A DNA stretch of 64,000 bases from Nonlabens ulvanivorans. Its GTDB lineage: Bacteria > Bacteroidota > Bacteroidia > Flavobacteriales > Flavobacteriaceae. The translations under genes and the position numbers were made by a program. Position 1 is the stretch's first letter. Each line of letters opens with the position of its first letter. The notes under the pieces are model-generated. The model saw nothing but the letters and a program-made list of their open reading frames with translations, ran no database searches and was not told the DNA's origin. The stretch is taken from the NCBI RefSeq assembly GCF_000755285.1, contig NZ_BBMK01000001.1, forward strand, positions 930,001 to 994,000, read 5' to 3'. Below are positions 1-64,000 of this stretch, piece by piece.

Positions 1-23
1 TTCACGTTCATAACCATATTGAA

Positions 24-129
24 ATTATCAAGAAAGGACGAGGGAACAGACCCATCGACTCCTTAGCAACCCTTAACACTCGTTAAGAAGGTGCTACATT
101 CTGCTCATTAATTTGAGACGAGATGATAC
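24..129 (+). promoter_or_regulatory. SAM (S-box type) riboswitch
   Basis: The RNA has the S-box layout. TTATCA (25-30) pairs with TGATA (124-128) to close P1. The conserved GAGGGA core (40-45), TTAGCAACC (63-71) and AAGGTGCTA (88-96) follow in the canonical order, and a small P4 hairpin pairs CTCA (104-107) with TGAG (114-117). S-box RNAs bind S-adenosylmethionine and turn off methionine genes, which fits the metY-metX-hom operon directly downstream. No clear intrinsic terminator lies between the aptamer and the ATG at 257, so the off-switch mechanism is not visible. Confidence 0.88.
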
Positions 130-256
130 ACATGTAAGTAGGTTATACTAACAAGTTTCTTTTTTGATTTTCTATCTAGGCTTTAGGTCTGGAAAGGAAG
201 TGTTTTTTCAATTTGGTTTTGTTCTTAAATCAATTTTTAATTTAAAAAGAAACAAA

Positions 257-1549
257 ATGTCAAATCAAAAATTTTCAACAAACGCACTTCATGCAGGTCA
301 TGACTTTAAAAACAATGGTGGAACTAGAGCAGTACCATTGTATCAAAGTACGGCTTTTGTGTTTAAAGACAGTGACCATGCAGCAAACCTGTTCTCATTA
401 TCAGAGCCAGGTTATATCTATACCAGAATTAATAATCCTACGGTAGACGTACTAGAGCAACGACTTGCCGCTTTAGAAGGTGGTATTGCTGCGGTAGCAA
501 CAGCATCAGGAACCAGTGCCATTTCAACAACCTTATTAACCTTGTTAAGGGCAGGAGATCATATTATAGCTAGTAGCTCTCTTTATGGTGGTACTTACAA
601 TTTACTTTCGGTTACCTTACCTCGATTCGGTATTACCACCACTTTTGTAGATCCTAACGAGGATGACGCTTTTACAAATGCATTACAAGAAAACACCAGA
701 GCCATCTTTGTAGAGTCATTAGGAAATCCTAAGCTCGACGTGCTGGATTTAAAGAAGATTAGTGCGCAAGCAACTAAAGCTCGTGTGCCATTTATCGTTG
801 ATAATACCGTAGCAACTCCTTATCTCTTAAACCCGATTGCTTATGGAGCAGATATAGTCATTCACTCGTTGACCAAATATATTAACGGAAACGGAACGGC
901 TCTAGGTGGCGTGATTATCGATGCGGGAAAATTTGACTGGACTAATGGGAAATTTCCAGAATTTACAGAACCTAGTGCCGGTTATCACGGTCTAGTATAT
1001 ACAGAAGTGTTAAAAGAAGCAAGTTTTATTGCCAAAGTACGTATAGAAGGATTACGCGATTTAGGTGGAGCGATTTCACCATTTAATGCATGGCAAATTA
1101 TTCAAGGGCTAGAAACATTAAATTTAAGAGTCGAAAAACATAGTCAAAATGCACTAGAATTAGCAAAATGGTTAAGAGATAGAGATGAAGTAGAATGGGT
1201 GAATTATCCAGGTCTAGATGATAGTGCATATTATGAGCTTTCAAAAGAATACTTACCTAAAGGGCAGAGTGGTATTGTAACTTTTGGAGTGAAAGGCGGA
1301 TATGAAAGTGCTAAAAAAGTAGTTGACAGTACTAGAGTATTTTCATTATTAGCAAATATAGGAGATACTAAATCATTAATTATTCATCCTGCAAGTACGA
1401 CACATCAACAGCTTGACGATGAGTCTCAACTAAGTACTGGTGTTACTAAAGATTTAATACGTCTATCTGTAGGTCTGGAAGATATTGCTGACCTTAAAAT
1501 TGACCTTACAGAGGCTTTTTCGACTATCGATAAATCGGTACTGATATAA
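257..1549 (+). CDS. metY: O-acetylhomoserine sulfhydrylase (aminocarboxypropyltransferase)
   Basis: PLP enzyme of the Cys/Met metabolism family that makes homocysteine from O-acetylhomoserine and sulfide. The protein is 430 residues, normal for MetY. The PLP lysine lies in the HSLTKYINGNG motif near 870-900, and the YTRINNPT and ETLGNP-like (ESLGNP) family motifs are present. The frame is open upstream to 164, but those codons overlap the riboswitch leader; the ATG at 257 (MSNQKFST) gives the expected family N-terminus. The stop overlaps the metX start (TAATG), so the two genes are translationally coupled. It is the first gene after the SAM riboswitch and therefore probably repressed when SAM is plentiful. 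Confidence 0.93.
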   Translation: MSNQKFSTNALHAGHDFKNNGGTRAVPLYQSTAFVFKDSDHAANLFSLSEPGYIYTRINNPTVDVLEQRLAALEGGIAAVATASGTSAISTTLLTLLRAGDHIIASSSLYGGTYNLLSVTLPRFGITTTFVDPNEDDAFTNALQENTRAIFVESLGNPKLDVLDLKKISAQATKARVPFIVDNTVATPYLLNPIAYGADIVIHSLTKYINGNGTALGGVIIDAGKFDWTNGKFPEFTEPSAGYHGLVYTEVLKEASFIAKVRIEGLRDLGGAISPFNAWQIIQGLETLNLRVEKHSQNALELAKWLRDRDEVEWVNYPGLDDSAYYELSKEYLPKGQSGIVTFGVKGGYESAKKVVDSTRVFSLLANIGDTKSLIIHPASTTHQQLDDESQLSTGVTKDLIRLSVGLEDIADLKIDLTEAFSTIDKSVLI

Positions 1550-2538
1550 TGAGTGGTTCTTTAAACCATATAGAATTACCAGACTTTAGATTAAGTAATG
1601 GTAAGCAAAAGACTATTCATGTCAGCTATCAAATTTTTGGGTGTCAGTTGCATACAGCACCCATTATTTTGATAAATCATGCGTTAACTGGTAATTCCTC
1701 AGTTAATGAATGGTGGTCAGAGATTGTTGGTCCAAAAAAGGCAGTAGATACCAGTCGGTATACTGTTATTTCTATTGATATTCCAGGGAATGGATATGAT
1801 AGAGAAGTAGAGCATTTGATATACAATTATCAGGATTGGAAATTGAGTGATGTCGCTCGTGCTTTTCAACAAGTTTTACAAGAACTACGAGTATGTTATA
1901 TACATGCAGGGATAGGTGGAAGTATAGGTGGTTGTTTGCTTTGGGAAATGACGGTGATTTATCCAGAATTATTTGGTACTATCATTCCCATTGCGGCAGA
2001 TTGGAAAGCAACAGACTGGATTATTGCAAACTGTCATATTCAAGAACGATTGCTCTCACATTCAAGTCATCCGATAGAAGATGCGCGACAACATGCTATG
2101 ACTTTTTATAGAACTCCTCAAAGTTTAAGAAATAAATTCAATAGAGAGATAGAGACGGATTTTAAAGTGAAATCATGGTTAAATCATCACGGTAGAGCTC
2201 TCAAAGAGCGATTTACATTGCCTGCTTATAAGTTAGTTAATCACTTGTTGATTAATGCAAATGCGGCATTAAATTATGGAAATAATATTTTAAAAGCAAT
2301 TGCAAACAGTGATGTAAAAATTAGATTAATAGCTATAAATAGTGATGGTTTTTTTACTGCTCAAGAGAATCGAGAAACTTTTGAGTTATTGAGTCAATAT
2401 AGAGATATAGATTATCAGGAAATATATAGTATTCACGGTCATGATGCCTTTTTAATAGAGCACGTACAGTTAGCGCTCATATTAAAAAAACACCTAAAAG
2501 AAATTGAACCCATCGCACTTGTTAAAGAGTGCGTTTAA
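1549..2538 (+). CDS. metX: Homoserine O-acetyltransferase-like alpha/beta hydrolase
   Basis: Alpha/beta-hydrolase of the MetX family, expected to acetylate homoserine with acetyl-CoA and supply the MetY substrate. An oxyanion-type NHALTGNS motif is near residue 44, the nucleophile Ser125 sits in GGSIGG, and the C-terminal HGHDAFLIE contains the catalytic His. At 329 residues it is a little shorter than classical MetX (about 350-380) and departs from the usual GGSMGGM nucleophile elbow, so substrate choice (acetyl or succinyl) is inferred from context. It overlaps metY by 1 nt and is followed after 9 nt by hom, forming a three-gene methionine operon. Confidence 0.85.
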   Translation: MSGSLNHIELPDFRLSNGKQKTIHVSYQIFGCQLHTAPIILINHALTGNSSVNEWWSEIVGPKKAVDTSRYTVISIDIPGNGYDREVEHLIYNYQDWKLSDVARAFQQVLQELRVCYIHAGIGGSIGGCLLWEMTVIYPELFGTIIPIAADWKATDWIIANCHIQERLLSHSSHPIEDARQHAMTFYRTPQSLRNKFNREIETDFKVKSWLNHHGRALKERFTLPAYKLVNHLLINANAALNYGNNILKAIANSDVKIRLIAINSDGFFTAQENRETFELLSQYRDIDYQEIYSIHGHDAFLIEHVQLALILKKHLKEIEPIALVKECV

Positions 2539-2547
2539 AAATTAATT

Positions 2548-3630
2548 ATGAATATCGTACACATATATTTATTTGGTTTAGGCAACGTAGGAAGTACGTT
2601 AATTAAACAAATATTAGAGAGTCAGCAATTTTTTAAAATCCATCAAGAAGTTCAATTGAAAATAGTTGGATTGGCAAACAGTCGCAAAGTACTGACTATC
2701 GCCGATGGAATTGGAGAGGATTGGGAACAGGTATTTGCTCAACAATCTATAAATAGGCAACCTCATGCTTTTTATGAATTTGCTTCAAGTAGTAATGAAA
2801 TACGTATAGCAGTAGATGCAACTGCGAGTAAAGAGCTCTCTCACTTCTATCCAGAACTGGTGCAGCATGGTTTTCATGTAGTAACAGCTAATAAGATTGC
2901 TAATACTTTATCTCAAGAATTTTATGATAATTTACGCATATTGCTCAAAGAAAGAGATTTATCATTTGAATATGAGACCAATGTCGGTGCAGGTTTACCT
3001 ATTGTAGACACGATACGTAATTTGCATAAAAGTGGTGAAGAGATATTTGCTGTTAATGGAGTTTTCTCTGGGTCATTAGGATATATTTTTAATCGATTTT
3101 CTGAGGAGGAATTGCCATTTTCGGGTATCGTTTTAGAAGCTCTTAAAAACGGATATACAGAGCCTGATCCTCGAGAAGATTTATCTGGTAATGATGTCGC
3201 AAGAAAATTGTTAGTTCTTGCAAGAGAAGCAGGATTAAAAATTGAGTTTTCAGATATCACAATAGAAAATTTAGTCATTCCTGAATTACAGACTGCTTCA
3301 GCAAATCAATTCATTGATAGGATTACAGAATTAGATAAACCTCTACAGCATCGCAAATCTCTATTGCAACCTGATGAGGTATTAAGACACTTAGGTAAAC
3401 TTGATGTTGTTAATAAGCGTCTAGAAGTTTCTTTACAAGTGGTGAAAAAAGATAGTCCTGCTGGGCAATTGCAAGGTAGTGATGGTTTTTTTGAGATTTA
3501 TTCAGAGTCTTATGCCGCACATCCTTTAGTTATAAAAGGTGCTGGAGCAGGCAAAGCTGTTACAGCACGTGGACTTTTATCTGACATCATAAAAATAGCT
3601 AAATCTTGTCCGGTTGTGATTTATAAATAA
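2548..3630 (+). CDS. hom: Homoserine dehydrogenase
   Basis: NAD(P)-dependent reduction of aspartate semialdehyde to homoserine, the branch point to methionine and threonine. An N-terminal Rossmann motif GLGNVG (residues about 10-15), the VTANKIA signature (about 112-118) and the catalytic-domain stretch YETNVGAGLPIV followed by GVFSGSLGYI are all visible. The 360-residue length means that the C-terminal ACT domain found in roughly 430-residue enzymes is absent, as in the short forms linked to met genes. Its place as third gene of the riboswitch operon suggests a homoserine supply dedicated to methionine, separate from any thrA elsewhere. Confidence 0.9.
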   Translation: MNIVHIYLFGLGNVGSTLIKQILESQQFFKIHQEVQLKIVGLANSRKVLTIADGIGEDWEQVFAQQSINRQPHAFYEFASSSNEIRIAVDATASKELSHFYPELVQHGFHVVTANKIANTLSQEFYDNLRILLKERDLSFEYETNVGAGLPIVDTIRNLHKSGEEIFAVNGVFSGSLGYIFNRFSEEELPFSGIVLEALKNGYTEPDPREDLSGNDVARKLLVLAREAGLKIEFSDITIENLVIPELQTASANQFIDRITELDKPLQHRKSLLQPDEVLRHLGKLDVVNKRLEVSLQVVKKDSPAGQLQGSDGFFEIYSESYAAHPLVIKGAGAGKAVTARGLLSDIIKIAKSCPVVIYK

Positions 3631-3649
3631 TCTCATTTAAATATTCTCT

Positions 3650-3701
3650 GTAGTATTTTTCTAGAGGTCAATGAAGCAAATTAATCTCTAGAAAATACTA
3701 C
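3650..3701 (+). repeat. Long inverted repeat immediately before the Rrf2 gene
   Basis: GTAGTATTTTTCTAGAG (3650-3666) is the reverse complement of CTCTAGAAAATACTAC (3686-3701) apart from one extra T, giving a 16-bp stem with a 19-nt loop that ends 8 nt before the Rrf2 ATG. It could be an operator for Rrf2 autoregulation, a structured leader, or the end of the hom transcript. It lacks the long T-run of a strong intrinsic terminator. Confidence 0.75.
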
Positions 3702-3709
3702 ATTTGACC

Positions 3710-4120
3710 ATGCTATCACGTAAGACTAAATATGGAATTAAAGCATTAACTTATCTAGCAAGACTAGATAATAACGAGCCTGTATCCATAAGTACCATTG
3801 CAGATGCTGAAAATATACCGCATAAATTCCTTGAAGCAATTTTATTAGAATTACGTAAAAACAGTATTCTAGGATCCAGAAAAGGTAAAGGTGGTGGTTA
3901 TTATTTAATGCAGTCTCCAGAAACAGTGCGCATGTCTGCCGTTCATCGTATTCTAGAAGGTCCTATTGCCATGCTACCATGTGTAAGTCTCAATTTTTAT
4001 GAGAAATGTGACGATTGTATTGACGAAGAAACATGTGCTGTTAACAGGTTAATGATTCAAGTACGTGATAATACACTTGCAATTCTTGAAAATCAAACAC
4101 TTAAGGATTTGATCAAATAA
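3710..4120 (+). CDS. Rrf2-family transcriptional regulator
   Basis: 136-residue winged-helix regulator. The N-terminal helix-turn-helix runs from MLSRKTKYGIKAL to the KGKGGGYYL wing. Four cysteines in the C-terminal part (LPC, EKCDDC, ETC) resemble the Fe-S ligands of IscR/NsrR-type members. In flavobacteria an Rrf2 gene commonly follows metY-metX-hom and precedes sulfate-assimilation genes, so control of sulfur metabolism is the most likely role (inference). Here a 352-nt gap and then a ferredoxin reductase follow instead. A TTG two codons upstream (3704) is an alternative start; the ATG fits the family N-terminus. The long inverted repeat just upstream may be its own operator. Confidence 0.88.
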   Translation: MLSRKTKYGIKALTYLARLDNNEPVSISTIADAENIPHKFLEAILLELRKNSILGSRKGKGGGYYLMQSPETVRMSAVHRILEGPIAMLPCVSLNFYEKCDDCIDEETCAVNRLMIQVRDNTLAILENQTLKDLIK

Positions 4121-4472
4121 TTTTTTTATTTTATTACCCTATTAAGCTTATAGGATATGTATTTTATTATATATTCGTCCTGTTATTTAATAATGACGTT
4201 AGTTTTGGATAGGTCGTACTAAAACACGAGTTGGGATTATTTGATTGGGCTGTTTTCAAATAATTATAATAACTCGTGTTTAGACCTTATCACTACTTTG
4301 CTAAACTGATAAATGTCATTGTTCCTCAATTTTTTTTGACACTACTTAACTAAAAGTGTGTTTTCAATCATTTTCATTACTCAAATACTTCCCGTTGACT
4401 TGGTTACAATCCAATTGATGCCGACCTTTGCATAGGTCAATCGTTTGGCCTTAATGTTGGTAGTATAAAGTT
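4121..4472. other. 352-nt intergenic region between Rrf2 and ferredoxin reductase genes
   Basis: No supported coding sequence. It contains a two-part inverted repeat (4222-4281), a small palindrome GACC...GGTC (4423-4437) that overlaps a weak promoter-like ACCTTTG, and AT-rich sequence. In related genomes sulfate-assimilation genes often sit here, so this may mark a deletion; I see no gene remnant. Confidence 0.6.
4222..4281. repeat. Two-part inverted repeat, possible structured RNA or operator
   Basis: AAACACGAGTT (4222-4232) pairs with AACTCGTGTTT (4271-4281), and inside it ATTATTTGA (4236-4244) pairs with TCAAATAAT (4256-4264). This gives a 60-nt hairpin with one internal loop. It does not match any RNA family I recognise and lacks a terminator T-tract. 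Confidence 0.6.
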
Positions 4473-5540
4473 ATGATAGAAACAGATATTCTTATAATAG
4501 GAGCAGGTCCTACAGGTCTTTTTACCGTTTTTGAAGCAGGTTTATTAAAGTTAAAATGCCATTTAATAGATGCACTACCGCAACCTGGTGGGCAGTGTAG
4601 TGAGTTATATCCTAAAAAACCTATATACGATATACCTGGTTTTCCAGAAGTTCTAGCCGGTGATTTAGTAGACAATCTTATGGAACAAATAAAGCCTTTT
4701 CAACCAGGATTTACTTTAGGCGAGCGAGCAGAAGATATTGAGAAATTAGAAGATGGTACTTTTATAGTGACTACTAATAAAGGAACTAAACATCATGCAA
4801 ATGCTGTAGCCATCGCTGGTGGATTAGGTTCTTTTGAACCACGTAAACCGCAGATTGAAGGAATAGAGAATTATGAAGATCACGGTGTGGCTTACATGAT
4901 TAAAGATCCAGAAACTTTCAGAGATAAAAAAGTTGTTATCGCTGGTGGTGGTGATAGTGCATTAGACTGGTCTATCTTTTTAGCAAATGTTGCTCAAGAA
5001 GTAACGCTTGTGCATAGAAGAGAAGAGTTCCGTGGAGCGTTAGATAGCGTTGAAAAAGTTCAAGAGTTAGTGACCCAGAATAAAATTAATCTTATAACGC
5101 CTGCAGAGGTGACAGATGTAAGAGGTAATGGTAAGGTAGAGTCTGTTACAATTACTATACACGATGAAGCAAAGCGTTTTCAGGAAATAGAATGTGATGC
5201 GTTTATACCATTGTTTGGCTTGTCTCCTAAGTTAGGACCTATTGCAAATTGGGGGGGACTTGAAATAGAGAAAAACGCTATTAAAGTAGATAATACCTTA
5301 GACTACCAAACTAACATTCCAGGGATTTATGCGATAGGAGATGTGAACACATATCCAGGAAAGTTAAAGTTAATTTTATGTGGATTTCACGAGGCAACTT
5401 TAATGTGTCAGAGTGTTTATCAACGCATGAATCCTAATAAAAAATATGTGCTTAAATATACAACCGTAGGTGGTATCGATGGTTTTGATGGTTCTCGCAA
5501 AGAGGCAGAAAAAGCCGTGATTAAAAAAATAGGTTCATAA
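4473..5540 (+). CDS. Ferredoxin/flavodoxin-NADP+ reductase, YumC type
   Basis: Thioredoxin-reductase-like FNR with FAD and NADPH domains, transferring electrons between NADPH and ferredoxin. The N-terminal FAD motif GAGPTG lies near residue 8, the NADP motif GGGDSALDW near 160, and a C-terminal AIGDVNTYPGKLKLI completes the FAD site. It has no CxxC redox pair, which separates it from thioredoxin reductase. The stop overlaps the ferredoxin start (TAATG), so enzyme and probable partner are co-translated. Oddity: a G7 run at 5251-5257 encodes NWGGLEIEKN where the family has NWGLEIEKN, one extra Gly. Confidence 0.9.
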   Translation: MIETDILIIGAGPTGLFTVFEAGLLKLKCHLIDALPQPGGQCSELYPKKPIYDIPGFPEVLAGDLVDNLMEQIKPFQPGFTLGERAEDIEKLEDGTFIVTTNKGTKHHANAVAIAGGLGSFEPRKPQIEGIENYEDHGVAYMIKDPETFRDKKVVIAGGGDSALDWSIFLANVAQEVTLVHRREEFRGALDSVEKVQELVTQNKINLITPAEVTDVRGNGKVESVTITIHDEAKRFQEIECDAFIPLFGLSPKLGPIANWGGLEIEKNAIKVDNTLDYQTNIPGIYAIGDVNTYPGKLKLILCGFHEATLMCQSVYQRMNPNKKYVLKYTTVGGIDGFDGSRKEAEKAVIKKIGS

Positions 5541-5863
5541 TGGATCCAGACGTAAATATTACTATTATAGATAGAGAAGGCGTAGAGCATATCGTTCAAG
5601 CACCTACAGACATGAATATGAATTTAATGGAAGTTTGTAAAGCTTATGAATTACCAGTAGAAGCAGTTTGTGGTGGAATGGCAATGTGTGCTACCTGTCA
5701 AGTATATGTAAAGAGCGATCACGATTTAGTAGAGCGCAATCCTGATGAAGAAGCCATGCTATGGGAAGCCTTACATGTGCAAGATAATAGTCGTCTAGGT
5801 TGTCAAATTCCGATTTCTACCGATTTAGAAGGCCTCGTTGTTCAATTAGCTCCAGAGCAGTAA
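5540..5863 (+). CDS. [2Fe-2S] ferredoxin, adrenodoxin type
   Basis: 107-residue electron carrier. Cysteines are arranged as AVCGGMAMCATC, then C in LGCQIP: C-x5-C-x2-C, then about 37 residues to the fourth, the vertebrate/ISC-type ferredoxin pattern. The fold is expected from IDREGVEHIVQAPTDMNLME-like N-terminal strands. It is coupled to the preceding reductase and is the obvious electron partner. Which final acceptor it serves (sulfite reductase, Fe-S assembly, desaturase or other) cannot be told from the window. Confidence 0.92.
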   Translation: MDPDVNITIIDREGVEHIVQAPTDMNMNLMEVCKAYELPVEAVCGGMAMCATCQVYVKSDHDLVERNPDEEAMLWEALHVQDNSRLGCQIPISTDLEGLVVQLAPEQ

Positions 5864-5884
5864 TCTATTTCATATTTTAGCACA

Positions 5885-6986
5885 ATGAATAATTGGATCA
5901 TTGTGCTTATTTTTTTGCTTTCGCGAAAGCGTTACCAGCACAAACTCATGAGCCAACTATTTCAAGCTCATTCTATATAGATGCTAGCTATTATTATGGC
6001 GCTATTCTACAACACAATCCAGACATTTCTCACTTAATCACGGGTCATCCAGAAGGTGTAATCTTACGCTATAATAAACGTACTTATGGTGAGAAGGAAT
6101 GGCAATCTTTGTATGGATTTCCAGATTTTGGGTTTACTTTTTCTTATCAAGATTTAAAGAATAAGTCGCTTGGTGAAGCTTTTGGAGCTTATGGCCACTA
6201 TAATTTTTATGCATTCCATAGGCAGTTGCAGTATAGTATTGGTACGGGAATAGCTTATATGACAAATCCTTATGACCCAGTAACTAACTTCAGGAATGTA
6301 CTACGGCACGCGCTTTACAAGTGCAACCTATCTGCAAGTAAACTACCGTAAAGAAAATCTAAATAGGTTCCATAGGTTTTCAAACAGGAATCACCTTAAT
6401 TCATTATTCAAACGGAAATATTAAGGAGCCTAATACTTCTACTAATTCGCTTCTTTTTAATGTAGGTCTCAATTGGTCTTTAGAGCCAGACAACCCAATT
6501 TATAAAAGATGGAGTATTGAAAAATATAAAGAACCTATTCATGTTAATGCTATTCTTAGATATGGATGGAATGAGAGCAACTTGCGTGGTAGTGGACAAT
6601 TCCCATTTTATACCTTCAGTTTTTACATAGATAAACGATTAAATAAAAAGAGTTCAATTCATGCCGGTACCGAGTTAATGCTCACCGATTTTTTAAAAGA
6701 GCATAGAGATTATCAGGCAAATAGTTTCCCTAATAGTGGTATTACAGGTAATGAGTCAACGGCTAGAATAGGGTTATTTGCAGGCCACGAACTACATATA
6801 GGAAAAACCAGTGTGCTTACCTATTTAGGTGTTTACGTGTATGATGAGATTAATTATGGATCAGCAATTTATAATAGAATAGGCTTGCAACGTAGGATTA
6901 ATAATCATTGGTTAACTAGCTTAACCCTTAAATCGCATGGCGCAAGTGCCGAGGCCTTAAGTTTAGGATTAGGGTATAGACTGTAA
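5885..6986 (+). pseudogene. PagL/acyloxyacyl-hydrolase-like protein, copy 1, frameshifted three times
   Basis: Tandem paralogue of the next gene. It begins MNNWIIV at 5885 but is readable only in pieces: a T-run at 5910-5916 is one base short, one extra base lies near 6297-6303 and another near 6368-6371. The length (1102 nt, remainder +1) agrees with -1, +1, +1. After repair it is a beta-barrel with signal peptide and the PagL motif HYSN (near 6400). PagL-type enzymes deacylate lipid A in the outer membrane. Three lesions suggest a real pseudogene, but many genes here carry similar small indels, so sequence error is also possible. The palindrome at 5917 lies within the signal peptide. Confidence 0.75.
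5917..5930. repeat. Palindromic repeat, copy 1 (coding, signal peptide)
   Basis: Perfect 14-nt core GCTTTCGCGAAAGC. In the repaired frame of the PagL-like gene it encodes AFAKA inside the signal peptide. Confidence 0.9.
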
Positions 6987-7051
6987 GAATAGTATAAGAA
7001 ACTTATTTTTGAAAGGATAACGGGCAGGATTCTATTTCATACTTTAGCGCA

Positions 7052-8160
7052 ATGAATAAATGGATTATTGTTTTTCTGTGTCTCGCTTTTGCGAAAGCGT
7101 CTCTAGCGCAAGAATCTGTAAATATTAAATTACCAGTAGTTCGTAATTTTGAAGCATCCTATTTGTATGGAACGATTCTAGAGCACAATCCAGATATAGC
7201 ACATTTAATAACGTATCATCCTAGTGGTGTAATGTTGCGTTATAATCGCAAGACTTATGGCGAAAAGGAATGGGAATCACGTTATAACTACCCAGATTGG
7301 GGAATTACAGCAGTCTATCAAGACCTTAAAAACTTATATCTAGGAGAAGTTTATTCTGCATATGGGCATTATAATTTTTACTTTTTCAACAGAAATTTAG
7401 AGCTTAGTTTAGGAACTGGTCTAGCTTATATCAATAGACCTTTTGATCCAGTAACTAATGCACGCAATAACGCCTATGGTTCTAGAATCACCAGTTCTAC
7501 TTATTTACTTGTTGATTACAAGAGAGAAAATATTTATAGAGGAATAGGTTTTCAAGCAGGATTTACCATTGTTCACTACTCAAATGCAAATGTAAAAGCA
7601 CCTAATAATTCTACAAACAGTTGGCTTTTTAATGTGGGATTAAATTATAATCTAGGCTATGATAAATCACCAGCATACAAGAAATGGGAAAAGACTCCAT
7701 ACTCAGAGAAAATAAGTTTTAATGCGGTAGCAAGAATAGGTGTCAATGAAAGTGATGTACGCGGTAGTGGTCAGTATCCTTTTTATACTTTTTCTTTTTA
7801 TGCAGACAAGCGCATAGGTTTTAAAAGTAGTCTACATGCTGGAACAGAAGTAATGATTTCAGAGTTTTTAAAAGAATACCGAGATTATCAGGCAAATAGT
7901 TATCCTGAAAATGGCATAACAGGTGATGAAAATTTCCAACGTGTAGGAGTTTTATAGGTCATGAGTTACATTTAGGTAAAACAAGTGTGGTAACGCAGTT
8001 TGGCTATTACGTGTATAGACCTATTGAATTTGAAACCGCAAATTATAATAGAATAGGGTTAAAACGCAGGTTAAATGAGAACCTTTTTGCTAGTTTGACA
8101 TTAAAATCCCATGGCGCTGCTGCCGAAGGTGTTAGTCTAGGAATAGGATATAGATTATAA
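7052..8160 (+). CDS. PagL/acyloxyacyl-hydrolase-like outer-membrane protein, copy 2 (one frameshift)
   Basis: Signal peptide MNKWIIVFLCLAFAKASLAQ, then a barrel-forming sequence rich in alternating aromatic residues. FTIVHYSNANVKAPN matches the PagL active-site region (His and Ser of HxSN), so lipid A 3-O-deacylation or a related acyl hydrolysis is the best guess. The T-run at 7950-7953 is one base short: the first frame stops at 7957, and with one T added it continues to 8160 with the same C-terminus as copy 1. The 1109-nt length (remainder 2) supports one lost base. It shares about 20 nt of upstream sequence with copy 1, so the duplication included the promoter region. Confidence 0.82.
7084..7099. 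repeat. Palindromic repeat, one-mismatch copy (coding, signal peptide)
   Basis: CGCTTTTGCGAAAGCG, one substitution from the perfect repeat, encoding AFAKA at the equivalent place in the signal peptide of the second PagL-like protein. The shared position shows that the element predates the duplication. Confidence 0.85.
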
Positions 8161-8162
8161 AA

Positions 8163-8924
8163 ATGAAAACATTTATTAAAATAAGTATAGTATTTCTACT
8201 GGTTTGTATATCCAGTTGTGATTCTGAAAACGGTTTGAATTGTACGCAAGCAGCTGGCGATTTAGTACGTCAAGAATTAACTGTAGCATCTTTTGAAAGA
8301 GTACTTGTTTATGAAAGAACAAAATTACTTGTGCAGCAAGGTCCAGAATACAAGGTGATTGTTGAAACTGGAGAGAATTTATTGAATGATATAGATATAA
8401 AGGTACAGGATAATCAACTTATCATTGTCAATAATAACGGCTGTAATCTAGTTAGAGATTACGGAATCACTACTGTTACGGTTATCGCTCCTGACTTGAC
8501 TGAGATTAGATCCAGTACCGGAGAAGATACCCGTAGTATAGGAACTTTAAATTATCCAAGCTTAACTTTGTATTCTGAAGACGCCCAAGAAGAAGATCTA
8601 TATCACACTACCGGTAATTTTTATCTAGATTTAGATGTCGATAGTTTTAGAATTGTAACTAATAATTTAAGTAACTTTTATCTTACTGGTCAAGTAAACA
8701 ATGCTTTGTTAGAATGGTATTCTGGTGATGGACAGCTGTTTGCTAGTGATCTAGAAATCCAAAATGCGCAAATTTATCATCGCGGCACACATAATTGGCA
8801 AATTGATGTAAAACAAAACATCGCCGGTAGCATTGTGGGCTACGGCGATGTAATATTAGAGTCTGCTCCAGCATCTATTAATGTTCAAGAAACCTGGGAA
8901 GGCAGGTTGATTATTAAAAATTAA
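8163..8924 (+). CDS. Head-GIN domain (DUF2807) lipoprotein
   Basis: 253 residues with a lipoprotein signal peptide ending in the lipobox-like ISSC (Cys19). The rest is a repetitive beta-strand sequence (ASFERVLVYERTKLLVQQG..., then stacked short strands such as IRSSTGEDTRSIG and LTLYSED). This is the pattern of the Bacteroidetes head-GIN/putative auto-transporter adhesin family, a right-handed beta-helix of unproven function. It starts 2 nt after the second PagL-like gene, so both are probably on one transcript and both products reach the outer membrane. It converges tail to tail with the DUF2911 gene, with no spacer. Confidence 0.8.
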   Translation: MKTFIKISIVFLLVCISSCDSENGLNCTQAAGDLVRQELTVASFERVLVYERTKLLVQQGPEYKVIVETGENLLNDIDIKVQDNQLIIVNNNGCNLVRDYGITTVTVIAPDLTEIRSSTGEDTRSIGTLNYPSLTLYSEDAQEEDLYHTTGNFYLDLDVDSFRIVTNNLSNFYLTGQVNNALLEWYSGDGQLFASDLEIQNAQIYHRGTHNWQIDVKQNIAGSIVGYGDVILESAPASINVQETWEGRLIIKN

Positions 8925-9530
8925 TTATTGTAGTACAATAGGCAATTCAGCTCTGTAAGTTCCCCCCCATCCTATCTTTAAATGTACTGTATTGTCATTC
9001 TTAGGCGAGTACAACGCAATACTTAATTGTTCTAAGCTCTTTGAATCTTTAGTTACAGGAATTGTTACTGTAACAAGATCAAGTTCTGGTTTATGGCTGT
9101 AGTTTCCCCCCCAACCATCATTTTCTGAGTTGATGTGAACGGTCCATTCATTCTCACTAGGAGTAATAACGATAGAGTAGCGACCAGCTTTAATTAATTT
9201 TCCACCTATCATGGCGTCTTTCAAAAGTAGTAATTCAGTACTCTCGTTTGCACCTACACGCCATGACTCGCCTAGTTTTGTGATTCCATCTTTACGATTA
9301 TCTGTTGTGCGAAAGATGCTGCGGCCATTTAATGAAGGTCTACTATATAAAACACGTATCTGTGGTTCAAGAGCCATTTTTTGCTCTTCAGTTTTTGCAA
9401 ATTGTCTTTTTGCAGCTTGAGAAGGGAAGAAAGCCGCATCCATTGGGCTTTTATCGGGATCTACAAAATCTTGCGCATAGAGATTACTGCTTATTAGGGC
9501 AATCGCTAGAAGTAAAAGTGTCTTTTTCAT
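8925..9530 (-). CDS. DUF2911 domain secreted protein
   Basis: 201 residues with signal peptide MKKTLLLLAIALISSNLYAQ. The body matches DUF2911: YSRPSLNGRSIF, LGESWRVGANESTEL, and a closing beta-sandwich. The function is unknown in the literature I know. Two G7 runs (complement of 8962-8968 and 9106-9112) give GWGGTYRAEL and DGWGGNYSHK, whereas the family usually has WG followed directly by the next residue (WGAY-like in the second case). One extra Gly at each of two sites in one small protein is unusual. Its start is 50 nt from the truA end. Confidence 0.82.
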   Translation of the reverse strand: MKKTLLLLAIALISSNLYAQDFVDPDKSPMDAAFFPSQAAKRQFAKTEEQKMALEPQIRVLYSRPSLNGRSIFRTTDNRKDGITKLGESWRVGANESTELLLLKDAMIGGKLIKAGRYSIVITPSENEWTVHINSENDGWGGNYSHKPELDLVTVTIPVTKDSKSLEQLSIALYSPKNDNTVHLKIGWGGTYRAELPIVLQ

Positions 9531-9578
9531 AGTATTTATTTTATGAGATAAAGATAAATGTAAACCTTCACTAAAATA

Positions 9579-10381
9579 TCACGATTCACTTTTGCTTAAC
9601 TCCATACGGTACAACATTAATCCGCTCGCAGGTGCTATATGAGATAAATGTATCTTTTTACTACCATCCAGAGTTTCTTTAAAATCGTCAAGTGTAATTT
9701 TATGCATTCCCAGATCAAATAAAGCTCCCATCATTAAACGTACTTGATGTCTTTTAAAACCCATTCCGGTTACTCTAAAAGCATAACTTTTTTCTGGAAA
9801 AAATTAGCTGTAAATAAGGTGTTTTCTTCGATAAGACAACTATTCACAGTACTTACTGTATCGGTTGTATCAGATGGTTTATATGTGTAAGACCAGAAGT
9901 TATGTATTCCTTCAAAAAGTCTTGCAGCGGTTTGCATTAATTCAATATCCAGTTCTGTTTTCATGTACACCATTAAGGATGCACAAAAGGGATGGAATTT
10001 TTCACCATGGGAAAACAAATAGATATATTCCTTCTCTTTAGGATGTTGGATGACATTAAATTGAGCATTAGTTTCTTCTATGGCAAGTGCTCTTATATCG
10101 CTAGGTAAGTTCAAATTAAATTCTGCTAGAAAGGTATCTAGATTTAATGCTTCATCATCCAGAAATAATTCAATAATGGTTTCATTTACAGACACACGAG
10201 CATCAGTTCTACCAGCAGCAAGGACTTTAAAATTAGGATGGTCTAGTACAAAACGCAAGGTGCGTTTCACCATTTTTTCCACGGTAGGAACATCAGGCTG
10301 TTTTTGCCATCCATGAAAACGGAATCCTAGATACTGTAACTTAATGAGGTAATAAAGACGTTGCGGTTTTTGCATGTGCAA
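9579..10381 (-). CDS. truA: tRNA pseudouridine synthase A (one frameshift)
   Basis: Makes pseudouridine at positions 38-40 of the tRNA anticodon arm. GFRFHGWQ and the catalytic-Asp motif AAGRTDARV are present. The first frame ends at 9770. Adding one base to the 6-nt T-run (complement of 9798-9803) gives ANFFPEKSYAFRVTGMGFKRHQVRLMMG, joining the normal C-terminal domain. The length of 803 nt (remainder 2) supports one lost base. It follows gldA by 12 nt, in the same orientation. M3 (MQKPQR) is a possible alternative start. Because TruA is conserved and the two halves fit exactly, I favour a sequence error. Confidence 0.88.
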
Positions 10382-10393
10382 AGATGAGAATTT

Positions 10394-11305
10394 CTACTCA
10401 CCAGTCAATTCCTGAAACATCGTCTCAAGATTTTTATTTCTTTTATTAAGCGATAAGATTTTTAACTCATTATCGTGTGCAAAATCAAAAACAGCACTAC
10501 GCATATCTTCTTGTGTTTCAAATCTTAAAGAATATGTGAAACCAGGTTCTTTGACAAGATCAGTTACTTCTCTTACTTTAGTAATGCGATTCAATAACTC
10601 AGGTTCTACTTTATAGTCAAATTCAACCTCGATGACTTGAGCGGCATCACTTTTAAGATTCTTCAAATAGTCGTCGGCAACAATTTTACCTTTATTGATA
10701 ATAATCACACGATCGCACATTGCTTCTACTTCTTGCATGATGTGTGTGGATAATAATATGGTCGTATGCTCACCTACTTTTTTAATGAGCTGTCTTATTT
10801 CTACCAGCTGATTTGGGTCTAATCCAGTAGTAGGTTCATCTAGGATAAGTACTTTAGGTTGATGTAATAGCGCATTTGCAAGACCGACACGTTGTTTGTA
10901 TCCTTTGGATAGTTGGCTTATTTTTTTACCTATGTGAGAAGTCAGTCCAGTTTCTTCTATAACTTGTGTAATACGGTTTTTAGCATCTTTAATCTGGTAG
11001 ACTCCAGCGCTGAACTCTAAATATTCACGCACATACATTTCTGGATATAAAGGATTGCTCTCAGGCAAATAACCTATAGATTTTTGAACTTCTTTTTGTG
11101 CCGTTAAGATATCGTGACCATTAACGGTAGCACTGCCTTCGTTAGGGTTTAAGTAAGTTGTTAAAATACGCATCATGGTGGATTTTCCAGCACCATTAGG
11201 GCCAAGAAAACCTACAATTTCTCCGCTTTTAATAGAAAAACTTACTTCGTCCAGCGCCTTTTGGCTACCGTAATTTTTTGATATGTTTTGAACTTCTATA
11301 GACAT
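10394..11305 (-). CDS. gldA: Gliding motility ABC transporter ATP-binding protein
   Basis: 303-residue ABC ATPase with Walker A GPNGAGKST (residues about 35-43), signature LSKGYKQRVG, Walker B VLILDEPTTGLD and the H-loop STH. The C-terminal 80 residues (degradation-prone beta domain plus NKRNKNLETMFQELTG) match GldA of Bacteroidetes, which works with GldF/GldG in gliding motility. Related ABC-2 ATPases look similar, so assignment rests on overall likeness and C-terminus. It heads a minus-strand unit with truA. Confidence 0.85.
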   Translation of the reverse strand: MSIEVQNISKNYGSQKALDEVSFSIKSGEIVGFLGPNGAGKSTMMRILTTYLNPNEGSATVNGHDILTAQKEVQKSIGYLPESNPLYPEMYVREYLEFSAGVYQIKDAKNRITQVIEETGLTSHIGKKISQLSKGYKQRVGLANALLHQPKVLILDEPTTGLDPNQLVEIRQLIKKVGEHTTILLSTHIMQEVEAMCDRVIIINKGKIVADDYLKNLKSDAAQVIEVEFDYKVEPELLNRITKVREVTDLVKEPGFTYSLRFETQEDMRSAVFDFAHDNELKILSLNKRNKNLETMFQELTGE

Positions 11306-11349
11306 AAGGTAAAGATAAGGATTGTGTTTGTTACGCTTTCATTTTTTTT

Positions 11350-11365
11350 CGCTTTCGCGAAAGCG
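11350..11365. repeat. Palindromic repeat, copy 2 (intergenic)
   Basis: Perfect CGCTTTCGCGAAAGCG between gldA and the divergent leader/aro region, flanked by TTTTTTTT on the left. Confidence 0.95.
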
Positions 11366-11491
11366 AAATTAAAATGAAGTTTATCCCTTTGTAGAACAAG
11401 ACGAAAGAGTAAAAATTCCAACCTTAGTAATTCAAACGAGCTTAATTCTTAAAAATTTTAAAACGCTTGCTTCATTTTTAAATTACTGCAC

Positions 11492-11499
11492 TACCTTTG
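11492..11499 (+). promoter_or_regulatory. Flavobacterial -7 box TACCTTTG for the leader transcript
   Basis: TACCTTTG matches TAnnTTTG. A TTG at 11467-11469 lies 22 nt upstream as the -33 element. The predicted start, about 7 nt downstream, falls within a few bases of the ATG at 11507, so the leader peptide would be leaderless or nearly so. Confidence 0.65.
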
Positions 11500-11506
11500 A
11501 CCCATA

Positions 11507-11566
11507 ATGAAGAATCAATTAAAATTATGGCACAAATGGCACGTTTTGAAAAAAACGATCAGGTAG
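11507..11566 (+). CDS. Candidate leader peptide with two Trp-His pairs (attenuator)
   Basis: A 19-codon ORF, MKNQLKLWHKWHVLKKTIR, lies between a good promoter and an intrinsic terminator, upstream of DAHP synthase/chorismate mutase. Trp codons are at 11528 and 11537, each followed by His. The last two sense codons, ATCAGG (11558-11563), are complementary to CCTGAT (11595-11600), the 5' arm of the terminator. A ribosome finishing at the TAG would mask ATCAGG and let the terminator form; one stalled at Trp would leave it free to pair as antiterminator. This is the logic of amino-acid attenuation. A second small frame (ATG at 11528, MAQMARFEKND...) overlaps and is an alternative. Confidence 0.55.
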   Translation: MKNQLKLWHKWHVLKKTIR

Positions 11567-11591
11567 CCTATGTTTTAAATTAAATATATAG

Positions 11592-11622
11592 AGTCCTGAT
11601 TATTGCGTCAGGACTTTTTTTA
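11592..11622 (+). terminator. Intrinsic terminator / attenuator hairpin
   Basis: AGTCCTGA (11592-11599) pairs with TCAGGACT (11608-11615), followed by a run of T. It ends about 60 nt before the DAHP synthase start, so it terminates the short leader transcript rather than an upstream gene. Confidence 0.85.
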
Positions 11623-11645
11623 TGCGTTAAAGTGTCTTGATGGCT

Positions 11646-11673
11646 TTGTTCATAAGGCTTTATGCTAAATTTG
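11646..11673 (+). promoter_or_regulatory. Second promoter in front of DAHP synthase
   Basis: TTG (11646-11648), 17-nt spacer, TAAATTTG (11666-11673); predicted start near 11680, just before the ATG at 11682. It lies beyond the attenuator hairpin and would allow attenuator-independent transcription. Confidence 0.55.
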
Positions 11674-11681
11674 TAGAAGTT

Positions 11682-12764
11682 ATGGAGATTACGAGAGAAA
11701 ATAGAAAATGGTTAGACGATTTACAATTGTCTCATCCACTAGTTATAGCAGGTCCATGCAGTGCAGAGACTGAAGAGCAAGTGCTGGAAACAGCTCATGC
11801 GCTCAAAGATAGTGATGTCACCATGTTGCGCGCTGGTGTATGGAAGCCTCGTACTAGACCAGGTAGTTTTGAAGGTGTAGGTGCTATTGCGTTACCTTGG
11901 TTAATGAGAGCAAAAAAAGAAACCGGACTTCAAATCGCCATTGAAGTAGGTAGTGCAATGCACGTTAAAATTGCATTACAATACGATATCGATGTTCTAT
12001 GGTTAGGTGCTCGTACAACCGTTAATCCATTTTTAGTTCAAGAAATTGCAGAGGCGCTTAACGGTACTGATAAAGTCGTACTTGTTAAAAATCCAGTAAA
12101 TCCAGATTTGTCTTTATGGTTAGGAGCTGTAGAGCGTCTACAAGCTCAAGGTATTAAGAACCTAGGAGTTATTCATAGAGGTTTTTCTACCTATAGAAAA
12201 ACAGACTACAGAAATAATCCTCAATGGCAAATACCTATAGATTTAAAATCTATGCATCCAGATCTACCATTAATTTGTGACCCTTCACATATTACGGGTA
12301 ATAGAGAGATGATTTTTGACGTGTGTCAGACCGCACTAGATTTAAGATTTGATGGGTTAATGGTTGAAACACACCCTACACCTGACCAAGCGTGGAGTGA
12401 TGCAGCGCAGCAAATCACACCTGCTACAATGATTCAAATCATGGAAGATCTGCGTATTAGAAAAAAAGATTTCTCTGACGCCAGTGTGACAGAAAATCTA
12501 GAGCACATACGTACTGATATTAATAACCTTGATACAAAAATCATAGGATTACTCAGTCAACGCATGAAACTAGCAGAAGATATAGGAACTTTGAAAAAGA
12601 AAGATAATGTTTCTATCTTGCAAAGTGAGATATGGAAGCGTACACTTGCACAAATGAAAGATCAAGGTGCAAATGGCGGTTTGAGTGATTCATTTATAGA
12701 TGCTTTTTATAAAGCGATTCATCAAGAAAGTATTCACCATCAACAAAAAATGTTTGAAGAATGA
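11682..12764 (+). CDS. Bifunctional DAHP synthase / chorismate mutase
   Basis: 360 residues. Residues 1-265 form a type I (AroA-beta/KDO8P-like) DAHP synthase: AGPCSAET, LRAGVWKPRTRPGSFEG, CDPSHITGNR and VETHPTPDQAWSDAAQQ. Residues about 275-360 form an AroQ chorismate mutase (RTDINNLDTKIIGLLSQRMKLAEDIG). The fusion joins the first step of the shikimate pathway with the branch to Phe/Tyr, and in such fusions the mutase can act as a feedback sensor. The frame is open from 11637, but those codons overlap the promoter; ATG 11682 gives the family N-terminus. Expression may be governed by the upstream leader peptide. rsgA follows in the same direction. Confidence 0.9.
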   Translation: MEITRENRKWLDDLQLSHPLVIAGPCSAETEEQVLETAHALKDSDVTMLRAGVWKPRTRPGSFEGVGAIALPWLMRAKKETGLQIAIEVGSAMHVKIALQYDIDVLWLGARTTVNPFLVQEIAEALNGTDKVVLVKNPVNPDLSLWLGAVERLQAQGIKNLGVIHRGFSTYRKTDYRNNPQWQIPIDLKSMHPDLPLICDPSHITGNREMIFDVCQTALDLRFDGLMVETHPTPDQAWSDAAQQITPATMIQIMEDLRIRKKDFSDASVTENLEHIRTDINNLDTKIIGLLSQRMKLAEDIGTLKKKDNVSILQSEIWKRTLAQMKDQGANGGLSDSFIDAFYKAIHQESIHHQQKMFEE

Positions 12765-12799
12765 TTTTAATTTTCAATTTTAAATTCGAATTTTACTAG

Positions 12800-13807
12800 A
12801 TGCAAGGAACCGTCTATAGATCAACAGGAAGCTGGTATGAAGTTAAAGGTGTCGATGGTGCGATGTATTCATGTCGTATTAAAGGTAAATTTAGACTTCA
12901 AGGAATTAAGAGCACTAATCCTGTAGCCGTCGGTGATCGTGTAGAATTTGAAATTGAGAAAAAAGGAGATGAAGAAATAGGTATTATTAATGAGATTGAG
13001 GAGCGTGATAATTACATCGTGCGTAAATCTGTAAACCTTTCTAAGCAAACTCATATTATTGCTGCAAATGTCGATCAGGTTTTCTTAATTGTCACTTTAA
13101 ATAATCCTCCAACATTTACCTCATTCATAGATCGTTTTTTAGTAAGTGCAGCAGCATATCAAATTCCAGTAATCTTACTTTTTAATAAAGTAGATACCTA
13201 TAACGATGATCAAGATGAAGTAGTAGTAAATCCAGAAACTGGTGAAGAAATGCTTGCGATGACAGAGCTTGATCAAGTGCGCATTTTAATGCAACTATAT
13301 AAATCAATAAATTATGATTGCATTGCTATAAGTGCAGCAACTGGTAAAAACATTGAATTAGTAAAAGAGAAGATGCTGGGTAAAACCAGCATGTTTGCTG
13401 GTCATAGTGGTGCTGGTAAAAGTACTACCGCAAACGCTATTCAACCTGGACTGGAGTTAAAGACCAAGGCTATAAGTTTGCAGCATAAACAAGGGCAACA
13501 TACGACTACGTTTGCAGAGATGTTTGATTTAGAATTTGATGCTCGTATTATCGATACACCAGGTATTAAAGGTTTTGGTGTTGTAGATTTAGAGAAAGAA
13601 GAAATAGGTGGTTATTTCCCAGAGATTTTTGAACGTAAACAGGACTGTAAATTCCATAATTGTTTACACCTTGAAGAGCCTAAATGTGCCGTTAAAGATG
13701 CCGTTGAATCTGGAGAAATCCACTTAAGTCGTTATGAAAGCTATGTGCAAATTGTAAATGGAGATGAGGATAACTATCGTGCAGATAAATATACCACCCC
13801 CCCTTGA
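12800..13807 (+). CDS. rsgA: Ribosome small subunit GTPase RsgA
   Basis: 335-residue circularly permuted GTPase that assists late 30S assembly. Order: N-terminal OB domain, NKVD (G4), then P-loop GHSGAGKST, then DTPGIKGFG (G3), and a C-terminal zinc finger with CKFHNCLH and a later Cys in PKC. This G4-G1-G3 order is diagnostic. The last codons run through a C7 tract (13797-13803) that encodes TPP before the TGA; the stop overlaps the dtd start by 3 nt. Confidence 0.95.
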   Translation: MQGTVYRSTGSWYEVKGVDGAMYSCRIKGKFRLQGIKSTNPVAVGDRVEFEIEKKGDEEIGIINEIEERDNYIVRKSVNLSKQTHIIAANVDQVFLIVTLNNPPTFTSFIDRFLVSAAAYQIPVILLFNKVDTYNDDQDEVVVNPETGEEMLAMTELDQVRILMQLYKSINYDCIAISAATGKNIELVKEKMLGKTSMFAGHSGAGKSTTANAIQPGLELKTKAISLQHKQGQHTTTFAEMFDLEFDARIIDTPGIKGFGVVDLEKEEIGGYFPEIFERKQDCKFHNCLHLEEPKCAVKDAVESGEIHLSRYESYVQIVNGDEDNYRADKYTTPP

Positions 13808-14256
13808 GAATAGTTCTACAACGTGTTAGCGAGGCAAGTGTTACCATAGATAATGTGATTCACGGTGAAATAGAGCATGGTTTACTAGTTCTATTAGGAG
13901 TCACTTCAACTGATGGGCAAGAAGACATCGATTGGTTAGTTAATAAAATTGCTGGCATGCGCATCTTCTCAGATCATGATGATAAGATGAATCTTAATAT
14001 TAGTGATGTAAAAGGAAATATTTTAGTAGTTTCTCAGTTCACCCTTTTTGCGAGTACTAAAAAAGGAAATAGGCCTAGTTTTATTAATGCCGCAAGACCA
14101 GAACTAGCTATTCCATTATATGAGAGTTTTGTAAGTACGCTTTCGCGAAAGCTGGAAAAAGAAATACCAACAGGTAAATTTGGAGCAGACATGAAGGTTG
14201 CTCTTACAAATGACGGTCCTGTAACAATTTTAATTGATAGTAAGAATAGAGAATAA
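13804..14256 (+). CDS. dtd: D-aminoacyl-tRNA deacylase
   Basis: 150 residues, hydrolysing D-amino acids mischarged on tRNA. N-terminal MRIVLQRVSEASV, SQFTLFAST and the NDGPVTILID motif (GPVT) are all in place. The start is TTG, overlapping the rsgA stop by 3 nt; no ATG is available in frame near it. The bases before it are a C7 run, and an indel there could have altered an original ATGA overlap. A palindromic repeat inside the gene (14138-14152) encodes the LSRKL segment. Confidence 0.92.
   Translation: MRIVLQRVSEASVTIDNVIHGEIEHGLLVLLGVTSTDGQEDIDWLVNKIAGMRIFSDHDDKMNLNISDVKGNILVVSQFTLFASTKKGNRPSFINAARPELAIPLYESFVSTLSRKLEKEIPTGKFGADMKVALTNDGPVTILIDSKNRE
14138..14152. repeat. Palindromic repeat, copy 3 (inside dtd)
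   Basis: CGCTTTCGCGAAAGC, perfect 14-nt core, read in a frame giving L-S-R-K-L, one of the minority not coding AFAKA. Confidence 0.92.
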
Positions 14257-14337
14257 CATATTGCGTTAAGTTTTTTTTAACAGCTGTTTCTTACAGTTTT
14301 ATTTCATCACTCGTTTTTTTTTCGGTAATTGTGGCTT

Positions 14338-16249
14338 ATGAAAAATAAGTTACTATTAATTAGTTTGTTTCTTGTTGTTGGATGGGCTAGTTGTTATGCC
14401 CAGCAAGAACTTGATTTTGATAGTCATACTATATCAGATAATCTTAAAGTAAATGCAAACGCCGTTGTAAGGCAAAATAATATTGTAATTACTATTAAAG
14501 AATATGATGAGGTAGAGGTGATGACAGATCGATTAGTAACTGTTTTTAATAAAGACGGTGAAAATGATATTAATGCCGTTGAATCCTATAATAGCAGCAC
14601 CAAGATTAAAAAATGGAAGCTACCATTTACGACGCTGATGGGATTAAAGTGACTAGATTTAAAAATAGTGACTTTAAAGATGTTAGTTCTGTAGGTAGTG
14701 GAACCTTATATAGTGATAATAGAGTAAAATATCTAGAATACACACCACGTGATTATCCTTATACAGTTCATTTTGAATCTACTGTTTTACTGAAATCTAC
14801 AGCGTTTCTACCATCATGGTTGCCGCTAGAATATTATCATACAAGCACAGAGCATTCTTCCTTTAAAGTCATCAATGAATCTGATGTCGAAATTAAATTT
14901 AAAGAGTCTCATTTAGAAGACTACCAAATTTCTAAAAATGGCTTATTAGATTATACGGCTACTAATTTACCTGCTGTTGACTATCAGTCTTATAGTCCTG
15001 ATTTTACGACCTATGGACCTTTAGTTAAAATCGCACTTAAGAAATTTAAAATGCAAGGAGTAGACGGTATTAATAATGAATGGTTAGGTTTTGGTAAATG
15101 GATGAATGATCAGCTATTGTCAGATGTAGGTGTGCTACCTGAAGAGGTTAAAAAAGAAATTAAAGAGCTCACTAAAAATGTGAAAACGGACAAAGAAAAG
15201 GCCAAAATAGTTTATGAGTTCATGCAAGATCGGTCTCGTTATATAAGTGTTCAAGTTGGTATAGGTGGATGGAAACCTATTGATGCAACCGAGGTGCATA
15301 ACATGGCTTATGGAGATTGTAAAGGATTGTCCAATTATACAAAAGCTCTTCTCAATGAGGTAGGTATACCATCTTATCACGCAGTCATTTATGGTGGTAA
15401 TAATATACGTAGTATAGACAGCGAGTTTTCTTCAACACAAGGAAATCATATGATTCTATATATTCCACAACTTGATGATGAGAAGAATATTTGGTTAGAA
15501 TGCACTAGTAAAATAAGTCCTTTTGGTTATATAGCTGGTTTTACAGATGATAGAGATGCACTAGTCGTTACTGAAAAAGGTGGGGGGAAATTTTACATAC
15601 TACCGTTTATAAAACAGAAGACAATACACAAGAATCTAAAGCTGTAATCCAAGTGTTAAAAGACGGTAGTGCGTCTGCTGATATAGAAATGGTGACCAAA
15701 GGTTATCAATACTCTTTTAGAGACCGTCTAGAAAAATATTCTAAAAGGGATCTGATTAAAAAGTATAAAAGTTATTGGAGTCATTTAAATGGTTTATCAA
15801 TAATAAGTGCAAGCGCATTGAGCGATAAAGATCAGATTCAAGTAATTGAGAAAGCTAGTGTGGTAGTGAGTAGATATGGGTCTAAAACAGGAAATTTATT
15901 ACTTATACAGCCTGTATTTTTTAATCGTAATGAAAATGAACCAACTAGATATAAGAATAGAAAAAACGATTTTGAAATAGATCGTGGTTATATTGACATC
16001 GATGAATATGAAATTGATCTTGAGGAAGGATTAACTATCGATGCTCTTCCAAAGCCTGTTGAGATCAATTCTAAATTTGGCACTTATAAGTTAAGCATTA
16101 TTGATGCTGGTAACGGAAAACTAAAAGTAAATCGATACTTAAGAATTAATAAAGGTTATTTTGATAAGGAGGATTATAACGCCTATCGAGAATTCAGAGC
16201 AACCCTAGTGAAGCATGATAAATCTAAAGCAGTTTTAAAATTAGACTAA
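14338..16249 (+). CDS. DUF3857 / transglutaminase-like secreted protein 1 (two frameshifts)
   Basis: Signal peptide (MKNKLLLISLFLVVGWASCYAQ), a DUF3857 beta domain (EYTPRDYPYTVHFES), then a transglutaminase-like core with YGDCKGLSNY (Cys), ISVQVGIGGWKP and GNHMILYIP (His). The frame breaks at the A-run 14608-14613 (one A short) and at the G-run 15582-15587, which has 6 G where 4 or 7 would keep frame. Repaired text continues ...KGGE-ILHTTVYKTEDNTQ... into the 15653 frame. The 1912-nt length (remainder +1) fits -1 and +2. It overlaps the next paralogue by 1 nt. DUF3857 proteins are periplasmic or surface proteins of unknown role. Confidence 0.82.
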
Positions 16250-18272
16250 TGAAAAAAATAGTAATAGCACTGTCATTGATATGTTGTTTAATTTTTAATG
16301 CAACGGCTCAAGAAGTTGATCAAGAGTTAAACCTCGATTATGAAGGAGTTACGTTATTAGATTTTAAAGTAGAAACTGTAGATCAAAGTAACGACTTTGA
16401 TGCCCTTTATATATCAATAGAGAGATGGTTAAGTTCTATCCTGGAGCAAAGTTTGGTCAGATACGTTTAGTACATAAAAGGATAAGAATTGAAAATGAAG
16501 ATGGACTTAAGTATGCAACTAAACAAATTAATTTATACCAAAAAGGAAGTTCTAAAGAATATATAGTTGATTTAAAAGGTGCAACTTACAACTTGATAGA
16601 TGGTGAAATAGTGAGTTCTAAATTAAGTAAGGATGCCATTTTTGAAAAAGATATTAATGAATTTTATAAATCTAAATCGTTTACCATGCCAGATGTTAGG
16701 GTAGGCTCTATATTAGAGTTTACTTATTCTGTCGGTTCTGACACAGCGTTTATTGACGATCTATACTTACAATATGAGATTCCTGTATTAAATCTAGACG
16801 CTGGGATATTGTTTCCTAAACAATTTGTTTATAATGTAGTTTTTAATCCTAGAGCAGTTTATCGGTTAGCTTTTAATGCGTCAGATTTTGGAAATGGCAT
16901 CACAGGTTCTAAAATTACAGCAGAAGAAGACGAGGAATTTGGGTCAGATATAGAAACAGAACAGTTAAGGATAAGTGGTGAAAGTATAGGAATTGCTACA
17001 AAAAATATTCCTGCATTAGCTGCTGAACCCATGTCTGGTGGAGCACAAAGATACCGTGCAAAATTAATCATGAACATCGCTGCTACAAGGTTTACAAATG
17101 GCCAGGTTTCAAAAGAGTATGCGTCGACTTGGAAAGATGTTGCAAAAACTATTTATGACAGTGACAGATTTGGTAGCGCTATTAAGAAAAGCAGTTTTTA
17201 TAAAAAAGACTTAGAAAGTGTTATTGATGAGTCGATGGATGACCTTAAAATGACAAAAGTCATTTATGAGTTTTTGAAATCTAAAGTGAAATGGAATGGA
17301 CGTTATGGAGTTTTTACTCGCGACGGACTTAAAAGTGCCTATAAGGAAGGCTCAGGTTCTGTGGCAGATGTAAATCTACTACTAGTCTCTATGTTGAAAA
17401 AAGCTGGAGTAAATGCAAATCCTGTTTTGGTAAGTTCTGAGAATAATGGCGTGCCTATCTTTCCTACTCGTGAAGGTTTTGATTATGTAATCGTACAAGT
17501 TATTATTAATGGAGAAAAAATCTTATTAGACGCCACTGAAAAATTTGCACGACCTAATTTAATTCCTTTACGTGCTGCAAATTGGAAAGGTAGGGTAGTT
17601 CAAGAAAATGGAATGTCTGATTGGGTTAAGCTCACAGAAAATCAGAAATCACAAGAAATAGTGTTACTCAATCTTTCACTAAATGAAGATGGGTTGATTA
17701 CTGGAGATGCAAAGAAGAGACTTTCACATTACATGGCGCTGAGATCCAGAAATGAAAATGAAAATGCAAATCAAGAAGATTTAGAAGAATATTTAGTTAA
17801 TGATAATGTAGGGTTAGAAGTTAATGACGTTAAGGTCGATCATATGAATTCTACAGAAGAGTATTTAAATTATAGTTATGATGTTGTTTATAAAGACGCT
17901 GTGGACGATATAGGAGACAAATTGTACATAACACCTTTGTTATTTGAAGCAAATGAAGAAAACCCTTTCACCCTACCTAGACGTAATCTTCCATTAGATT
18001 TAGCTTTTCCTATGGAAATAAAAACCATTGTGAATATAGAGATTCCAGAAGGTTATGAGGTTGAAACTATGCCACAAAGTGTTAATTATCTATACTTAAA
18101 TAAAGGATACTATAAATATATCACAAAGGTTTCAAACCATACAATAACCACTGTTGCAACCTTTAACATGGATACTTCAGTTGTGCTATCTATTGACTAT
18201 AAAGCATTCAGGGATTTCTATGCATCAGTGGTAGAAAAAGATGCAGAAAAAATAGTTCTAAAGAAAATTTAA
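16249..18272 (+). CDS. DUF3857 / transglutaminase-like secreted protein 2 (one frameshift)
   Basis: Diverged tandem paralogue of the preceding gene with its own signal peptide (MKKIVIALSLICCLIFNATA). It contains the DUF3857 segment (VGSILEFTYSV) and a transglutaminase-like core, but at the expected catalytic Cys site the text reads SGSVADVNLLLVSMLKKAG, i.e. Ser/Gly instead of the GDCK of copy 1, so catalysis is doubtful. One frame change near 16408-16414, where TATATAT appears to carry an extra AT: removing it gives LYINREMVKFYPG and a continuous protein. The 2024-nt length (remainder 2) agrees. Confidence 0.8.
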
Positions 18273-18323
18273 AAGTGCTTATTACAGTTTCTAGATAGTA
18301 ACTTTGTAGCTTAAAATATCACT

Positions 18324-18654
18324 ATGAGCCTTAAACAATCGCAAGAACAAGTAGACCAGTGGATTAAAAACCATGGCGTGCGTTATTTTAATGAATTGAC
18401 TAATATGGCTCAGCTTACAGAAGAAGTAGGTGAGGTAGCTCGTATTATAGCACGACGCTATGGGGGAACAAAGTGAAAAAGAAAGTGATAAAAATAAAGA
18501 TTTAGGAGAGGAACTGGCAGACGTTATGTTTGTAGTATTATGTCTTGCAAATCAAACAGGAACTGATCTAGAGAAAGCATTTGCAAAAAAACTGCAAATT
18601 AAGACAGAACGTGATCATGATAGACATCATAATAATGATAAGCTTAAAGGCTAG
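18324..18654 (+). CDS. MazG-like nucleotide pyrophosphohydrolase (one frameshift)
   Basis: About 109 residues after repair. All-alpha NTP pyrophosphohydrolase signature: LTEEVGEVARIIARRYGEQ, then LGEELADVMFVVLCLAN (EExxE ... ExxD metal ligands). It probably removes non-canonical NTPs. A run of 5 G at 18463-18467 interrupts the frame; GGGG restores YGEQSEKESDKNKDLGEEL, and the 331-nt length (remainder +1) agrees with one extra base. A MazG gene between dtd and aroA is usual in flavobacteria. aroA starts 2 nt after the stop. Confidence 0.85.
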
Positions 18655-18656
18655 TC

Positions 18657-19934
18657 ATGGATTTACTACTAGAAAAACCCTTAGAGTCGTTAGATAAAGA
18701 TTTAACCTTTACCATCACAGGTTCAAAAAGCGAAAGCAATCGTCTACTTATTCTTAAAGCACTTTATCCAGAATTAGAAATTGTCAATCTTTCTAATAGT
18801 GATGATACCGTGCATATGCAAGAGGCATTAATGTCTCAAAAAAATCATGTCGATATAGGCCATGCTGGTACAGCAATGCGTTTTCTCACGGCATACTATT
18901 CAAGTAAAAAAGGTCTGATCACCATAACTGGAAGCCAGCGCATGCAGCAACGACCTATAGCCGTATTAGTAGATGCTTTAAGATCTATAGGTGCAAAAAT
19001 CCAATACCTAAATCAAGAAGGTTATCCACCACTAAAAATTGATGGTGGACATATTAATGGTGCAACCGTTAAGTTAGATGCCAGTGTATCTAGTCAGTAT
19101 ATAACTGCTTTAATGCTCATAGCGCCATCGCTAGAAAACGGATTAAAAATTGAGTTAATAGGTAAGTTAACCTCAAGGCCATACATACAAATGACGGTAC
19201 GTCACTTACAATCTATAGGCGTGACTGTAAACTGGTCAAAACAGGATGTTGTTTCTCAAAAGGATATTCAGGCTTCATCAGAAGTTATCCAAATTAAACC
19301 TCTAGAAACGATAATTAATAAATCACTAACAGTAGAGAGCGACTGGAGTAGTGCTGGCTATTGGTACAGTTGGGTAGCTTTACAGGACATAGGTTATAAG
19401 TTGATTTTACAGTACTATTTTAAAGATTCAGTCCAAGGTGATAGTAAGTTAAGTCAATATTATGAGGCATTTGGAGTTCAAACTAGTTTTGATAATAATC
19501 AACTCATATTGACTAAGAAGTCTGATAAGGTAGCACAGCGCGTTGTGATTAACCTCGTGAATGAGCCAGATCAAGCGCAAACTATATTTGCCACCTGTCT
19601 AGCATTAGGCGTTGACGCTCATCTTACTGGACTACATACCCTACGTATAAAAGAGACAGATCGTATTGCAGCCTTAAAGGATGTGGGATCTCGCTTTCGC
19701 GAAAGCGTAATAGAAACCACCCAAGATACTATAACACTTACCTGTGAGCCTCTAGTACAGCATGACGAGCCTGTTGTGATCGATACTTTTGACGACCATA
19801 GAATGGCCATGGCATTTGCACCAGTTGCATGTCGGACTTCATTGTTAATTAAAGATGCAGGCGTGGTCACAAAAAGCTATCCGCAGTTTTGGGACGATTT
19901 AAAACGGGTAAATGTCAATATCACAGAAATTTAA
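18657..19934 (+). CDS. aroA: 3-phosphoshikimate 1-carboxyvinyltransferase (EPSP synthase)
   Basis: 425 residues; transfers enolpyruvyl from PEP to shikimate 3-phosphate. N-terminal GSKSESNRLLIL, the PEP-site loop HAGTAMRF (GNSGT-like), QYITALML, LRIKETDRIAAL and FDDHRMAMAFAP all match the family. With DAHP synthase/chorismate mutase a few genes upstream, this gives two shikimate-pathway genes in one transcription direction. The palindromic repeat at 19692-19707 sits in the coding region and gives SRFRESV, right after the conserved KETDRI segment, apparently a tolerated insertion or replacement in a loop. Confidence 0.94.
   Translation: MDLLLEKPLESLDKDLTFTITGSKSESNRLLILKALYPELEIVNLSNSDDTVHMQEALMSQKNHVDIGHAGTAMRFLTAYYSSKKGLITITGSQRMQQRPIAVLVDALRSIGAKIQYLNQEGYPPLKIDGGHINGATVKLDASVSSQYITALMLIAPSLENGLKIELIGKLTSRPYIQMTVRHLQSIGVTVNWSKQDVVSQKDIQASSEVIQIKPLETIINKSLTVESDWSSAGYWYSWVALQDIGYKLILQYYFKDSVQGDSKLSQYYEAFGVQTSFDNNQLILTKKSDKVAQRVVINLVNEPDQAQTIFATCLALGVDAHLTGLHTLRIKETDRIAALKDVGSRFRESVIETTQDTITLTCEPLVQHDEPVVIDTFDDHRMAMAFAPVACRTSLLIKDAGVVTKSYPQFWDDLKRVNVNITEI
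19692..19707. repeat. Palindromic repeat, copy 4 (inside aroA)
   Basis: Perfect CGCTTTCGCGAAAGCG; here the frame reads R-F-R-E-S, the third possible frame of the element. Confidence 0.95.
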
Positions 19935-19946
19935 GTGTCGATTTAC

Positions 19947-19978
19947 TTGACAACGCCTATTCCACAATCGTATATTTG
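19947..19978 (+). promoter_or_regulatory. Promoter for queA
   Basis: TTG (19947-19949), 21-nt spacer, TATATTTG (19971-19978), 23 nt before the ATG at 20002; a close match to the flavobacterial -33/-7 consensus. Confidence 0.7.
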
Positions 19979-20001
19979 TTATCTCAATATAAAATGAATA
20001 C

Positions 20002-21057
20002 ATGAAGCTATCTCAATTCGGTTACAAACTACCAGAAAATTTGATTGCGCAACATCCTGCAGAAAATAGAGATGAGTCGCGACTTATGGTACTCCATAAA
20101 AAAACGGGTGAAATTGAACACAAAATGTTCAAAGATGTACTCGATTATTTTGAAGAAGACGATGTTTTTGTAACTAATAATACACGTGTGTTTCCTGCCA
20201 GACTTTATGGTAATAAAGAAAAAACAGGCGCACGTATCGAGGTTTTTCTTTTAAGAGAATTAAACCCTACTACAAAACTGTGGGACGTTCTAGTTGATCC
20301 AGCGAGAAAAATAAGAATAGGAAATAAGCTTTACTTTGGTGAAGATGAAAGTCTAGTAGCTGAGGTGATTGATAACACCACTTCTAGAGGAAGAACTTTA
20401 AGATTTTTATTTGATGGTAGCTATGAAGAGTTCCGTCAGAAATTGAAAGACTTAGGGGGGGAAACTCCACTTCCTAGAGAGTTAGGTCGCGAGGTTGAAG
20501 AAGAAGATGAAGAGCGTTACCAGACTATATATGCTACTAATGAAGGTGCTGTTGCTGCGCCTGTAGCAGGTTTACACTTTTCAAAACATTTATTAAAGCG
20601 CTTAGAAATTAAAGGTATTCATAGAACTGCGGTAACTATGCACATAGGTCTTGGAACTTTTGCTCCTGTTGAGGTTGAAGATTTATCTAAACATAAAATG
20701 GATAGCGAGCAGGCAGAGATTACTGAAGAAACACGTGCTATTGTAAATAAAGCTATTGACAATAGAAAGAATGTTTGTGCGGTGGGAACAACGACTATGC
20801 GTACTTTAGAAAGTGCAGTGAGTAGTGATGGGCATCTTAATACATTTGAAGGTTGGACTAATAAATTTATTTTCCCACCTTACGATTTTAGTATAGCAAA
20901 TGCTATGATTACAAACTTTCATCACCCTAAGTCAACTTTGATGATGCAAGCAGCAGCTTTTGCAGGTTATGATTTATTGAAAAAAGCTTACGACGTAGCA
21001 ATTAAAGAAGAGTATAAATTCTCTACTTATGGAGATGCAATGTTGATAGTTGACTAA
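20002..21057 (+). CDS. queA: S-adenosylmethionine:tRNA ribosyltransferase-isomerase
   Basis: 351 residues; adds the ribosyl part of SAM to 7-aminomethyl-7-deazaguanine tRNA on the way to queuosine. N-terminal [49 protein letters not shown] and [11 protein letters not shown] are canonical. A G7 run at 20455-20461 yields [11 protein letters not shown], while the family motif is (L/I)GETPLP; again one surplus Gly beside a conserved active-site loop. It has its own promoter and a strong terminator downstream. Confidence 0.94.
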
Positions 21058-21082
21058 ATTATATACAATTAATCTTACAACG

Positions 21083-21113
21083 AACCGCTTAGAGCTTTTC
21101 TAAGCGGTTTTTT
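21083..21113 (+). terminator. Intrinsic terminator after queA
   Basis: AACCGCTTAGA (21083-21093) pairs with TCTAAGCGGTT (21099-21109), then a T-run; 11-bp stem, 5-nt loop. Confidence 0.92.
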
Positions 21114-21161
21114 GTGCTAATCTCGTATATTGCAACTTATTAAACTCCCTAAAAATCAGTG

Positions 21162-22823
21162 ATGAAAAAAATATTACTAACGTTATTAATTTGTACTGTA
21201 GCCTTTAATATAAATGCTCAAGTATCTAATCAAACAACACCACCTAGTTGGGCATTCAATTTAAAAACTCAACCTACAGCTGAAATCATGCCATCTTTTG
21301 ACTTGCAATCCATGATTGCCGAAGATGAAATTGAGGCAACTCAAGTTATAAAGAAGCCTTATCGTTTTGGTAAAAAATTCTCTGTAGCTATGGATTTATT
21401 TAATTCTGGTCAATGGACAGAATTAGAAAATGGAGATCGTCTATGGAGATTGAATGTGGTGTCTACAGGTGCTCGCACTATGAATTTTATGATGGATAGA
21501 TATAATCTTCCTGAAGGTGCAGAAATGTATATTTATAATAATGATCATACAGACAAGATAGGACCTTATACAATTAATGAAAATCAAGAAGATGGAATAT
21601 TAGGTACATGGGTTGTTTATGGAGATAATGTATGGATTGAATATTATGAGCCAGCTTCTGTAAGAGGTTTAGGGCGTATTTCTATTAATGAAGTAGTACA
21701 TGGCTATAGAGGTTTTGGAGAGGCCGAAGAGAGCTTCTTAAAACTGAATGAATCTGCAGCATGTAATGTTGATGTGATGTGTGATCCTAATCAAGGTTCT
21801 ACAAATGGTCAGGATTGGTCGACAATAAGAGATAATTACAGACATGCAGTAGCTAGAATCATTATCAACGGTGCAGGACTTTGTACTGGTACCTTAGTTA
21901 ATAATGTTAGAGAAGATGGTACACCTTATTTTTTGACAGCAGATCATTGTTTAGGTAATACTGGTGATGGTGCAGGAACATCATATTCTGCAACTGGTTG
22001 GAGTTTCGGCTTTGATTGGTATACTAATACACCAGATTGTGCAACAAATTCAAATACAGTAGGTACTCAAAACCCATCTAGAGTTGTATCTGGAGCAACG
22101 TTGAGAGCAAATAGAGGTGCTAGTGACGTGGCGCTTTTTGAATTAAATACGACTCCACCTGCGTCATGGGATTTGTATTATGCAGGGTGGTCTAGAGCAA
22201 CATCTGGCGTGACTTCTCAATTGAGTATTCACCATCCTAGTGGTGATATTATGAAATTAGCAAGAAATGATCAAAGCGCAACTTTTGTTACCGTGTCTGG
22301 AATTTCTTGTTGGAATATAGCAGATTGGGATTATGGTGTTACTGAAGGTGGTTCTTCAGGTAGTTGTCTATTAAATCCACAAGGTCAAATTATTGGACAA
22401 TTACTGGGAGGAAGTGCAGCTTGTTCTGGTACAAATGACAATGGCGCACCAGACTTTTATGGTAGATTTAATGTAAGTTGGAATACAGGAGGAACTGCAG
22501 CGACACAGTTAAGAGATTGGTTAGATCCAGATAATACTGGAGCAGCATCTTATGACGGTGATTATTACTCTACCTTAAGTACAACAGAGAATCAAGTGCT
22601 TAATTTTAGTGTATTCCCTAATCCTTCTAAAGATATTTTTAATTTTGATTTAGATCAAGAAGCTTCTTATCAAGTATATGACCTATCTGGAAAAGTAATT
22701 GCTACAGGAGAATTCACAGATAATAATAACAGTGTTGATCTTAGCGCTGTATCAAATGGTATCTATTTTATCAATGTGCAAACTATTAATGGAAAGGCAA
22801 CAGCAAAATTAATCAAAGAGTAA
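21162..22823 (+). CDS. Secreted lysyl-endopeptidase-like serine protease with T9SS sorting domain
   Basis: 553 residues: signal peptide ending at NINAQ, a pro/beta region, then a chymotrypsin-fold protease (about 215-450) with TADHC (His), SDVALFEL (Asp) and EGGSSGSCL (Ser), most like Achromobacter protease I (Lys-C type). The C-terminal 75 residues (VFPNPSKDIFNFDL ... GIYFINVQTINGKATAKLIKE, in parts) are a type A type IX secretion sorting domain, so it is exported and possibly anchored at the surface. The GTG at 21159 could be used, but ATG 21162 is more natural. Terminators on both sides make it a single-gene unit. Confidence 0.9.
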   Translation: MKKILLTLLICTVAFNINAQVSNQTTPPSWAFNLKTQPTAEIMPSFDLQSMIAEDEIEATQVIKKPYRFGKKFSVAMDLFNSGQWTELENGDRLWRLNVVSTGARTMNFMMDRYNLPEGAEMYIYNNDHTDKIGPYTINENQEDGILGTWVVYGDNVWIEYYEPASVRGLGRISINEVVHGYRGFGEAEESFLKLNESAACNVDVMCDPNQGSTNGQDWSTIRDNYRHAVARIIINGAGLCTGTLVNNVREDGTPYFLTADHCLGNTGDGAGTSYSATGWSFGFDWYTNTPDCATNSNTVGTQNPSRVVSGATLRANRGASDVALFELNTTPPASWDLYYAGWSRATSGVTSQLSIHHPSGDIMKLARNDQSATFVTVSGISCWNIADWDYGVTEGGSSGSCLLNPQGQIIGQLLGGSAACSGTNDNGAPDFYGRFNVSWNTGGTAATQLRDWLDPDNTGAASYDGDYYSTLSTTENQVLNFSVFPNPSKDIFNFDLDQEASYQVYDLSGKVIATGEFTDNNNSVDLSAVSNGIYFINVQTINGKATAKLIKE

Positions 22824-22847
22824 TTTTTAACTCAACAACTTTAAAAC

Positions 22848-22884
22848 GCGCTGCAAGATTGTCTAATTTTGCAGCGCATTTTAT
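22848..22884 (+). terminator. Intrinsic terminator after the protease gene
   Basis: GCGCTGCAA (22848-22856) pairs with TTGCAGCGC (22869-22877), followed by ATTTTATTT. TAATTTTG (22864-22871), overlapping the 3' arm, could serve as the -7 box of rlmN. Confidence 0.8.
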
Positions 22885-22899
22885 TTATAAAAAGTTCCA

Positions 22900-23940
22900 T
22901 TGAAAGAAACTAAGAAAGATATTAGATCATATACTCAAGATGAATTGAGAGATTATTTTGTAGATCAAGGTCAACAGGCTTTTAGAGGTAATCAGGTGTA
23001 TGAATGGTTATGGAAAAAAGGAGCGCATCACTTCGAGGATATGACTAATCTTTCAAAAGAATCAAGAGCATTTCTTCAAGAGCATTTTGTGATCAATCAC
23101 ATAAGAGTAGATCACATGCAGCGCAGTAAGGATGGTACTATAAAGAATGCTGTTAAATTACACGATGGTCTTACAGTAGAATCTGTAATGATACCTACAC
23201 CTACCAGAACAACAGCTTGTGTTTCTTCTCAAGTAGGATGTAGTTTGAATTGTGAATTTTGTGCTACGGCGCGTTTAAAACGCATGCGTAATCTGAATCC
23301 TGATGAGATATATGATCAAGTCGTTGCCATAGATCAACAAAGTAGAAGTTATCATAACAGACCACTTTCAAACATCGTCTTTATGGGAATGGGTGAGCCG
23401 TTAATGAATTATAATAATGTCATTAAGTCTATCGATAAAATAACAGGTGATGATGGTCTAGGGATGTCTCCTAAACGCATCACTTTATCCACTAGTGGTG
23501 TGCCTAAAATGATGAAAAAGTTGGCAGACGATAGGCCTAGGTTTAATCTAGCACTTTCATTGCATAGCGCGATAGATGAAAAGCGTGTTAAAATCATGCC
23601 TTTTAATGAGCAATTTCCCCTTGAGGATATTAAAGATGCTCTACGTTACTGGTATGATAAAACAGGAACTCGTGTAACCTATGAATATGTAGTGTGGAAA
23701 GGGATCAATGACACTAAAGAAGACATTGATGCGTTGATCGAGTTTTGTAAAGTAATACCTTGTAAGGTTAACATCATAGAATATAACTCCATAGATGACG
23801 CCCGTTTTGAACAAGCGTCAAAACAAGCAGTAGATGCTTATGAGCGAGAACTCAATCGTTATGGTTTTACTGTAAATGTAAGGCGCAGTAGAGGAAAGGA
23901 TATTGATGCAGCTTGTGGACAACTGGCAAACAAAGAATAA
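22900..23940 (+). CDS. rlmN: 23S rRNA (adenine2503-C2)-methyltransferase
   Basis: 346-residue radical-SAM methyltransferase acting on A2503 of 23S rRNA and on some tRNAs. The Cx3Cx2C cluster motif lies in GCSLNCEFCATA, FMGMGEPLMNYNNV follows, and the two mechanistic Cys residues appear as VSSQVGC and as the C-terminal AACGQL. The start is TTG at 22900 (no ATG in frame nearby; the first residues KETKKDIRSYT fit the family). It is followed by a symmetric terminator shared with the convergent secreted-protein gene. Confidence 0.93.
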   Translation: MKETKKDIRSYTQDELRDYFVDQGQQAFRGNQVYEWLWKKGAHHFEDMTNLSKESRAFLQEHFVINHIRVDHMQRSKDGTIKNAVKLHDGLTVESVMIPTPTRTTACVSSQVGCSLNCEFCATARLKRMRNLNPDEIYDQVVAIDQQSRSYHNRPLSNIVFMGMGEPLMNYNNVIKSIDKITGDDGLGMSPKRITLSTSGVPKMMKKLADDRPRFNLALSLHSAIDEKRVKIMPFNEQFPLEDIKDALRYWYDKTGTRVTYEYVVWKGINDTKEDIDALIEFCKVIPCKVNIIEYNSIDDARFEQASKQAVDAYERELNRYGFTVNVRRSRGKDIDAACGQLANKE

Positions 23941-23964
23941 GATTTTTTAAACTTATTATATAAA

Positions 23965-23993
23965 AAAACGGCCTTCAAATTGAAGGCCGTTTT
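23965..23993. terminator. Bidirectional intrinsic terminator
   Basis: AACGGCCTTCAA (23967-23978) and TTGAAGGCCGTT (23980-23991) form a 12-bp stem flanked by A-run and T-run, serving rlmN (+) and the convergent gene (-). Confidence 0.92.
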
Positions 23994-24017
23994 AAGTTTA
24001 TAAAAGAAGTCTATCAA

Positions 24018-25475
24018 TTACTTCTTGATGAATTGTACAGTTTGAGAACCGCTATCAGTATCTAATTTCAATAAATAAAGACCAGCACTTAATGTGTTGA
24101 TGTTAATTTGATTGTTGTTAGATTTAACGTTTTCAGTAATAACTTGACCTAGACCATTATAAATTGTAGCGTTAGTAATAACCTCATCAATCTGGATGTT
24201 TAAAACATCTGTTGCTGGGTTAGGGCTCAAAGTAAATAGGTTTGCAATTTGATCATCTACAGATGCAGTTCCTTCAGTAGTGAATTGCCATACTGGTCCA
24301 GCAGTATTCGTTCCACCTACATTTCTAGGTTGTATTTGCCAGAAGTATGTAGTTCCTGTAAGCATTCCTGTAATGTTCACAGAAGTGTTTGCAAGAGAAC
24401 CTAGAGCGTTTAACGTCGTTGGGCTATCACCTAACAAGAAAACATAAGATTCTGGTGCGTCACCTGTAGTAGCGTCTGCCCATGCAAAAGCAACAGCGTC
24501 ACTATTAGCAGTATCGATTGCAACGTTAGTTGCCATGTCAGCTGGTGTAGGTGTAGTAACTGCATCTGGTGCGCTCACACTTCCTACTTCAGTTGTAAAG
24601 CTCCATACTGGGTTGTTAGTCGCAGATCCTGCAGTGTTCTTAGGGATTACTTGCCAGTAGTATGTTGTGTTATATAAGAATCCACTAATTGAAATAGGCA
24701 GAGTTACCGTTGCTGGAGCAGTTCCTAAAGAAGCTAACGTTGTAGGAGAATCTCCTAATAAAATTTCGTACTCATCTGGCGCAACTGAGCCAAGACCATT
24801 ATCAGGTGCCCAAGCAAAAAGAATTGAATTATCAGGTGATCCGTCAGCATCAGCATCACTCGTATCTACAATTACACCAGTAGCCATATCAGCAGGTGTT
24901 GGAGTCGTTGCTGGTCCTGGAGGATTTGCAGCACCTTGTACTACCTCAACATTATCAAGTGCAATAAAGTCACCATCTGTCTGAACGTGAACAAATGCTA
25001 TGTAAACACTCTGATTTAAATATGCTGCAAGACTAGCGTTTAAGCTAGTGAAAATTGCGTTTCCACCTAAGTCAGTTTCATTAAAACTAGCTATTTCAGT
25101 AAAAGTAGTTTCATCAGTTTGAGATGTTGTAGAAACCCTTACAGATACTGTTGAACCATAGTCAGGTGCATTAAAGTCAGTTGCATCAAAAACTAATGCG
25201 TTTTGAGTAGAGTTGATAGGAATTAATGAACTTACCAGCCAATCCTCAGAAATCTGTGGAGCTACTAGTGTTTCATAACTTGATATTGCATAGAATTCTG
25301 GGTCTGTTCCTCCTTGTTCCCAAAGCTCAACAGTTCCCAATCCATTTGAACCGTTAAATACGACCCATCCAGCTGGTGGGAACGCTGCTCCTGCACCATT
25401 AAAATCCTGCAGGTATTGGGCAGATCCAAAATTAAATGACACTAATGCCATTAAGATTAAAGTAATTTTTTTCAT
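24018..25475 (-). CDS. Secreted choice-of-anchor/cleaved-adhesin protein with two Fn3-like repeats and T9SS tail
   Basis: 485 residues from the ATG at 25475 (an upstream in-frame extension to 25535 precedes a good signal peptide and is unlikely). Order: signal peptide MKKITLILMALVSFNFGSAQ; a jelly-roll domain (YLQDFNGAGAAFPPAGW ... FIALDNVEV) of the cleaved-adhesin type; two fibronectin-III-like repeats, each opening with TPTPADMAT and ending PVW(S/Q)FTTE; and a C-terminal type IX sorting domain (LSPNPATDVLNIQI). It is probably surface-exposed or secreted, with an adhesive or carbohydrate-binding role (inference). Confidence 0.85.
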   Translation of the reverse strand: MKKITLILMALVSFNFGSAQYLQDFNGAGAAFPPAGWVVFNGSNGLGTVELWEQGGTDPEFYAISSYETLVAPQISEDWLVSSLIPINSTQNALVFDATDFNAPDYGSTVSVRVSTTSQTDETTFTEIASFNETDLGGNAIFTSLNASLAAYLNQSVYIAFVHVQTDGDFIALDNVEVVQGAANPPGPATTPTPADMATGVIVDTSDADADGSPDNSILFAWAPDNGLGSVAPDEYEILLGDSPTTLASLGTAPATVTLPISISGFLYNTTYYWQVIPKNTAGSATNNPVWSFTTEVGSVSAPDAVTTPTPADMATNVAIDTANSDAVAFAWADATTGDAPESYVFLLGDSPTTLNALGSLANTSVNITGMLTGTTYFWQIQPRNVGGTNTAGPVWQFTTEGTASVDDQIANLFTLSPNPATDVLNIQIDEVITNATIYNGLGQVITENVKSNNNQININTLSAGLYLLKLDTDSGSQTVQFIKK

Positions 25476-25696
25476 GTCTAGTAATTTAATTATTTGCGCT
25501 AAATATAGCCATATCTCAAAAAATGGACTTGTCATTTGTTTAACAATTATGGTCTTTTTCTAGATTTCCTTCAAAATTTAGATGTACGACACTTTAATCG
25601 GTTAAAACGTGAAAATGACCACGTTAAATATTTGATAAATTACAATTTCATCCTTCATAAAGGTCAAAGTCTTTAAAAGGTTCGTCCTAGTGTAAG

Positions 25697-25704
25697 TATA
25701 TTTG
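25697..25704 (+). promoter_or_regulatory. -7 box TATATTTG upstream of polyprenyl synthase
   Basis: TATATTTG lies 5 nt before the ATG at 25710; no good TTG at -33. Implies an almost leaderless transcript. Confidence 0.45.
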
Positions 25705-25709
25705 TAGTC

Positions 25710-26690
25710 ATGAAAATAGTTGAGCAAATAAAAGCACCTGTTGCACACGAGATGGAACTCTTTGAGAAAAAGTTCCAGTTAGCTATGGCATCTCGCATCG
25801 CCTTGCTCAATAGAATCACTCATTTTATAGTGAATCGCAAAGGGAAACAAATGCGACCAATGTTTGTTTTTCTAGTTGCTAAAATGATAGGAGATGGACA
25901 GGTTAATGATCGTACCTACAGAGGTGCATCCGTCATTGAGTTAATTCATACCGCGACATTAGTACATGATGATGTTGTAGATGATAGTCTCAAAAGACGT
26001 GGATTCTTTTCAGTTAACGCACTATGGAAAAATAAAATAGCAGTCCTAGTAGGTGATTATTTATTATCTAAAGGTTTGTTGTTAAGTATCGATAATGGAG
26101 ACTTTGACTTGCTACAGATTATTAGTGTTGCTGTACGAGAGATGAGTGAAGGTGAATTACTTCAAATAGAAAAAGCTCGTAGATTAGATATCACTGAAGA
26201 TGTATACTATGACATTATACGCAAAAAAACCGCGACACTTATTGCAGCTTGTTGTAGTCTAGGAGCATGTGCCGTTTCCCCCCCAGGATCTCCTGATGTT
26301 GAAAAGATGAGAGAATTTGGTGAGATGATAGGAATCGCTTTTCAAATTAAAGATGATCTTTTTGATTACGGTAATGAACGCATCGGTAAGCCTACGGGAA
26401 TTGATATCAAAGAACAAAAAATGACATTACCGCTTATCCATACCTTGCAAGTGGCAAGTAAAAAAGATCGCAAGTGGTTGATCAATTCTGTAAAAAAGCA
26501 TAATAGAGATAAAAAGCGCGTTAAAGAAGTTATTGATTTTGTTAAGGACAATGGCGGTTTGGAATATGCAGTAAAAGCCATGTATGACTACCGTGATAAG
26601 GCAATGGTTATTTTAAATACCTATCCTGATTCTGAGTATAAACAATCCTTAGAGCTTATGGTAGAGTACGTTATCGACCGTAAAAAATAA
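25710..26690 (+). CDS. Polyprenyl diphosphate synthase
   Basis: 326-residue trans-isoprenyl diphosphate synthase, probably providing the menaquinone side chain. First Asp-rich motif HDDVVDDS, second DDLFDY, and GKQMRP in the N-terminal part. A C7/G7 run at 26278-26284 encodes SPPGSPDVEKM; one Pro fewer (four C) would be a more usual spacing before the DVEKM helix. It is followed by a palindromic repeat and der. Confidence 0.9.
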   Translation: MKIVEQIKAPVAHEMELFEKKFQLAMASRIALLNRITHFIVNRKGKQMRPMFVFLVAKMIGDGQVNDRTYRGASVIELIHTATLVHDDVVDDSLKRRGFFSVNALWKNKIAVLVGDYLLSKGLLLSIDNGDFDLLQIISVAVREMSEGELLQIEKARRLDITEDVYYDIIRKKTATLIAACCSLGACAVSPPGSPDVEKMREFGEMIGIAFQIKDDLFDYGNERIGKPTGIDIKEQKMTLPLIHTLQVASKKDRKWLINSVKKHNRDKKRVKEVIDFVKDNGGLEYAVKAMYDYRDKAMVILNTYPDSEYKQSLELMVEYVIDRKK

Positions 26691-26718
26691 CTAGAATTCC
26701 AATTGATATTGGTAAATA

Positions 26719-26734
26719 CGCTTTCGCGAAAGCG
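26719..26734. repeat. Palindromic repeat, copy 5 (intergenic)
   Basis: Perfect CGCTTTCGCGAAAGCG, 29 nt after the polyprenyl synthase stop and upstream of the der promoter; extended by TA on the left and TT on the right. Confidence 0.95.
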
Positions 26735-26781
26735 TTATAAAAACCTGCACTTTTACTATTCACTACCTCATAACAAAAACG

Positions 26782-26789
26782 TACCTTTG
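26782..26789 (+). promoter_or_regulatory. -7 box TACCTTTG for der
   Basis: TACCTTTG, 19 nt before the ATG at 26809, a textbook flavobacterial -7 element; the -33 element is not clear. Confidence 0.65.
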
Positions 26790-26808
26790 CAACCGCAAAT
26801 AAAACAGC

Positions 26809-28109
26809 ATGAGCATAGTAGCAATAGTAGGACGACCTAACGTAGGGAAGTCTACACTTTTTAATAGATTGATACAACGTCGCGAGGCCATTACCGATGC
26901 GGTAAGTGGTGTGACTAGAGATCGTCATTATGGGAAAAGTGACTGGAATGGTAAGGAGTTTTCTGTAATAGATACAGGTGGATACGTTTTAGGTAGTGAT
27001 GACGTTTTTGAGGCAGAGATTGACCACCAGGTTGAACTAGCTATTGATGAAGCTGATGTTATTCTATTTATGGTGGACGCAGAGGATGGAATTACAGGGA
27101 TGGATGAGGATGTCGCAAACTTATTGCGCAAGGTTAAAAAGCCAGTAGTTCTAGCGGTTAACAAAGTTGATAACCCAGAACGTGAGGCAAATGCTGTCGA
27201 ATTTTATAACCTAGGTCTTGGAGATTTCTTTACTCTTTCTAGTACCAGCGGTAGTGGTACGGGAGATTTACTGGATAAAATTGTAGAGCTATTACCAGAC
27301 ACACCAGTTAGAGAAGATAGTGATTTACCTAGATTTGCCGTTGTAGGTAGACCTAATGCCGGTAAATCATCTTTTATAAATGCCTTAATCGGTGAGGATA
27401 GATATATTGTTACTGACATTGCTGGTACTACCAGAGATTCAATTGATACAAAGTATAATCGTTTTGGTTTTGAGTTTAATCTAGTGGATACTGCTGGGAT
27501 TAGACGAAAGAAAAAAGTAAAAGAAGATCTAGAGTTTTATAGTGTAATGCGCAGTGTGCGTGCTATTGAACATGCTGATGTTTGTATACTTATACTAGAT
27601 GCTACTCGTGGATTTGATGGACAGGTACAAAACATTTTCTGGTTAGCAGAACGTAACCGCAAAGGAATCGTTGTACTAGTTAATAAGTGGGATCTTGTTG
27701 ATAAAGAGACGAATACTGCTAAGGAGTTTGAAGCGCAAATAAGAAGAGAAATGGAGCCTTTTACTGATGTGCCTATTGTCTTTATATCTGTTTTAAATAA
27801 GCAACGTATTTTAAAGCAATTGAAACAGCTGTTGATGTCTTTAAAAATAGAACTAAACGTATTAAGACTAGTGAACTTAATGAGGTGATGTTACCTATCA
27901 TTGATCATTATCCACCACCATCGTTAAAGGGTAAATTTGTAAAAATTAAATTTGTTACTCAATTACCGACACCACAACCTCAATTTGCATTTTTCTGTAA
28001 TTTACCTCAGTATGTAAGAGATCCTTATAAAAGGTACCTTGAGAACCAGTTGAGAAAGAATTTTGACTTTAACGGTGTACCTGTAAGTGTATACATGAGA
28101 AAGAAATAA
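26809..28109 (+). CDS. der: Ribosome assembly GTPase Der/EngA (one frameshift)
   Basis: Double-GTPase essential for 50S assembly. Domain 1 has [13 protein letters not shown] and NKVD; domain 2 has [15 protein letters not shown] and NKWD; the C-terminal KH-like domain contains [21 protein letters not shown] and [18 protein letters not shown]. The frame breaks at AAA (27813-27815): a fourth A gives [19 protein letters not shown] and joins the two frames. The 1301-nt length (remainder 2) supports one missing base. Since Der is essential and the loss of the KH domain would be lethal, this is almost certainly a sequence error. Confidence 0.93.
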
Positions 28110-28130
28110 GAATATTATAGATATTGTTAT

Positions 28131-28159
28131 AAAAAGAGCCGGCATTGCTGGCTCTTTTT
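28131..28159 (+). terminator. Intrinsic terminator after der
   Basis: AAAAAGAGCC (28131-28140) pairs with GGCTCTTTTT (28150-28159); U-tract included in the 3' arm. Confidence 0.9.
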
Positions 28160-28262
28160 ATTTTTAAAGATTCTTAACTAGCTGCTTGTCTACAATTTTG
28201 ATATAACATTAACGTTTGGTTTTTGGGATGTAAGTAATTTCATCCCACTAGCTAACTAAACT

Positions 28263-31022
28263 ATGAAAAGACTGATTTTAACCGCAATAGCAATTTTTGC
28301 TATGGTTGTTGCACACGCCCAAAAGTTTGAAATAAAAGGAGTCGTACAAGATTCTACTAATCTAGAATTATTGCAAAGTGCAACAGTATTTCTAGAGAGT
28401 AAGACAGACTCAACTTTAATATCTTATTCCATTACTGATGAAAATGGATTTTTTAAACTGGTAGGGAATACAGCGGTTAAAGAATTCAACTTTTTCACAT
28501 CTTTTACAGGTTATAAGGAGTATAGTAAGATAATCACGTTTGAAAACGGGACTATTATTGATCTAGGAACTATCAATTTATCTAGTGATGTCGAGTTTCT
28601 AGAAGGAATTGTAGTAAATGCTCGTAAAGCGCCAGTCACCGTAAAACAAGATACCTTAGAATTTAACGCAAAATCATTTAATACAAAAGCAGATGCAAAT
28701 CTAGAAGATGTCATTAAAGAATTACCAGGTGTAGAAATTGATAAGGACGGTAAAATTACCGTTAATGGTAAAGAGGTCTCCAAAATTTTAGTAAACGGTA
28801 AAGAGTTTTTTGGTAACGATCCTCAAGTAGCATTAAAAAACTTGCCAAAAGAAATCATAGATAAAATACAGGTTACAGAATCAAAAACTGAGGAGCAAAA
28901 GGCAAACGGCGAGGCTGGAGATGCTAACGCCAGTGAAATAAATATCACCATTGATGAGGATAAAAATAGAGGATGGTTCTCAAGATTAACGGCAGGTGCA
29001 GGAACTGATGATCGATACTCTATGAGTGGTATTGTGAATTACTTTAAGGACTCTTTTAGAGTTAGTGTTTTAGGTAGTAGTAATAATATTAATAGTCCAG
29101 GATTCTCCTTTGATGAAATATATGATGCTATGGGAAATAGCGCATACTCTATTTCACGTAATTCAAATGGAAGTTTTGGTATCAACGGAATAAGTTTTGG
29201 TGGTTCTGGAGGAATCACCTCTAGTAGATCTGCAGGATTAAGTCTTGCAAACGATTGGGATGAAAAAGTAGAGCTCACCGGTAGTTATTTTTATGGCAAT
29301 AGCGATACTGAGACACAAACAGATAATAGAACGACCACATTTTTACCAGATAGGACCTTTACAACCACATCTTCTAGTCGTGGTAGAAGTATGGGAGATT
29401 CACATAGAATCAATACTAGAGTTGAAATTAAATTAGACTCACTAACAACGTTAAGTACAGAGCCTGCTTATAATCAAAGCAATACTACCAGTGTTAGTGA
29501 TAGAGTATCTAACACGAGTGATGATACTGGTCAGAATATAGATTTAGAGACTTCTAACAAATCAAACTCTAATAATTATACCGCAGGAACTAACCTTTAT
29601 TTTAGTCGCAGGTTTAAAAAGAAAGGTAACTCTATATCCATATTCACTAATATAGATGTTAATGAATCAGAATCTGTGAATGATTTTTTCTCAGAGCGTG
29701 TCATCTCTAATAATGGAACCATTAACTCTACCGAAATTCAAAATCAGGTGATTAATCAAGATTCTAAAGGGACTAGTTTCTCAATAGCACCACGATGGCG
29801 CAAATCATTAACAGACAGTTATGGTCTTAATGTAGCATATAGATTATCGACTAGTAATAGAGAGCAAAGCCGTAACGTTTTTGATAGAGATCCTGGAACT
29901 GGTGATGCTAGTTTATTTAATAGTGCTTTAAGTAATGATTTTGAAACAGATAATACACAACATAGGCCTAGTGTAGGATTAGTGTATTCTAAAGATAAAA
30001 CCAGATGGGAGATTACCGCAGGTTTACTCTACCAGACTTTGAATACAGATAATTTAGTATTGGATAGCTCTTTTGATCGTTCATTTTCAAATCCATATAT
30101 CAGAGCATACCTAAGTAAGCAGTTTGGTAAATTCGGTAGGATTTATTTCAACTACAGTAATAATATTAATGTTCCTAGTACTAATCAGTTGCAGCCAGTT
30201 ATAGACAGAACTAATCCTCAAAATATTGTCACTGGTAATCCTAATCTAGAGGCGACTAACACTCATAATATCTACTTGAACTTTAATAATTATAATTGGG
30301 AAGAAGGAAAAGGTATTTACTCTGGTGCAGGATTTACATACACAGATAATCAAGTAGTAGGTATCACCACAACAGATGCTGATTTAATTAGAAATACCAC
30401 TTATACAAATGTTGATGGCACCTATAATGGTTACCTGTACTCTGGTTATAGCATGCAATTTAAAAAAGACCAGCGTTCCATCGATGTGTCATTAGGATTA
30501 GACGCAAACCTATCTTTAAATAAAGGTTTTACTAACGGTGTTTCTTTTGAAACTAATAATATAAACCTATCGCCTAATGTAGGTTTTGAGTACAGTATCG
30601 ATGATATTTTTGAGCTAGAAACAGAGTATAATGTAAGTTTTAATTCTAGTAAATTTTCACTAGACAATATCGATGATCAAAGTTTTACAAATCATACCGC
30701 AGCAATTGATTTAACAACTTTCTGGCCTAAGAATTTAATAATGGGTTTAAGAGGAGAATACAATGTTTTTGGTAACGTGACAGATGAGTTTGATAACGAT
30801 TCCTTTGTACTTATAGGTAGTCTTGGATATAAGTTTGCAAAAGATAAAGCTGTCTTAAAACTCAAAGCTTACGATATATTAAATCAGGTGATAGACACAC
30901 GCCGCACCATATCACAAGATTTTATATCAGACTCCAGTAGCTTAGTATTACGTCAGTATTTCATGCTTAGTTTTACTTATAAGTTCTCAAAATTTGGTGG
31001 TAAGGATCCAAATAGAGAATAG
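28263..31022 (+). CDS. TonB-receptor-like outer membrane beta-barrel protein
   Basis: 919 residues: signal peptide MKRLILTAIAIFAMVVAHAQ, a carboxypeptidase-regulatory-like domain (about 21-115), a plug-like segment (DANLEDVIKELPGVEIDKDGK ... LVNGKEFFGNDP), then an OMP_b-brl_3 type barrel to the C-terminus. Such proteins are common in Bacteroidetes; some transport siderophores or peptides, most are uncharacterised. No SusD partner gene is adjacent, which argues against a classical polysaccharide locus. A small hairpin in the 5' region pairs TGGGATG (28224-28230) with CATCCCA (28241-28247). A palindromic repeat lies 18 nt after the stop. Confidence 0.86.
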   Translation: MKRLILTAIAIFAMVVAHAQKFEIKGVVQDSTNLELLQSATVFLESKTDSTLISYSITDENGFFKLVGNTAVKEFNFFTSFTGYKEYSKIITFENGTIIDLGTINLSSDVEFLEGIVVNARKAPVTVKQDTLEFNAKSFNTKADANLEDVIKELPGVEIDKDGKITVNGKEVSKILVNGKEFFGNDPQVALKNLPKEIIDKIQVTESKTEEQKANGEAGDANASEINITIDEDKNRGWFSRLTAGAGTDDRYSMSGIVNYFKDSFRVSVLGSSNNINSPGFSFDEIYDAMGNSAYSISRNSNGSFGINGISFGGSGGITSSRSAGLSLANDWDEKVELTGSYFYGNSDTETQTDNRTTTFLPDRTFTTTSSSRGRSMGDSHRINTRVEIKLDSLTTLSTEPAYNQSNTTSVSDRVSNTSDDTGQNIDLETSNKSNSNNYTAGTNLYFSRRFKKKGNSISIFTNIDVNESESVNDFFSERVISNNGTINSTEIQNQVINQDSKGTSFSIAPRWRKSLTDSYGLNVAYRLSTSNREQSRNVFDRDPGTGDASLFNSALSNDFETDNTQHRPSVGLVYSKDKTRWEITAGLLYQTLNTDNLVLDSSFDRSFSNPYIRAYLSKQFGKFGRIYFNYSNNINVPSTNQLQPVIDRTNPQNIVTGNPNLEATNTHNIYLNFNNYNWEEGKGIYSGAGFTYTDNQVVGITTTDADLIRNTTYTNVDGTYNGYLYSGYSMQFKKDQRSIDVSLGLDANLSLNKGFTNGVSFETNNINLSPNVGFEYSIDDIFELETEYNVSFNSSKFSLDNIDDQSFTNHTAAIDLTTFWPKNLIMGLRGEYNVFGNVTDEFDNDSFVLIGSLGYKFAKDKAVLKLKAYDILNQVIDTRRTISQDFISDSSSLVLRQYFMLSFTYKFSKFGGKDPNRE

Positions 31023-31039
31023 AGAGGTATGTTTTATGA

Positions 31040-31055
31040 CGCTTTCGCGAAAGCG
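31040..31055. repeat. Palindromic repeat, copy 6 (intergenic, after the OMP gene)
   Basis: Perfect CGCTTTCGCGAAAGCG, 18 nt after the stop codon, with ATGA/TGTTTCAT flanks; could act as a transcript-end hairpin. Confidence 0.95.
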
Positions 31056-31197
31056 TGTTTCATAAAAATTATTTTTTCAACTGGTATATTTTTCCTTTTC
31101 CATGTAATATCATTCCTGTGTGAAGAACCTTTTAAGATTCTGTGAACAATTTGTGATGTAGAACAGATTAATTTGCTTGAACCAAAGTGATTAATCG

Positions 31198-31686
31198 ATG
31201 AAGTTTTTAATATCAATCATGTTATGCGTCAGTACGTTGTTACCTTTTGTGCCGATTCAAAAAGAATATGTAAAGCAAGTTGACGATAACGGAAATCTGG
31301 TCAGTGAAGGCTGGATGCGCGATGGCGCCAAAGACGGATATTGGAAATTTTATGATCAACAACAACATCTATCAATGTCTGGCCACTTCATTAATGATCA
31401 GAAGGCAGGTTACTGGCACGAGTATCAATCAGGAATGATTAGTTCTGAAGGGCATTATACAAATGACCTGAAAACGGACTGGTGGACCTGTCATAATAAA
31501 AAAGGATATCGTACTATAAAAAAGCAGTTTAAAAATGGTCTCCAGCATGGATATGCTCTTTATTATAAAAAATCATCTCTATCAATGGTTGAAGAATATG
31601 CCAGTAGTAAGAAGGTAGGAGCGTGGACCAGTTATTTTAAATTCAAAAAAGATCATCCTGGGTTTTCAATGAATGATTTACGTTAA
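31198..31686 (+). CDS. MORN-variant repeat protein
   Basis: 162 residues with an N-terminal hydrophobic segment (MKFLISIMLCVSTLLPFVP) and four or five repeats of the G-x-W-x-Y/E type (KDGYWKFYDQQ, KAGYWHEYQS, KTDWWTCHNKKG, QHGYALYYKK, KVGAWTSYF). These resemble the toxin-antitoxin-system YwqK/MORN-like repeats widespread in Bacteroidetes. Function unknown, probably periplasmic or surface exposed. Confidence 0.8.
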   Translation: MKFLISIMLCVSTLLPFVPIQKEYVKQVDDNGNLVSEGWMRDGAKDGYWKFYDQQQHLSMSGHFINDQKAGYWHEYQSGMISSEGHYTNDLKTDWWTCHNKKGYRTIKKQFKNGLQHGYALYYKKSSLSMVEEYASSKKVGAWTSYFKFKKDHPGFSMNDLR

Positions 31687-31743
31687 CCATAGCCGCGTTT
31701 GTAAGTCTGATATTTCTTAACTTTCCACCTTTAAAACTTCCCA

Positions 31744-32448
31744 TTGCAATCCACAAAACCTATCATAAGAGTAATTATACCAGCTTATAATGAAGCAGAT
31801 TCTATACCGCTGGTAATAAACGATATTCCATCAGTTGTTACTGAAGTTATTGTTGTAAGTAACAATTCTAGCGATGATACTATAATCAATGCACAAAATG
31901 CAGGAGCCACGGTTCTAGAAGAACTTCAACGAGGTTATGGTTATGCCTGTTTAAAAGGTATGGAATATGTTTCTCAATTAAAGGATTCTACAGATATTAT
32001 AGTTTTCTTAGATGGTGACTTTAGTGATTATCCAGAACAATTGACAGAGTTAATACAACCTATTGTTGATGATGATATTGATTTTGTAATAGGTGCTCGA
32101 GTAAAATCATTGCGAGAAAAAGGCTCTATGACGGTTCCACAAATATTTGGTAACTGGCTAGCAACAACGCTCATGTCTATTCTCTTTAAATCTCGATTTA
32201 CAGATTTGGGTCCTTTCCGTGCCATTAAATATGATAAATTACTCGCATTAGACATGCAAGATAAAACCTATGGTTGGACGGTAGAGATGCAATTAAAAGC
32301 ATTGCGTAAAAAATATTCTTATGTTGAAAAACCTATGAAATACCGCAATAGAATAGGTGTTTCTAAGGTATCGGGTACTGTTAAAGGTGCTATATTTGCA
32401 GGCGTTAAAATATTAACCTGGATATTTAAATACGGCTTTAAAAAATGA
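31744..32448 (+). CDS. Glycosyltransferase family 2, dolichol-phosphate-mannose-synthase-like
   Basis: 234-residue GT-A enzyme: VIIPAYNEADSIP, VVSNNSSDDT, and the nucleotide-sugar/metal motif FLDGDFSDYP. The C-terminal part (RNRIGVSKVSGTVKGAIFAGVKIL) resembles polyprenyl-phosphate glycosyltransferases. The start is TTG at 31744; no ATG fits. It overlaps the next gene by 4 nt (ATGA), so the three following sugar genes form an operon. Likely role: loading a lipid carrier with a sugar that the downstream GT-C protein could use (inference). Confidence 0.85.
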   Translation: MQSTKPIIRVIIPAYNEADSIPLVINDIPSVVTEVIVVSNNSSDDTIINAQNAGATVLEELQRGYGYACLKGMEYVSQLKDSTDIIVFLDGDFSDYPEQLTELIQPIVDDDIDFVIGARVKSLREKGSMTVPQIFGNWLATTLMSILFKSRFTDLGPFRAIKYDKLLALDMQDKTYGWTVEMQLKALRKKYSYVEKPMKYRNRIGVSKVSGTVKGAIFAGVKILTWIFKYGFKK

Positions 32449-33936
32449 TATTAGAATGGATTTGCATCATAATTTACTCAACATCACTTGTGATGATTTT
32501 GTTCTATGCATTTGCTCAACTCAATTTACTATTTAACTACCTAGCGGCGCGCAAAAACACGGTTACTGGACCTACTTTTGATCTAGATAACCCAGCGAGG
32601 TACCTTATGTTACTATACAATTGCCTGTTTTTAACGAGGCTTATGTAATGGAACGACTTTTAGATAACATCGTGTTACTGGATTATCCGCATGACAAGTT
32701 GGAAATACAGGTGTTAGACGATTCTACCGATGAAACCGTTGCGACTACTAAAGCTCATGTAGAAAAACTAGCTGCTACAGGAATTGATATCGTACACATC
32801 ACAAGAAAAAATAGAGTAGGTTATAAAGCCGGTGCACTTAAAGAAGGTTTAATAGACGCTAAAGGTGAATTTATCGCCATTTTTGATGCAGATTTTTTAC
32901 CGCAAACAGACTGGTTGAAGAAAACAGTTATTCATTTTAAAGATCCGCAGATAGGTGTAGTGCAAACCGTTGGGGGGGACATTTAAATAGAGATTATTCT
33001 ATTCTTACACAGATACAAGCCTTTGCACTGGATGCTCACTTTACATTAGAACAAGTTGGACGCAATTCAAAAGGACATTTTATTAACTTTAATGGAACTG
33101 CCGGTATATGGCGCAAAGAAACTATCATTGATGCAGGTAATTGGGAAGGAGATACACTTACAGAAGATCTAGATTTGAGCTATAGAGCGCAGCTCAAAAA
33201 TTGGAAGTTTAAATATCTAGAAGACGTTACCACACCTGCAGAATTACCTATTATAATTAGCGCAGCGCGTTCACAACAGTTCAGATGGAATAAAGGTGGA
33301 GCAGAAAACTTTAGAAAAATGTTCAAACGCGTGGTAAGCAGTTCAAACATTGATTTTAAAACAAAACTGCATGGTGTATTACATTTATTAAACAGTACTA
33401 TGTTTCTAAATGTATTGATAGTTGGATTACTTAGTATACCGATGCTTTATATCAAGAATGAATATGCTCACCTAAGAGTTTACTTTATTGTGATGAGCTT
33501 TTTTGTGATTAGTACCATTATATTTTTTATTTGCTATTGGTATATGTATAAGAATACTTACGGTGGTGGTTTTAAAAACTTCATTAGTTACATAGGGATG
33601 TTTTTCACCTTTTTCTCAATTGCAATGGGTTTTTCACTACACAATTCAATAGCTGTGATAGAAGGTCACTTAGGGAAACGCAGCGAGTTTGTGCGCACAC
33701 CTAAGTTTAATCTTGCAGCGGTAGGAGGCAATTGGAAAACAAATAAATACCTCAAGAAAAAAATAAGTCGCAACGTGATATTAGAAGGTATCCTTATGCT
33801 CTACTTTGGATTTGGAATGTACTCTGCATTTATAGTTGGAGATCAAGGTGGTGATTTTGGACTCTTTCCTTTTCACTTAATGCTGTTTATAGGATTTGGT
33901 TTTGTGTTTTTCCGTAGTATCACAGATAAGCAATAA
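32445..33936 (+). CDS. Membrane glycosyltransferase family 2, cellulose-synthase-like (two frameshifts)
   Basis: About 497 residues after repair: an N-terminal membrane helix, GT-A core with QLPVFNEAYV, LDDSTDET, FDADF, TEDLDLSYR and the QQFRW (QxxRW) motif, then four or five C-terminal membrane helices. Breaks: GG at 32599-32600 should be GGG to read ARVPYVTIQLPVFNE, and one base is missing just before the G7 run (32975-32981) so that QT(R)WGGHLNRDYS can be read; the family motif is QTRWGHLN. The 1492-nt length (remainder 1) fits two lost bases. Shares 1 nt with the following GT-C gene. Confidence 0.85.
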
Positions 33937-35345
33937 TGGAACGTAGGTTAACAAATGCCTTAGGTATCTTAACCATTACTAGCGCTATTTTATATGGGTG
34001 GTTTTTCTCGCTTGCGCGAAAAGATTTTTCAAACCTACTTATTGTTTATATACTGCTTTTCGCTGCTTTTCTGGGTTATAATTATATATCAAAAAAAGGA
34101 TCTCAAGAAAATTTAAAGCTGTTTCCTGACTTTCTTGGTAAGAGGTTTTATGGATCATCACTCATTGGCGGTATATTTTTTATTGGACTTATTTTAAGGT
34201 TATTATTAATAGACAATACACCACATCTGTCTCAAGATTTTTTTAGATTTATATGGGATGGACATCAATTATTAAATGGTAATAATCCCTATTTGTATTT
34301 GCCAGATGATGTCATTAAATCTGGAGCCAGCCATATCCCTAATGCTTCATTCTTGCATGCGTCTATGGGAGAATTATCAAGTGGACACTACACAAATTAT
34401 CCGCCCTTAAATCAACTGTTTTTTGCAATTGCTGCATGGTTAGGAGCCGATAGTATTCTAGCTAGTATAATATGGATGCGCATATTAATTATCCTAGCAG
34501 ATGTTGCCATTTTCATCTATGGAATTAAATTACTAAGATTACTAGGTAAGCCTATGTGGTTGATAGCGCTATATTATTTGAATCCTTTTACAATCATTGA
34601 ACTTACAGGTAATCTTCACTGGGAAGGAATGATGGCATTCTTTTTATTAGCGTCAATTTATTACTTACTCGTTTATAAACAATGGCAAAGCGTCCTGTTT
34701 ATGGGCTATGGTATATTGCTCAAATTATTACCAGTTATAGTCTTGCCCTTACTATTTAGAAAACTGAAATTCAAAAAAGCATTCATCTACTATTTAGCTG
34801 TTTTAATCGTTGTTGTTTTAGGCTTTCTTCCATTTTTCTCTCAAGATTTGATTGATAAATATTCGGCATCGGTAGGCTTGTGGTTTGGTAATTTTGAATT
34901 TAATGCTAGTATATATTACATCATTAGAGCTATTGGTTATCAGGTGACGGGTTATAATATTATACAAACAGTTGGTAAAGTTTTGCCTTTAATAACTTTA
35001 ACCGTGATTACAATCATTTCACTTTCAAGAAAAAATGAATTTCCTGAAATATTTCTATCTAGTGTCGTATTCTCTTTTTTCTCTTATTTAATACTTTCGA
35101 CTACTGTGCATCCTTGGTATCTAACTATTCCGTTATTATTTTCAGTATTCACCAAGTATCGCTTTATGTTGCTATGGAGTTTTACCATCTTTCTTAGTTA
35201 CTCAGCTTACTCGAGTGAAAGTTTTACAGAGAATAGTTGGTTTATCGCTATTGAATACATTTTAGTGCTATTTATATTTATTTTTGAACTGTTTTTAACC
35301 AAAACAATACTACCAGAAAGTAAAGGGGAAATAACTAACCATTAA
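33936..35345 (+). CDS. GT-C type membrane mannosyltransferase-like protein
   Basis: 469 residues with about 11 predicted membrane helices. An acidic first-loop motif (LSQDFFRFIWDGHQLLNGNNPY) and a conserved YPPLNQ and NLHWEG are typical of GT87/PIG-M-like integral glycosyltransferases that take sugar from polyprenyl phosphates. Stop-start overlap with the upstream GT2 gene. Together the three genes look like a short pathway making a lipid-linked or surface glycan. A decayed copy of the palindromic repeat lies near 34009. Confidence 0.8.
   Translation: MERRLTNALGILTITSAILYGWFFSLARKDFSNLLIVYILLFAAFLGYNYISKKGSQENLKLFPDFLGKRFYGSSLIGGIFFIGLILRLLLIDNTPHLSQDFFRFIWDGHQLLNGNNPYLYLPDDVIKSGASHIPNASFLHASMGELSSGHYTNYPPLNQLFFAIAAWLGADSILASIIWMRILIILADVAIFIYGIKLLRLLGKPMWLIALYYLNPFTIIELTGNLHWEGMMAFFLLASIYYLLVYKQWQSVLFMGYGILLKLLPVIVLPLLFRKLKFKKAFIYYLAVLIVVVLGFLPFFSQDLIDKYSASVGLWFGNFEFNASIYYIIRAIGYQVTGYNIIQTVGKVLPLITLTVITIISLSRKNEFPEIFLSSVVFSFFSYLILSTTVHPWYLTIPLLFSVFTKYRFMLLWSFTIFLSYSAYSSESFTENSWFIAIEYILVLFIFIFELFLTKTILPESKGEITNH
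34009..34023. repeat. Decayed palindromic repeat (coding)
   Basis: CGCTTGCGCGAAAAG resembles the palindrome but has changes in both arms; may be a mutated copy or chance similarity. Confidence 0.35.
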
Positions 35346-35355
35346 ACCACCTGCC

Positions 35356-36008
35356 ATGAAGCAATTAATTATTTTAATCCTGATAATTATATTAGGATTT
35401 ATCGTCTATGATTTTTACAAAGACTGGGATCGATTTCATGCACCAGAATATCATTATTCTACAGAAGCGATAATCGATCAAGAATACCATAATCAAGATG
35501 TAGTCATGATGTACCACGATGCTATCACTGATTTAAATAGCTTTATTAAGCTACAATGGACAGCAAATGATATTGATGTAAGATTACCAGAAGATGAAGA
35601 TTTAAAAACTACTCTTGCAGTTAAACATTACTCTCAAAAGCTTGCTCGTGTTACTTATTTAGAGCAAAAACTAGCGCAGTCTGCAAGTTATAAAGCTAAT
35701 GGCTGGAACAATCAACAGATTATCGATTTTGAAATTAATCATAGCAATCCTGAAGAAATCAAAGCTTTTGAACAAAAAAGCTTAATGAAGCAACTCTATA
35801 ATAATCATTGGGAAAATAGCCAACGTATAGGTGCAAAAAACGCACTTATTTTTGAAATTCAAAAAAACTCATAGCACAAGGTTATGATATGTCTCTAGAT
35901 GGTGTTTTTGCAAAAGCTACTATGGAAGCTCTGGCCAATTTTGAATCAAAAAATAATCTTTTCCCAGATGGAATAGATGTGTTATCTTTTGAGGCATTAT
36001 TGAAGTAG
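35356..36008 (+). CDS. Membrane-anchored protein with C-terminal peptidoglycan-binding domain (one frameshift)
   Basis: An N-terminal membrane helix (LIILILIIILGFIVYDFY) leads into a helical region. The A7 run at 35861-35867 stops the frame at 35874; with eight A the protein continues as QKKLIAQGYDMSLDGVFAKATMEALANFESKNNLFPDG to a TAG at 36006-36008. That tail has the PG_binding_1 pattern (GY...DGVFA..T..AL..F). The 653-nt length (remainder 2) supports one missing base. Expected in the periplasm, bound to peptidoglycan; role otherwise unknown. Starts 10 nt after the GT-C gene, so likely the last gene of that operon. Confidence 0.72.
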
Positions 36009-36082
36009 TTTGTTAAAACATTGTTTATCAGTATTTTGACACCTATGTCATAAGAATGACGTAAACAAGTCAGCGTTGTAAT

Positions 36083-36114
36083 TTGTCCTTCAAATGACTT
36101 CATTCTTAGGTTTG
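36083..36114 (+). promoter_or_regulatory. Promoter of the XRE regulator gene
   Basis: TTG (36083-36085), 21-nt spacer, TAGGTTTG (36107-36114), 18 nt before ATG 36133. A TGACACCTATGTCA palindrome at 36037-36050 lies upstream and could be an operator. Confidence 0.6.
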
Positions 36115-36132
36115 TTTCACTAATTTTAAATC

Positions 36133-36708
36133 ATGAAACAGATGAACCCAGTAGGTACTAAAATCAAAGAAATACGTCTCAAAAAAGGCATGTCTCAAGA
36201 AGAGCTCGCTACAAAATCTCAAGTAAGTTTAAGAACCATACAACGCATAGAGAAAAATGAAAATGAACCTCGTGGTAAAACAATGCAACTCCTTTGTGAA
36301 ACGCTGGATATAAACATTGAGGAACTATTGGATTATGGAAAACTTGAAGATAGACAGTTCTTGATGTTTTTTCATTTGTCTGTTTTATCTGGAATTTTTA
36401 TACCTATAGGTAATATCATTTTACCACTAGTTTTATGGCTCACTAAAAAAGACAAAATTCAAGGATTACAAAAGATAGGAGCAAGGCTATTGAATTTTCA
36501 AATCACTTTCCAAGCCATCAGTTTTGGGGTATTCATGTCTGCCGTAATATTGAAAATATTACACAAAGAAATATGGTTATTATCTCATGGATTAGAGATA
36601 GCGTTAGTTTTGGGTGTATTGAATGGTATAGTTGCTATAATTTTTGCAATAGCAAATCGTCGTGGCAAACAAATCACTTATCCCAGCATCTTTCCAATGA
36701 TTAAGTAA
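36133..36708 (+). CDS. XRE-family regulator fused to a DUF4870-like membrane domain
   Basis: 191 residues. Residues about 8-62 are a helix-turn-helix of the XRE type (IKEIRLKKGMSQEELATKSQVSLRTIQRIEKNE, in parts). Residues about 80-180 contain three membrane helices (FHLSVLSGIFIPIGNIILPLVLWL and two more) matching DUF4870. Membrane-tethered XRE proteins of this type are frequent in flavobacteria; no target is known. Stands alone between two units, with its own promoter. Confidence 0.82.
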   Translation: MKQMNPVGTKIKEIRLKKGMSQEELATKSQVSLRTIQRIEKNENEPRGKTMQLLCETLDINIEELLDYGKLEDRQFLMFFHLSVLSGIFIPIGNIILPLVLWLTKKDKIQGLQKIGARLLNFQITFQAISFGVFMSAVILKILHKEIWLLSHGLEIALVLGVLNGIVAIIFAIANRRGKQITYPSIFPMIK

Positions 36709-36752
36709 TATTTTTAACTCATTATTCAAGTGTCTGTCGTCAAGAAGTAATT

Positions 36753-38291
36753 CTATTTCTTGCTTACCTCATACAAATCGGTCCTGCGATCTTTTAAGTT
36801 TTTAACCGCTCCGTAATTGTGGAGTTCTTTTAATAAATCGAGATCCACATCAGCAACCAGAATCATTTCTGTGTTTGCTGTTGCTTCTGCTTTTACACCA
36901 TTAGAAGGGAAAGCGAAATCACATGGTGTGAATACTGCGCTTTGTGCATAAGAAATATCCATATTTTCTACTGCAGGTAAATTCCCCACGCTACCAGCGA
37001 TAGCTACATAACATTCATTCTCTACCGCTCGAGCTTGTGAGCACAAACGTACTCTTGCATAAGCATTTTGAGTATCAGTTAAGAATGGGACAAAAAGAAT
37101 TTGCATACCTTCTTGTGCCATAATGCGACTTAATTCTGGGAACTCACTGTCGTAGCAAATCAAGATTCCTATTTTACCACAATCGGTGTCAAAAGTCTGG
37201 ATCTTGCTTCCACCTTGTAATCCCCCCCAAACTTTTTGCTCGTCTGGTGTTACATGTATTTTTTCATATCGTTCTATTGTACCATCACGACGGCACAAAT
37301 TCCCTACGTTGTATAATTGCCCATCAATGATTTCAGGCATAGAACCTGTAATAATATTGATGTTATACTTAATGGATAATTCAGAAAACTTATTTCTTAT
37401 CATCTCCGTATATTTTGCTAGTTCTCTAATAGAGTCACTAACACTTAACTTATTGTAAGCAGCCATTAAAGGCGCGTTAAAATACTCTGGGAATAAAGCA
37501 AAATCAGATCTATAAGCTGCAACTGCATCTACAAAGTATTCTACCTGTTGCATCAATTCGTCAAAACCAGAGTAAGGACGCATTTGCCATTGAATAAGAC
37601 CTAGACGCACCGTGCTTTTCAATGCGCTCGTCTCTGTGATAGGTTTTGTATAATAAATATTATCCCATTCTAGTAATACAGCAAATTCCATAGAGGCAGC
37701 ATCGCCGTCTAGATAGTTTTTAAGTACTCTAGAAACATGGAAGTCATTAGAAAGCTGAAAGTTCAACACAGAGTCTGTAATCTCTTTATTACGCACCTTT
37801 TCTATGTATTCCTTAGGACTCATGTCACTTGCGTGATTATGATAGTTAGGAATACGACCACCGAAGGCTATTCCTCTTAAATTTAAATTCTCACAAAGCT
37901 CTTTACGGTAATCATATAAACGACGACCTAATCGCATACCACGATATTGTGGCTTTATAAATACTTCTATTCCATATAGTACATCACCGTCATTATCATG
38001 AGTAGTGAATTTATAGTTACCAGTTACTTGCTCATAAGTGTACTGACCGCTGAAATCTTCATACTTTACAACTATAGAAAGCGCACAGGCTACTATCTCT
38101 TCATTCACTTTAAGAACAACTTGACCTTCAGGAAACTTTTCAACTAGCGTTTTAATTTGTTCTTCTTTCCAATAAGAATCTGGTAGATTGCTATAAGAAT
38201 CTATCATTGCATGTTTCAACTCTTCATAATCTTTAAGCTGTAAAAACTCAAGATTTAAGTTGTCTATTTTACTCATATTAATATCACTCAT
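36753..38291 (-). CDS. GNAT acetyltransferase-carbon-nitrogen hydrolase fusion
   Basis: 512 residues. The N-terminal half (about 10-215) is a GNAT domain with the acetyl-CoA loop QYRGMRLGRRLYDYR. The C-terminal half (about 228-510) is a nitrilase-superfamily amidase with Glu in LFPEYFN, Lys in YEKIHVTPDE and Cys in LICYDSEFPE. This two-domain protein is widespread, but its substrate is unknown to me. A C7 run (37222-37228) makes KVWGGLQGG where related amidases have WGLxGG. Its position beside a polyamine cluster makes an N-acetylated amine or amide substrate conceivable (inference). Confidence 0.88.
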   Translation of the reverse strand: MSDINMSKIDNLNLEFLQLKDYEELKHAMIDSYSNLPDSYWKEEQIKTLVEKFPEGQVVLKVNEEIVACALSIVVKYEDFSGQYTYEQVTGNYKFTTHDNDGDVLYGIEVFIKPQYRGMRLGRRLYDYRKELCENLNLRGIAFGGRIPNYHNHASDMSPKEYIEKVRNKEITDSVLNFQLSNDFHVSRVLKNYLDGDAASMEFAVLLEWDNIYYTKPITETSALKSTVRLGLIQWQMRPYSGFDELMQQVEYFVDAVAAYRSDFALFPEYFNAPLMAAYNKLSVSDSIRELAKYTEMIRNKFSELSIKYNINIITGSMPEIIDGQLYNVGNLCRRDGTIERYEKIHVTPDEQKVWGGLQGGSKIQTFDTDCGKIGILICYDSEFPELSRIMAQEGMQILFVPFLTDTQNAYARVRLCSQARAVENECYVAIAGSVGNLPAVENMDISYAQSAVFTPCDFAFPSNGVKAEATANTEMILVADVDLDLLKELHNYGAVKNLKDRRTDLYEVSKK

Positions 38292-38366
38292 AGTGTGTTA
38301 CTTGTATTTAAATGTAATCGCAATTCATTAATATTTCACAATTGAAACGTTAATTTTTCAAGCATA

Positions 38367-38409
38367 AAAAACCTGTAAACCGCTATGTGTTGAGCAACTT
38401 ACAGGTTTT
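38367..38409 (-). terminator. Intrinsic terminator for the deoxyhypusine-synthase-like gene
   Basis: AAAAACCTGTAA (38367-38378) pairs with TTACAGGTTTT (38399-38409); read on the minus strand it ends in a T-run. Confidence 0.8.
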
Positions 38410-38420
38410 GATTTTTGTTC

Positions 38421-38436
38421 CGCTTTCGCGAAAGCG
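38421..38436. repeat. Palindromic repeat, copy 7 (intergenic)
   Basis: Perfect CGCTTTCGCGAAAGCG, extended to a 22-nt perfect palindrome at 38418-38439 by TTC/GAA; between the deoxyhypusine-synthase-like stop and its terminator hairpin. Confidence 0.95.
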
Positions 38437-38445
38437 GAATGATAA

Positions 38446-39417
38446 TTACATCTCTAATAAATAAGCAAAAATGAGCGGCGCCACGATAGTCGCATCACTT
38501 TCTACTATAAATTTAGGGGTGTCTTGATCTAGTTTTCCCCCCCAGGTGATTTTTTCATTAGGAACTGCTCCAGAGTAGCTACCATAACTGGTCGTTGAAT
38601 CAGATATCTGACAGAAATAACTCCAGAATGGTGTGTCTGTACGTTCCATATCTTGATACAACATAGGCACTACACAAATAGGGAAATCTCCTGCAATTCC
38701 ACCACCTATCTGAAAGAAACCGATTCCTTTTTGTGAATTATCAGTGTACCAATCTGCAAGGAAAGTCATGTACTCGATACCGCTTTTTACAGTGCTCGCT
38801 TTTAACTCACCTTTTAATACATAACTAGCAAAAATATTACCCATTGTACTATCTTCCCATCCAGGAACGACGATTGGTAAATTAGCTTTGGCAGCTGCGT
38901 ACATCCATGAATTCTCAATAGGAATCTCATAATACTGTTCTAGCACACCACTTAAAAGTAGTTTGTACATGTATTCATGAGGGAAATAACGCTCGCCTTT
39001 TGCCTCTGCATCTTTCCATATTTTCACGATGTGTTCTTGTAGTCTTCTAAAAGCTTCTTCTTCTGGAATACAAGTGTCTGTAACTCTATTTAGTCCTTTT
39101 TCTAATAAATCCCACTCGTCCTGCGGTGTTAAATCGCGATAGTTAGGGACTCTTTTATAGTGACTGTGCGCAACTAGATTCATCAAATCTTCTTCTAGGT
39201 TTGCACCTGTACAAGAAATGATGTGTACTTTATCCTGACGTATCATCTCGCCAAATATCTTGCCAATCTCTGCAGTACTCATTGCTCCAGCTAGAGAAAC
39301 AAGCATTTTAGAACCTTGGTTTAATTGAGCTTCATAACCTTTTGCAGCGTCTACAAGTGCAGCACTGTTAAAGTGTAAGAAGTAGTTTTCTATGAAATCT
39401 GTAATTGGTTTTCCCAT
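38446..39417 (-). CDS. Deoxyhypusine-synthase-like (homospermidine synthase type) enzyme
   Basis: 323 residues of the deoxyhypusine synthase family: SLAGAMSTAEIG, SCTGANLEEDL, VPGWEDSTMGN, QIGGGIAGDFPICVVP and VESDATIVAPLIFAYLLE. Bacteria lack eIF5A; bacterial members (some called SpeY) make homospermidine or related polyamines. Its location after speA and speB supports a polyamine role. The catalytic Lys of the family lies in WGK; here a C7 run (38537-38543) gives TWGGKLDQDTPKF, placing an extra Gly immediately before that Lys. If real, it should affect activity. Confidence 0.85.
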   Translation of the reverse strand: MGKPITDFIENYFLHFNSAALVDAAKGYEAQLNQGSKMLVSLAGAMSTAEIGKIFGEMIRQDKVHIISCTGANLEEDLMNLVAHSHYKRVPNYRDLTPQDEWDLLEKGLNRVTDTCIPEEEAFRRLQEHIVKIWKDAEAKGERYFPHEYMYKLLLSGVLEQYYEIPIENSWMYAAAKANLPIVVPGWEDSTMGNIFASYVLKGELKASTVKSGIEYMTFLADWYTDNSQKGIGFFQIGGGIAGDFPICVVPMLYQDMERTDTPFWSYFCQISDSTTSYGSYSGAVPNEKITWGGKLDQDTPKFIVESDATIVAPLIFAYLLEM

Positions 39418-39433
39418 GATATCTTTTTGAAGA

Positions 39434-40368
39434 TTAATCTTCTATGTTTTTCATTTTTTTTAATCCAGCTTTGGTAAAAGCATTATTTGCTTCATAGCCA
39501 TCTTCTCCTTCTAGAGCGATGTCTTTAAATTTATAGCTCAGCATTTTATAATACAGTTTTGCAGCAAGAAAATCTGATGATTTCTCTGATGGATTAGGAC
39601 ACAGTTCAACGATGTCAAATCCTACCACATTTTTCTCTGCAAATACCATTTTCAAGAAATCTAATGTTTCATACCAGAACAAGCCACCAGGTTCTGGTGT
39701 GCCTGTAGATGGACATATCGATGGATCAAAAGCATCTAAATCGATGGTAATAAATACATTTTCTGTTAGTGCTTCTGTAGCTTTTTCTTGCCAGTAGTCA
39801 TCTTGTACCATTTCATGTGCAAAAATATTTTGTCATCATCATTGATACCTACTTCTATGCTATCCATAGAACGTATTCCTACTTGAACTAGATTAGCTTT
39901 TTGACTAGCTTCATAAACAGCGCAGGCATGATTACAAGTACTACCATCGTATTCTTTTCTTAAATCTGCATGAGCATCAATTTGTAATACACTCAAGTTT
40001 TCATACATTTCGTTAAAGGCACGTATGCTTCCTATAGAAATGGAGTGTTCTCCACCGAAAAGGGTTACAAATTTATTCTTCTTAATATACTTTTTAGTAG
40101 AGGCATGAACGGCATCTACCATTGCTTCTGGCGAGCTGTTTTCTGTAACAGCATCTGCAAGAAAGACTCCATGATGATACACTTCTGTATCCGTTTCAAT
40201 ATCGTATAATTCCATATTTGCACTGGCGTCTAGAAAGGCTTCTGGACCTTTATCTGCGCCTTTTTGCCAGGTGCTTGTTCCATCATAAGGAACTGGAATT
40301 AAAACAATTGATGCATTATCTAATCCAGCATATTCATCTGGAATTCCTGCATAGTTTGAATTGCTCAT
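39434..40368 (-). CDS. speB: Agmatinase / ureohydrolase family protein (one frameshift)
   Basis: Mn-dependent ureohydrolase, converting agmatine to putrescine plus urea. Metal motifs GGEHSIS, DAHADLR and DLDAFDPS are all present. The first frame ends at 39766; adding one T to the five-T run (complement of 39821-39825) gives KIFFAHEMVQDDYWQEKATEAL and joins the C-terminal half. The 935-nt length (remainder 2) supports one missing base. It lies between speA and the deoxyhypusine-synthase-like gene with short gaps, forming a polyamine operon. No Cys or other catalytic loss is seen. Confidence 0.9.
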
Positions 40369-40416
40369 GTCTTGAAATTAAAGATTTGTTTAAAGTTAAT
40401 CGGTTTATATAAAATA

Positions 40417-41807
40417 TTAATATCCTAAAATATCTAGCATTTGTTCTGAACTTTGTTGCTCTTTAAAAACTCTAGTTTGTATAGCTCCATTTTCATCACG
40501 ATCTATTAAAATATGTTTAGGCGCAGGGATTAAGCAGTGTTGTATACCACCATATCCACCTATACTTTCTTGATATGCTCCTGTATTGAAAAAACCTATA
40601 TATAGAGGCTTGTCTTTATTATATTTTGGTAAATAAATGGCATTTACATTTTGTTCACTATTATAATAATCATCACTGTCGCAGGTTAAACCACCTAGTA
40701 AGACGCGCTCATATTCTTCATTCCAGCGATTTATGGCAAGCATTATAAAGCGCTTACTTATAGCCCAAGAATCTGGCAAGGTTGTGATAAATGAACTATT
40801 GATCATGTTCCACTTTTCACGGTCGTTTTGTTGCTTTTGATACAATACCTTATAAATAGCTCCACCACTTTCACCTACTGTAAAAGAACCAAATTCTGTG
40901 AATATATGAGGTACATCAACATCTGCCTCATCACAAACTTGTTTGATTTGAGTTACAATTTCATTGATCATATATTCATAGTCAAATTCAAATGCAAGCG
41001 AGTTTTTAATCGGGAAACCACCACCTATATTAAGACTGTCTAAGGATGGCATATTTTCTTAAGGCTTATATATACCTTAAGGCACTTATGCAACTCATTC
41101 CAATAATATGCATTATCACGTATTCCCGTATTAATGAAAAAGTGTAACATTTTAAGAGAAACTTGTTTGTTCTCTTGTATCTGATTTTTATAGAAAGAAA
41201 GAATGTTTTTATATCCTATACCTAGACGGCTGGTGTAAAATTCAAACTTAGGCTCTTCTTCACTCGCAATACGTATCCCTACTTTAAAGTCTTTATCTGT
41301 CGCGTTAGTCAATAGATCAAGCTCTTCATAATTGTCTATGATAGGAATACAGTTTTTATGACCAGAGTTGATCAGGTCTGCGATATTATCTATATACTTT
41401 TCACGTTTAAAACCGTTACTAATGATATAGGTATCTTCTTTAATTTTACCTTCAGCTTTTAGGCTTTTGATAATGTCTATATCAAAGGCACTACTGGTTT
41501 CTAGATGTATATCATTACTCAATGCTGTATCTAGTACATGTTTAAAGTGTGAACTTTTTGTACAATAGCAATAATGATATTTTGCTTTATAATCCGCTTT
41601 CGCGAAAGCGTCATTAAACCATTTCTGTGCACGCTGAATATTATCAGAGATCTTAGGTAAATAGGTGAACTTTAATGGTGATCCATATTGTTCTACCAGT
41701 TCCATCAGATCGATGTCGTGAAAATGTAAGGTCTTGTCTTCTAGTTTGAACTCCTCTGTTGGGAAGAAGTACGTTTGATCGATGAGATCAATGTATTTAG
41801 TATTCAA
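40417..41807 (-). CDS. speA: Biosynthetic arginine decarboxylase (one frameshift)
   Basis: PLP fold-III decarboxylase, about 463 residues after repair, the short flavobacterial SpeA form. PLP Lys in CYCTKSSHF, NIGGGFPI (phosphate loop), and the C-terminal NTGAYQESIGGYGGIQHCL. Frames meet near 41049-41056: AAAATATGCC seems to carry an extra AT, since AAAATGCC gives LKKMPSLDSLNIGGG. The 1391-nt length (remainder 2) supports +2. Makes agmatine, the substrate of the next gene. A palindromic repeat (41595-41610) encodes DAFAKAD near residue 70, an insertion-like segment. Confidence 0.9.
41595..41610. repeat. Palindromic repeat, copy 8 (inside speA)
   Basis: Perfect CGCTTTCGCGAAAGCG, coding A-F-A-K-A on the minus strand between a Trp-rich helix and the PLP-lysine strand. 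Confidence 0.95.
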
Positions 41808-41956
41808 TGGCTATAGGTTAATTGTAGTTTTAAGTGAACTACAAGCTAAACAAAAAAACGTTAATAATAGAATGAAGTGTGTTACCTAAATATTAAAATT
41901 GAATGGCGATAAGAAGGGACAATAATATCCCTTTTTTTGAAATAATTGCAAAAAAA

Positions 41957-41986
41957 TAGCGTTGCCTAAAAAATTAGACAACGCTA
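41957..41986 (-). terminator. Intrinsic terminator of the pseudouridine synthase gene
   Basis: TAGCGTTG (41957-41964) pairs with CAACGCTA (41979-41986); on the minus strand a run of T follows. Confidence 0.85.
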
Positions 41987-42007
41987 GTATTTATAAGTGG
42001 TACGAGC

Positions 42008-42988
42008 TTATATCATCTTCAAATTGATGATTTCTTGCTCTGTTAAAGTGCGATAGTGACCACGTGGAAGGTCTTTTTTAGTCAATCCACCTAGCACAAC
42101 ACGATCTAAAACTTTAATCTCATACTTTACCGCTTCAAACAATGCTTGAACGATATTGTCTTTTCCACTATGTATTTCGATTCCTACCTCATTATTGCGG
42201 CCATCTTCTACATAGTTGATTTCTTTAACATCAATGATTTCTCCATTAATAGCCATGCCATTACGCAATTGCATTAAATCCTCGTGTTTGAAGCTGCGAT
42301 CTAGAGCAACTTGATAGATCTTGCGCATTTCTAGATTAGGGTTATTAAGCTTATTTGCCATCTCTAGGTCATTAGTAAATAGCATCAAACCTACAGATTG
42401 TCTTCCTAGACGTCCCACATAATGCAAGTTTGCAACACCAGCACTTTGCATAAGGTCTAAAACAGTTTTACTAGCACGTTCTCCTTTACGAGGTGCGATA
42501 AAACCTTTAGGTTTGTTAAGTAATAAATATTGCTTTTTATAAGGCTGTATATTCTGCCCGTCAAATTTCACTTCATCAGTTAATTTAACACGATAACCCA
42601 TTTCAGATACAGGTTTACCATTAACAGTTACACTACCAGCTTGGATATAAATATCTGCATCACGACGACTACATATTCCAGAGTTTGAAATAAATTTATT
42701 TAATCGTATCGTTCCATCATCTGGCTTTGACTTAGAGCCTTCAGATTTTTTACGCATGATATATTCCTTCTTAGTAACTGGATTACCGCTACGTGAAGTT
42801 CCTACTACTTGATTTTTACCACCTCGAGTTGTTGGTTTTCCGGTAGGTGCATTTCCTCTAGAAGATGATTTTCCTCTATGGTCTGTACTTCCAGCATTAC
42901 GTCGGTTGCCGCCTTTTGAGCCACCAGAATCTCTGCCGCCTTGACGACCGCTGCCTTTTCCACTTGCTCCTTCATTACCTCTTCCCAT
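42008..42988 (-). CDS. RluB/RsuA-family pseudouridine synthase with altered catalytic motif
   Basis: 326 residues from ATG 42988, fixed by the -7 box just upstream. The N-terminal ~95 residues are Gly/Arg/Ser/Lys-rich and disordered, a common flavobacterial extension. Then an S4 RNA-binding domain (IRLNKFISNSGICSRRDAD) and a synthase core with LLNKPKGFI and LFTND. The family catalytic motif GRLDxxTxGL reads VGRLGRQSVGL here: the Asp is replaced by Gly (GGA), needing two base changes. Either the protein is inactive or the sequence is locally wrong. Ends at a strong terminator. Confidence 0.87.
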   Translation of the reverse strand: MGRGNEGASGKGSGRQGGRDSGGSKGGNRRNAGSTDHRGKSSSRGNAPTGKPTTRGGKNQVVGTSRSGNPVTKKEYIMRKKSEGSKSKPDDGTIRLNKFISNSGICSRRDADIYIQAGSVTVNGKPVSEMGYRVKLTDEVKFDGQNIQPYKKQYLLLNKPKGFIAPRKGERASKTVLDLMQSAGVANLHYVGRLGRQSVGLMLFTNDLEMANKLNNPNLEMRKIYQVALDRSFKHEDLMQLRNGMAINGEIIDVKEINYVEDGRNNEVGIEIHSGKDNIVQALFEAVKYEIKVLDRVVLGGLTKKDLPRGHYRTLTEQEIINLKMI

Positions 42989-43003
42989 GGTATTAATTTT
43001 TTG

Positions 43004-43011
43004 CAAAGATA
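43004..43011 (-). promoter_or_regulatory. -7 box TATCTTTG of the pseudouridine synthase gene
   Basis: CAAAGATA on the plus strand; TTG (complement of 43034-43036) lies 22 nt upstream as the -33 element. Supports the start at 42988 instead of 43036. Confidence 0.65.
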
Positions 43012-43130
43012 AGTTTTTAAAAATGTGATAGTGCAAAAAGAATTCTAAAGTATTTAGTTCCTCAACTAGAATAATTTAGAGGAGTTACTCCATCATTTTA
43101 AAGTGTCGTTTTTTAAGATTTATGAATTCA

Positions 43131-44081
43131 TTAATCTTTAAATCTCACTGTAGATTGTCGCTCTCGATTGACATGTAATTGCGTCACATCAGGTCTAGAA
43201 TAATGACCTACCGCGTCAAAGTTTTGGCGTTCCTCGAGTACTCTATTAAAATCTAAAGTAGCAGTTACGATTTCTTCTTTTCCTATCTGTGGTTCTATGA
43301 TCCACTCACCATCAGGACCAGCGATGCAGCTGCCACCATTAGCAAGTACATCTGGGCATTTATCTAGAATCGCTTCTAGATGAGGTGTGTTTGCAGGAAA
43401 ATCTTCTTTAAACATCATGCTTGAAACAGACAGTACATAAGTGCGTCCTTCACGTGCTATAAAACGAGTAATGTCTTTTGTATTATGGTCACTTCCTGGC
43501 CAGCAGGCTACATGAAGATTCGTTCCTTGCGCATACATGGCCGCACGTGGTAATGGCATCCAGTTTTCCCAGCAGTTCAAACCGCTTACGGTAAAATCTT
43601 TGAGTTTGTGTGTCACTAAACCGTTTCCATCGCCAGGCGACCAGGTGAGTCGCTCATCATAAGTAGGTTGTAATTTACGGTGTACACTTTCTATGCTGCC
43701 TTTTTGATTGATGTAAACCATGCTCGCATAAACACTATGACCACCACGATCTTGTGGACGCTCTATGATACCTAGATAGATGGCTATGGAGTTCGCTTTC
43801 GCGAAAGCGCATACCGCATCCAATTCACCATCTTGAATAGAAATACTATTTAGTACATAATGTCTGTGCAGTTCTTTCACCTCTTTTTTATTCCAAGCAG
43901 CGCCATCAGTTAGCGCAAGCCAGAAAGGATAACCTGGCAATAATCCTTCTCCAAAAACAACTAATTCAGCATCTTGCTTCTTTGCCTCTTCTAGCGTGGA
44001 AAGTATTTTGTCTAATGTCGCTTTCTTATCCAGCCATATTGGAGAGATTTGAGCAAGTGCTACGTTGATGAGGTGTTGCAT
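43131..44081 (-). CDS. Nitrilase (branch 1, aliphatic/aromatic nitrilase type)
   Basis: 316 residues with the nitrilase triad: Glu in FGEGLLPGYPFW, Lys in HRKLQPTYDERLTW and Cys in SGLNCWENWMP. The CWEN sequence and length mark a true nitrilase rather than an amidase, so hydrolysis of a nitrile to the acid and ammonia is expected; the natural substrate is unknown. A palindromic repeat at 43794-43809 encodes CAFAKANSIA in a helix around residue 93. It begins 9 nt after the thioredoxin-like gene ends. Confidence 0.88.
   Translation of the reverse strand: MQHLINVALAQISPIWLDKKATLDKILSTLEEAKKQDAELVVFGEGLLPGYPFWLALTDGAAWNKKEVKELHRHYVLNSISIQDGELDAVCAFAKANSIAIYLGIIERPQDRGGHSVYASMVYINQKGSIESVHRKLQPTYDERLTWSPGDGNGLVTHKLKDFTVSGLNCWENWMPLPRAAMYAQGTNLHVACWPGSDHNTKDITRFIAREGRTYVLSVSSMMFKEDFPANTPHLEAILDKCPDVLANGGSCIAGPDGEWIIEPQIGKEEIVTATLDFNRVLEERQNFDAVGHYSRPDVTQLHVNRERQSTVRFKD
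43794..43809. repeat. Palindromic repeat, copy 9 (inside the nitrilase gene)
   Basis: Perfect CGCTTTCGCGAAAGCG coding A-F-A-K-A on the minus strand. Confidence 0.95.
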
Positions 44082-44089
44082 TTTATGTT

Positions 44090-45280
44090 TTATAGTTTGG
44101 TAAACACGTGTTTGTCAGATTCAATATTACCTAATTCAATTTCTATCCCGTAATATTTCAAACTTCTCTTAATATCAGCTATACTATTGGTTTCAATTGT
44201 GAAATCATATTTATCTGCGTCGTCATTTATAAAATTAAATAAATAGCCTGTAGTTTTTGATAAATCAAATGAAAAATCTTCAATCGTGTAGTTCGTGTAA
44301 TTTACTCCTGTATTCTTACGTAAATTGGAATTATAAATATCTGATCTACCGCTCTCATTTTCATCTAGAGTTTTTTCTAGTTTTGATTTATCAGTAAGCG
44401 ATAGTTGATATCCTTCGGTAATAGTTTTTTCCTTGTTCCATTTCAAGTTAAGTCTATTAATAACATCATTCAAGAAATCAGTTTTGAAATCTATACTTGG
44501 GTTTTTGTTCTTGTAGATGATTTCAAATTGCTGATTTTCATATTCTTCAGGCAGATTTATTAGGCTGCTATACGTGCCGATTAGCTCGCTCAAAAGAGTT
44601 TTGATAGTAGCATTAGAATAGACGTAAAATGAACTAGACTCTATTGTCATGCCATCCATACTGTCTTCAACTTTTTTAAGCTCTAAATAATAATTGATAT
44701 CTGAATTTTTCAATTTCTTTATTTTAGCTACATAAGCCATAAAATCATCATCGTCTTCTTTCTCTCTATATTTAAAAGCGTTTTTTTCTTCAATACTTCC
44801 GTCTAATAAGGATTCTAAAATATCTCTATCAAGCATTTGTGGTTGTCCTATCCATTTAATGATGTTTTCATCATCAATAAGAACAGTCATAGGTAGTGCA
44901 GTGTATTCACTTTTTCCATCACCGTATTCTTGTTGCGTATATGAGGTTTGATCAGTAACCACTGTACTTAAGAATTCCATTCTTTTTAAAGTGCGATTAA
45001 CTTTCTCTGGAGATTCATTAGTGATAGAAAGAAATAGAATCTCATCTCCAAATTCTTTGGCAAGTTCGTTCATATGAGGAACAGCACCCAAGCAAGGTCC
45101 ACACCAAGTTGTCCAAAACTCCAGCACTTTAAATTTGTTACCTAAATCTTTATTCTCAGGAACGTTTGCAATCCATTCAGTAATATTAATACCAGGAGCT
45201 TTTTCACCTAGATTTAGATTCTCCTGACCATAAACCTGAACGACCGACAAAAGAAAAATAAATAACAGTATTTTTTTCAT
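44090..45280 (-). CDS. Secreted TlpA-like thioredoxin with DUF3738-like C-terminus
   Basis: 396 residues: signal peptide MKKILLFIFLLSVVQVYG, thioredoxin fold (about 25-160) with FWTTWCGPCLGAVPHMNELA (WCGPC redox pair) and a cis-Pro loop ALPMTVLID. The C-terminal ~230 residues have no cysteines and end with strands like those of DUF3738 (SLKYYGIEIELGNIESDKHVF, in parts); the similarity is weak. Periplasmic thiol chemistry is expected. Its start overlaps the UbiA stop by 1 nt. Confidence 0.8.
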   Translation of the reverse strand: MKKILLFIFLLSVVQVYGQENLNLGEKAPGINITEWIANVPENKDLGNKFKVLEFWTTWCGPCLGAVPHMNELAKEFGDEILFLSITNESPEKVNRTLKRMEFLSTVVTDQTSYTQQEYGDGKSEYTALPMTVLIDDENIIKWIGQPQMLDRDILESLLDGSIEEKNAFKYREKEDDDDFMAYVAKIKKLKNSDINYYLELKKVEDSMDGMTIESSSFYVYSNATIKTLLSELIGTYSSLINLPEEYENQQFEIIYKNKNPSIDFKTDFLNDVINRLNLKWNKEKTITEGYQLSLTDKSKLEKTLDENESGRSDIYNSNLRKNTGVNYTNYTIEDFSFDLSKTTGYLFNFINDDADKYDFTIETNSIADIKRSLKYYGIEIELGNIESDKHVFTKL

Positions 45281-46200
45281 TACAAGAAATTTTGAAGTCG
45301 TTCGATGATGGCAGGCAAATCAATTAATAATATAGAAAGCACGCCACCTACAATGACTATTTTAAGTATAAAATGTATTAACAGATATTCTCTTTTACGT
45401 CGCGAGCTCCATAATAACGGTAAGCATACTAGTAAGGCACCGCCTATTAAGGCAAAGTAATAACGCATATATCCTATATTAAAATAGAGTATCAATGCTG
45501 TAATAGGTATAATAGTAAGTAATGTTAGTAAGGTGTAAAAACGCTTGCTTGCTTTTTCTCCTAGTACTACTGGTATGGTATGGTAATTTTGAGCGAGATC
45601 ACCTCTTAAGTTTTCGAGATCTTTAATGAGCTCGCGCATCGCAAGTATGAGAAATAAGAAACTACCATGTACAAATACAACTAGATATAAATTACGGTAA
45701 TACATGAATAGCACAAAAAATGGAGTAATAGCCAGTAGGGCTGCAGTAAGATTACCAACAAAAAGGACTCTTTTTAATTTATGCGAGTAGAACCACATGG
45801 CAAAAATATAAGCCGCAAAAAACAATCCAGCACGCCACGAAACTATCAATCCAAGTATAAAAGCAATCGCGTTAACTGTAAAATAAACCGTCCATAAGGT
45901 AGAGCGACTTACTTGATTTTCTAGCATGGTTTTTTGCGGTCTATTAATAAGGTCTTTTTCACGGTCGTAAAAATTATTAATGATGTAACCACCTGCTATA
46001 GCTGCGGCACTAGCCAGAATAATCAACCACAACTTATAATCCAGCACAATCTCCTTAACAGATAATTCTGGGGGGGCGATAATAAAAACAGCCGCTAGTA
46101 ATTGCGCTATCGCTATTATAGAGATATTATAAAGTCTTACTGTTGAAAAAAGACTCAACGCTTTAATGACTAGCATTTTTATACTAGCCTTTGTGCTCAT
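45280..46200 (-). CDS. UbiA-family prenyltransferase (geranylgeranylglycerol-phosphate synthase-like)
   Basis: About 306 residues from ATG 46200 (the frame is open to 46224, giving an alternative start) with about eight membrane helices. The first Asp-rich motif is NNFYDREKDLINRP; the second is LIKDLENLRGD. UbiA enzymes attach prenyl chains to aromatic or polar acceptors; placement next to mevalonate genes suggests a lipid or quinone prenylation step. A G7 run (46070-46076) gives IIAPPELS, one Pro more than four bases would. It is separated from mevalonate kinase by a terminator. Confidence 0.83.
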   Translation of the reverse strand: MSTKASIKMLVIKALSLFSTVRLYNISIIAIAQLLAAVFIIAPPELSVKEIVLDYKLWLIILASAAAIAGGYIINNFYDREKDLINRPQKTMLENQVSRSTLWTVYFTVNAIAFILGLIVSWRAGLFFAAYIFAMWFYSHKLKRVLFVGNLTAALLAITPFFVLFMYYRNLYLVVFVHGSFLFLILAMRELIKDLENLRGDLAQNYHTIPVVLGEKASKRFYTLLTLLTIIPITALILYFNIGYMRYYFALIGGALLVCLPLLWSSRRKREYLLIHFILKIVIVGGVLSILLIDLPAIIERLQNFL

Positions 46201-46320
46201 GGTATATGTTTGCTCTTGATTCACCCGACTAAGTTAAGCAGTTTCTGTTTTTTAAATGATAATGGTATGTGAAAAGTAAATAATGTGTTAGTATCAAAAA
46301 GAAAATAGACTAAAACAAAA

Positions 46321-46350
46321 AAGTCCCATCACAAAAATGATGGGACTTTT
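46321..46350 (-). terminator. Intrinsic terminator after mevalonate kinase
   Basis: AAGTCCCATCA (46321-46331) pairs with TGATGGGACTT (46338-46348), with A-run and T-run on the flanks; may work in both directions. Confidence 0.9.
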
Positions 46351-46371
46351 TCAATATGTCTTAATGAGTTT

Positions 46372-47309
46372 CTAAAAATTATAAACCACTTCTAGTTTAT
46401 AGTCTTTTAAAGAAGCCTCTGCTTTTTCTAGGTCTTCTGTAAATCCTAAAATGTAGCCACCACCACCAGATCCACAAAGCTTCAAGTAGTAATCACCGGT
46501 ATCCAGTCCTTTTTTCCATAAGCCGTGGAATTGTGCTGGAATCATAGGTTTAAAATTATCGAGAACGACGTGAGACAATTTCTTTACGTTACCAAAAAGT
46601 CCTTTCACATCGCCACTCAAGAAATCTTCCACACACATATCTGTGTATTTCACAAACTTATTTTTCAACATACTACGGAAACCTTCTTGCTTCATGTTTT
46701 CCATAAAGATATTTACCATAGGTGCCGTTTCTCCTACAATACCAGAGTCTAGTAAAAACACAGCGCCTTTACCAGTTATAGATTGAGATGGAATACCAGC
46801 CGGTTCTATATCATTACTACTATTAATTAAAATAGGTAAACTCAAGTAAGAGTTTAATGGTCTAGACCCGAACTTTTACCGTGAAAAAAGCTTTCGATTT
46901 TTCCGAATATATCTTTTAAAATCAGCAGTTTTTCTCGAGTTAAATTCTCAAGAACCGTGATTTTTTCAATCGCATATTTATCATAGATAGATGCCACAAG
47001 AGCACCGCTACTTCCTACACCATAACCTTGTGGTATACTAGAGTCAAAATACATTCCAGCAGCAACATCTGCCTTTAAAGTCTCAACATCAAATCTTGGG
47101 AAATCACTATTTTCTTTCATCAACTGCTCAATATGACCAGTAAGACGAGATAAATTGCCGTTTGATTTAATTTGTTCTTCGGTAGGATGGTCACTTATCT
47201 GAAGTGCGCCTTTATAGAAATTATAGGGTATAGAAAGACCTTTTGAATCTTTAATAATCCCATACTCACCGAAAAGTAAAATCTTTGAATAAAAAAGTGG
47301 TCCTTTCAT
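46372..47309 (-). CDS. mvk: Mevalonate kinase (one frameshift)
   Basis: GHMP kinase, about 312 residues after repair. N-terminal KILLFGEYGI, ATP loop GYGVGSSGALVASIY, and C-terminal GSGGGGYILGF. The frame stops after SSGLDH; the plus-strand GG at 46859-46860 should be GGG, giving SSGLDPLNSYLSLPILIN and joining the C-terminal half. The 938-nt length (remainder 2) agrees. The start is at ATG 47309, 10 nt after the mvaD stop, because the upstream residues belong to the mvaD end. Phosphorylates mevalonate; essential where no MEP pathway exists, so the lesion is probably an error. Confidence 0.88.
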
Positions 47310-47319
47310 AGCGTTAAAG

Positions 47320-48375
47320 TTAGCACTTTTTTGCACCTGTGCCTACTTGATCACAAATATAGTGACCATTTTGACAATATTGCGCTAATTTGCTGTTAAT
47401 CAATCCTTGCACAGCCTCATTATTTTCATGTGGATAAAGCATGTGCACGTTAGCACCAGCATCTAGTGTAAAACACACAGGTATGCCAGTCTCTTTTCTG
47501 AACGCCCATATTTCCTCGATAATCGACAGTGTTTTGGGCTTCATTAATATAAAATAAGGATGTGAGGTCATCATCATAGCATGTAATGTGAGTGCTTCAC
47601 TTTCAGTAATTTTTATAAAAGTCTCAAGATCACCTTTCTGCAACGCTTTTTTAAGAGTGGAAAGGTTCTCGTGGGCTTGTTCAAATCTCGCTTTCGCGAA
47701 AGCGTGTCCATTCATCAACTCGTGTCCTACCGTAGAACTCACCACTTTTTCACCTTTATCTACCAGTAAAATCGTGTCCTGAAAATCCTGAAAAACAGGA
47801 TGTAAATAATCGCTTTTATCAATACCGTAGTATTGCGAGCTGCCATCAACTTCTTTATGCGTTCCCCAAACTACAGCGCTACCTTTCAAGCTACGACAAG
47901 CACTTCCAGATCCCAATCGAGCTAGAAAAGAAGCCTTGTGAAAATTCATTTCCTGACCAGTAAGTGTACTCTCAAAATTCATTATACAAACTGACATGGC
48001 CGCCATACTACTAGCACTACTAGCTATTCCCGAACTATGCGGAAACGTATTATGTGTGTCTATATCAAAATGATAGTTTGCAATCCATGGGCAATAGTCA
48101 GCAATGCGTTTAAAATAAGCTTCAATTTTAGGAGCAAATTCAGGTTTAGGAGTGCCGTCATAAGAAATGCTGAAACCGTGAGTTCCTTTACTAGCAGTTA
48201 CTGTTGTAATGGTTCTACAAGCATTTAAAGTAAAACTTATCGACGGATTTGCAGGTAACTGCATGCCATATTTACCCCAATATTTTACAAGCGCAATATT
48301 AGATGGCGCTTGCCATTTTGTAGATAAATTATCTTTTAAAGTAAAATCGCATTCTAACTTAAACTGAGTTTCCAA
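47320..48375 (-). CDS. mvaD: Diphosphomevalonate decarboxylase
   Basis: 351 residues; ATP-dependent decarboxylation to isopentenyl diphosphate. APSNIALVKYWGK, the GHMP-type loop SSGIASSASSMAA and FTLDAGANVHMLYP are diagnostic. The start is TTG at 48375, 19 nt downstream of a TACCTTTG box. A palindromic repeat (47689-47704) encodes GHAFAKARFEQAHE in a helix. The VKYWGKYG motif is encoded with an unexpanded four-G run, useful as a control for the G7 anomaly. With mevalonate kinase it forms the mevalonate branch of the segment. Confidence 0.92.
   Translation of the reverse strand: METQFKLECDFTLKDNLSTKWQAPSNIALVKYWGKYGMQLPANPSISFTLNACRTITTVTASKGTHGFSISYDGTPKPEFAPKIEAYFKRIADYCPWIANYHFDIDTHNTFPHSSGIASSASSMAAMSVCIMNFESTLTGQEMNFHKASFLARLGSGSACRSLKGSAVVWGTHKEVDGSSQYYGIDKSDYLHPVFQDFQDTILLVDKGEKVVSSTVGHELMNGHAFAKARFEQAHENLSTLKKALQKGDLETFIKITESEALTLHAMMMTSHPYFILMKPKTLSIIEEIWAFRKETGIPVCFTLDAGANVHMLYPHENNEAVQGLINSKLAQYCQNGHYICDQVGTGAKKC
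47689..47704. repeat. Palindromic repeat, copy 10 (inside mvaD)
   Basis: Perfect CGCTTTCGCGAAAGCG coding A-F-A-K-A on the minus strand. Confidence 0.95.
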
Positions 48376-48393
48376 TAGTCTTGAATTAAGCTA

Positions 48394-48401
48394 CAAAGGT
48401 A
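48394..48401 (-). promoter_or_regulatory. -7 box TACCTTTG for mvaD
   Basis: CAAAGGTA on the plus strand, 19 nt upstream of the TTG start; no obvious -33 element. Confidence 0.55.
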
Positions 48402-48491
48402 AATATTTAAGAGTTTTAAAATGACAGAATAAAAAACTCCTTTCCATAGAATTACAAAGTAAGTTGAGCTAGTTGTAGACCAAGAAAGAAA

Positions 48492-49165
48492 TTAAGCCAA
48501 CAACTGCTCAAAAAATCCACCAATTTCTCTAGCTCTATCTACAAAGTGAATTTCTAGAATCCATTCTCTTTTATTACCGTTTCCATCGGGTGCAAAAAGA
48601 TTTTTATTATTCTCGGGATGGATGTAGTTCAGTTTGTTTTCGCTCTCTAGATTCTCGTGCGGGAAATGACCGATTAAATGACCGGCGATAGGACACCAAA
48701 TTCCCAGCCATATTCTGTCGCTTTTTGAACGCAATAATCATATAATGCCGCACCAGTTAGATCAGTTTGTGAGAAGTAGTAATCTCTACATTCTTGCCAG
48801 GCGGTTTCTATGTCTTTTTTTAATTTTATTTTCAGTGGATCGGTTCCTATAACATAAGTACGTCCATAGTCTGCTTCCCATTCTTCCAGTATCGGACCGA
48901 AGTCTAAAAAAACAATGTCATCTTCCTGGATTCGTAAATCTGCTGGGTTCTCGTCATAGGGATGCAAGGTGTTTGCTCCAGCTCTGACGATGCGTTTGTG
49001 CCAGTATTTTTTAATCCCAAATAGCTCATTTGCTAGTTGAAATACTTCAGTGTTTATTTCTTTTTCGGTTTTACCGGCTGCAATGATATTTCTGTTTTCT
49101 ATTTCTTGAAACAGTTGTGCTGCTTTAGCTTCGGCAGCGATGAGGTTTTTTAAAACGTCGTTCAT
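48492..49165 (-). CDS. M24-family metallopeptidase, Xaa-Pro-peptidase-like (one frameshift)
   Basis: About 224 residues after repair. Pita-bread-fold metal ligands: Asp in VFLDFG, Asp in EADYGRT, His in AGHLIGHFPHE, Glu in WILEIHFVD. It lacks the N-terminal domain of full prolidases, so it is a compact M24 protein. The frame breaks near 48691: one missing base in the GGTGTCCTATC region lets YGWEFG(V/G)PIAGHLIGH be read. The 674-nt length (remainder 2) supports one lost base. Its start codon overlaps the stop of the next minus-strand gene (ATGA). Confidence 0.82.
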
Positions 49166-49446
49166 TTTTTAAAATACTTTTTTAATAAAAATGCCATGAA
49201 TACAACCGTTAACCAAGTTGAACAACAATCTAGCAATAGATTCTTTAAATTCCAACCAGCGTTAGGAATAGAATGGTCATCTAACCGGAACTCATAATAG
49301 TAGGTAAAAGGAAAGCCAATAGTAAACTCTTTACTCAAGTTTATATCACTTAATGGAGAGTGAATATTATTAAACAATGTAAAAAATGAGATGCTGAAGA
49401 AAATCAACATAGAAAGTAATGTATAAAGTATTAGACTCTTAATCAT
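49162..49446 (-). CDS. Small two-helix membrane protein, unknown function
   Basis: 94 residues. One hydrophobic helix at the N-terminus (ILYTLLSMLIFFSISFFTLF) and one near the C-terminus (WLTVVFMAFLLKKYFKK), with a polar loop of about 40 residues between. No family recognised. It overlaps the M24 gene by 4 nt (ATGA), implying co-translation, and the coupling is the main support that it is real. Confidence 0.6.
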   Translation of the reverse strand: MIKSLILYTLLSMLIFFSISFFTLFNNIHSPLSDINLSKEFTIGFPFTYYYEFRLDDHSIPNAGWNLKNLLLDCCSTWLTVVFMAFLLKKYFKK

Positions 49447-49558
49447 TATTACTTTTTTGTGATTTTTACGACAATGCTACCAAATCTCATGGTCAATTTA
49501 AATGATCATGTGGAGTTCGATAAATAGCACAACTGACTGTAGACTAAAAGCCTAAGCG

Positions 49559-50910
49559 TTATAATATATTTTTTAATTCCTCAAAATCTAATCCGCCGTA
49601 ATTTCCACTGCTCATCATTAAAATCGCCGTGTTATTAAAATCCTGACTGAATAACCATTTTTTAAAGTCGGCAGGATCTGTTTTTACAATGAGATCATCT
49701 CTATCAAAAGACTCAAAAATTTGTAGCTCACTAATAGGTTCTAGTTTCTTAATCTCCACCGCATGCGGACTATAAAACACCACAGCAACATCGGCTGCAT
49801 CGAGTGTGTTTTTATACTGAACAAGAAACTCTGGATTCAAACTAGAGTAAGTATGTAGTTCTAGACAAGCGATAAGCTTGCGTTCTGAATATTGATTATG
49901 AACAGCTCTAGTCGTTGCTTCCACCTTGCTAGGTGAATGTGCAAAGTCTTTATAAATCACACAGTTCTCATTTTGAGCCACTTTTTCTAGACGTTTAGAA
50001 GCACCTTTAAAAGAAGCAATTGCTTCATAGAAATCATCTTCATCGATACCCATATGCTGACATATCCATTTTGCACCAGCAAGATTAGAAAGATTATGTT
50101 TCCCAAAAATCTCAATAGGCATATCGCTTCAGGAGTTTCTAGGTAAGTCGTTCCATTAATGATGGAATGAGCAGGAATAGAGTAGGCGTGTTTACGAGTA
50201 GGTTTGGTCGCTGCCTCCGCAATCGTTTTTACGGCTTCATCGTCCTCGTTGTAAACAAGGATACTTCCATCTCGCATACATTCTACAAATTCTGAAAACT
50301 GACTTAAGTAATTTTCCCAAGTTGGAAATACATTAATGTGGTCCCAAGCAATTCCAGAGATCAGAGCAATATTAGGTTGGTATAAATGAAATTTAGGTCT
50401 ACGATCTATAGGGCTTGATAAATACTCATCACCTTCTAGAATCATAAATTCATTATCATCTGTAAGATGCACCATGGTTTCAAAACCTTCTAATTGTGCA
50501 CCTACCATATAATCTACCTCACGATCGTGATAATGCATCACGTGCAGTATCATAGAAGTAATCGTTGTTTTTCCATGAGAACCACCTATAACAACACGTG
50601 TTTTATTTTTAGACTGCTCATATAAATACTCTGGATAGCTATATATTTTTAAACCTAGTTCTTGAGCCTTCAATAACTCAGGATTATCAGCTTTTGCATG
50701 CATGCCTAAAATGACCGCATCTAGGTCAGTATTAATGTTTTCTGAATTCCATCCCATTTGTTCCGGTAGCAAGCCGTATTTGTCCAATCTGGATTTACTA
50801 GGTTCAAAAATGGTATCGTCACTACCAGTAACCTGGTAACCTTTATGATGTAACGCAAGAGCGAGATTGTGCATGGCACTGCCGCCTATTGCGATAAAAT
50901 GTAAGCGCAT
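49559..50910 (-). CDS. mpl: UDP-N-acetylmuramate:L-alanyl-gamma-D-glutamyl-meso-DAP ligase (one frameshift)
   Basis: Mur-ligase family enzyme for murein tripeptide recycling. N-terminal HFIAIGGSAMHNLALALHHKG, ATP loop GGSHGKTTITSM, EGDEYLSSPIDRRPKF, then IEIFGKHNLSNLAGA and FKGASKRLE. The frames meet near 50121-50128: one missing G (GAAGCGAT should be GAAGGCGAT) gives ETPEGDMPIEIFGKHN. The 1352-nt length (remainder 2) agrees. Flavobacteria usually carry this gene intact, so the break is probably in the sequence only. Confidence 0.9.
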
Positions 50911-50984
50911 AATAAGTAACTTTATAAGACGTAAAGCTACTAATAAAAGGCTGGAATGACTAAGGAATGGAGTGCTTTATGAGC

Positions 50985-51742
50985 TTAATCACCTACTAGA
51001 TCATGATCTTTCTTAAGTCTAGAGATTTCTTCTAACAAACTGGATTCTTTATGAGCTGCATAAGCATCCTGTAATGTGATCAAAGCTTTGAGATACTCTT
51101 TAGTCTTTTTCTCATAAAGTGAAGCCAGTTTTTTATAAGTGGTAAGAGAACCGCCTATTTCTATGGCTTTTTTATAACATTTCTCTGCAGCGCGATATTC
51201 TTTATCATACTCTTCAATATAACCTTGGGCTAGATGACCATCTACTGGTGATATTTTTAAAAGCTCATCTGCATATTTACGACTGGTTCTTAATGATCCA
51301 CCTACAATTCCTGGTAACTCACAATATAATTGCACCAGTGCCCATCTAGCCTCTACATGATTAGCATCTAAATTAGCTGCTTTTTTAAGATGAAATTTAA
51401 TATCGTCCAGGTAACCCAACGCCTCAAGTTTGAGCTTTCTTTAGCGTGTAGGCCTAAAGTGCCACCATATAGAAAGTGGTAATCTGCATTAGTACTATCT
51501 AAATCTAGTAATTTTTTATAGTAAGGATAAGCCTTTTCATATCTTTTTGCATAAGATTCAATATCACCCAGGCGACGTAATATTACTGCATCCTTTGAGT
51601 TGTCTTGCAATAAAGATTTATATATGGGCTTTGCTGCTTCATATTGCTCAGAGTTAAATAATAATTCCGCTTTCGCGAAAGCGTCTTGACTCCAACCCAT
51701 TGCACTGCACAACAGTAATATGATAAAAAACATTTTTTTCAT
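50985..51742 (-). CDS. Secreted TPR-repeat protein (one frameshift)
   Basis: About 252 residues: signal peptide MKKMFFIILLLCSAMGWS, then five or six tetratricopeptide units (SEQYEAAKPIYKSLLQ, KRYEKAYPYYKKLLDLD, EARWALVQLYCEL, DKEYRAAEKCYKKAIEIG). The frame breaks near 51425: a missing base turns SSNLEALGYLDDIKFHLKK into a stop; the 758-nt length (remainder 2) agrees. The palindrome (51668-51683) codes DAFAKAELLFN straight after the signal peptide. Likely a periplasmic scaffold. Confidence 0.8.
51668..51683. repeat. Palindromic repeat, copy 11 (inside the TPR gene)
   Basis: Perfect CGCTTTCGCGAAAGCG coding A-F-A-K-A at the mature N-terminus of the TPR protein. Confidence 0.95.
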
Positions 51743-51884
51743 GCTCTAAATTTATCAAAAAGTGAGCCAATGCAATGAATAGAGTTGTTAAAATAGATTT
51801 TCCTAATTCAAATGGCTATTTCCCTCATTATAGATTGTAAAATGGTATGAACTATGTGTAGATTTATACAAGATTTAAAGAATT

Positions 51885-54800
51885 ATGAAACCTAACTACT
51901 ACATCACCGCTATTTTAATATTGTTTGCGATGCAACAAGGTATTGCACAAAATTTTTATATCGATAAATGGCGCGAGGTAGAGCAATTTGAATTACAGGA
52001 TAGAATTGAAGATGCTACTCAAGTGGTAGATGAAATTTATAAATATGCACGTCGCAAAAAAGATAAAGACCAATACATAAAAGTTTTTCTTTTTAAGTCT
52101 AAGTATCAATTAATAAACGAAGAAGAGGCACAGTATAAGATTATAGGCGAGTTGGATAAAATGATTCAAGAAGCAAGTTTTCCTAATCGCAATATTTATA
52201 ATGGCATAAGAGCAAAACTACTAGATGACTATGCGCGCAGTAATCAATGGCAGATAAGAAATAGAACTGCAGTAGATACTGATGATGTAGATTTTAAAAC
52301 CTGGGATGTTACAAAATTTTATAGTGAAGTGCATAAAAGTTACCAGGCCTCTTTGGAACAGCCAGAGAAATTAGTTAAGATTCCGCTTAGTGATTACAGT
52401 GCTATCATAGGTCCCATGGCGCCAGCTCGTTTTTTGAGACCTAGCTTTTTGGATATACTATCGCATCAGGCTCTAAACTTTTATAAAAGCGGCTATTTCA
52501 ACCTTACAAAACCCAAAGAGGAGTTTGCTATTACTAAAGAAAATGCTTTTCTCAACACAACAAATTTATTGAAGTTAAAACGACCAGCTGGAGACACCGT
52601 TTTTTCAAAATATGATGTGATGCAGCAGTATGCACATCTAGAAGCAATGCATTTAAAATCAAACAATGAGGCTGCTTTTATTCATGTCATTACTGATCGA
52701 TTATGGTATGCACAAAATCAGCTAGGAGCTTATCAGATTTATGAGGACTATGAAAAAGAACTTCAAAGTATAATAACATCTTATGATACTAATCCAGCAG
52801 TTACCGAGGCTTATTATTATCTAGCTTTATATCATCAAAATCTAAGTAATCAGGTAGGTGAAGAACAGCAGTATAGTCATAGACAGAAAGCTATTCAATT
52901 AGTTAATAAGGCTATTGATTTATATCCTAAATCCTATGGAGCTGCGTTGTGCGAGCAGTTGAAAAGTCAGATGTATCAATCGAGCATCAATGTTCAGGTA
53001 GAAGATTTAATTATTCCCAATAGGCCACATCGTGGAGTAGTGAGTTATAGCAATGTAGAACAGATTGATTTATACTACATTAAAGTCTCTATGGATGAAT
53101 ATTTGAGAGATTTAAGATTTGCAGACAGTTTGAATCAAGAGTTTATTAATAAAGCTATTAATTCTCAAAATATAGTTCATAAAGAATCTATTCAACTACC
53201 CAAAGGCGATGATACTTTTAGTCATACCTATGAATATGTTGCACCAGCCATTGAAAAAGGTCGTTATGTGGTGATGGCAAAGTGTAATGCAAATGATGAA
53301 TTTAAATTCGCACATACTTTTATAACAGTGACTAATCTGACGTTGTTTAAAAAAGATAGCGATGAGGGAACGGAACTATTAGTTAAGAATAGAACTAGTG
53401 GTAGAGCAGTAGAAGGAGCAACTGTAAAAGTTACTTTTAATGAATCGACTAGTAGTTTCAGGACAGATTTTAATGGTAATGTAGTTTATAATGTTAGAAG
53501 TATAAGAGGAAATCAAAATGTCATCATCAGTAAAAATGGAGATAGTCTGTCTACCAACTATTATGCTTACTATAGAGATAAAAATAACAGTGTTGTAGAT
53601 AAAGATCTGTTTAATGTAAAGACATTTACTTACCTAGATCGAGCCATTTACAGACCTGGACAAAAGGTTTATTTTAAAGCGATTCTATTAAAGAAAAAAG
53701 AAAGTGAAAAGCAATCGAGTGTTGTGCATGATGAGCTGCTAGAGGTCTATGCTGAGGACGTCAATGGAACAGAGATTTATAGGACTAAGTTAAAGACCAA
53801 TGAATATGGAAGTATCCATGGATCTTTTGAGATTCCTCTAGATGTGCTTACCGGAGAATTTACTCTATATATTGACGAGCCAGATGAAGAAACAGCGTTT
53901 TATAATACAGTAGATGATTGGGAAGATGGTGAAATCAACTTTAAAGTAGAGGAATACAAACGTCCCACTTTTGAAGTAGATTTTGATGAAATCACAGAAA
54001 CTTACAAGTTGGGTGATAGTGTTACGGTTTCCGGATTTGGGAAAGCCTTTTTGGGTAGTAATGTAACTAACGCAACAGTAACCTATAAAGTAATAAGAAG
54101 CTATAATTATGCAAGATGGCGTAGTGGTTATTACGGGAATAATGAAAAAGTGATTTTACAAGGAGAAACCACCACAGATGCAGATGGCGTTTTTAAAATC
54201 AAGTTTCTAGCAGAAAACGATAAAGAGGCAGATTCTAAATTCAAACCTATTTACAGTTATAAAATAGAAGCTGAAGTTACTGATGTAAATGGAGAAACGA
54301 GAACGGCTACTACCAAAATGAGAGTAGGAACTAACGCTATTCAAATTGAATCTCAATTACCCTATCAATTTACAACAGAATCAAACACTTTAAAAGTAGG
54401 CGTTAAAAACTTGAACGGTCAGTTTGTTAATGGGAAACTCATCGTAGAAATGCGCAAGCATCCGCAAGCATCTCATGTTATAATTGCATCAGGATTACCG
54501 CAAGCCGAGTTTCAAGAAGTAGATGATAAGACCTACCGCAACACATTCCCATATGCCGAATTAAGAAAAGACGAAATTGAAACCGACTGGGAAAAAGCAC
54601 CTATCATATTTAGAAAAGAGATCACTACCGATTCATTGACTACAATAGAGATTCCCATTAATAAAAATTGGGATAATGGATCTTATTATGTTTACATAAG
54701 AGCTGTAGAATTGGAACAGAGTTTGATAATGAAGATGATGTAGTAGATTCTAGAGTAGAAAAAAGTCTTTGGGCAAATCTGGATCTACCATTACAGCCAG

Positions 54801-57800
54801 AACTTATTTCTAGTTATGGCGAGTTCACTAAAGAGGCCGCAGTATTCAACATGTATACTTCTATGGATGGAGTTTATGCAACACTATCTGTTTGGACAGA
54901 TCAAGAAATGGTTGAAGAAAAACTCATTTTCCTGAAAAAAGGAAAAACAGAATTAAAATATCCATGGTCTCAAATTAACGGAAAGCAAATAAGTATTCAA
55001 TTACAAGTTCAAAAAGAAAATGGATTTGAACAAACTAATACGTCTACAATAGAAAAACCAGTAGATCCAGTAGCTCAATATCAAATCAAAACACAAAGCT
55101 TTAGAAATAAATTACAACCTGGTGGCGAAGAAACTTGGTCATTTACCATAAAAGATGATAATCAAATTCCTATGCAGGCTGAGGTGCTAGCGAGTATGTA
55201 TGATAAGAGTCTGGATGAGTTTGCAACGGCAAATTGGAATGCGCCATTTATTAGAAATAATCAGTATTCTTTTTCTCCTAGTCTTTATCAAAACACTTCT
55301 TATAATAGATCTCAATCGCTCTATGTTCAGTTTCCTAGAGCTAGTTTTAATACTTCTCTTGCCTATGATCAGATTTATTATTTTGATTTATCATTTAATA
55401 ATAGGAACTATAACGCGAGCTATAAAAACTCCTTGCTCAATAAGATAATAGAAGCTGGAGAAGAAAAAGGTTTTGTAACAGGTAAAATTACTGATATAAA
55501 TGGCAATCCATTATATGGAACTTTAGTTGTTGTTAAAGGCACAAAAATTGGCGCGCTAGTTGGAGCAAATGGACTTTACAAAATAAAAGCCAACATTAAT
55601 GATGTACTAGTTTTTAACCATGAGTTTCACAAACCTGTAGAAATTAAAATTAAAAAAGCAGGAATTATTAATGCCGTTTTAGCTGCTGATTTAAACAGCT
55701 CGAGTGATTATATCAATAATGATGTTTTCTTCACTATAAATAGAAGCAGTCGCGGTTATGGTTATTTCAACGACTTCAATTATTACAGAGGAAATGCTTA
55801 CACTAAAACTAAGATAGGTGCTGACGGTATGATTGCTATCATTGATTCTAATGCCATTGCTTATGATACTTTGTCAAACGGAAAACTTATAGCTAGAGCA
55901 TTGCCTGGTGACATCATATTTGCCGAAAACGAAGATTATTTAAGGACTAACTTCACTGGAGCCGATAAAAGAGAATTTAGAGATAGTGATATTAACAATG
56001 AGAGTTCAAGAGTATATAGTTCTTATCGAGGAAGAAAAAAATATCCAAATGATAGACCTTACGCAAGCCTAACCCAAACTCTCCAAGGTCAAGTTCCAGG
56101 TCTTGAAGTTCAAGAAATGGCAACTTCGGCTGGCGCAAATGCCTTGGTCCAAATTAGAGGAGCAGCTTTATCAAACGGAAATAACAAACCATTAATTATA
56201 GTTGATGGAGTACCAGTAGATGAAGATTTTTTTAGTGGATTGAATCCTAATGATATTTTTGAAACTGCCATATTAAAAGATGCTGCAGCATCTTCTATTT
56301 ATGGTAATCGTGGTGCAAATGGAGTCATCATCATCTCTACTAAAGAAGGCGTAACTACAAATGATTTAGTACTACGAGAAATGAATCTCAATAATGTTCA
56401 AGCTCGTAAAAACCTCCAAGAAACCGCTTTCTTTTTACCTGAATTAAGAACTGATCAAGATGGAAATCTTAAATTTTCATTCACTTCTCCAGAGGCATTA
56501 ACCCAATGGAAATTGCGACTGCTAGCGCACGATAAAAAAGGGAAAACAGCACAATTAGAACAACTGGTGGTGACACAAAAGGAACTCAACGTTATTCCTA
56601 ATGCGCCACGTTTTTTAAGAGAAACAGACACGATTCGGTTTTCTACTAAAATCGCCAACCTGTCTGACGCTGCTATGGATGGAACGGCAAGATTACAACT
56701 CTTTGACGCCATGACTATGAAAGCGATTGATGCAGAGTTAGGTAATGTCAATAACACTAGAGATTTTACCATAGAAAAAGGTGGCAACACCTCTGTAAAC
56801 TGGACTTTTAGAATTCCGCTAGGGACGCAAGCGGTTACTTATCGCGTGGTAGCTGCTGCAGGAAACTTTTCTGATGGTGAGGAGAATACCTTGCCAGTTC
56901 TTTCTAACCGCATGCTCGTAAGTGAATCGAGAGCTTTATGGGTGCGTGCTGGCGAGACTAAAACAGCCGTTATGGACAACTTGTTAGAGAGCGATTCTGG
57001 TACGATGGCGCATCATCAAATGGTGTTTGAATACACTTCTAATCCGTCGTGGTATGCGATTAAATCATTGCCTTATTTGATGGAATATGAGCATGAATGT
57101 GCAGAGCAAACTTTTTCTCGCTACTATGCAAACGCTATGGCACATCACATTTTAACGAGTAATCCTAAGGTGAAAACGGTGTTTGATAGTTGGGCACAAA
57201 ACGGCACCAATGTTAGTGCACTTGAGAAAAATGAGGAGTTAAAAACAGTGATGTTATCGCACACGCCATGGCTGCGTGATGCACAAAGTGAAGCGCAAAA
57301 ACAACAGCGACTCGCCACATTATTTGACCTGGCCGAAACTGCCAAACAGAAAAAGAAAACACTTGCAAAATTAGAGAAGCTACAAGGTGATTCTGGTGGT
57401 TTCCCATGGTTTAATGGTGGATATACTAATGAGTATATCACGCGTCACATTGCCGCTGGATTAGGTCACATGAAAAAATTAGGTATTAAAAATGATGATA
57501 CGCCACAAACCGATCGCATGTATCAAAATGCGATTGATGCACTGGATACGGAATGGAAAAAAAGATTCAATCGCTATCTAGAAAACCATCAAACACTCAA
57601 AGATTATAGTTATGGAAATGCGTTTTGGCATTATCAATATGCGAGAAGTTTTAATGTTGCTAGTATTGAAAAGGATGATAAATTGTTGCAGGAAGCTGTA
57701 GGGTACGCTTTCGCGAAAGCAGAAAAAGAATATTCCTCACAGCCACTATATACTAAGTTGCTTATGGCCATCACTCTGCACCGCAACGGCAAAACTGAGT

Positions 57801-58742
57801 TAGCCAGCTCTATCCTAGAAGGTTTAAAACAAACTGCCGTTAAAAGCGATGAAAATGGCATGTACTGGAAAGAAAATAAAAATAGCTGGTACTGGTACAG
57901 TAGCGATATCGAGACGCAAGCACTTGCCATAGAAGCATTTCAAGAAGTTACTGCCGATTTAAATAGTGTCGAAGAACTCAAAATATGGTTGCTTAAAAAC
58001 AAAAGAACAAACCAGTGGAAATCCACAAAAGCAACTGCCGATGCGACTTATGCATTATTGTTACAAGGCGGCAAATGGCTGGACGTTCAAGAAAATAATA
58101 AAATCACATGGGGGAAATAAACCGTTACCGGTGGAAAAAATGAAAGCGGTAGAAAAAGAAGCTGGAACTGGTTACTTTAAAATCACTATGAATGCGCCTG
58201 AGGTTTATAAGGAACTGGCAACGGTAACGGTAAAAAACAAGAGTGATGTAACAGGTTATGGTGCGCTGTACTGGCAGTATTTTGAAGATCTAGATAAGAT
58301 TAAAGTAGATGATGATTTGCCTTTATCTGTAAAGAAAAAACTCTTCAAAAAAGTAATGACCGATAGTGGAGAGAAGCTAGATGAAATCACCGCACAGGAT
58401 CCTTTAAAAATAGGAGATTTAATAACAGTCAGACTCATCATAAAAACAAATGCTGATATGGATTTTGTCCATTTAAAAGATATGCGTGCGAGTGGTTTTG
58501 AGCCAGTAGATGTGATTTCAAAATATAAATGGCAAGATGGATTAGGCTATTATCAAAGCACTAAAGATATAGCAACGCATTTCTTTTTTGATCAGATGAA
58601 TAAAGGAACTTATGTTTTTGAATACGACGTGCGAGCAAACAACGCAGGACATTTCTCTAATGGAATTACACAAATAGAATGTATGTATGCTCCAGAATTC
58701 TCTAGTCATAGTGAAGGAATGAGAGTGAAAATTGAGAAATAA
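51885..58742 (+). CDS. Giant alpha-2-macroglobulin-family protein with internal TonB plug domain (two frameshifts)
   Basis: About 2285 residues. Signal peptide; N-terminal helical region; MG2-type domains (RAIYRPGQKVYFKAILLKK, 53640 on). Inserted after them are a carboxypeptidase-like repeat (GKITDINGNPLYGTLVVVKG, about 55480-55690) and a TonB-receptor plug (TLQGQVPGLEV ... PLIIVDGVP ... AAASSIYGNRGANGVIII, about 56050-56345), with no beta-barrel. The A2M core follows (TAFFLPELRTDQDG), with a thioester-type CAEQ at 57098-57109 and MG10. The frame breaks at AA 54709-54710 (one A short) and at GGGGG 58110-58114 (one G extra); together they cancel in length. Expected at the envelope, possibly as a protease trap. 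Confidence 0.85.
57706..57720. repeat. Palindromic repeat, copy 12 (inside the A2M gene)
   Basis: CGCTTTCGCGAAAGC, perfect 14-nt core, coding Y-A-F-A-K-A-E in the C-terminal helical domain. Confidence 0.93.
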
Positions 58743-58769
58743 TTTTAAAACATCTAAAAAATAAAAGTA

Positions 58770-58860
58770 ACATGAACTTCGACGTCACATTTCGAGTGCC
58801 TTAATGCTCACTTAATTGAACTTAAAGTGTCACGCTGAGTAAGTGGAAGAGCAGTTTGAA
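58770..58860. repeat. Possible degenerate intergenic repeat
   Basis: ACTTCGACGTCACATT on the left and GTGTCACGCTGAG on the right resemble halves of the TTCGAC/GTCACGCTGAG type intergenic repeats seen in many flavobacterial genomes. Only one decayed copy is here, so the call rests on memory of the motif. Confidence 0.3.
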
Positions 58861-58913
58861 AAATAATTTTTAGATTGACTAACGGTGCTTTTAAAATTAT
58901 AAAATGAATTTTT

Positions 58914-58945
58914 CACCTAATCACCTAATCACCTAATCACCTAAT
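58914..58945. repeat. 8-bp tandem repeat (CACCTAAT)x4
   Basis: Four exact copies of CACCTAAT directly abutting the stop codon of the minus-strand gene at 58946. A short array that could vary in copy number. Confidence 0.9.
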
Positions 58946-59593
58946 CTAAGCGACCTCTTCATCTAGTCTCATAGGCTCTGTAGTAATAGGGCTTATCGTA
59001 GGATAGTAGTTGCGTTTATAGTGTTCGCGTTCATCTTCGCCCAGTTTTTTGATGACTTGGTTCCCTAAGTTTTTAGTAACTAGTATTTCTTCTTGATTAG
59101 GGAAATGTGGGAACTTCACTTTCCAGCCTAGTATTTTTTTAGATTTACGTTTAATGTATTCCTGAGGAGTGAATTGCTCATGGTAGGCATGTATAAACTC
59201 ATGACCTAGAAGAGAAGCGCTGGAAACTCTTCCCGTATTTTGTTTAGACCACGGTTTTCTTAAGTTTTTACGAAACATTGCTCCGTCAGTATCAAAAAAT
59301 GTAATCGTATCTGTTGATGGGCTATAAGTGTTTTTTTCTCCATCACGTATGGTGATGCTTTTTCCGTATCGCTGGATAAACTCTTCTAAAATGTTGACTG
59401 TTTTGCCATCATTAAATTCTAATTCTAGTGCTTTAGTTTCGTACAGAAAGTCTAAAGTCATCATGCAATTATTGTAAAATAATGTAGCGTTAGCATCTGT
59501 TTGACGATTTGGATAATAGTGATATGGAGAGGTGTGCCACTGCTTTCCATCGTGCCATAATATTTTAATATTACTTTCTAACATGATACTCAT
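58946..59593 (-). CDS. Putative zinc metallopeptidase (M91-like)
   Basis: 215 residues, no signal peptide. LLGHEFIHAYHEQFT contains HExxH, a zinc-protease motif, and a downstream acidic residue (about 25-45 residues on, NQEEILVTKNLGN) could be the third ligand. The pattern resembles M91 (NleD-type effector) domains, which in Bacteroidetes often sit at the end of polymorphic toxins; here it is a stand-alone protein. No immunity or secretion gene is adjacent. The family assignment is from motif only. Confidence 0.6.
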   Translation of the reverse strand: MSIMLESNIKILWHDGKQWHTSPYHYYPNRQTDANATLFYNNCMMTLDFLYETKALELEFNDGKTVNILEEFIQRYGKSITIRDGEKNTYSPSTDTITFFDTDGAMFRKNLRKPWSKQNTGRVSSASLLGHEFIHAYHEQFTPQEYIKRKSKKILGWKVKFPHFPNQEEILVTKNLGNQVIKKLGEDEREHYKRNYYPTISPITTEPMRLDEEVA

Positions 59594-59605
59594 AAATAGT
59601 TTGTA

Positions 59606-60373
59606 TTATTTTCCGTATTTACGGATGGCTTCCTTGATACGTTCTACACGATTCTCTGGATCTGGATGAGTGCTTTGAAATTCTGGAGCACGATTGGGTC
59701 CAGCAGCATTTTTTAAAATTTCCATGACACCTATCATTTCATAAGGGTCATAACCAGCATCTATCATCATTTTAACACCAAGATCATCACTCTGTAATTC
59801 GTCATCACGTCCATATTTCATGGTCAACATTTGAGCAATAGATGCCGCCGCCTCGCCACCGCCATCTGTTCCAACACTTACACCGGTGATAACGCCTTGA
59901 GCTAGTCCTTGTTGACTCATGCGCTCTGCACTATGTCTTGCGATGACGTGACCTATTTCATGTCCCATAACACCTGCTAGTTGATCTTCATTTTCCAATT
60001 GTTGGTATAATGCTGCGGTAATAAAGCACTGTCCGCCGGGTAATGCAAATGCGTTTATTGTTCTATCATCTGCAAGAAGATGAAAGTCGTATTGATAATC
60101 TGTATTTCTACCTATGCTGCTGTTTACTAGTTTTATACCTACACGATCGAGTTGTGCTTGTGCATTTTGATCTGGATGCAAGCCGCCGTATTCAGCAATC
60201 ATACTAGGAGCAGCGCTTAATCCCATTGCTATTTCTTGGTCTGTACTCAAGTCTACATATTGAGTTTCACCAGTGTAGTTGTTCGTTTCTGCACTTGAGC
60301 AATATTTAAGAACTGCAAAAGCTACAATCGCTAGTCCTATAAATAATCTGATTTTTCCTGATCCGCCTCTCAT
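59606..60373 (-). CDS. M48-family metallopeptidase (BepA/Oma1-like)
   Basis: 255 residues with an N-terminal hydrophobic helix (IRLFIGLAIVAFAVLKYC) and zinc motif GHEIGHVIARHSAERM; the third ligand Glu is in DDELQSDDLGVKMM. C-terminal QSTHPDPENRVERI closes the domain, all typical of periplasmic M48 enzymes that degrade or help assemble envelope proteins. No TPR domain, so it is the short form. The next gene downstream (58946) starts 12 nt after its stop. Confidence 0.9.
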   Translation of the reverse strand: MRGGSGKIRLFIGLAIVAFAVLKYCSSAETNNYTGETQYVDLSTDQEIAMGLSAAPSMIAEYGGLHPDQNAQAQLDRVGIKLVNSSIGRNTDYQYDFHLLADDRTINAFALPGGQCFITAALYQQLENEDQLAGVMGHEIGHVIARHSAERMSQQGLAQGVITGVSVGTDGGGEAAASIAQMLTMKYGRDDELQSDDLGVKMMIDAGYDPYEMIGVMEILKNAAGPNRAPEFQSTHPDPENRVERIKEAIRKYGK

Positions 60374-60427
60374 GATGGTTAGTTTTATAATATGCCTAAA
60401 TTAGAAAAAAAATATGGAATGATTTTT

Positions 60428-61114
60428 TTATTGTAGAGATGGATTGACTCCATTAATGTGTTCGTTATAATACCTTAATAAACGTTCATCGCTTATTTTT
60501 TCCATGCCTAAAACTTCCTGACTTCTTAAAAAAGTCAAGAAGTTCGTTTCTGAAAGGTATTCTTGAAGCAACTTACGTGAAAGCGGTGCATAGCTGTAAT
60601 GCCATGGCTCGTATTTAAATCCTGTACGATTTTTATTAAGAGTGTAGACCAATTCAAAACCGTAAGTGGCTGCATTTTCTTCCATCCAGTCTTTCATTTT
60701 GCAGAAAGGACCGTTGCCATGAAACTTATCTGGAACCAGTACATCACCGCTGTATGAAGCGCCTTGGTCTATGATATCCATGTCTGTTCCCCAGTGATGT
60801 CTACTCGTTCCTGGAACGGTTGAATACTCTACGATTTTATCAAATATAGCATCTGGAGCAAGGCCTTGAGCGGCATATTTTTTATATTTCCTGTTCCAGA
60901 TCTGGCGCTGTCTATTAAAACTGCGATAGCCAGAAACAATTTTTAAATCGATACCATCTTTAAGGGCAGCGGCTCGCATTTTATTGAACGCGCTTTGTGC
61001 ATCTGATTCTAGTGAATTATTACTATTAGTAGTTTGTCCGGTAAGTTGTTGAGTGCTTATTTGGGCATTGGTGCTTGCAAATAGCAATAAAAGGAGTATG
61101 GTGGTGATTTTCAT
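60428..61114 (-). CDS. M15-family D-alanyl-D-alanine carboxypeptidase (VanY-like)
   Basis: 228 residues: signal peptide (MKITTILLLLLFASTNA), then GYRSFNRQRQIWNRKY, zinc ligands in SRHHWGTDMDI (His and Asp) and in EPWHYSY (His). Trims D-Ala from peptidoglycan stem peptides. The HHWGTD motif is coded with an unexpanded four-G run (60789-60792). It overlaps the upstream acetyltransferase gene by 4 nt (ATGA). Confidence 0.9.
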   Translation of the reverse strand: MKITTILLLLLFASTNAQISTQQLTGQTTNSNNSLESDAQSAFNKMRAAALKDGIDLKIVSGYRSFNRQRQIWNRKYKKYAAQGLAPDAIFDKIVEYSTVPGTSRHHWGTDMDIIDQGASYSGDVLVPDKFHGNGPFCKMKDWMEENAATYGFELVYTLNKNRTGFKYEPWHYSYAPLSRKLLQEYLSETNFLTFLRSQEVLGMEKISDERLLRYYNEHINGVNPSLQ

Positions 61115-61569
61115 AACGCTTTATACATTTTATAATGAGTGCCTACTATGTTGATTTCAAATGGTTTGCTTACTATTTGATAGCCCATTTTCTCATAAAA
61201 AGATACGGCACTTTCTCGAGCGTTGAACCATAAGGCCAACACATTTTTATTTTTCAGCGTCTCTTCGGCATGGTTAATTAGTTTTTTACCTAATTGTTGA
61301 CCTTGCATCTCATGAAGTACAGCCATACCTCTTAATTGATAGCATTGTTTAAAATTATAAGTCTTTAATTCTTCAATACTATCATCTTGATACATTAAAA
61401 ATGTAGCAACTCCTTTCAGTTGTTGGTCAACATAAGCACCTAGATGGAAAGTGGTCGTTAAATCATCGCCTTCAAAATAACAATCAGTTATAGGTCTACC
61501 AGCTCTTAATACGGGATGACGTACTGGATAAGTTTCAATGGCTGATATATTACGAATTATTAAAGTCAT
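61111..61569 (-). CDS. GNAT-family N-acetyltransferase
   Basis: 152 residues; acetyl-CoA loop in QLRGMAVLHEMQGQQLGKKLINHAE (split here) and C-terminal NVLALWFNARESAVSFYEKMGYQIV. Substrate unknown. It shares 20 nt with the preceding GNAT gene and 4 nt with the VanY-like gene, so the three are translationally coupled. Confidence 0.85.
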   Translation of the reverse strand: MTLIIRNISAIETYPVRHPVLRAGRPITDCYFEGDDLTTTFHLGAYVDQQLKGVATFLMYQDDSIEELKTYNFKQCYQLRGMAVLHEMQGQQLGKKLINHAEETLKNKNVLALWFNARESAVSFYEKMGYQIVSKPFEINIVGTHYKMYKAL

Positions 61570-62089
61570 CTTTTGTGATTTTATAGCATCGTGCCGGTTT
61601 TGTTCCAGACCATAAAAAGCGATGGTCCAATCTCATGCGAAGTCTTTGAGCTACTCGTTGCGATCCGTAATTATGTTCATGTACATGTGCTTCAACAACC
61701 TCTAATTTATGATCTTCAAAAGCATGCTGTAATACACGTCTAGTAGATTCTGTTGCATATCCTTTTCCCCCCCAAAACCTTTTTATAAAACGATAGCCAG
61801 TATCGACAAAGTCTCCTTCTTGATGATATTTGAGTCCAGTCCAGCCTATAAATGCATCATCTTCCTTACGTATCACAGCTAGCCTTCCCATACTGTATTT
61901 TTTAATCTGACCTTGAGGATTATTAATATAATCTAGAACAAATTTGCGTGCGTCTTCTATATTCTTAAAAGGTATATCGCCTGTGTAACGCATGACTTCT
62001 TCATCATCATTAAGTTCAAATAAAAATGGTGCGTCAGACTCTTCAAATGGTCTTAAAATTAATCGATCTGTCTCAAATCTTAGTATCAT
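61550..62089 (-). CDS. GNAT-family N-acetyltransferase (RimJ-like)
   Basis: 179 residues of the RimJ/RimL type: ETDRLILRPFEESDAPFLFEL, then the CoA loop RFIKRFWGGKGYATESTRRVLQHAF (split). Usual family sequence is WGKGYATE; the G7 run (complement of 61767-61773) adds a Gly inside the pyrophosphate-binding loop, a place where insertions are rarely tolerated. Possible substrates are protein N-termini or antibiotics. Overlaps its neighbours on both sides. Confidence 0.87.
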   Translation of the reverse strand: MILRFETDRLILRPFEESDAPFLFELNDDEEVMRYTGDIPFKNIEDARKFVLDYINNPQGQIKKYSMGRLAVIRKEDDAFIGWTGLKYHQEGDFVDTGYRFIKRFWGGKGYATESTRRVLQHAFEDHKLEVVEAHVHEHNYGSQRVAQRLRMRLDHRFLWSGTKPARCYKITKDDFNNS

Positions 62090-62370
62090 ACACGGGTATC
62101 ACTCCAGTCGCTATGTCTGTCAAAAACAACTTCGGCAAATGGGCATAATGGATTGATTTTTAGATTTTCCGCTTTCGCGAAAGTGTAACTAGCCTCTATC
62201 AACTTGCTACCTAAACCATTGCCTTCCATACTTGGGTTCACTTCAGTATGATCAATGGTCATGATTTGATTTTCTAAGGTATAAGTTAGTTCAGCAACAG
62301 TATTGCCGTCCTTCTTCATATAAAAGATTCCTCTTTTATCGTTCTGTTTATGTTGAATAGGAAAGTCCAT
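62086..62370 (-). CDS. Small GNAT-like acetyltransferase (YjdJ/GCN5-related N-acetyltransferase type)
   Basis: 94 residues: GIFYMKKDGNTVAELTY, DHTEVNPSMEGNGLGSKLIEASYTFAKAENLKINPLCPFA, the pattern of the mini-GNAT (YjdJ) family. The palindromic repeat variant (62170-62185) codes YTFAKAE in the helix after the CoA loop. It overlaps the RimJ-like gene by 4 nt, giving a run of three coupled acetyltransferases. Confidence 0.87.
   Translation of the reverse strand: MDFPIQHKQNDKRGIFYMKKDGNTVAELTYTLENQIMTIDHTEVNPSMEGNGLGSKLIEASYTFAKAENLKINPLCPFAEVVFDRHSDWSDTRV
62170..62185. repeat. Palindromic repeat, one-mismatch copy (inside mini-GNAT)
   Basis: CGCTTTCGCGAAAGTG, one change in the right arm; codes T-F-A-K-A on the minus strand. 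Confidence 0.85.
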
Positions 62371-62425
62371 GGTTTTATTTTAAAATTACTTTATTAAACT
62401 ATTTGAGCAAAATTATACCCATTTT

Positions 62426-63106
62426 TCACTTCAATGGTTCTTGATCTTTAAGGAATATGCGAGCGGTATGCGATCCATGTAAAATTTCTTGGTCATTTTG
62501 CACTCTTATATAACTACCTTCTCTAAGACCTATTACAGGAATCGTATTGTAAAAATGAAATTCTTTTATACGTTGTTCACGTGTTTCTCCCATATGTGTA
62601 GAGCCTTCAATAGGATCCAGATAATGTGGGTTTATATTGTATCCTAGAGCACCAGTGGTTTTAAAGCTTACTGGTTGCACTACAGGCATATCGTTAGTAG
62701 TGCGCATGTTAAGACCACAAATGTTGCTGCCAGCACTAGTGCCCATATAAAAGGTACCTTTAAAAATTGCTTTTCTTAGAGGTGTCATTAAATCCAGATC
62801 ATGAAGTGTTTTTACTAGTTGAAATGTATTACCACCACCTGTGAAAATTGCTGATGCCTGTAATAGTGCGTCTTGCTTATTTTCTACCGTATGTATACCA
62901 GTAACGTTAATTCCATGAGGTTGTAAAACATGGTGTACTTTTTGAGTATAATCATCATGGGATACACCACCTGGTCTTGCAAATGGAATGAACAATAAAT
63001 CTGTGATGTTTTCTTCTTTAAAAACAGCTAGTAAATCTTCTAGCAAATATTGAAGGTAACCACTGCCATGTATAGTAGATGTACTTGCGACGATCATGTT
63101 TCTCAT
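62426..63106 (-). CDS. pepE: Peptidase E (alpha-aspartyl dipeptidase, S51)
   Basis: About 226 residues; hydrolyses Asp-X dipeptides. The nucleophile Ser is in YMGTSAGSNICG and the fold markers IFTGGGNTFQLVKTL and INPHYLDP are present. The -7 box (63122-63129, minus strand) puts the transcript start near 63116, so the ATG at 63106 (MRNMIVAS) is preferred over the upstream open frame to 63124. Catalytic Asp/His partners are less clear by eye. Confidence 0.9.
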   Translation of the reverse strand: MRNMIVASTSTIHGSGYLQYLLEDLLAVFKEENITDLLFIPFARPGGVSHDDYTQKVHHVLQPHGINVTGIHTVENKQDALLQASAIFTGGGNTFQLVKTLHDLDLMTPLRKAIFKGTFYMGTSAGSNICGLNMRTTNDMPVVQPVSFKTTGALGYNINPHYLDPIEGSTHMGETREQRIKEFHFYNTIPVIGLREGSYIRVQNDQEILHGSHTARIFLKDQEPLK

Positions 63107-63121
63107 AAGAAAACTTTTAGG

Positions 63122-63129
63122 CAAAGGTA
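63122..63129 (-). promoter_or_regulatory. -7 box TACCTTTG of pepE
   Basis: CAAAGGTA on the plus strand, 16 nt before the ATG at 63106; decides the start codon. Confidence 0.55.
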
Positions 63130-63204
63130 TTTAACAATTAATTGGATAATGTTATCGTTATCTAAAAGGCAATTTGAATTAAATTGCTTAACATAATTTA
63201 AACT

Positions 63205-64000
63205 ATGAAAAATTTCATATATCTATTCCTATTTCTAGGGATGTTATCTAGTGCACAGGTAGAACGTGTACAGATAAAAGGGACCATTAGTTCTGATTTG
63301 AATTCTGACTTAAGCGGTATTACTATATTTAATAACAACTCTTTAGAAGGCACCATCACTAATAATAATGGTGTTTTTTACATAGATGTTAAAAAAGGTG
63401 ATCAACTTTCTTTTAAAGCAATACAATTTGAGTCGTTTTCTTTAAATGTTTCTGATGTGGTAATCAAAGAGAAAAAAATACAGTTAGGTCTTAATGCAGA
63501 TGTAAATGAATTGGAAACCGTTAATTTGAGTTCTACTAGTTTTATGATACCAGTAAAACGTGTAGAAACAGTTGATTCTGGATTAGAAAAAGTTTCCCTA
63601 GAGAATATTAGAACAGCAGCAGTAGATCGTATTGATAATACTTTCTCTGATCGTGTAAGGCAACCTAATGAATATGCCGTACGTGCAGAAGCTTTTCAAC
63701 AAAGTCAACCGCGATTCAATATGATAGGTCTTTCAACTACTATCAATACTGCAAATATTGCTAGAAGTCTAGATGTTAAAAACATCTCTAAAGATGATAG
63801 TGTGCCTGTTGAGACTAATGCTCTGGTTTTACTTAAAAATAAATACAGTAAAGAATATCTTTTAAACTACCTCGATTTAGAAGAAAAGGATTTTATAGAA
63901 TATGGGTATTTTGTTCAAGATAATGGTCTCACAAAGGAACTTGTACAAGCAGATAATGAATTAGATCTATTAGAGTTTTTATCTCAACAAGCTGTAATGT
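63205..64000 (+). CDS. Carboxypeptidase-like regulatory domain protein (partial, runs off the window)
   Basis: 265 codons are visible without a stop. Signal peptide MKNFIYLFLFLGMLSSAQ, then a carboxypeptidase-D-regulatory-like beta domain (IKGTISSDLNSDLSGITIFNN ... GVFYIDVKKGDQLSF), and a helical or mixed region. Such domains often begin outer-membrane or secreted proteins in Bacteroidetes, but no TonB plug appears in the visible part, and the family name is left open. Confidence 0.75.
   Translation, partial: MKNFIYLFLFLGMLSSAQVERVQIKGTISSDLNSDLSGITIFNNNSLEGTITNNNGVFYIDVKKGDQLSFKAIQFESFSLNVSDVVIKEKKIQLGLNADVNELETVNLSSTSFMIPVKRVETVDSGLEKVSLENIRTAAVDRIDNTFSDRVRQPNEYAVRAEAFQQSQPRFNMIGLSTTINTANIARSLDVKNISKDDSVPVETNALVLLKNKYSKEYLLNYLDLEEKDFIEYGYFVQDNGLTKELVQADNELDLLEFLSQQAVM

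What the first reader, a model, noticed from the sequence alone, without database searches (positions are those of the whole stretch)
5251..61773. G/C runs have a mode of exactly seven, and most add a surplus residue at conserved WG or GE/P motifs
Direct count of G or C runs of four or more on either strand: four at 23617, 35325, 36526, 36984, 38516, 47864, 48275, 60789; five at 18463, 58110; six at 15582; exactly seven at 5251, 8962, 9106, 13797, 20455, 26278, 32975, 37222, 38537, 46070, 61767; none longer. In AT-rich DNA this bimodal pattern is unexpected. Known family motifs predict GGGG at most seven-sites: WGLEIEK (ferredoxin reductase), WGK with the catalytic Lys (deoxyhypusine synthase), WGKGYATE (GNAT CoA loop), WGLxGG (amidase), LGETPLP (QueA), RWGHLN (GT2), WGxY (DUF2911). 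Here each has one extra Gly, i.e. +3 G. At three other sites +1 or +2 breaks the frame (MazG, DUF3857, A2M). Either a motif-specific consensus artefact or a real tract-expansion process.
Basis: partly seen in the sequence, partly recalled or inferred. Interest (0 to 1): 0.72.

Follow-up and report, generated by a model that had tools for sequence, protein, structure and literature searches.

The report
Assembly error lengthens G runs

Summary
The pattern is really in the file: exact G/C runs in the window are 4:9, 5:2, 6:1, 7:11; the genome has 565 exact sevens and 52 exact sixes. It is almost certainly not in the organism, a Nonlabens-like flavobacterium. Its 22 congeners have 0-7 exact sevens each. 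At unmutated aligned sites, own sevens are four in a close sister in 39 of 40. With strict flanks, sister fours are written here 4:25, 5:12, 6:2, 7:22 of 61, while threes agree in 667 of 675. rRNA is hit too: fives become eights or sixes, so the rule is 'plus three or plus one', not 'to seven'. Flanking sequence does not predict lengthening (AUC 0.48 and 0.51), nor does reading frame matter: 35 of 98 coding and 6 of 14 non-coding insertions are not multiples of three. Trp-Gly is simply where GGGG occurs in AT-rich genes: 29 of 42 unlengthened, 26 of 39 lengthened runs. One-base deletions are also common. Verdict: consensus artefact, probably of an unpolished long-read assembly.

The parts
5251..5257 (+). 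G7 in a Pyr_redox_2 protein (WGLEI); sister four
8962..8968 (-). G7 (C7 on +) in a DUF2911 protein (WGTY); sister four
9106..9112 (-). G7 (C7 on +) in the same DUF2911 protein (WGNY); sister four
13797..13803 (+). C7 at the 3' end of the RsgA GTPase gene; sister CACCA, net +3
15582..15587 (+).
18462..18466 (+).
20455..20461 (+). G7 in QueA (LGGETPLP here, single Gly in relatives); sister GGAG, net +3
26278..26284 (+). C7 in a polyprenyl synthetase; sister CGCC, net +3
32972..32978 (+). G7 in a family-2 glycosyltransferase (RWGHLN); sister four; a one-base deletion just upstream also breaks the frame
37222..37228 (-). G7 (C7 on +) in a CN_hydrolase protein (VWGLQG); sister four
38537..38543 (-). 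G7 (C7 on +) in a deoxyhypusine synthase family protein (TWGK); sister four
46070..46076 (-). C7 on the coding strand (G7 on +) in a UbiA prenyltransferase; sister four
58110..58114 (+).
61767..61773 (-). G7 (C7 on +) in a GNAT acetyltransferase (YWGKGY); sister ACCCC, net +3

Best explanation
The sevens are a consensus-sequence artefact of this one assembly. Where the true genome has four consecutive G or C, the assembly writes the true length in about 41% of cases, +3 in about 36%, +1 in about 20% and +2 rarely (strict sites), at random with respect to the surrounding sequence; fives in the rRNA region gain +3 or +1. Seven is the mode because nearly all true long G/C runs in the sister are exactly four. 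Shown here: the sister reads four; the insertions are additive; no effect of local context, motif, position along the contig or reading frame was found; many other single-base deletions exist. Inferred: the source is a long-read assembly without short-read polishing, and the +3 arises in a step that estimates homopolymer length (base-caller or, slightly more likely, consensus/polishing model), which flips between two length states once a G/C run reaches four.
For: Genome-wide 565 exact sevens and 52 exact sixes here against 0-7 sevens in each of 22 congeners. Sister G011: at unmutated sites own 7 is 4 in 39 of 40, own 5 is 4 in 15 of 16, own 6 is 4 in 4 of 4. Strict-flank matrix: sister 4 -> own 4:25, 5:12, 6:2, 7:22 (n=61); sister 3 -> 3 in 667 of 675; control G002 against G011: 4 -> 4 in 10 of 10. 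rRNA contig: of 28 sister four-runs 11 read seven, 3 six, 5 five, 8 four and 1 is shortened; of 8 sister five-runs 4 read eight and 4 read six (tallied by me from the listing). The Rfam SSU model shows surplus letters as insertions against the bacterial consensus (first half of the alignment seen). Context of 12 bases each side (AUC 0.482 and 0.505, n=414) and neighbouring sites (170 of 339 same class, shuffle mean 175) do not predict 7 versus 4. Coding +1:+2:+3 = 30:5:63 (one larger left out), non-coding 5:1:8, Fisher P = 0.77. 122 of 318 sister ORFs have a frame break here; on the window 15 of 46, against 1 of 51 in the control genome. Completeness 86.94% against 93-100% in 20 of 22 congeners. 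A nanopore error study reports that lengths are mainly slightly under-estimated but sometimes largely over-estimated, with G and C worse than A and T (PMC8486125, passages).
Against: No reads or assembly record were available, so the technology is inferred. The papers I saw describe nanopore homopolymer errors mainly as shortening; a context-free +3 appears in none of the passages seen, and one benchmark has R10.4 consensus correct for the vast majority of homopolymers below 11 bases (PMC9262707, passages). In the looser count 20 sites read three here and four in the sister, one own seven stands against a sister six, two own fours against a sister three and one own five against a sister two; the strict count has no 4-to-3 among 61. 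Against G002 in the window only 3 four-runs passed strict flanks and all 3 read four here, although the looser match gives six own sevens on G002 fours. In the rRNA listing one sister seven reads six and one sister three reads seven, so +3/+1 is not the only change.
Confidence: 0.97

Rival explanations
1. A real, lineage-specific tract expansion: a slippage-prone polymerase or repair defect lengthened GGGG to GGGGGGG across the genome.
For: Insertions beyond one base are concentrated at G/C runs of four or more, and +3 keeps the frame in 63 of 98 coding insertions there.
Against: Frame-breaking insertions are as common in coding as in non-coding DNA; 16S and 23S genes carry the same insertions; A/T runs up to six are almost unchanged; five and seven are common but six is rare (80, 26 and 225 runs of five, six and seven in 1.18 Mb), which stepwise slippage would not give; 122 of 318 compared sister ORFs are frame-broken.
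Confidence: 0.01
2. The artefact is triggered by the organism's own DNA: a modification in or near G runs alters the sequencing signal so that runs are over-called.
For: Of the 39 genomes searched (this one and 38 relatives) only this one shows a large excess of sevens over sixes. Modified bases are a known source of nanopore error (recalled; PMC12506013 names methylation-related errors in its title, search listing only).
Against: Most modification systems act on sequence motifs (recalled), and flanking sequence has no predictive value here (AUC about 0.5); sevens are equally G and C on the + strand (106 and 107; fours are 116 G and 85 C).
Confidence: 0.04
3. The first reader's motif-specific consensus artefact (for instance a frame-aware or protein-guided polisher that adds a Gly codon at WG or GE).
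For: 8 of the 11 window sevens lie at WG or GE and are +3.
Against: The WG share is alike for unlengthened (29 of 42), +1 (11 of 15), +2 (3 of 4) and +3 (26 of 39) runs; non-coding DNA and rRNA are lengthened too; +1 and +2 insertions break frames.
Confidence: 0.01

Closest known systems
Homopolymer-length consensus errors of unpolished long-read (nanopore-type) bacterial assemblies
   Same: Indels in homopolymers, many single-base coding deletions, broken genes, depressed completeness; G and C homopolymers read worse than A and T in PMC8486125 (passages); homopolymer indels dominate nanopore-only assembly errors in PMC11232133 (passages).
   Different: Those errors are described mainly as shortening; here true fours and fives mostly gain exactly +3 or +1, independent of local context, while A/T runs up to six are almost always right.
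Phase-variable homopolymer tracts (contingency loci)
   Same: Long poly-G or poly-C tracts inside or near genes (recalled).
   Different: Those are a limited set of loci, often surface or regulatory genes, with graded lengths (recalled); here GGGG in general is affected, housekeeping and rRNA genes included, with few runs of six.

Membership tests
Long-read homopolymer consensus error | Run lengths differ from close relatives at homologous sites while flanks agree | tested here: met
   Sister 4 -> own 4:25, 5:12, 6:2, 7:22 of 61 with six identical bases on each side
Long-read homopolymer consensus error | Ignores reading frame and functional constraint | tested here: met
   Coding 35 of 98 frame-breaking, non-coding 6 of 14; 16S/23S insertions
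Long-read homopolymer consensus error | Accompanied by other small indels that fragment genes | tested here: met
   44 of 50 strict coding deletions are of one base; 122 of 318 sister ORFs frame-broken; 15 of 46 in the window against 1 of 51 in the control
Long-read homopolymer consensus error | Raw reads or an independent technology give the true length | not testable with these tools
   No reads available
Long-read homopolymer consensus error | Dominant direction is shortening of runs (usual, not strictly defining) | tested here: not met
   G/C runs of four and five are lengthened; losses are seen in G/C runs of one to three, in A/T runs and at one seven
Phase-variable contingency tract | Restricted to particular loci or gene classes | tested here: not met
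   Spread over the protein-coding contigs sampled, varied housekeeping genes and rRNA
Real slippage expansion | Stepwise distribution of lengths, and depletion of frame-breaking lengths in genes | tested here: not met
   Few sixes between fives and sevens; no depletion

The most novel reading that the evidence does not exclude
The over-calling is triggered by an unusual property of this strain's DNA in G runs (such as a partial base or backbone modification) that makes the sequencer or its model read GGGG as GGGGGGG, so the assembly error would be an indirect sign of a real, unrecognised DNA modification.
Probability: 0.04. Interest if true: 0.5.

Novelty: not a real feature. Interest (0 to 1): 0.12.

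Why it matters
Biologically it is an artefact. Practically it matters because this genome is held as one species' genome in a reference collection, while its proteins carry false extra residues at conserved Trp-Gly sites, many of its genes are frame-broken (122 of 318 sister ORFs compared, alignment noise not excluded) and its 16S sequence carries insertions. An excess of exact sevens over exact sixes (565 to 52) looks like a cheap, reference-free quality flag: of the other genomes for which I counted both, sevens exceed sixes in 1 of 38 relatives (G017, 5 against 2) and in 0 of 19 genomes of the phylum sample.

Tried and rejected
Real tract expansion: rejected on rRNA, frame neutrality and the scarcity of sixes. 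Motif-specific lengthening: rejected by equal WG shares. 'All runs are set to seven': rejected because true fives become eight or six in the rRNA region. Local-context rule: logistic and random-forest models on 12 bases each side gave AUC 0.482 and 0.505 (fours and sevens only, the rRNA contig C9 left out). Regional effect along the contig: adjacent-class agreement 170 of 339 against a shuffle mean of 175. Signature shared by other genomes: for 19 genomes of the 296-genome phylum sample, picked by eye (18 with 135 or more exact sevens, not strictly the top ones, and one same-family genome with 64), sixes outnumber sevens in all 19; the other genomes of the sample were not counted for sixes. 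Literature: six paper searches (listings seen) and passages of three papers showed no description of a 4-to-7 G/C artefact; this does not prove that none is in print. The producing technology could not be identified; CycloneSEQ was looked for in one search (listing only) and nothing followed from it. The tRNA scan added nothing decisive. The species could not be named: the one genome-contig scan gave relatives only.

Full report
Setting. The window is G000:C25:930001-994000 of a 3.09-Mb, 25-contig genome. The best QueA matches in the named genome collection are Nonlabens (87% a Nonlabens MAG, 88% N. dokdonensis; records of this genome itself may be left out there), so the organism is a Nonlabens-like flavobacterium; its species was not determined. 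The nearest relative found is G011 (95% identity over one 6-kb query; about 89% over the window and 90% over a 400-kb stretch).

Observation. Exact G/C runs of four or more in the window number 4:9, 5:2, 6:1, 7:11. Over 1.18 Mb of the same genome they number 4:210, 5:80, 6:26, 7:225, 8:5, with broadly similar ratios on the protein-coding contigs sampled; 4 of the 5 eights are on the rRNA contig. Whole-genome counts are 565 exact sevens and 52 exact sixes. The 22 congeners have 0-7 exact sevens. The pattern is real in the file and genome-wide.

What the runs should be. At aligned, unmutated sites the sister G011 has four where this genome has seven in 39 of 40, five in 15 of 16, six in 4 of 4 and four in 42 of 44; 91 further own runs of four or more had substitutions in the sister and were not scored; 20 own runs of three stood against a sister four in this looser count. 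Requiring six identical bases on both sides, sister fours are written here as 4:25, 5:12, 6:2, 7:22 (n=61), while threes are right in 667 of 675, twos in 7,782 of 7,796, A/T sixes in 259 of 262 and A/T sevens in 55 of 63. The control pair G002 and G011 agrees at 10 of 10 fours; with G002 as the yardstick only 3 window fours passed the strict flanks, all four here. The total density of runs of four or more is about the same in both genomes (44.8 per 100 kb here in the 400-kb stretch, 41.0 in the 540-kb G011 stretch; summed): fours have been converted rather than new runs added.

Most telling site: rRNA. The one rRNA contig found (C9; one SSU and one LSU match) aligns to the G011 operon over 5.6 kb. 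Of 28 sister four-runs, 11 read seven, 3 six, 5 five, 8 four and one is shortened; of 8 sister five-runs, 4 read eight and 4 read six (tallied by me from the listing). One sister seven reads six here, and one sister three reads seven. The Rfam bacterial SSU model shows surplus letters as insertions (first half of the alignment seen). That such stretches are too conserved to tolerate these insertions is established knowledge, not a test made here. The behaviour of the fives shows that the rule is +3 or +1, not a target of seven.

No signature of selection or of motif. Insertions at own G/C runs in sister coding DNA are +1:30, +2:5, +3:63 and one larger; non-coding +1:5, +2:1, +3:8; Fisher P = 0.77 for the frame-breaking share, the one larger left out. 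Among sister fours, Trp-Gly accounts for 29 of 42 that stayed four, 11 of 15 that became five, 3 of 4 six and 26 of 39 seven. Flanking sequence (12 bases each side) predicts seven versus four with AUC 0.482 and 0.505 in two models (n=414, rRNA contig left out); of 27 groups of sites with the same four flanking bases on each side, 22 have discordant lengths. Neighbouring sites are not correlated.

General assembly quality. Strict deletions in coding DNA are of one base in 44 of 50 cases. Of 318 sister ORFs of at least 150 aa wholly inside one alignment block, 122 have a frame break here: 18 only by insertions at G/C runs, 89 only by other indels, 15 by both (alignment noise not excluded). On the window a similar test gives 15 of 46 here and 1 of 51 for the control genome G002. 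Completeness is 86.94% against 93-100% in 20 of 22 congeners. So G/C runs are only part of this assembly's indel load.

Uniqueness. In a 296-genome phylum sample some genomes have more sevens (up to 693), but the 19 genomes I checked all have more sixes than sevens (for example 2,777 against 693), the normal decline; this genome has a ratio of about 11 the other way.

Mechanism. That these are assembly artefacts is as well supported as sequence comparison allows. The most likely source is a homopolymer-length step in a long-read pipeline that flips between the true length and +3 at G/C runs of four or more; randomness with respect to context suggests a low-coverage consensus over a bimodal per-read length rather than a deterministic base-caller rule. 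This last part is inference. In the literature seen, nanopore homopolymer lengths are mainly under-estimated but include large over-estimates, and G and C are worse (PMC8486125, passages); homopolymer indels in consensus sequences that break genes are common (PMC11232133 and PMC9262707, passages).

Verdict. A real pattern in the file, not a feature of the organism. The most novel reading left open is that an unusual property of this strain's DNA provokes the over-calling.

Noticed in passing
G011 stretches L041-L076; G003 L212-L216; G001 L217-L221; G002 L077-L080: Several Nonlabens congeners nearly lack G/C runs of five or more: 2 five-runs against 152 expected by a first-order Markov model in 720 kb of G011 (fours 284 against 887), while A/T runs of four to seven are above expectation there (eights 74 against 108); G003, G001 and G002 look alike, G004 less so (13 fives against 35).
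   Followed up: partly
whole genomes G001-G022: Within the genus, exact-six G/C runs split into two classes: 0-5 per genome in 15 of 22 and 18-86 in the other 7.
   Followed up: no
window 7950, 27813, 48695, 54725 and elsewhere: Many one-base deletions in coding DNA outside long G/C runs; a few share contexts such as GATAGGAC or TATAG, possibly modification-linked sequencing errors.
   Followed up: partly
L195 (G000:C9) 4905: The sister has a run of seven G in 23S rRNA where this assembly has six, so one long run is shortened, not lengthened.
   Followed up: no
window 36756-38291: One protein matches both a GNAT acetyltransferase and a carbon-nitrogen hydrolase family, an apparent two-domain protein.
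   Followed up: no
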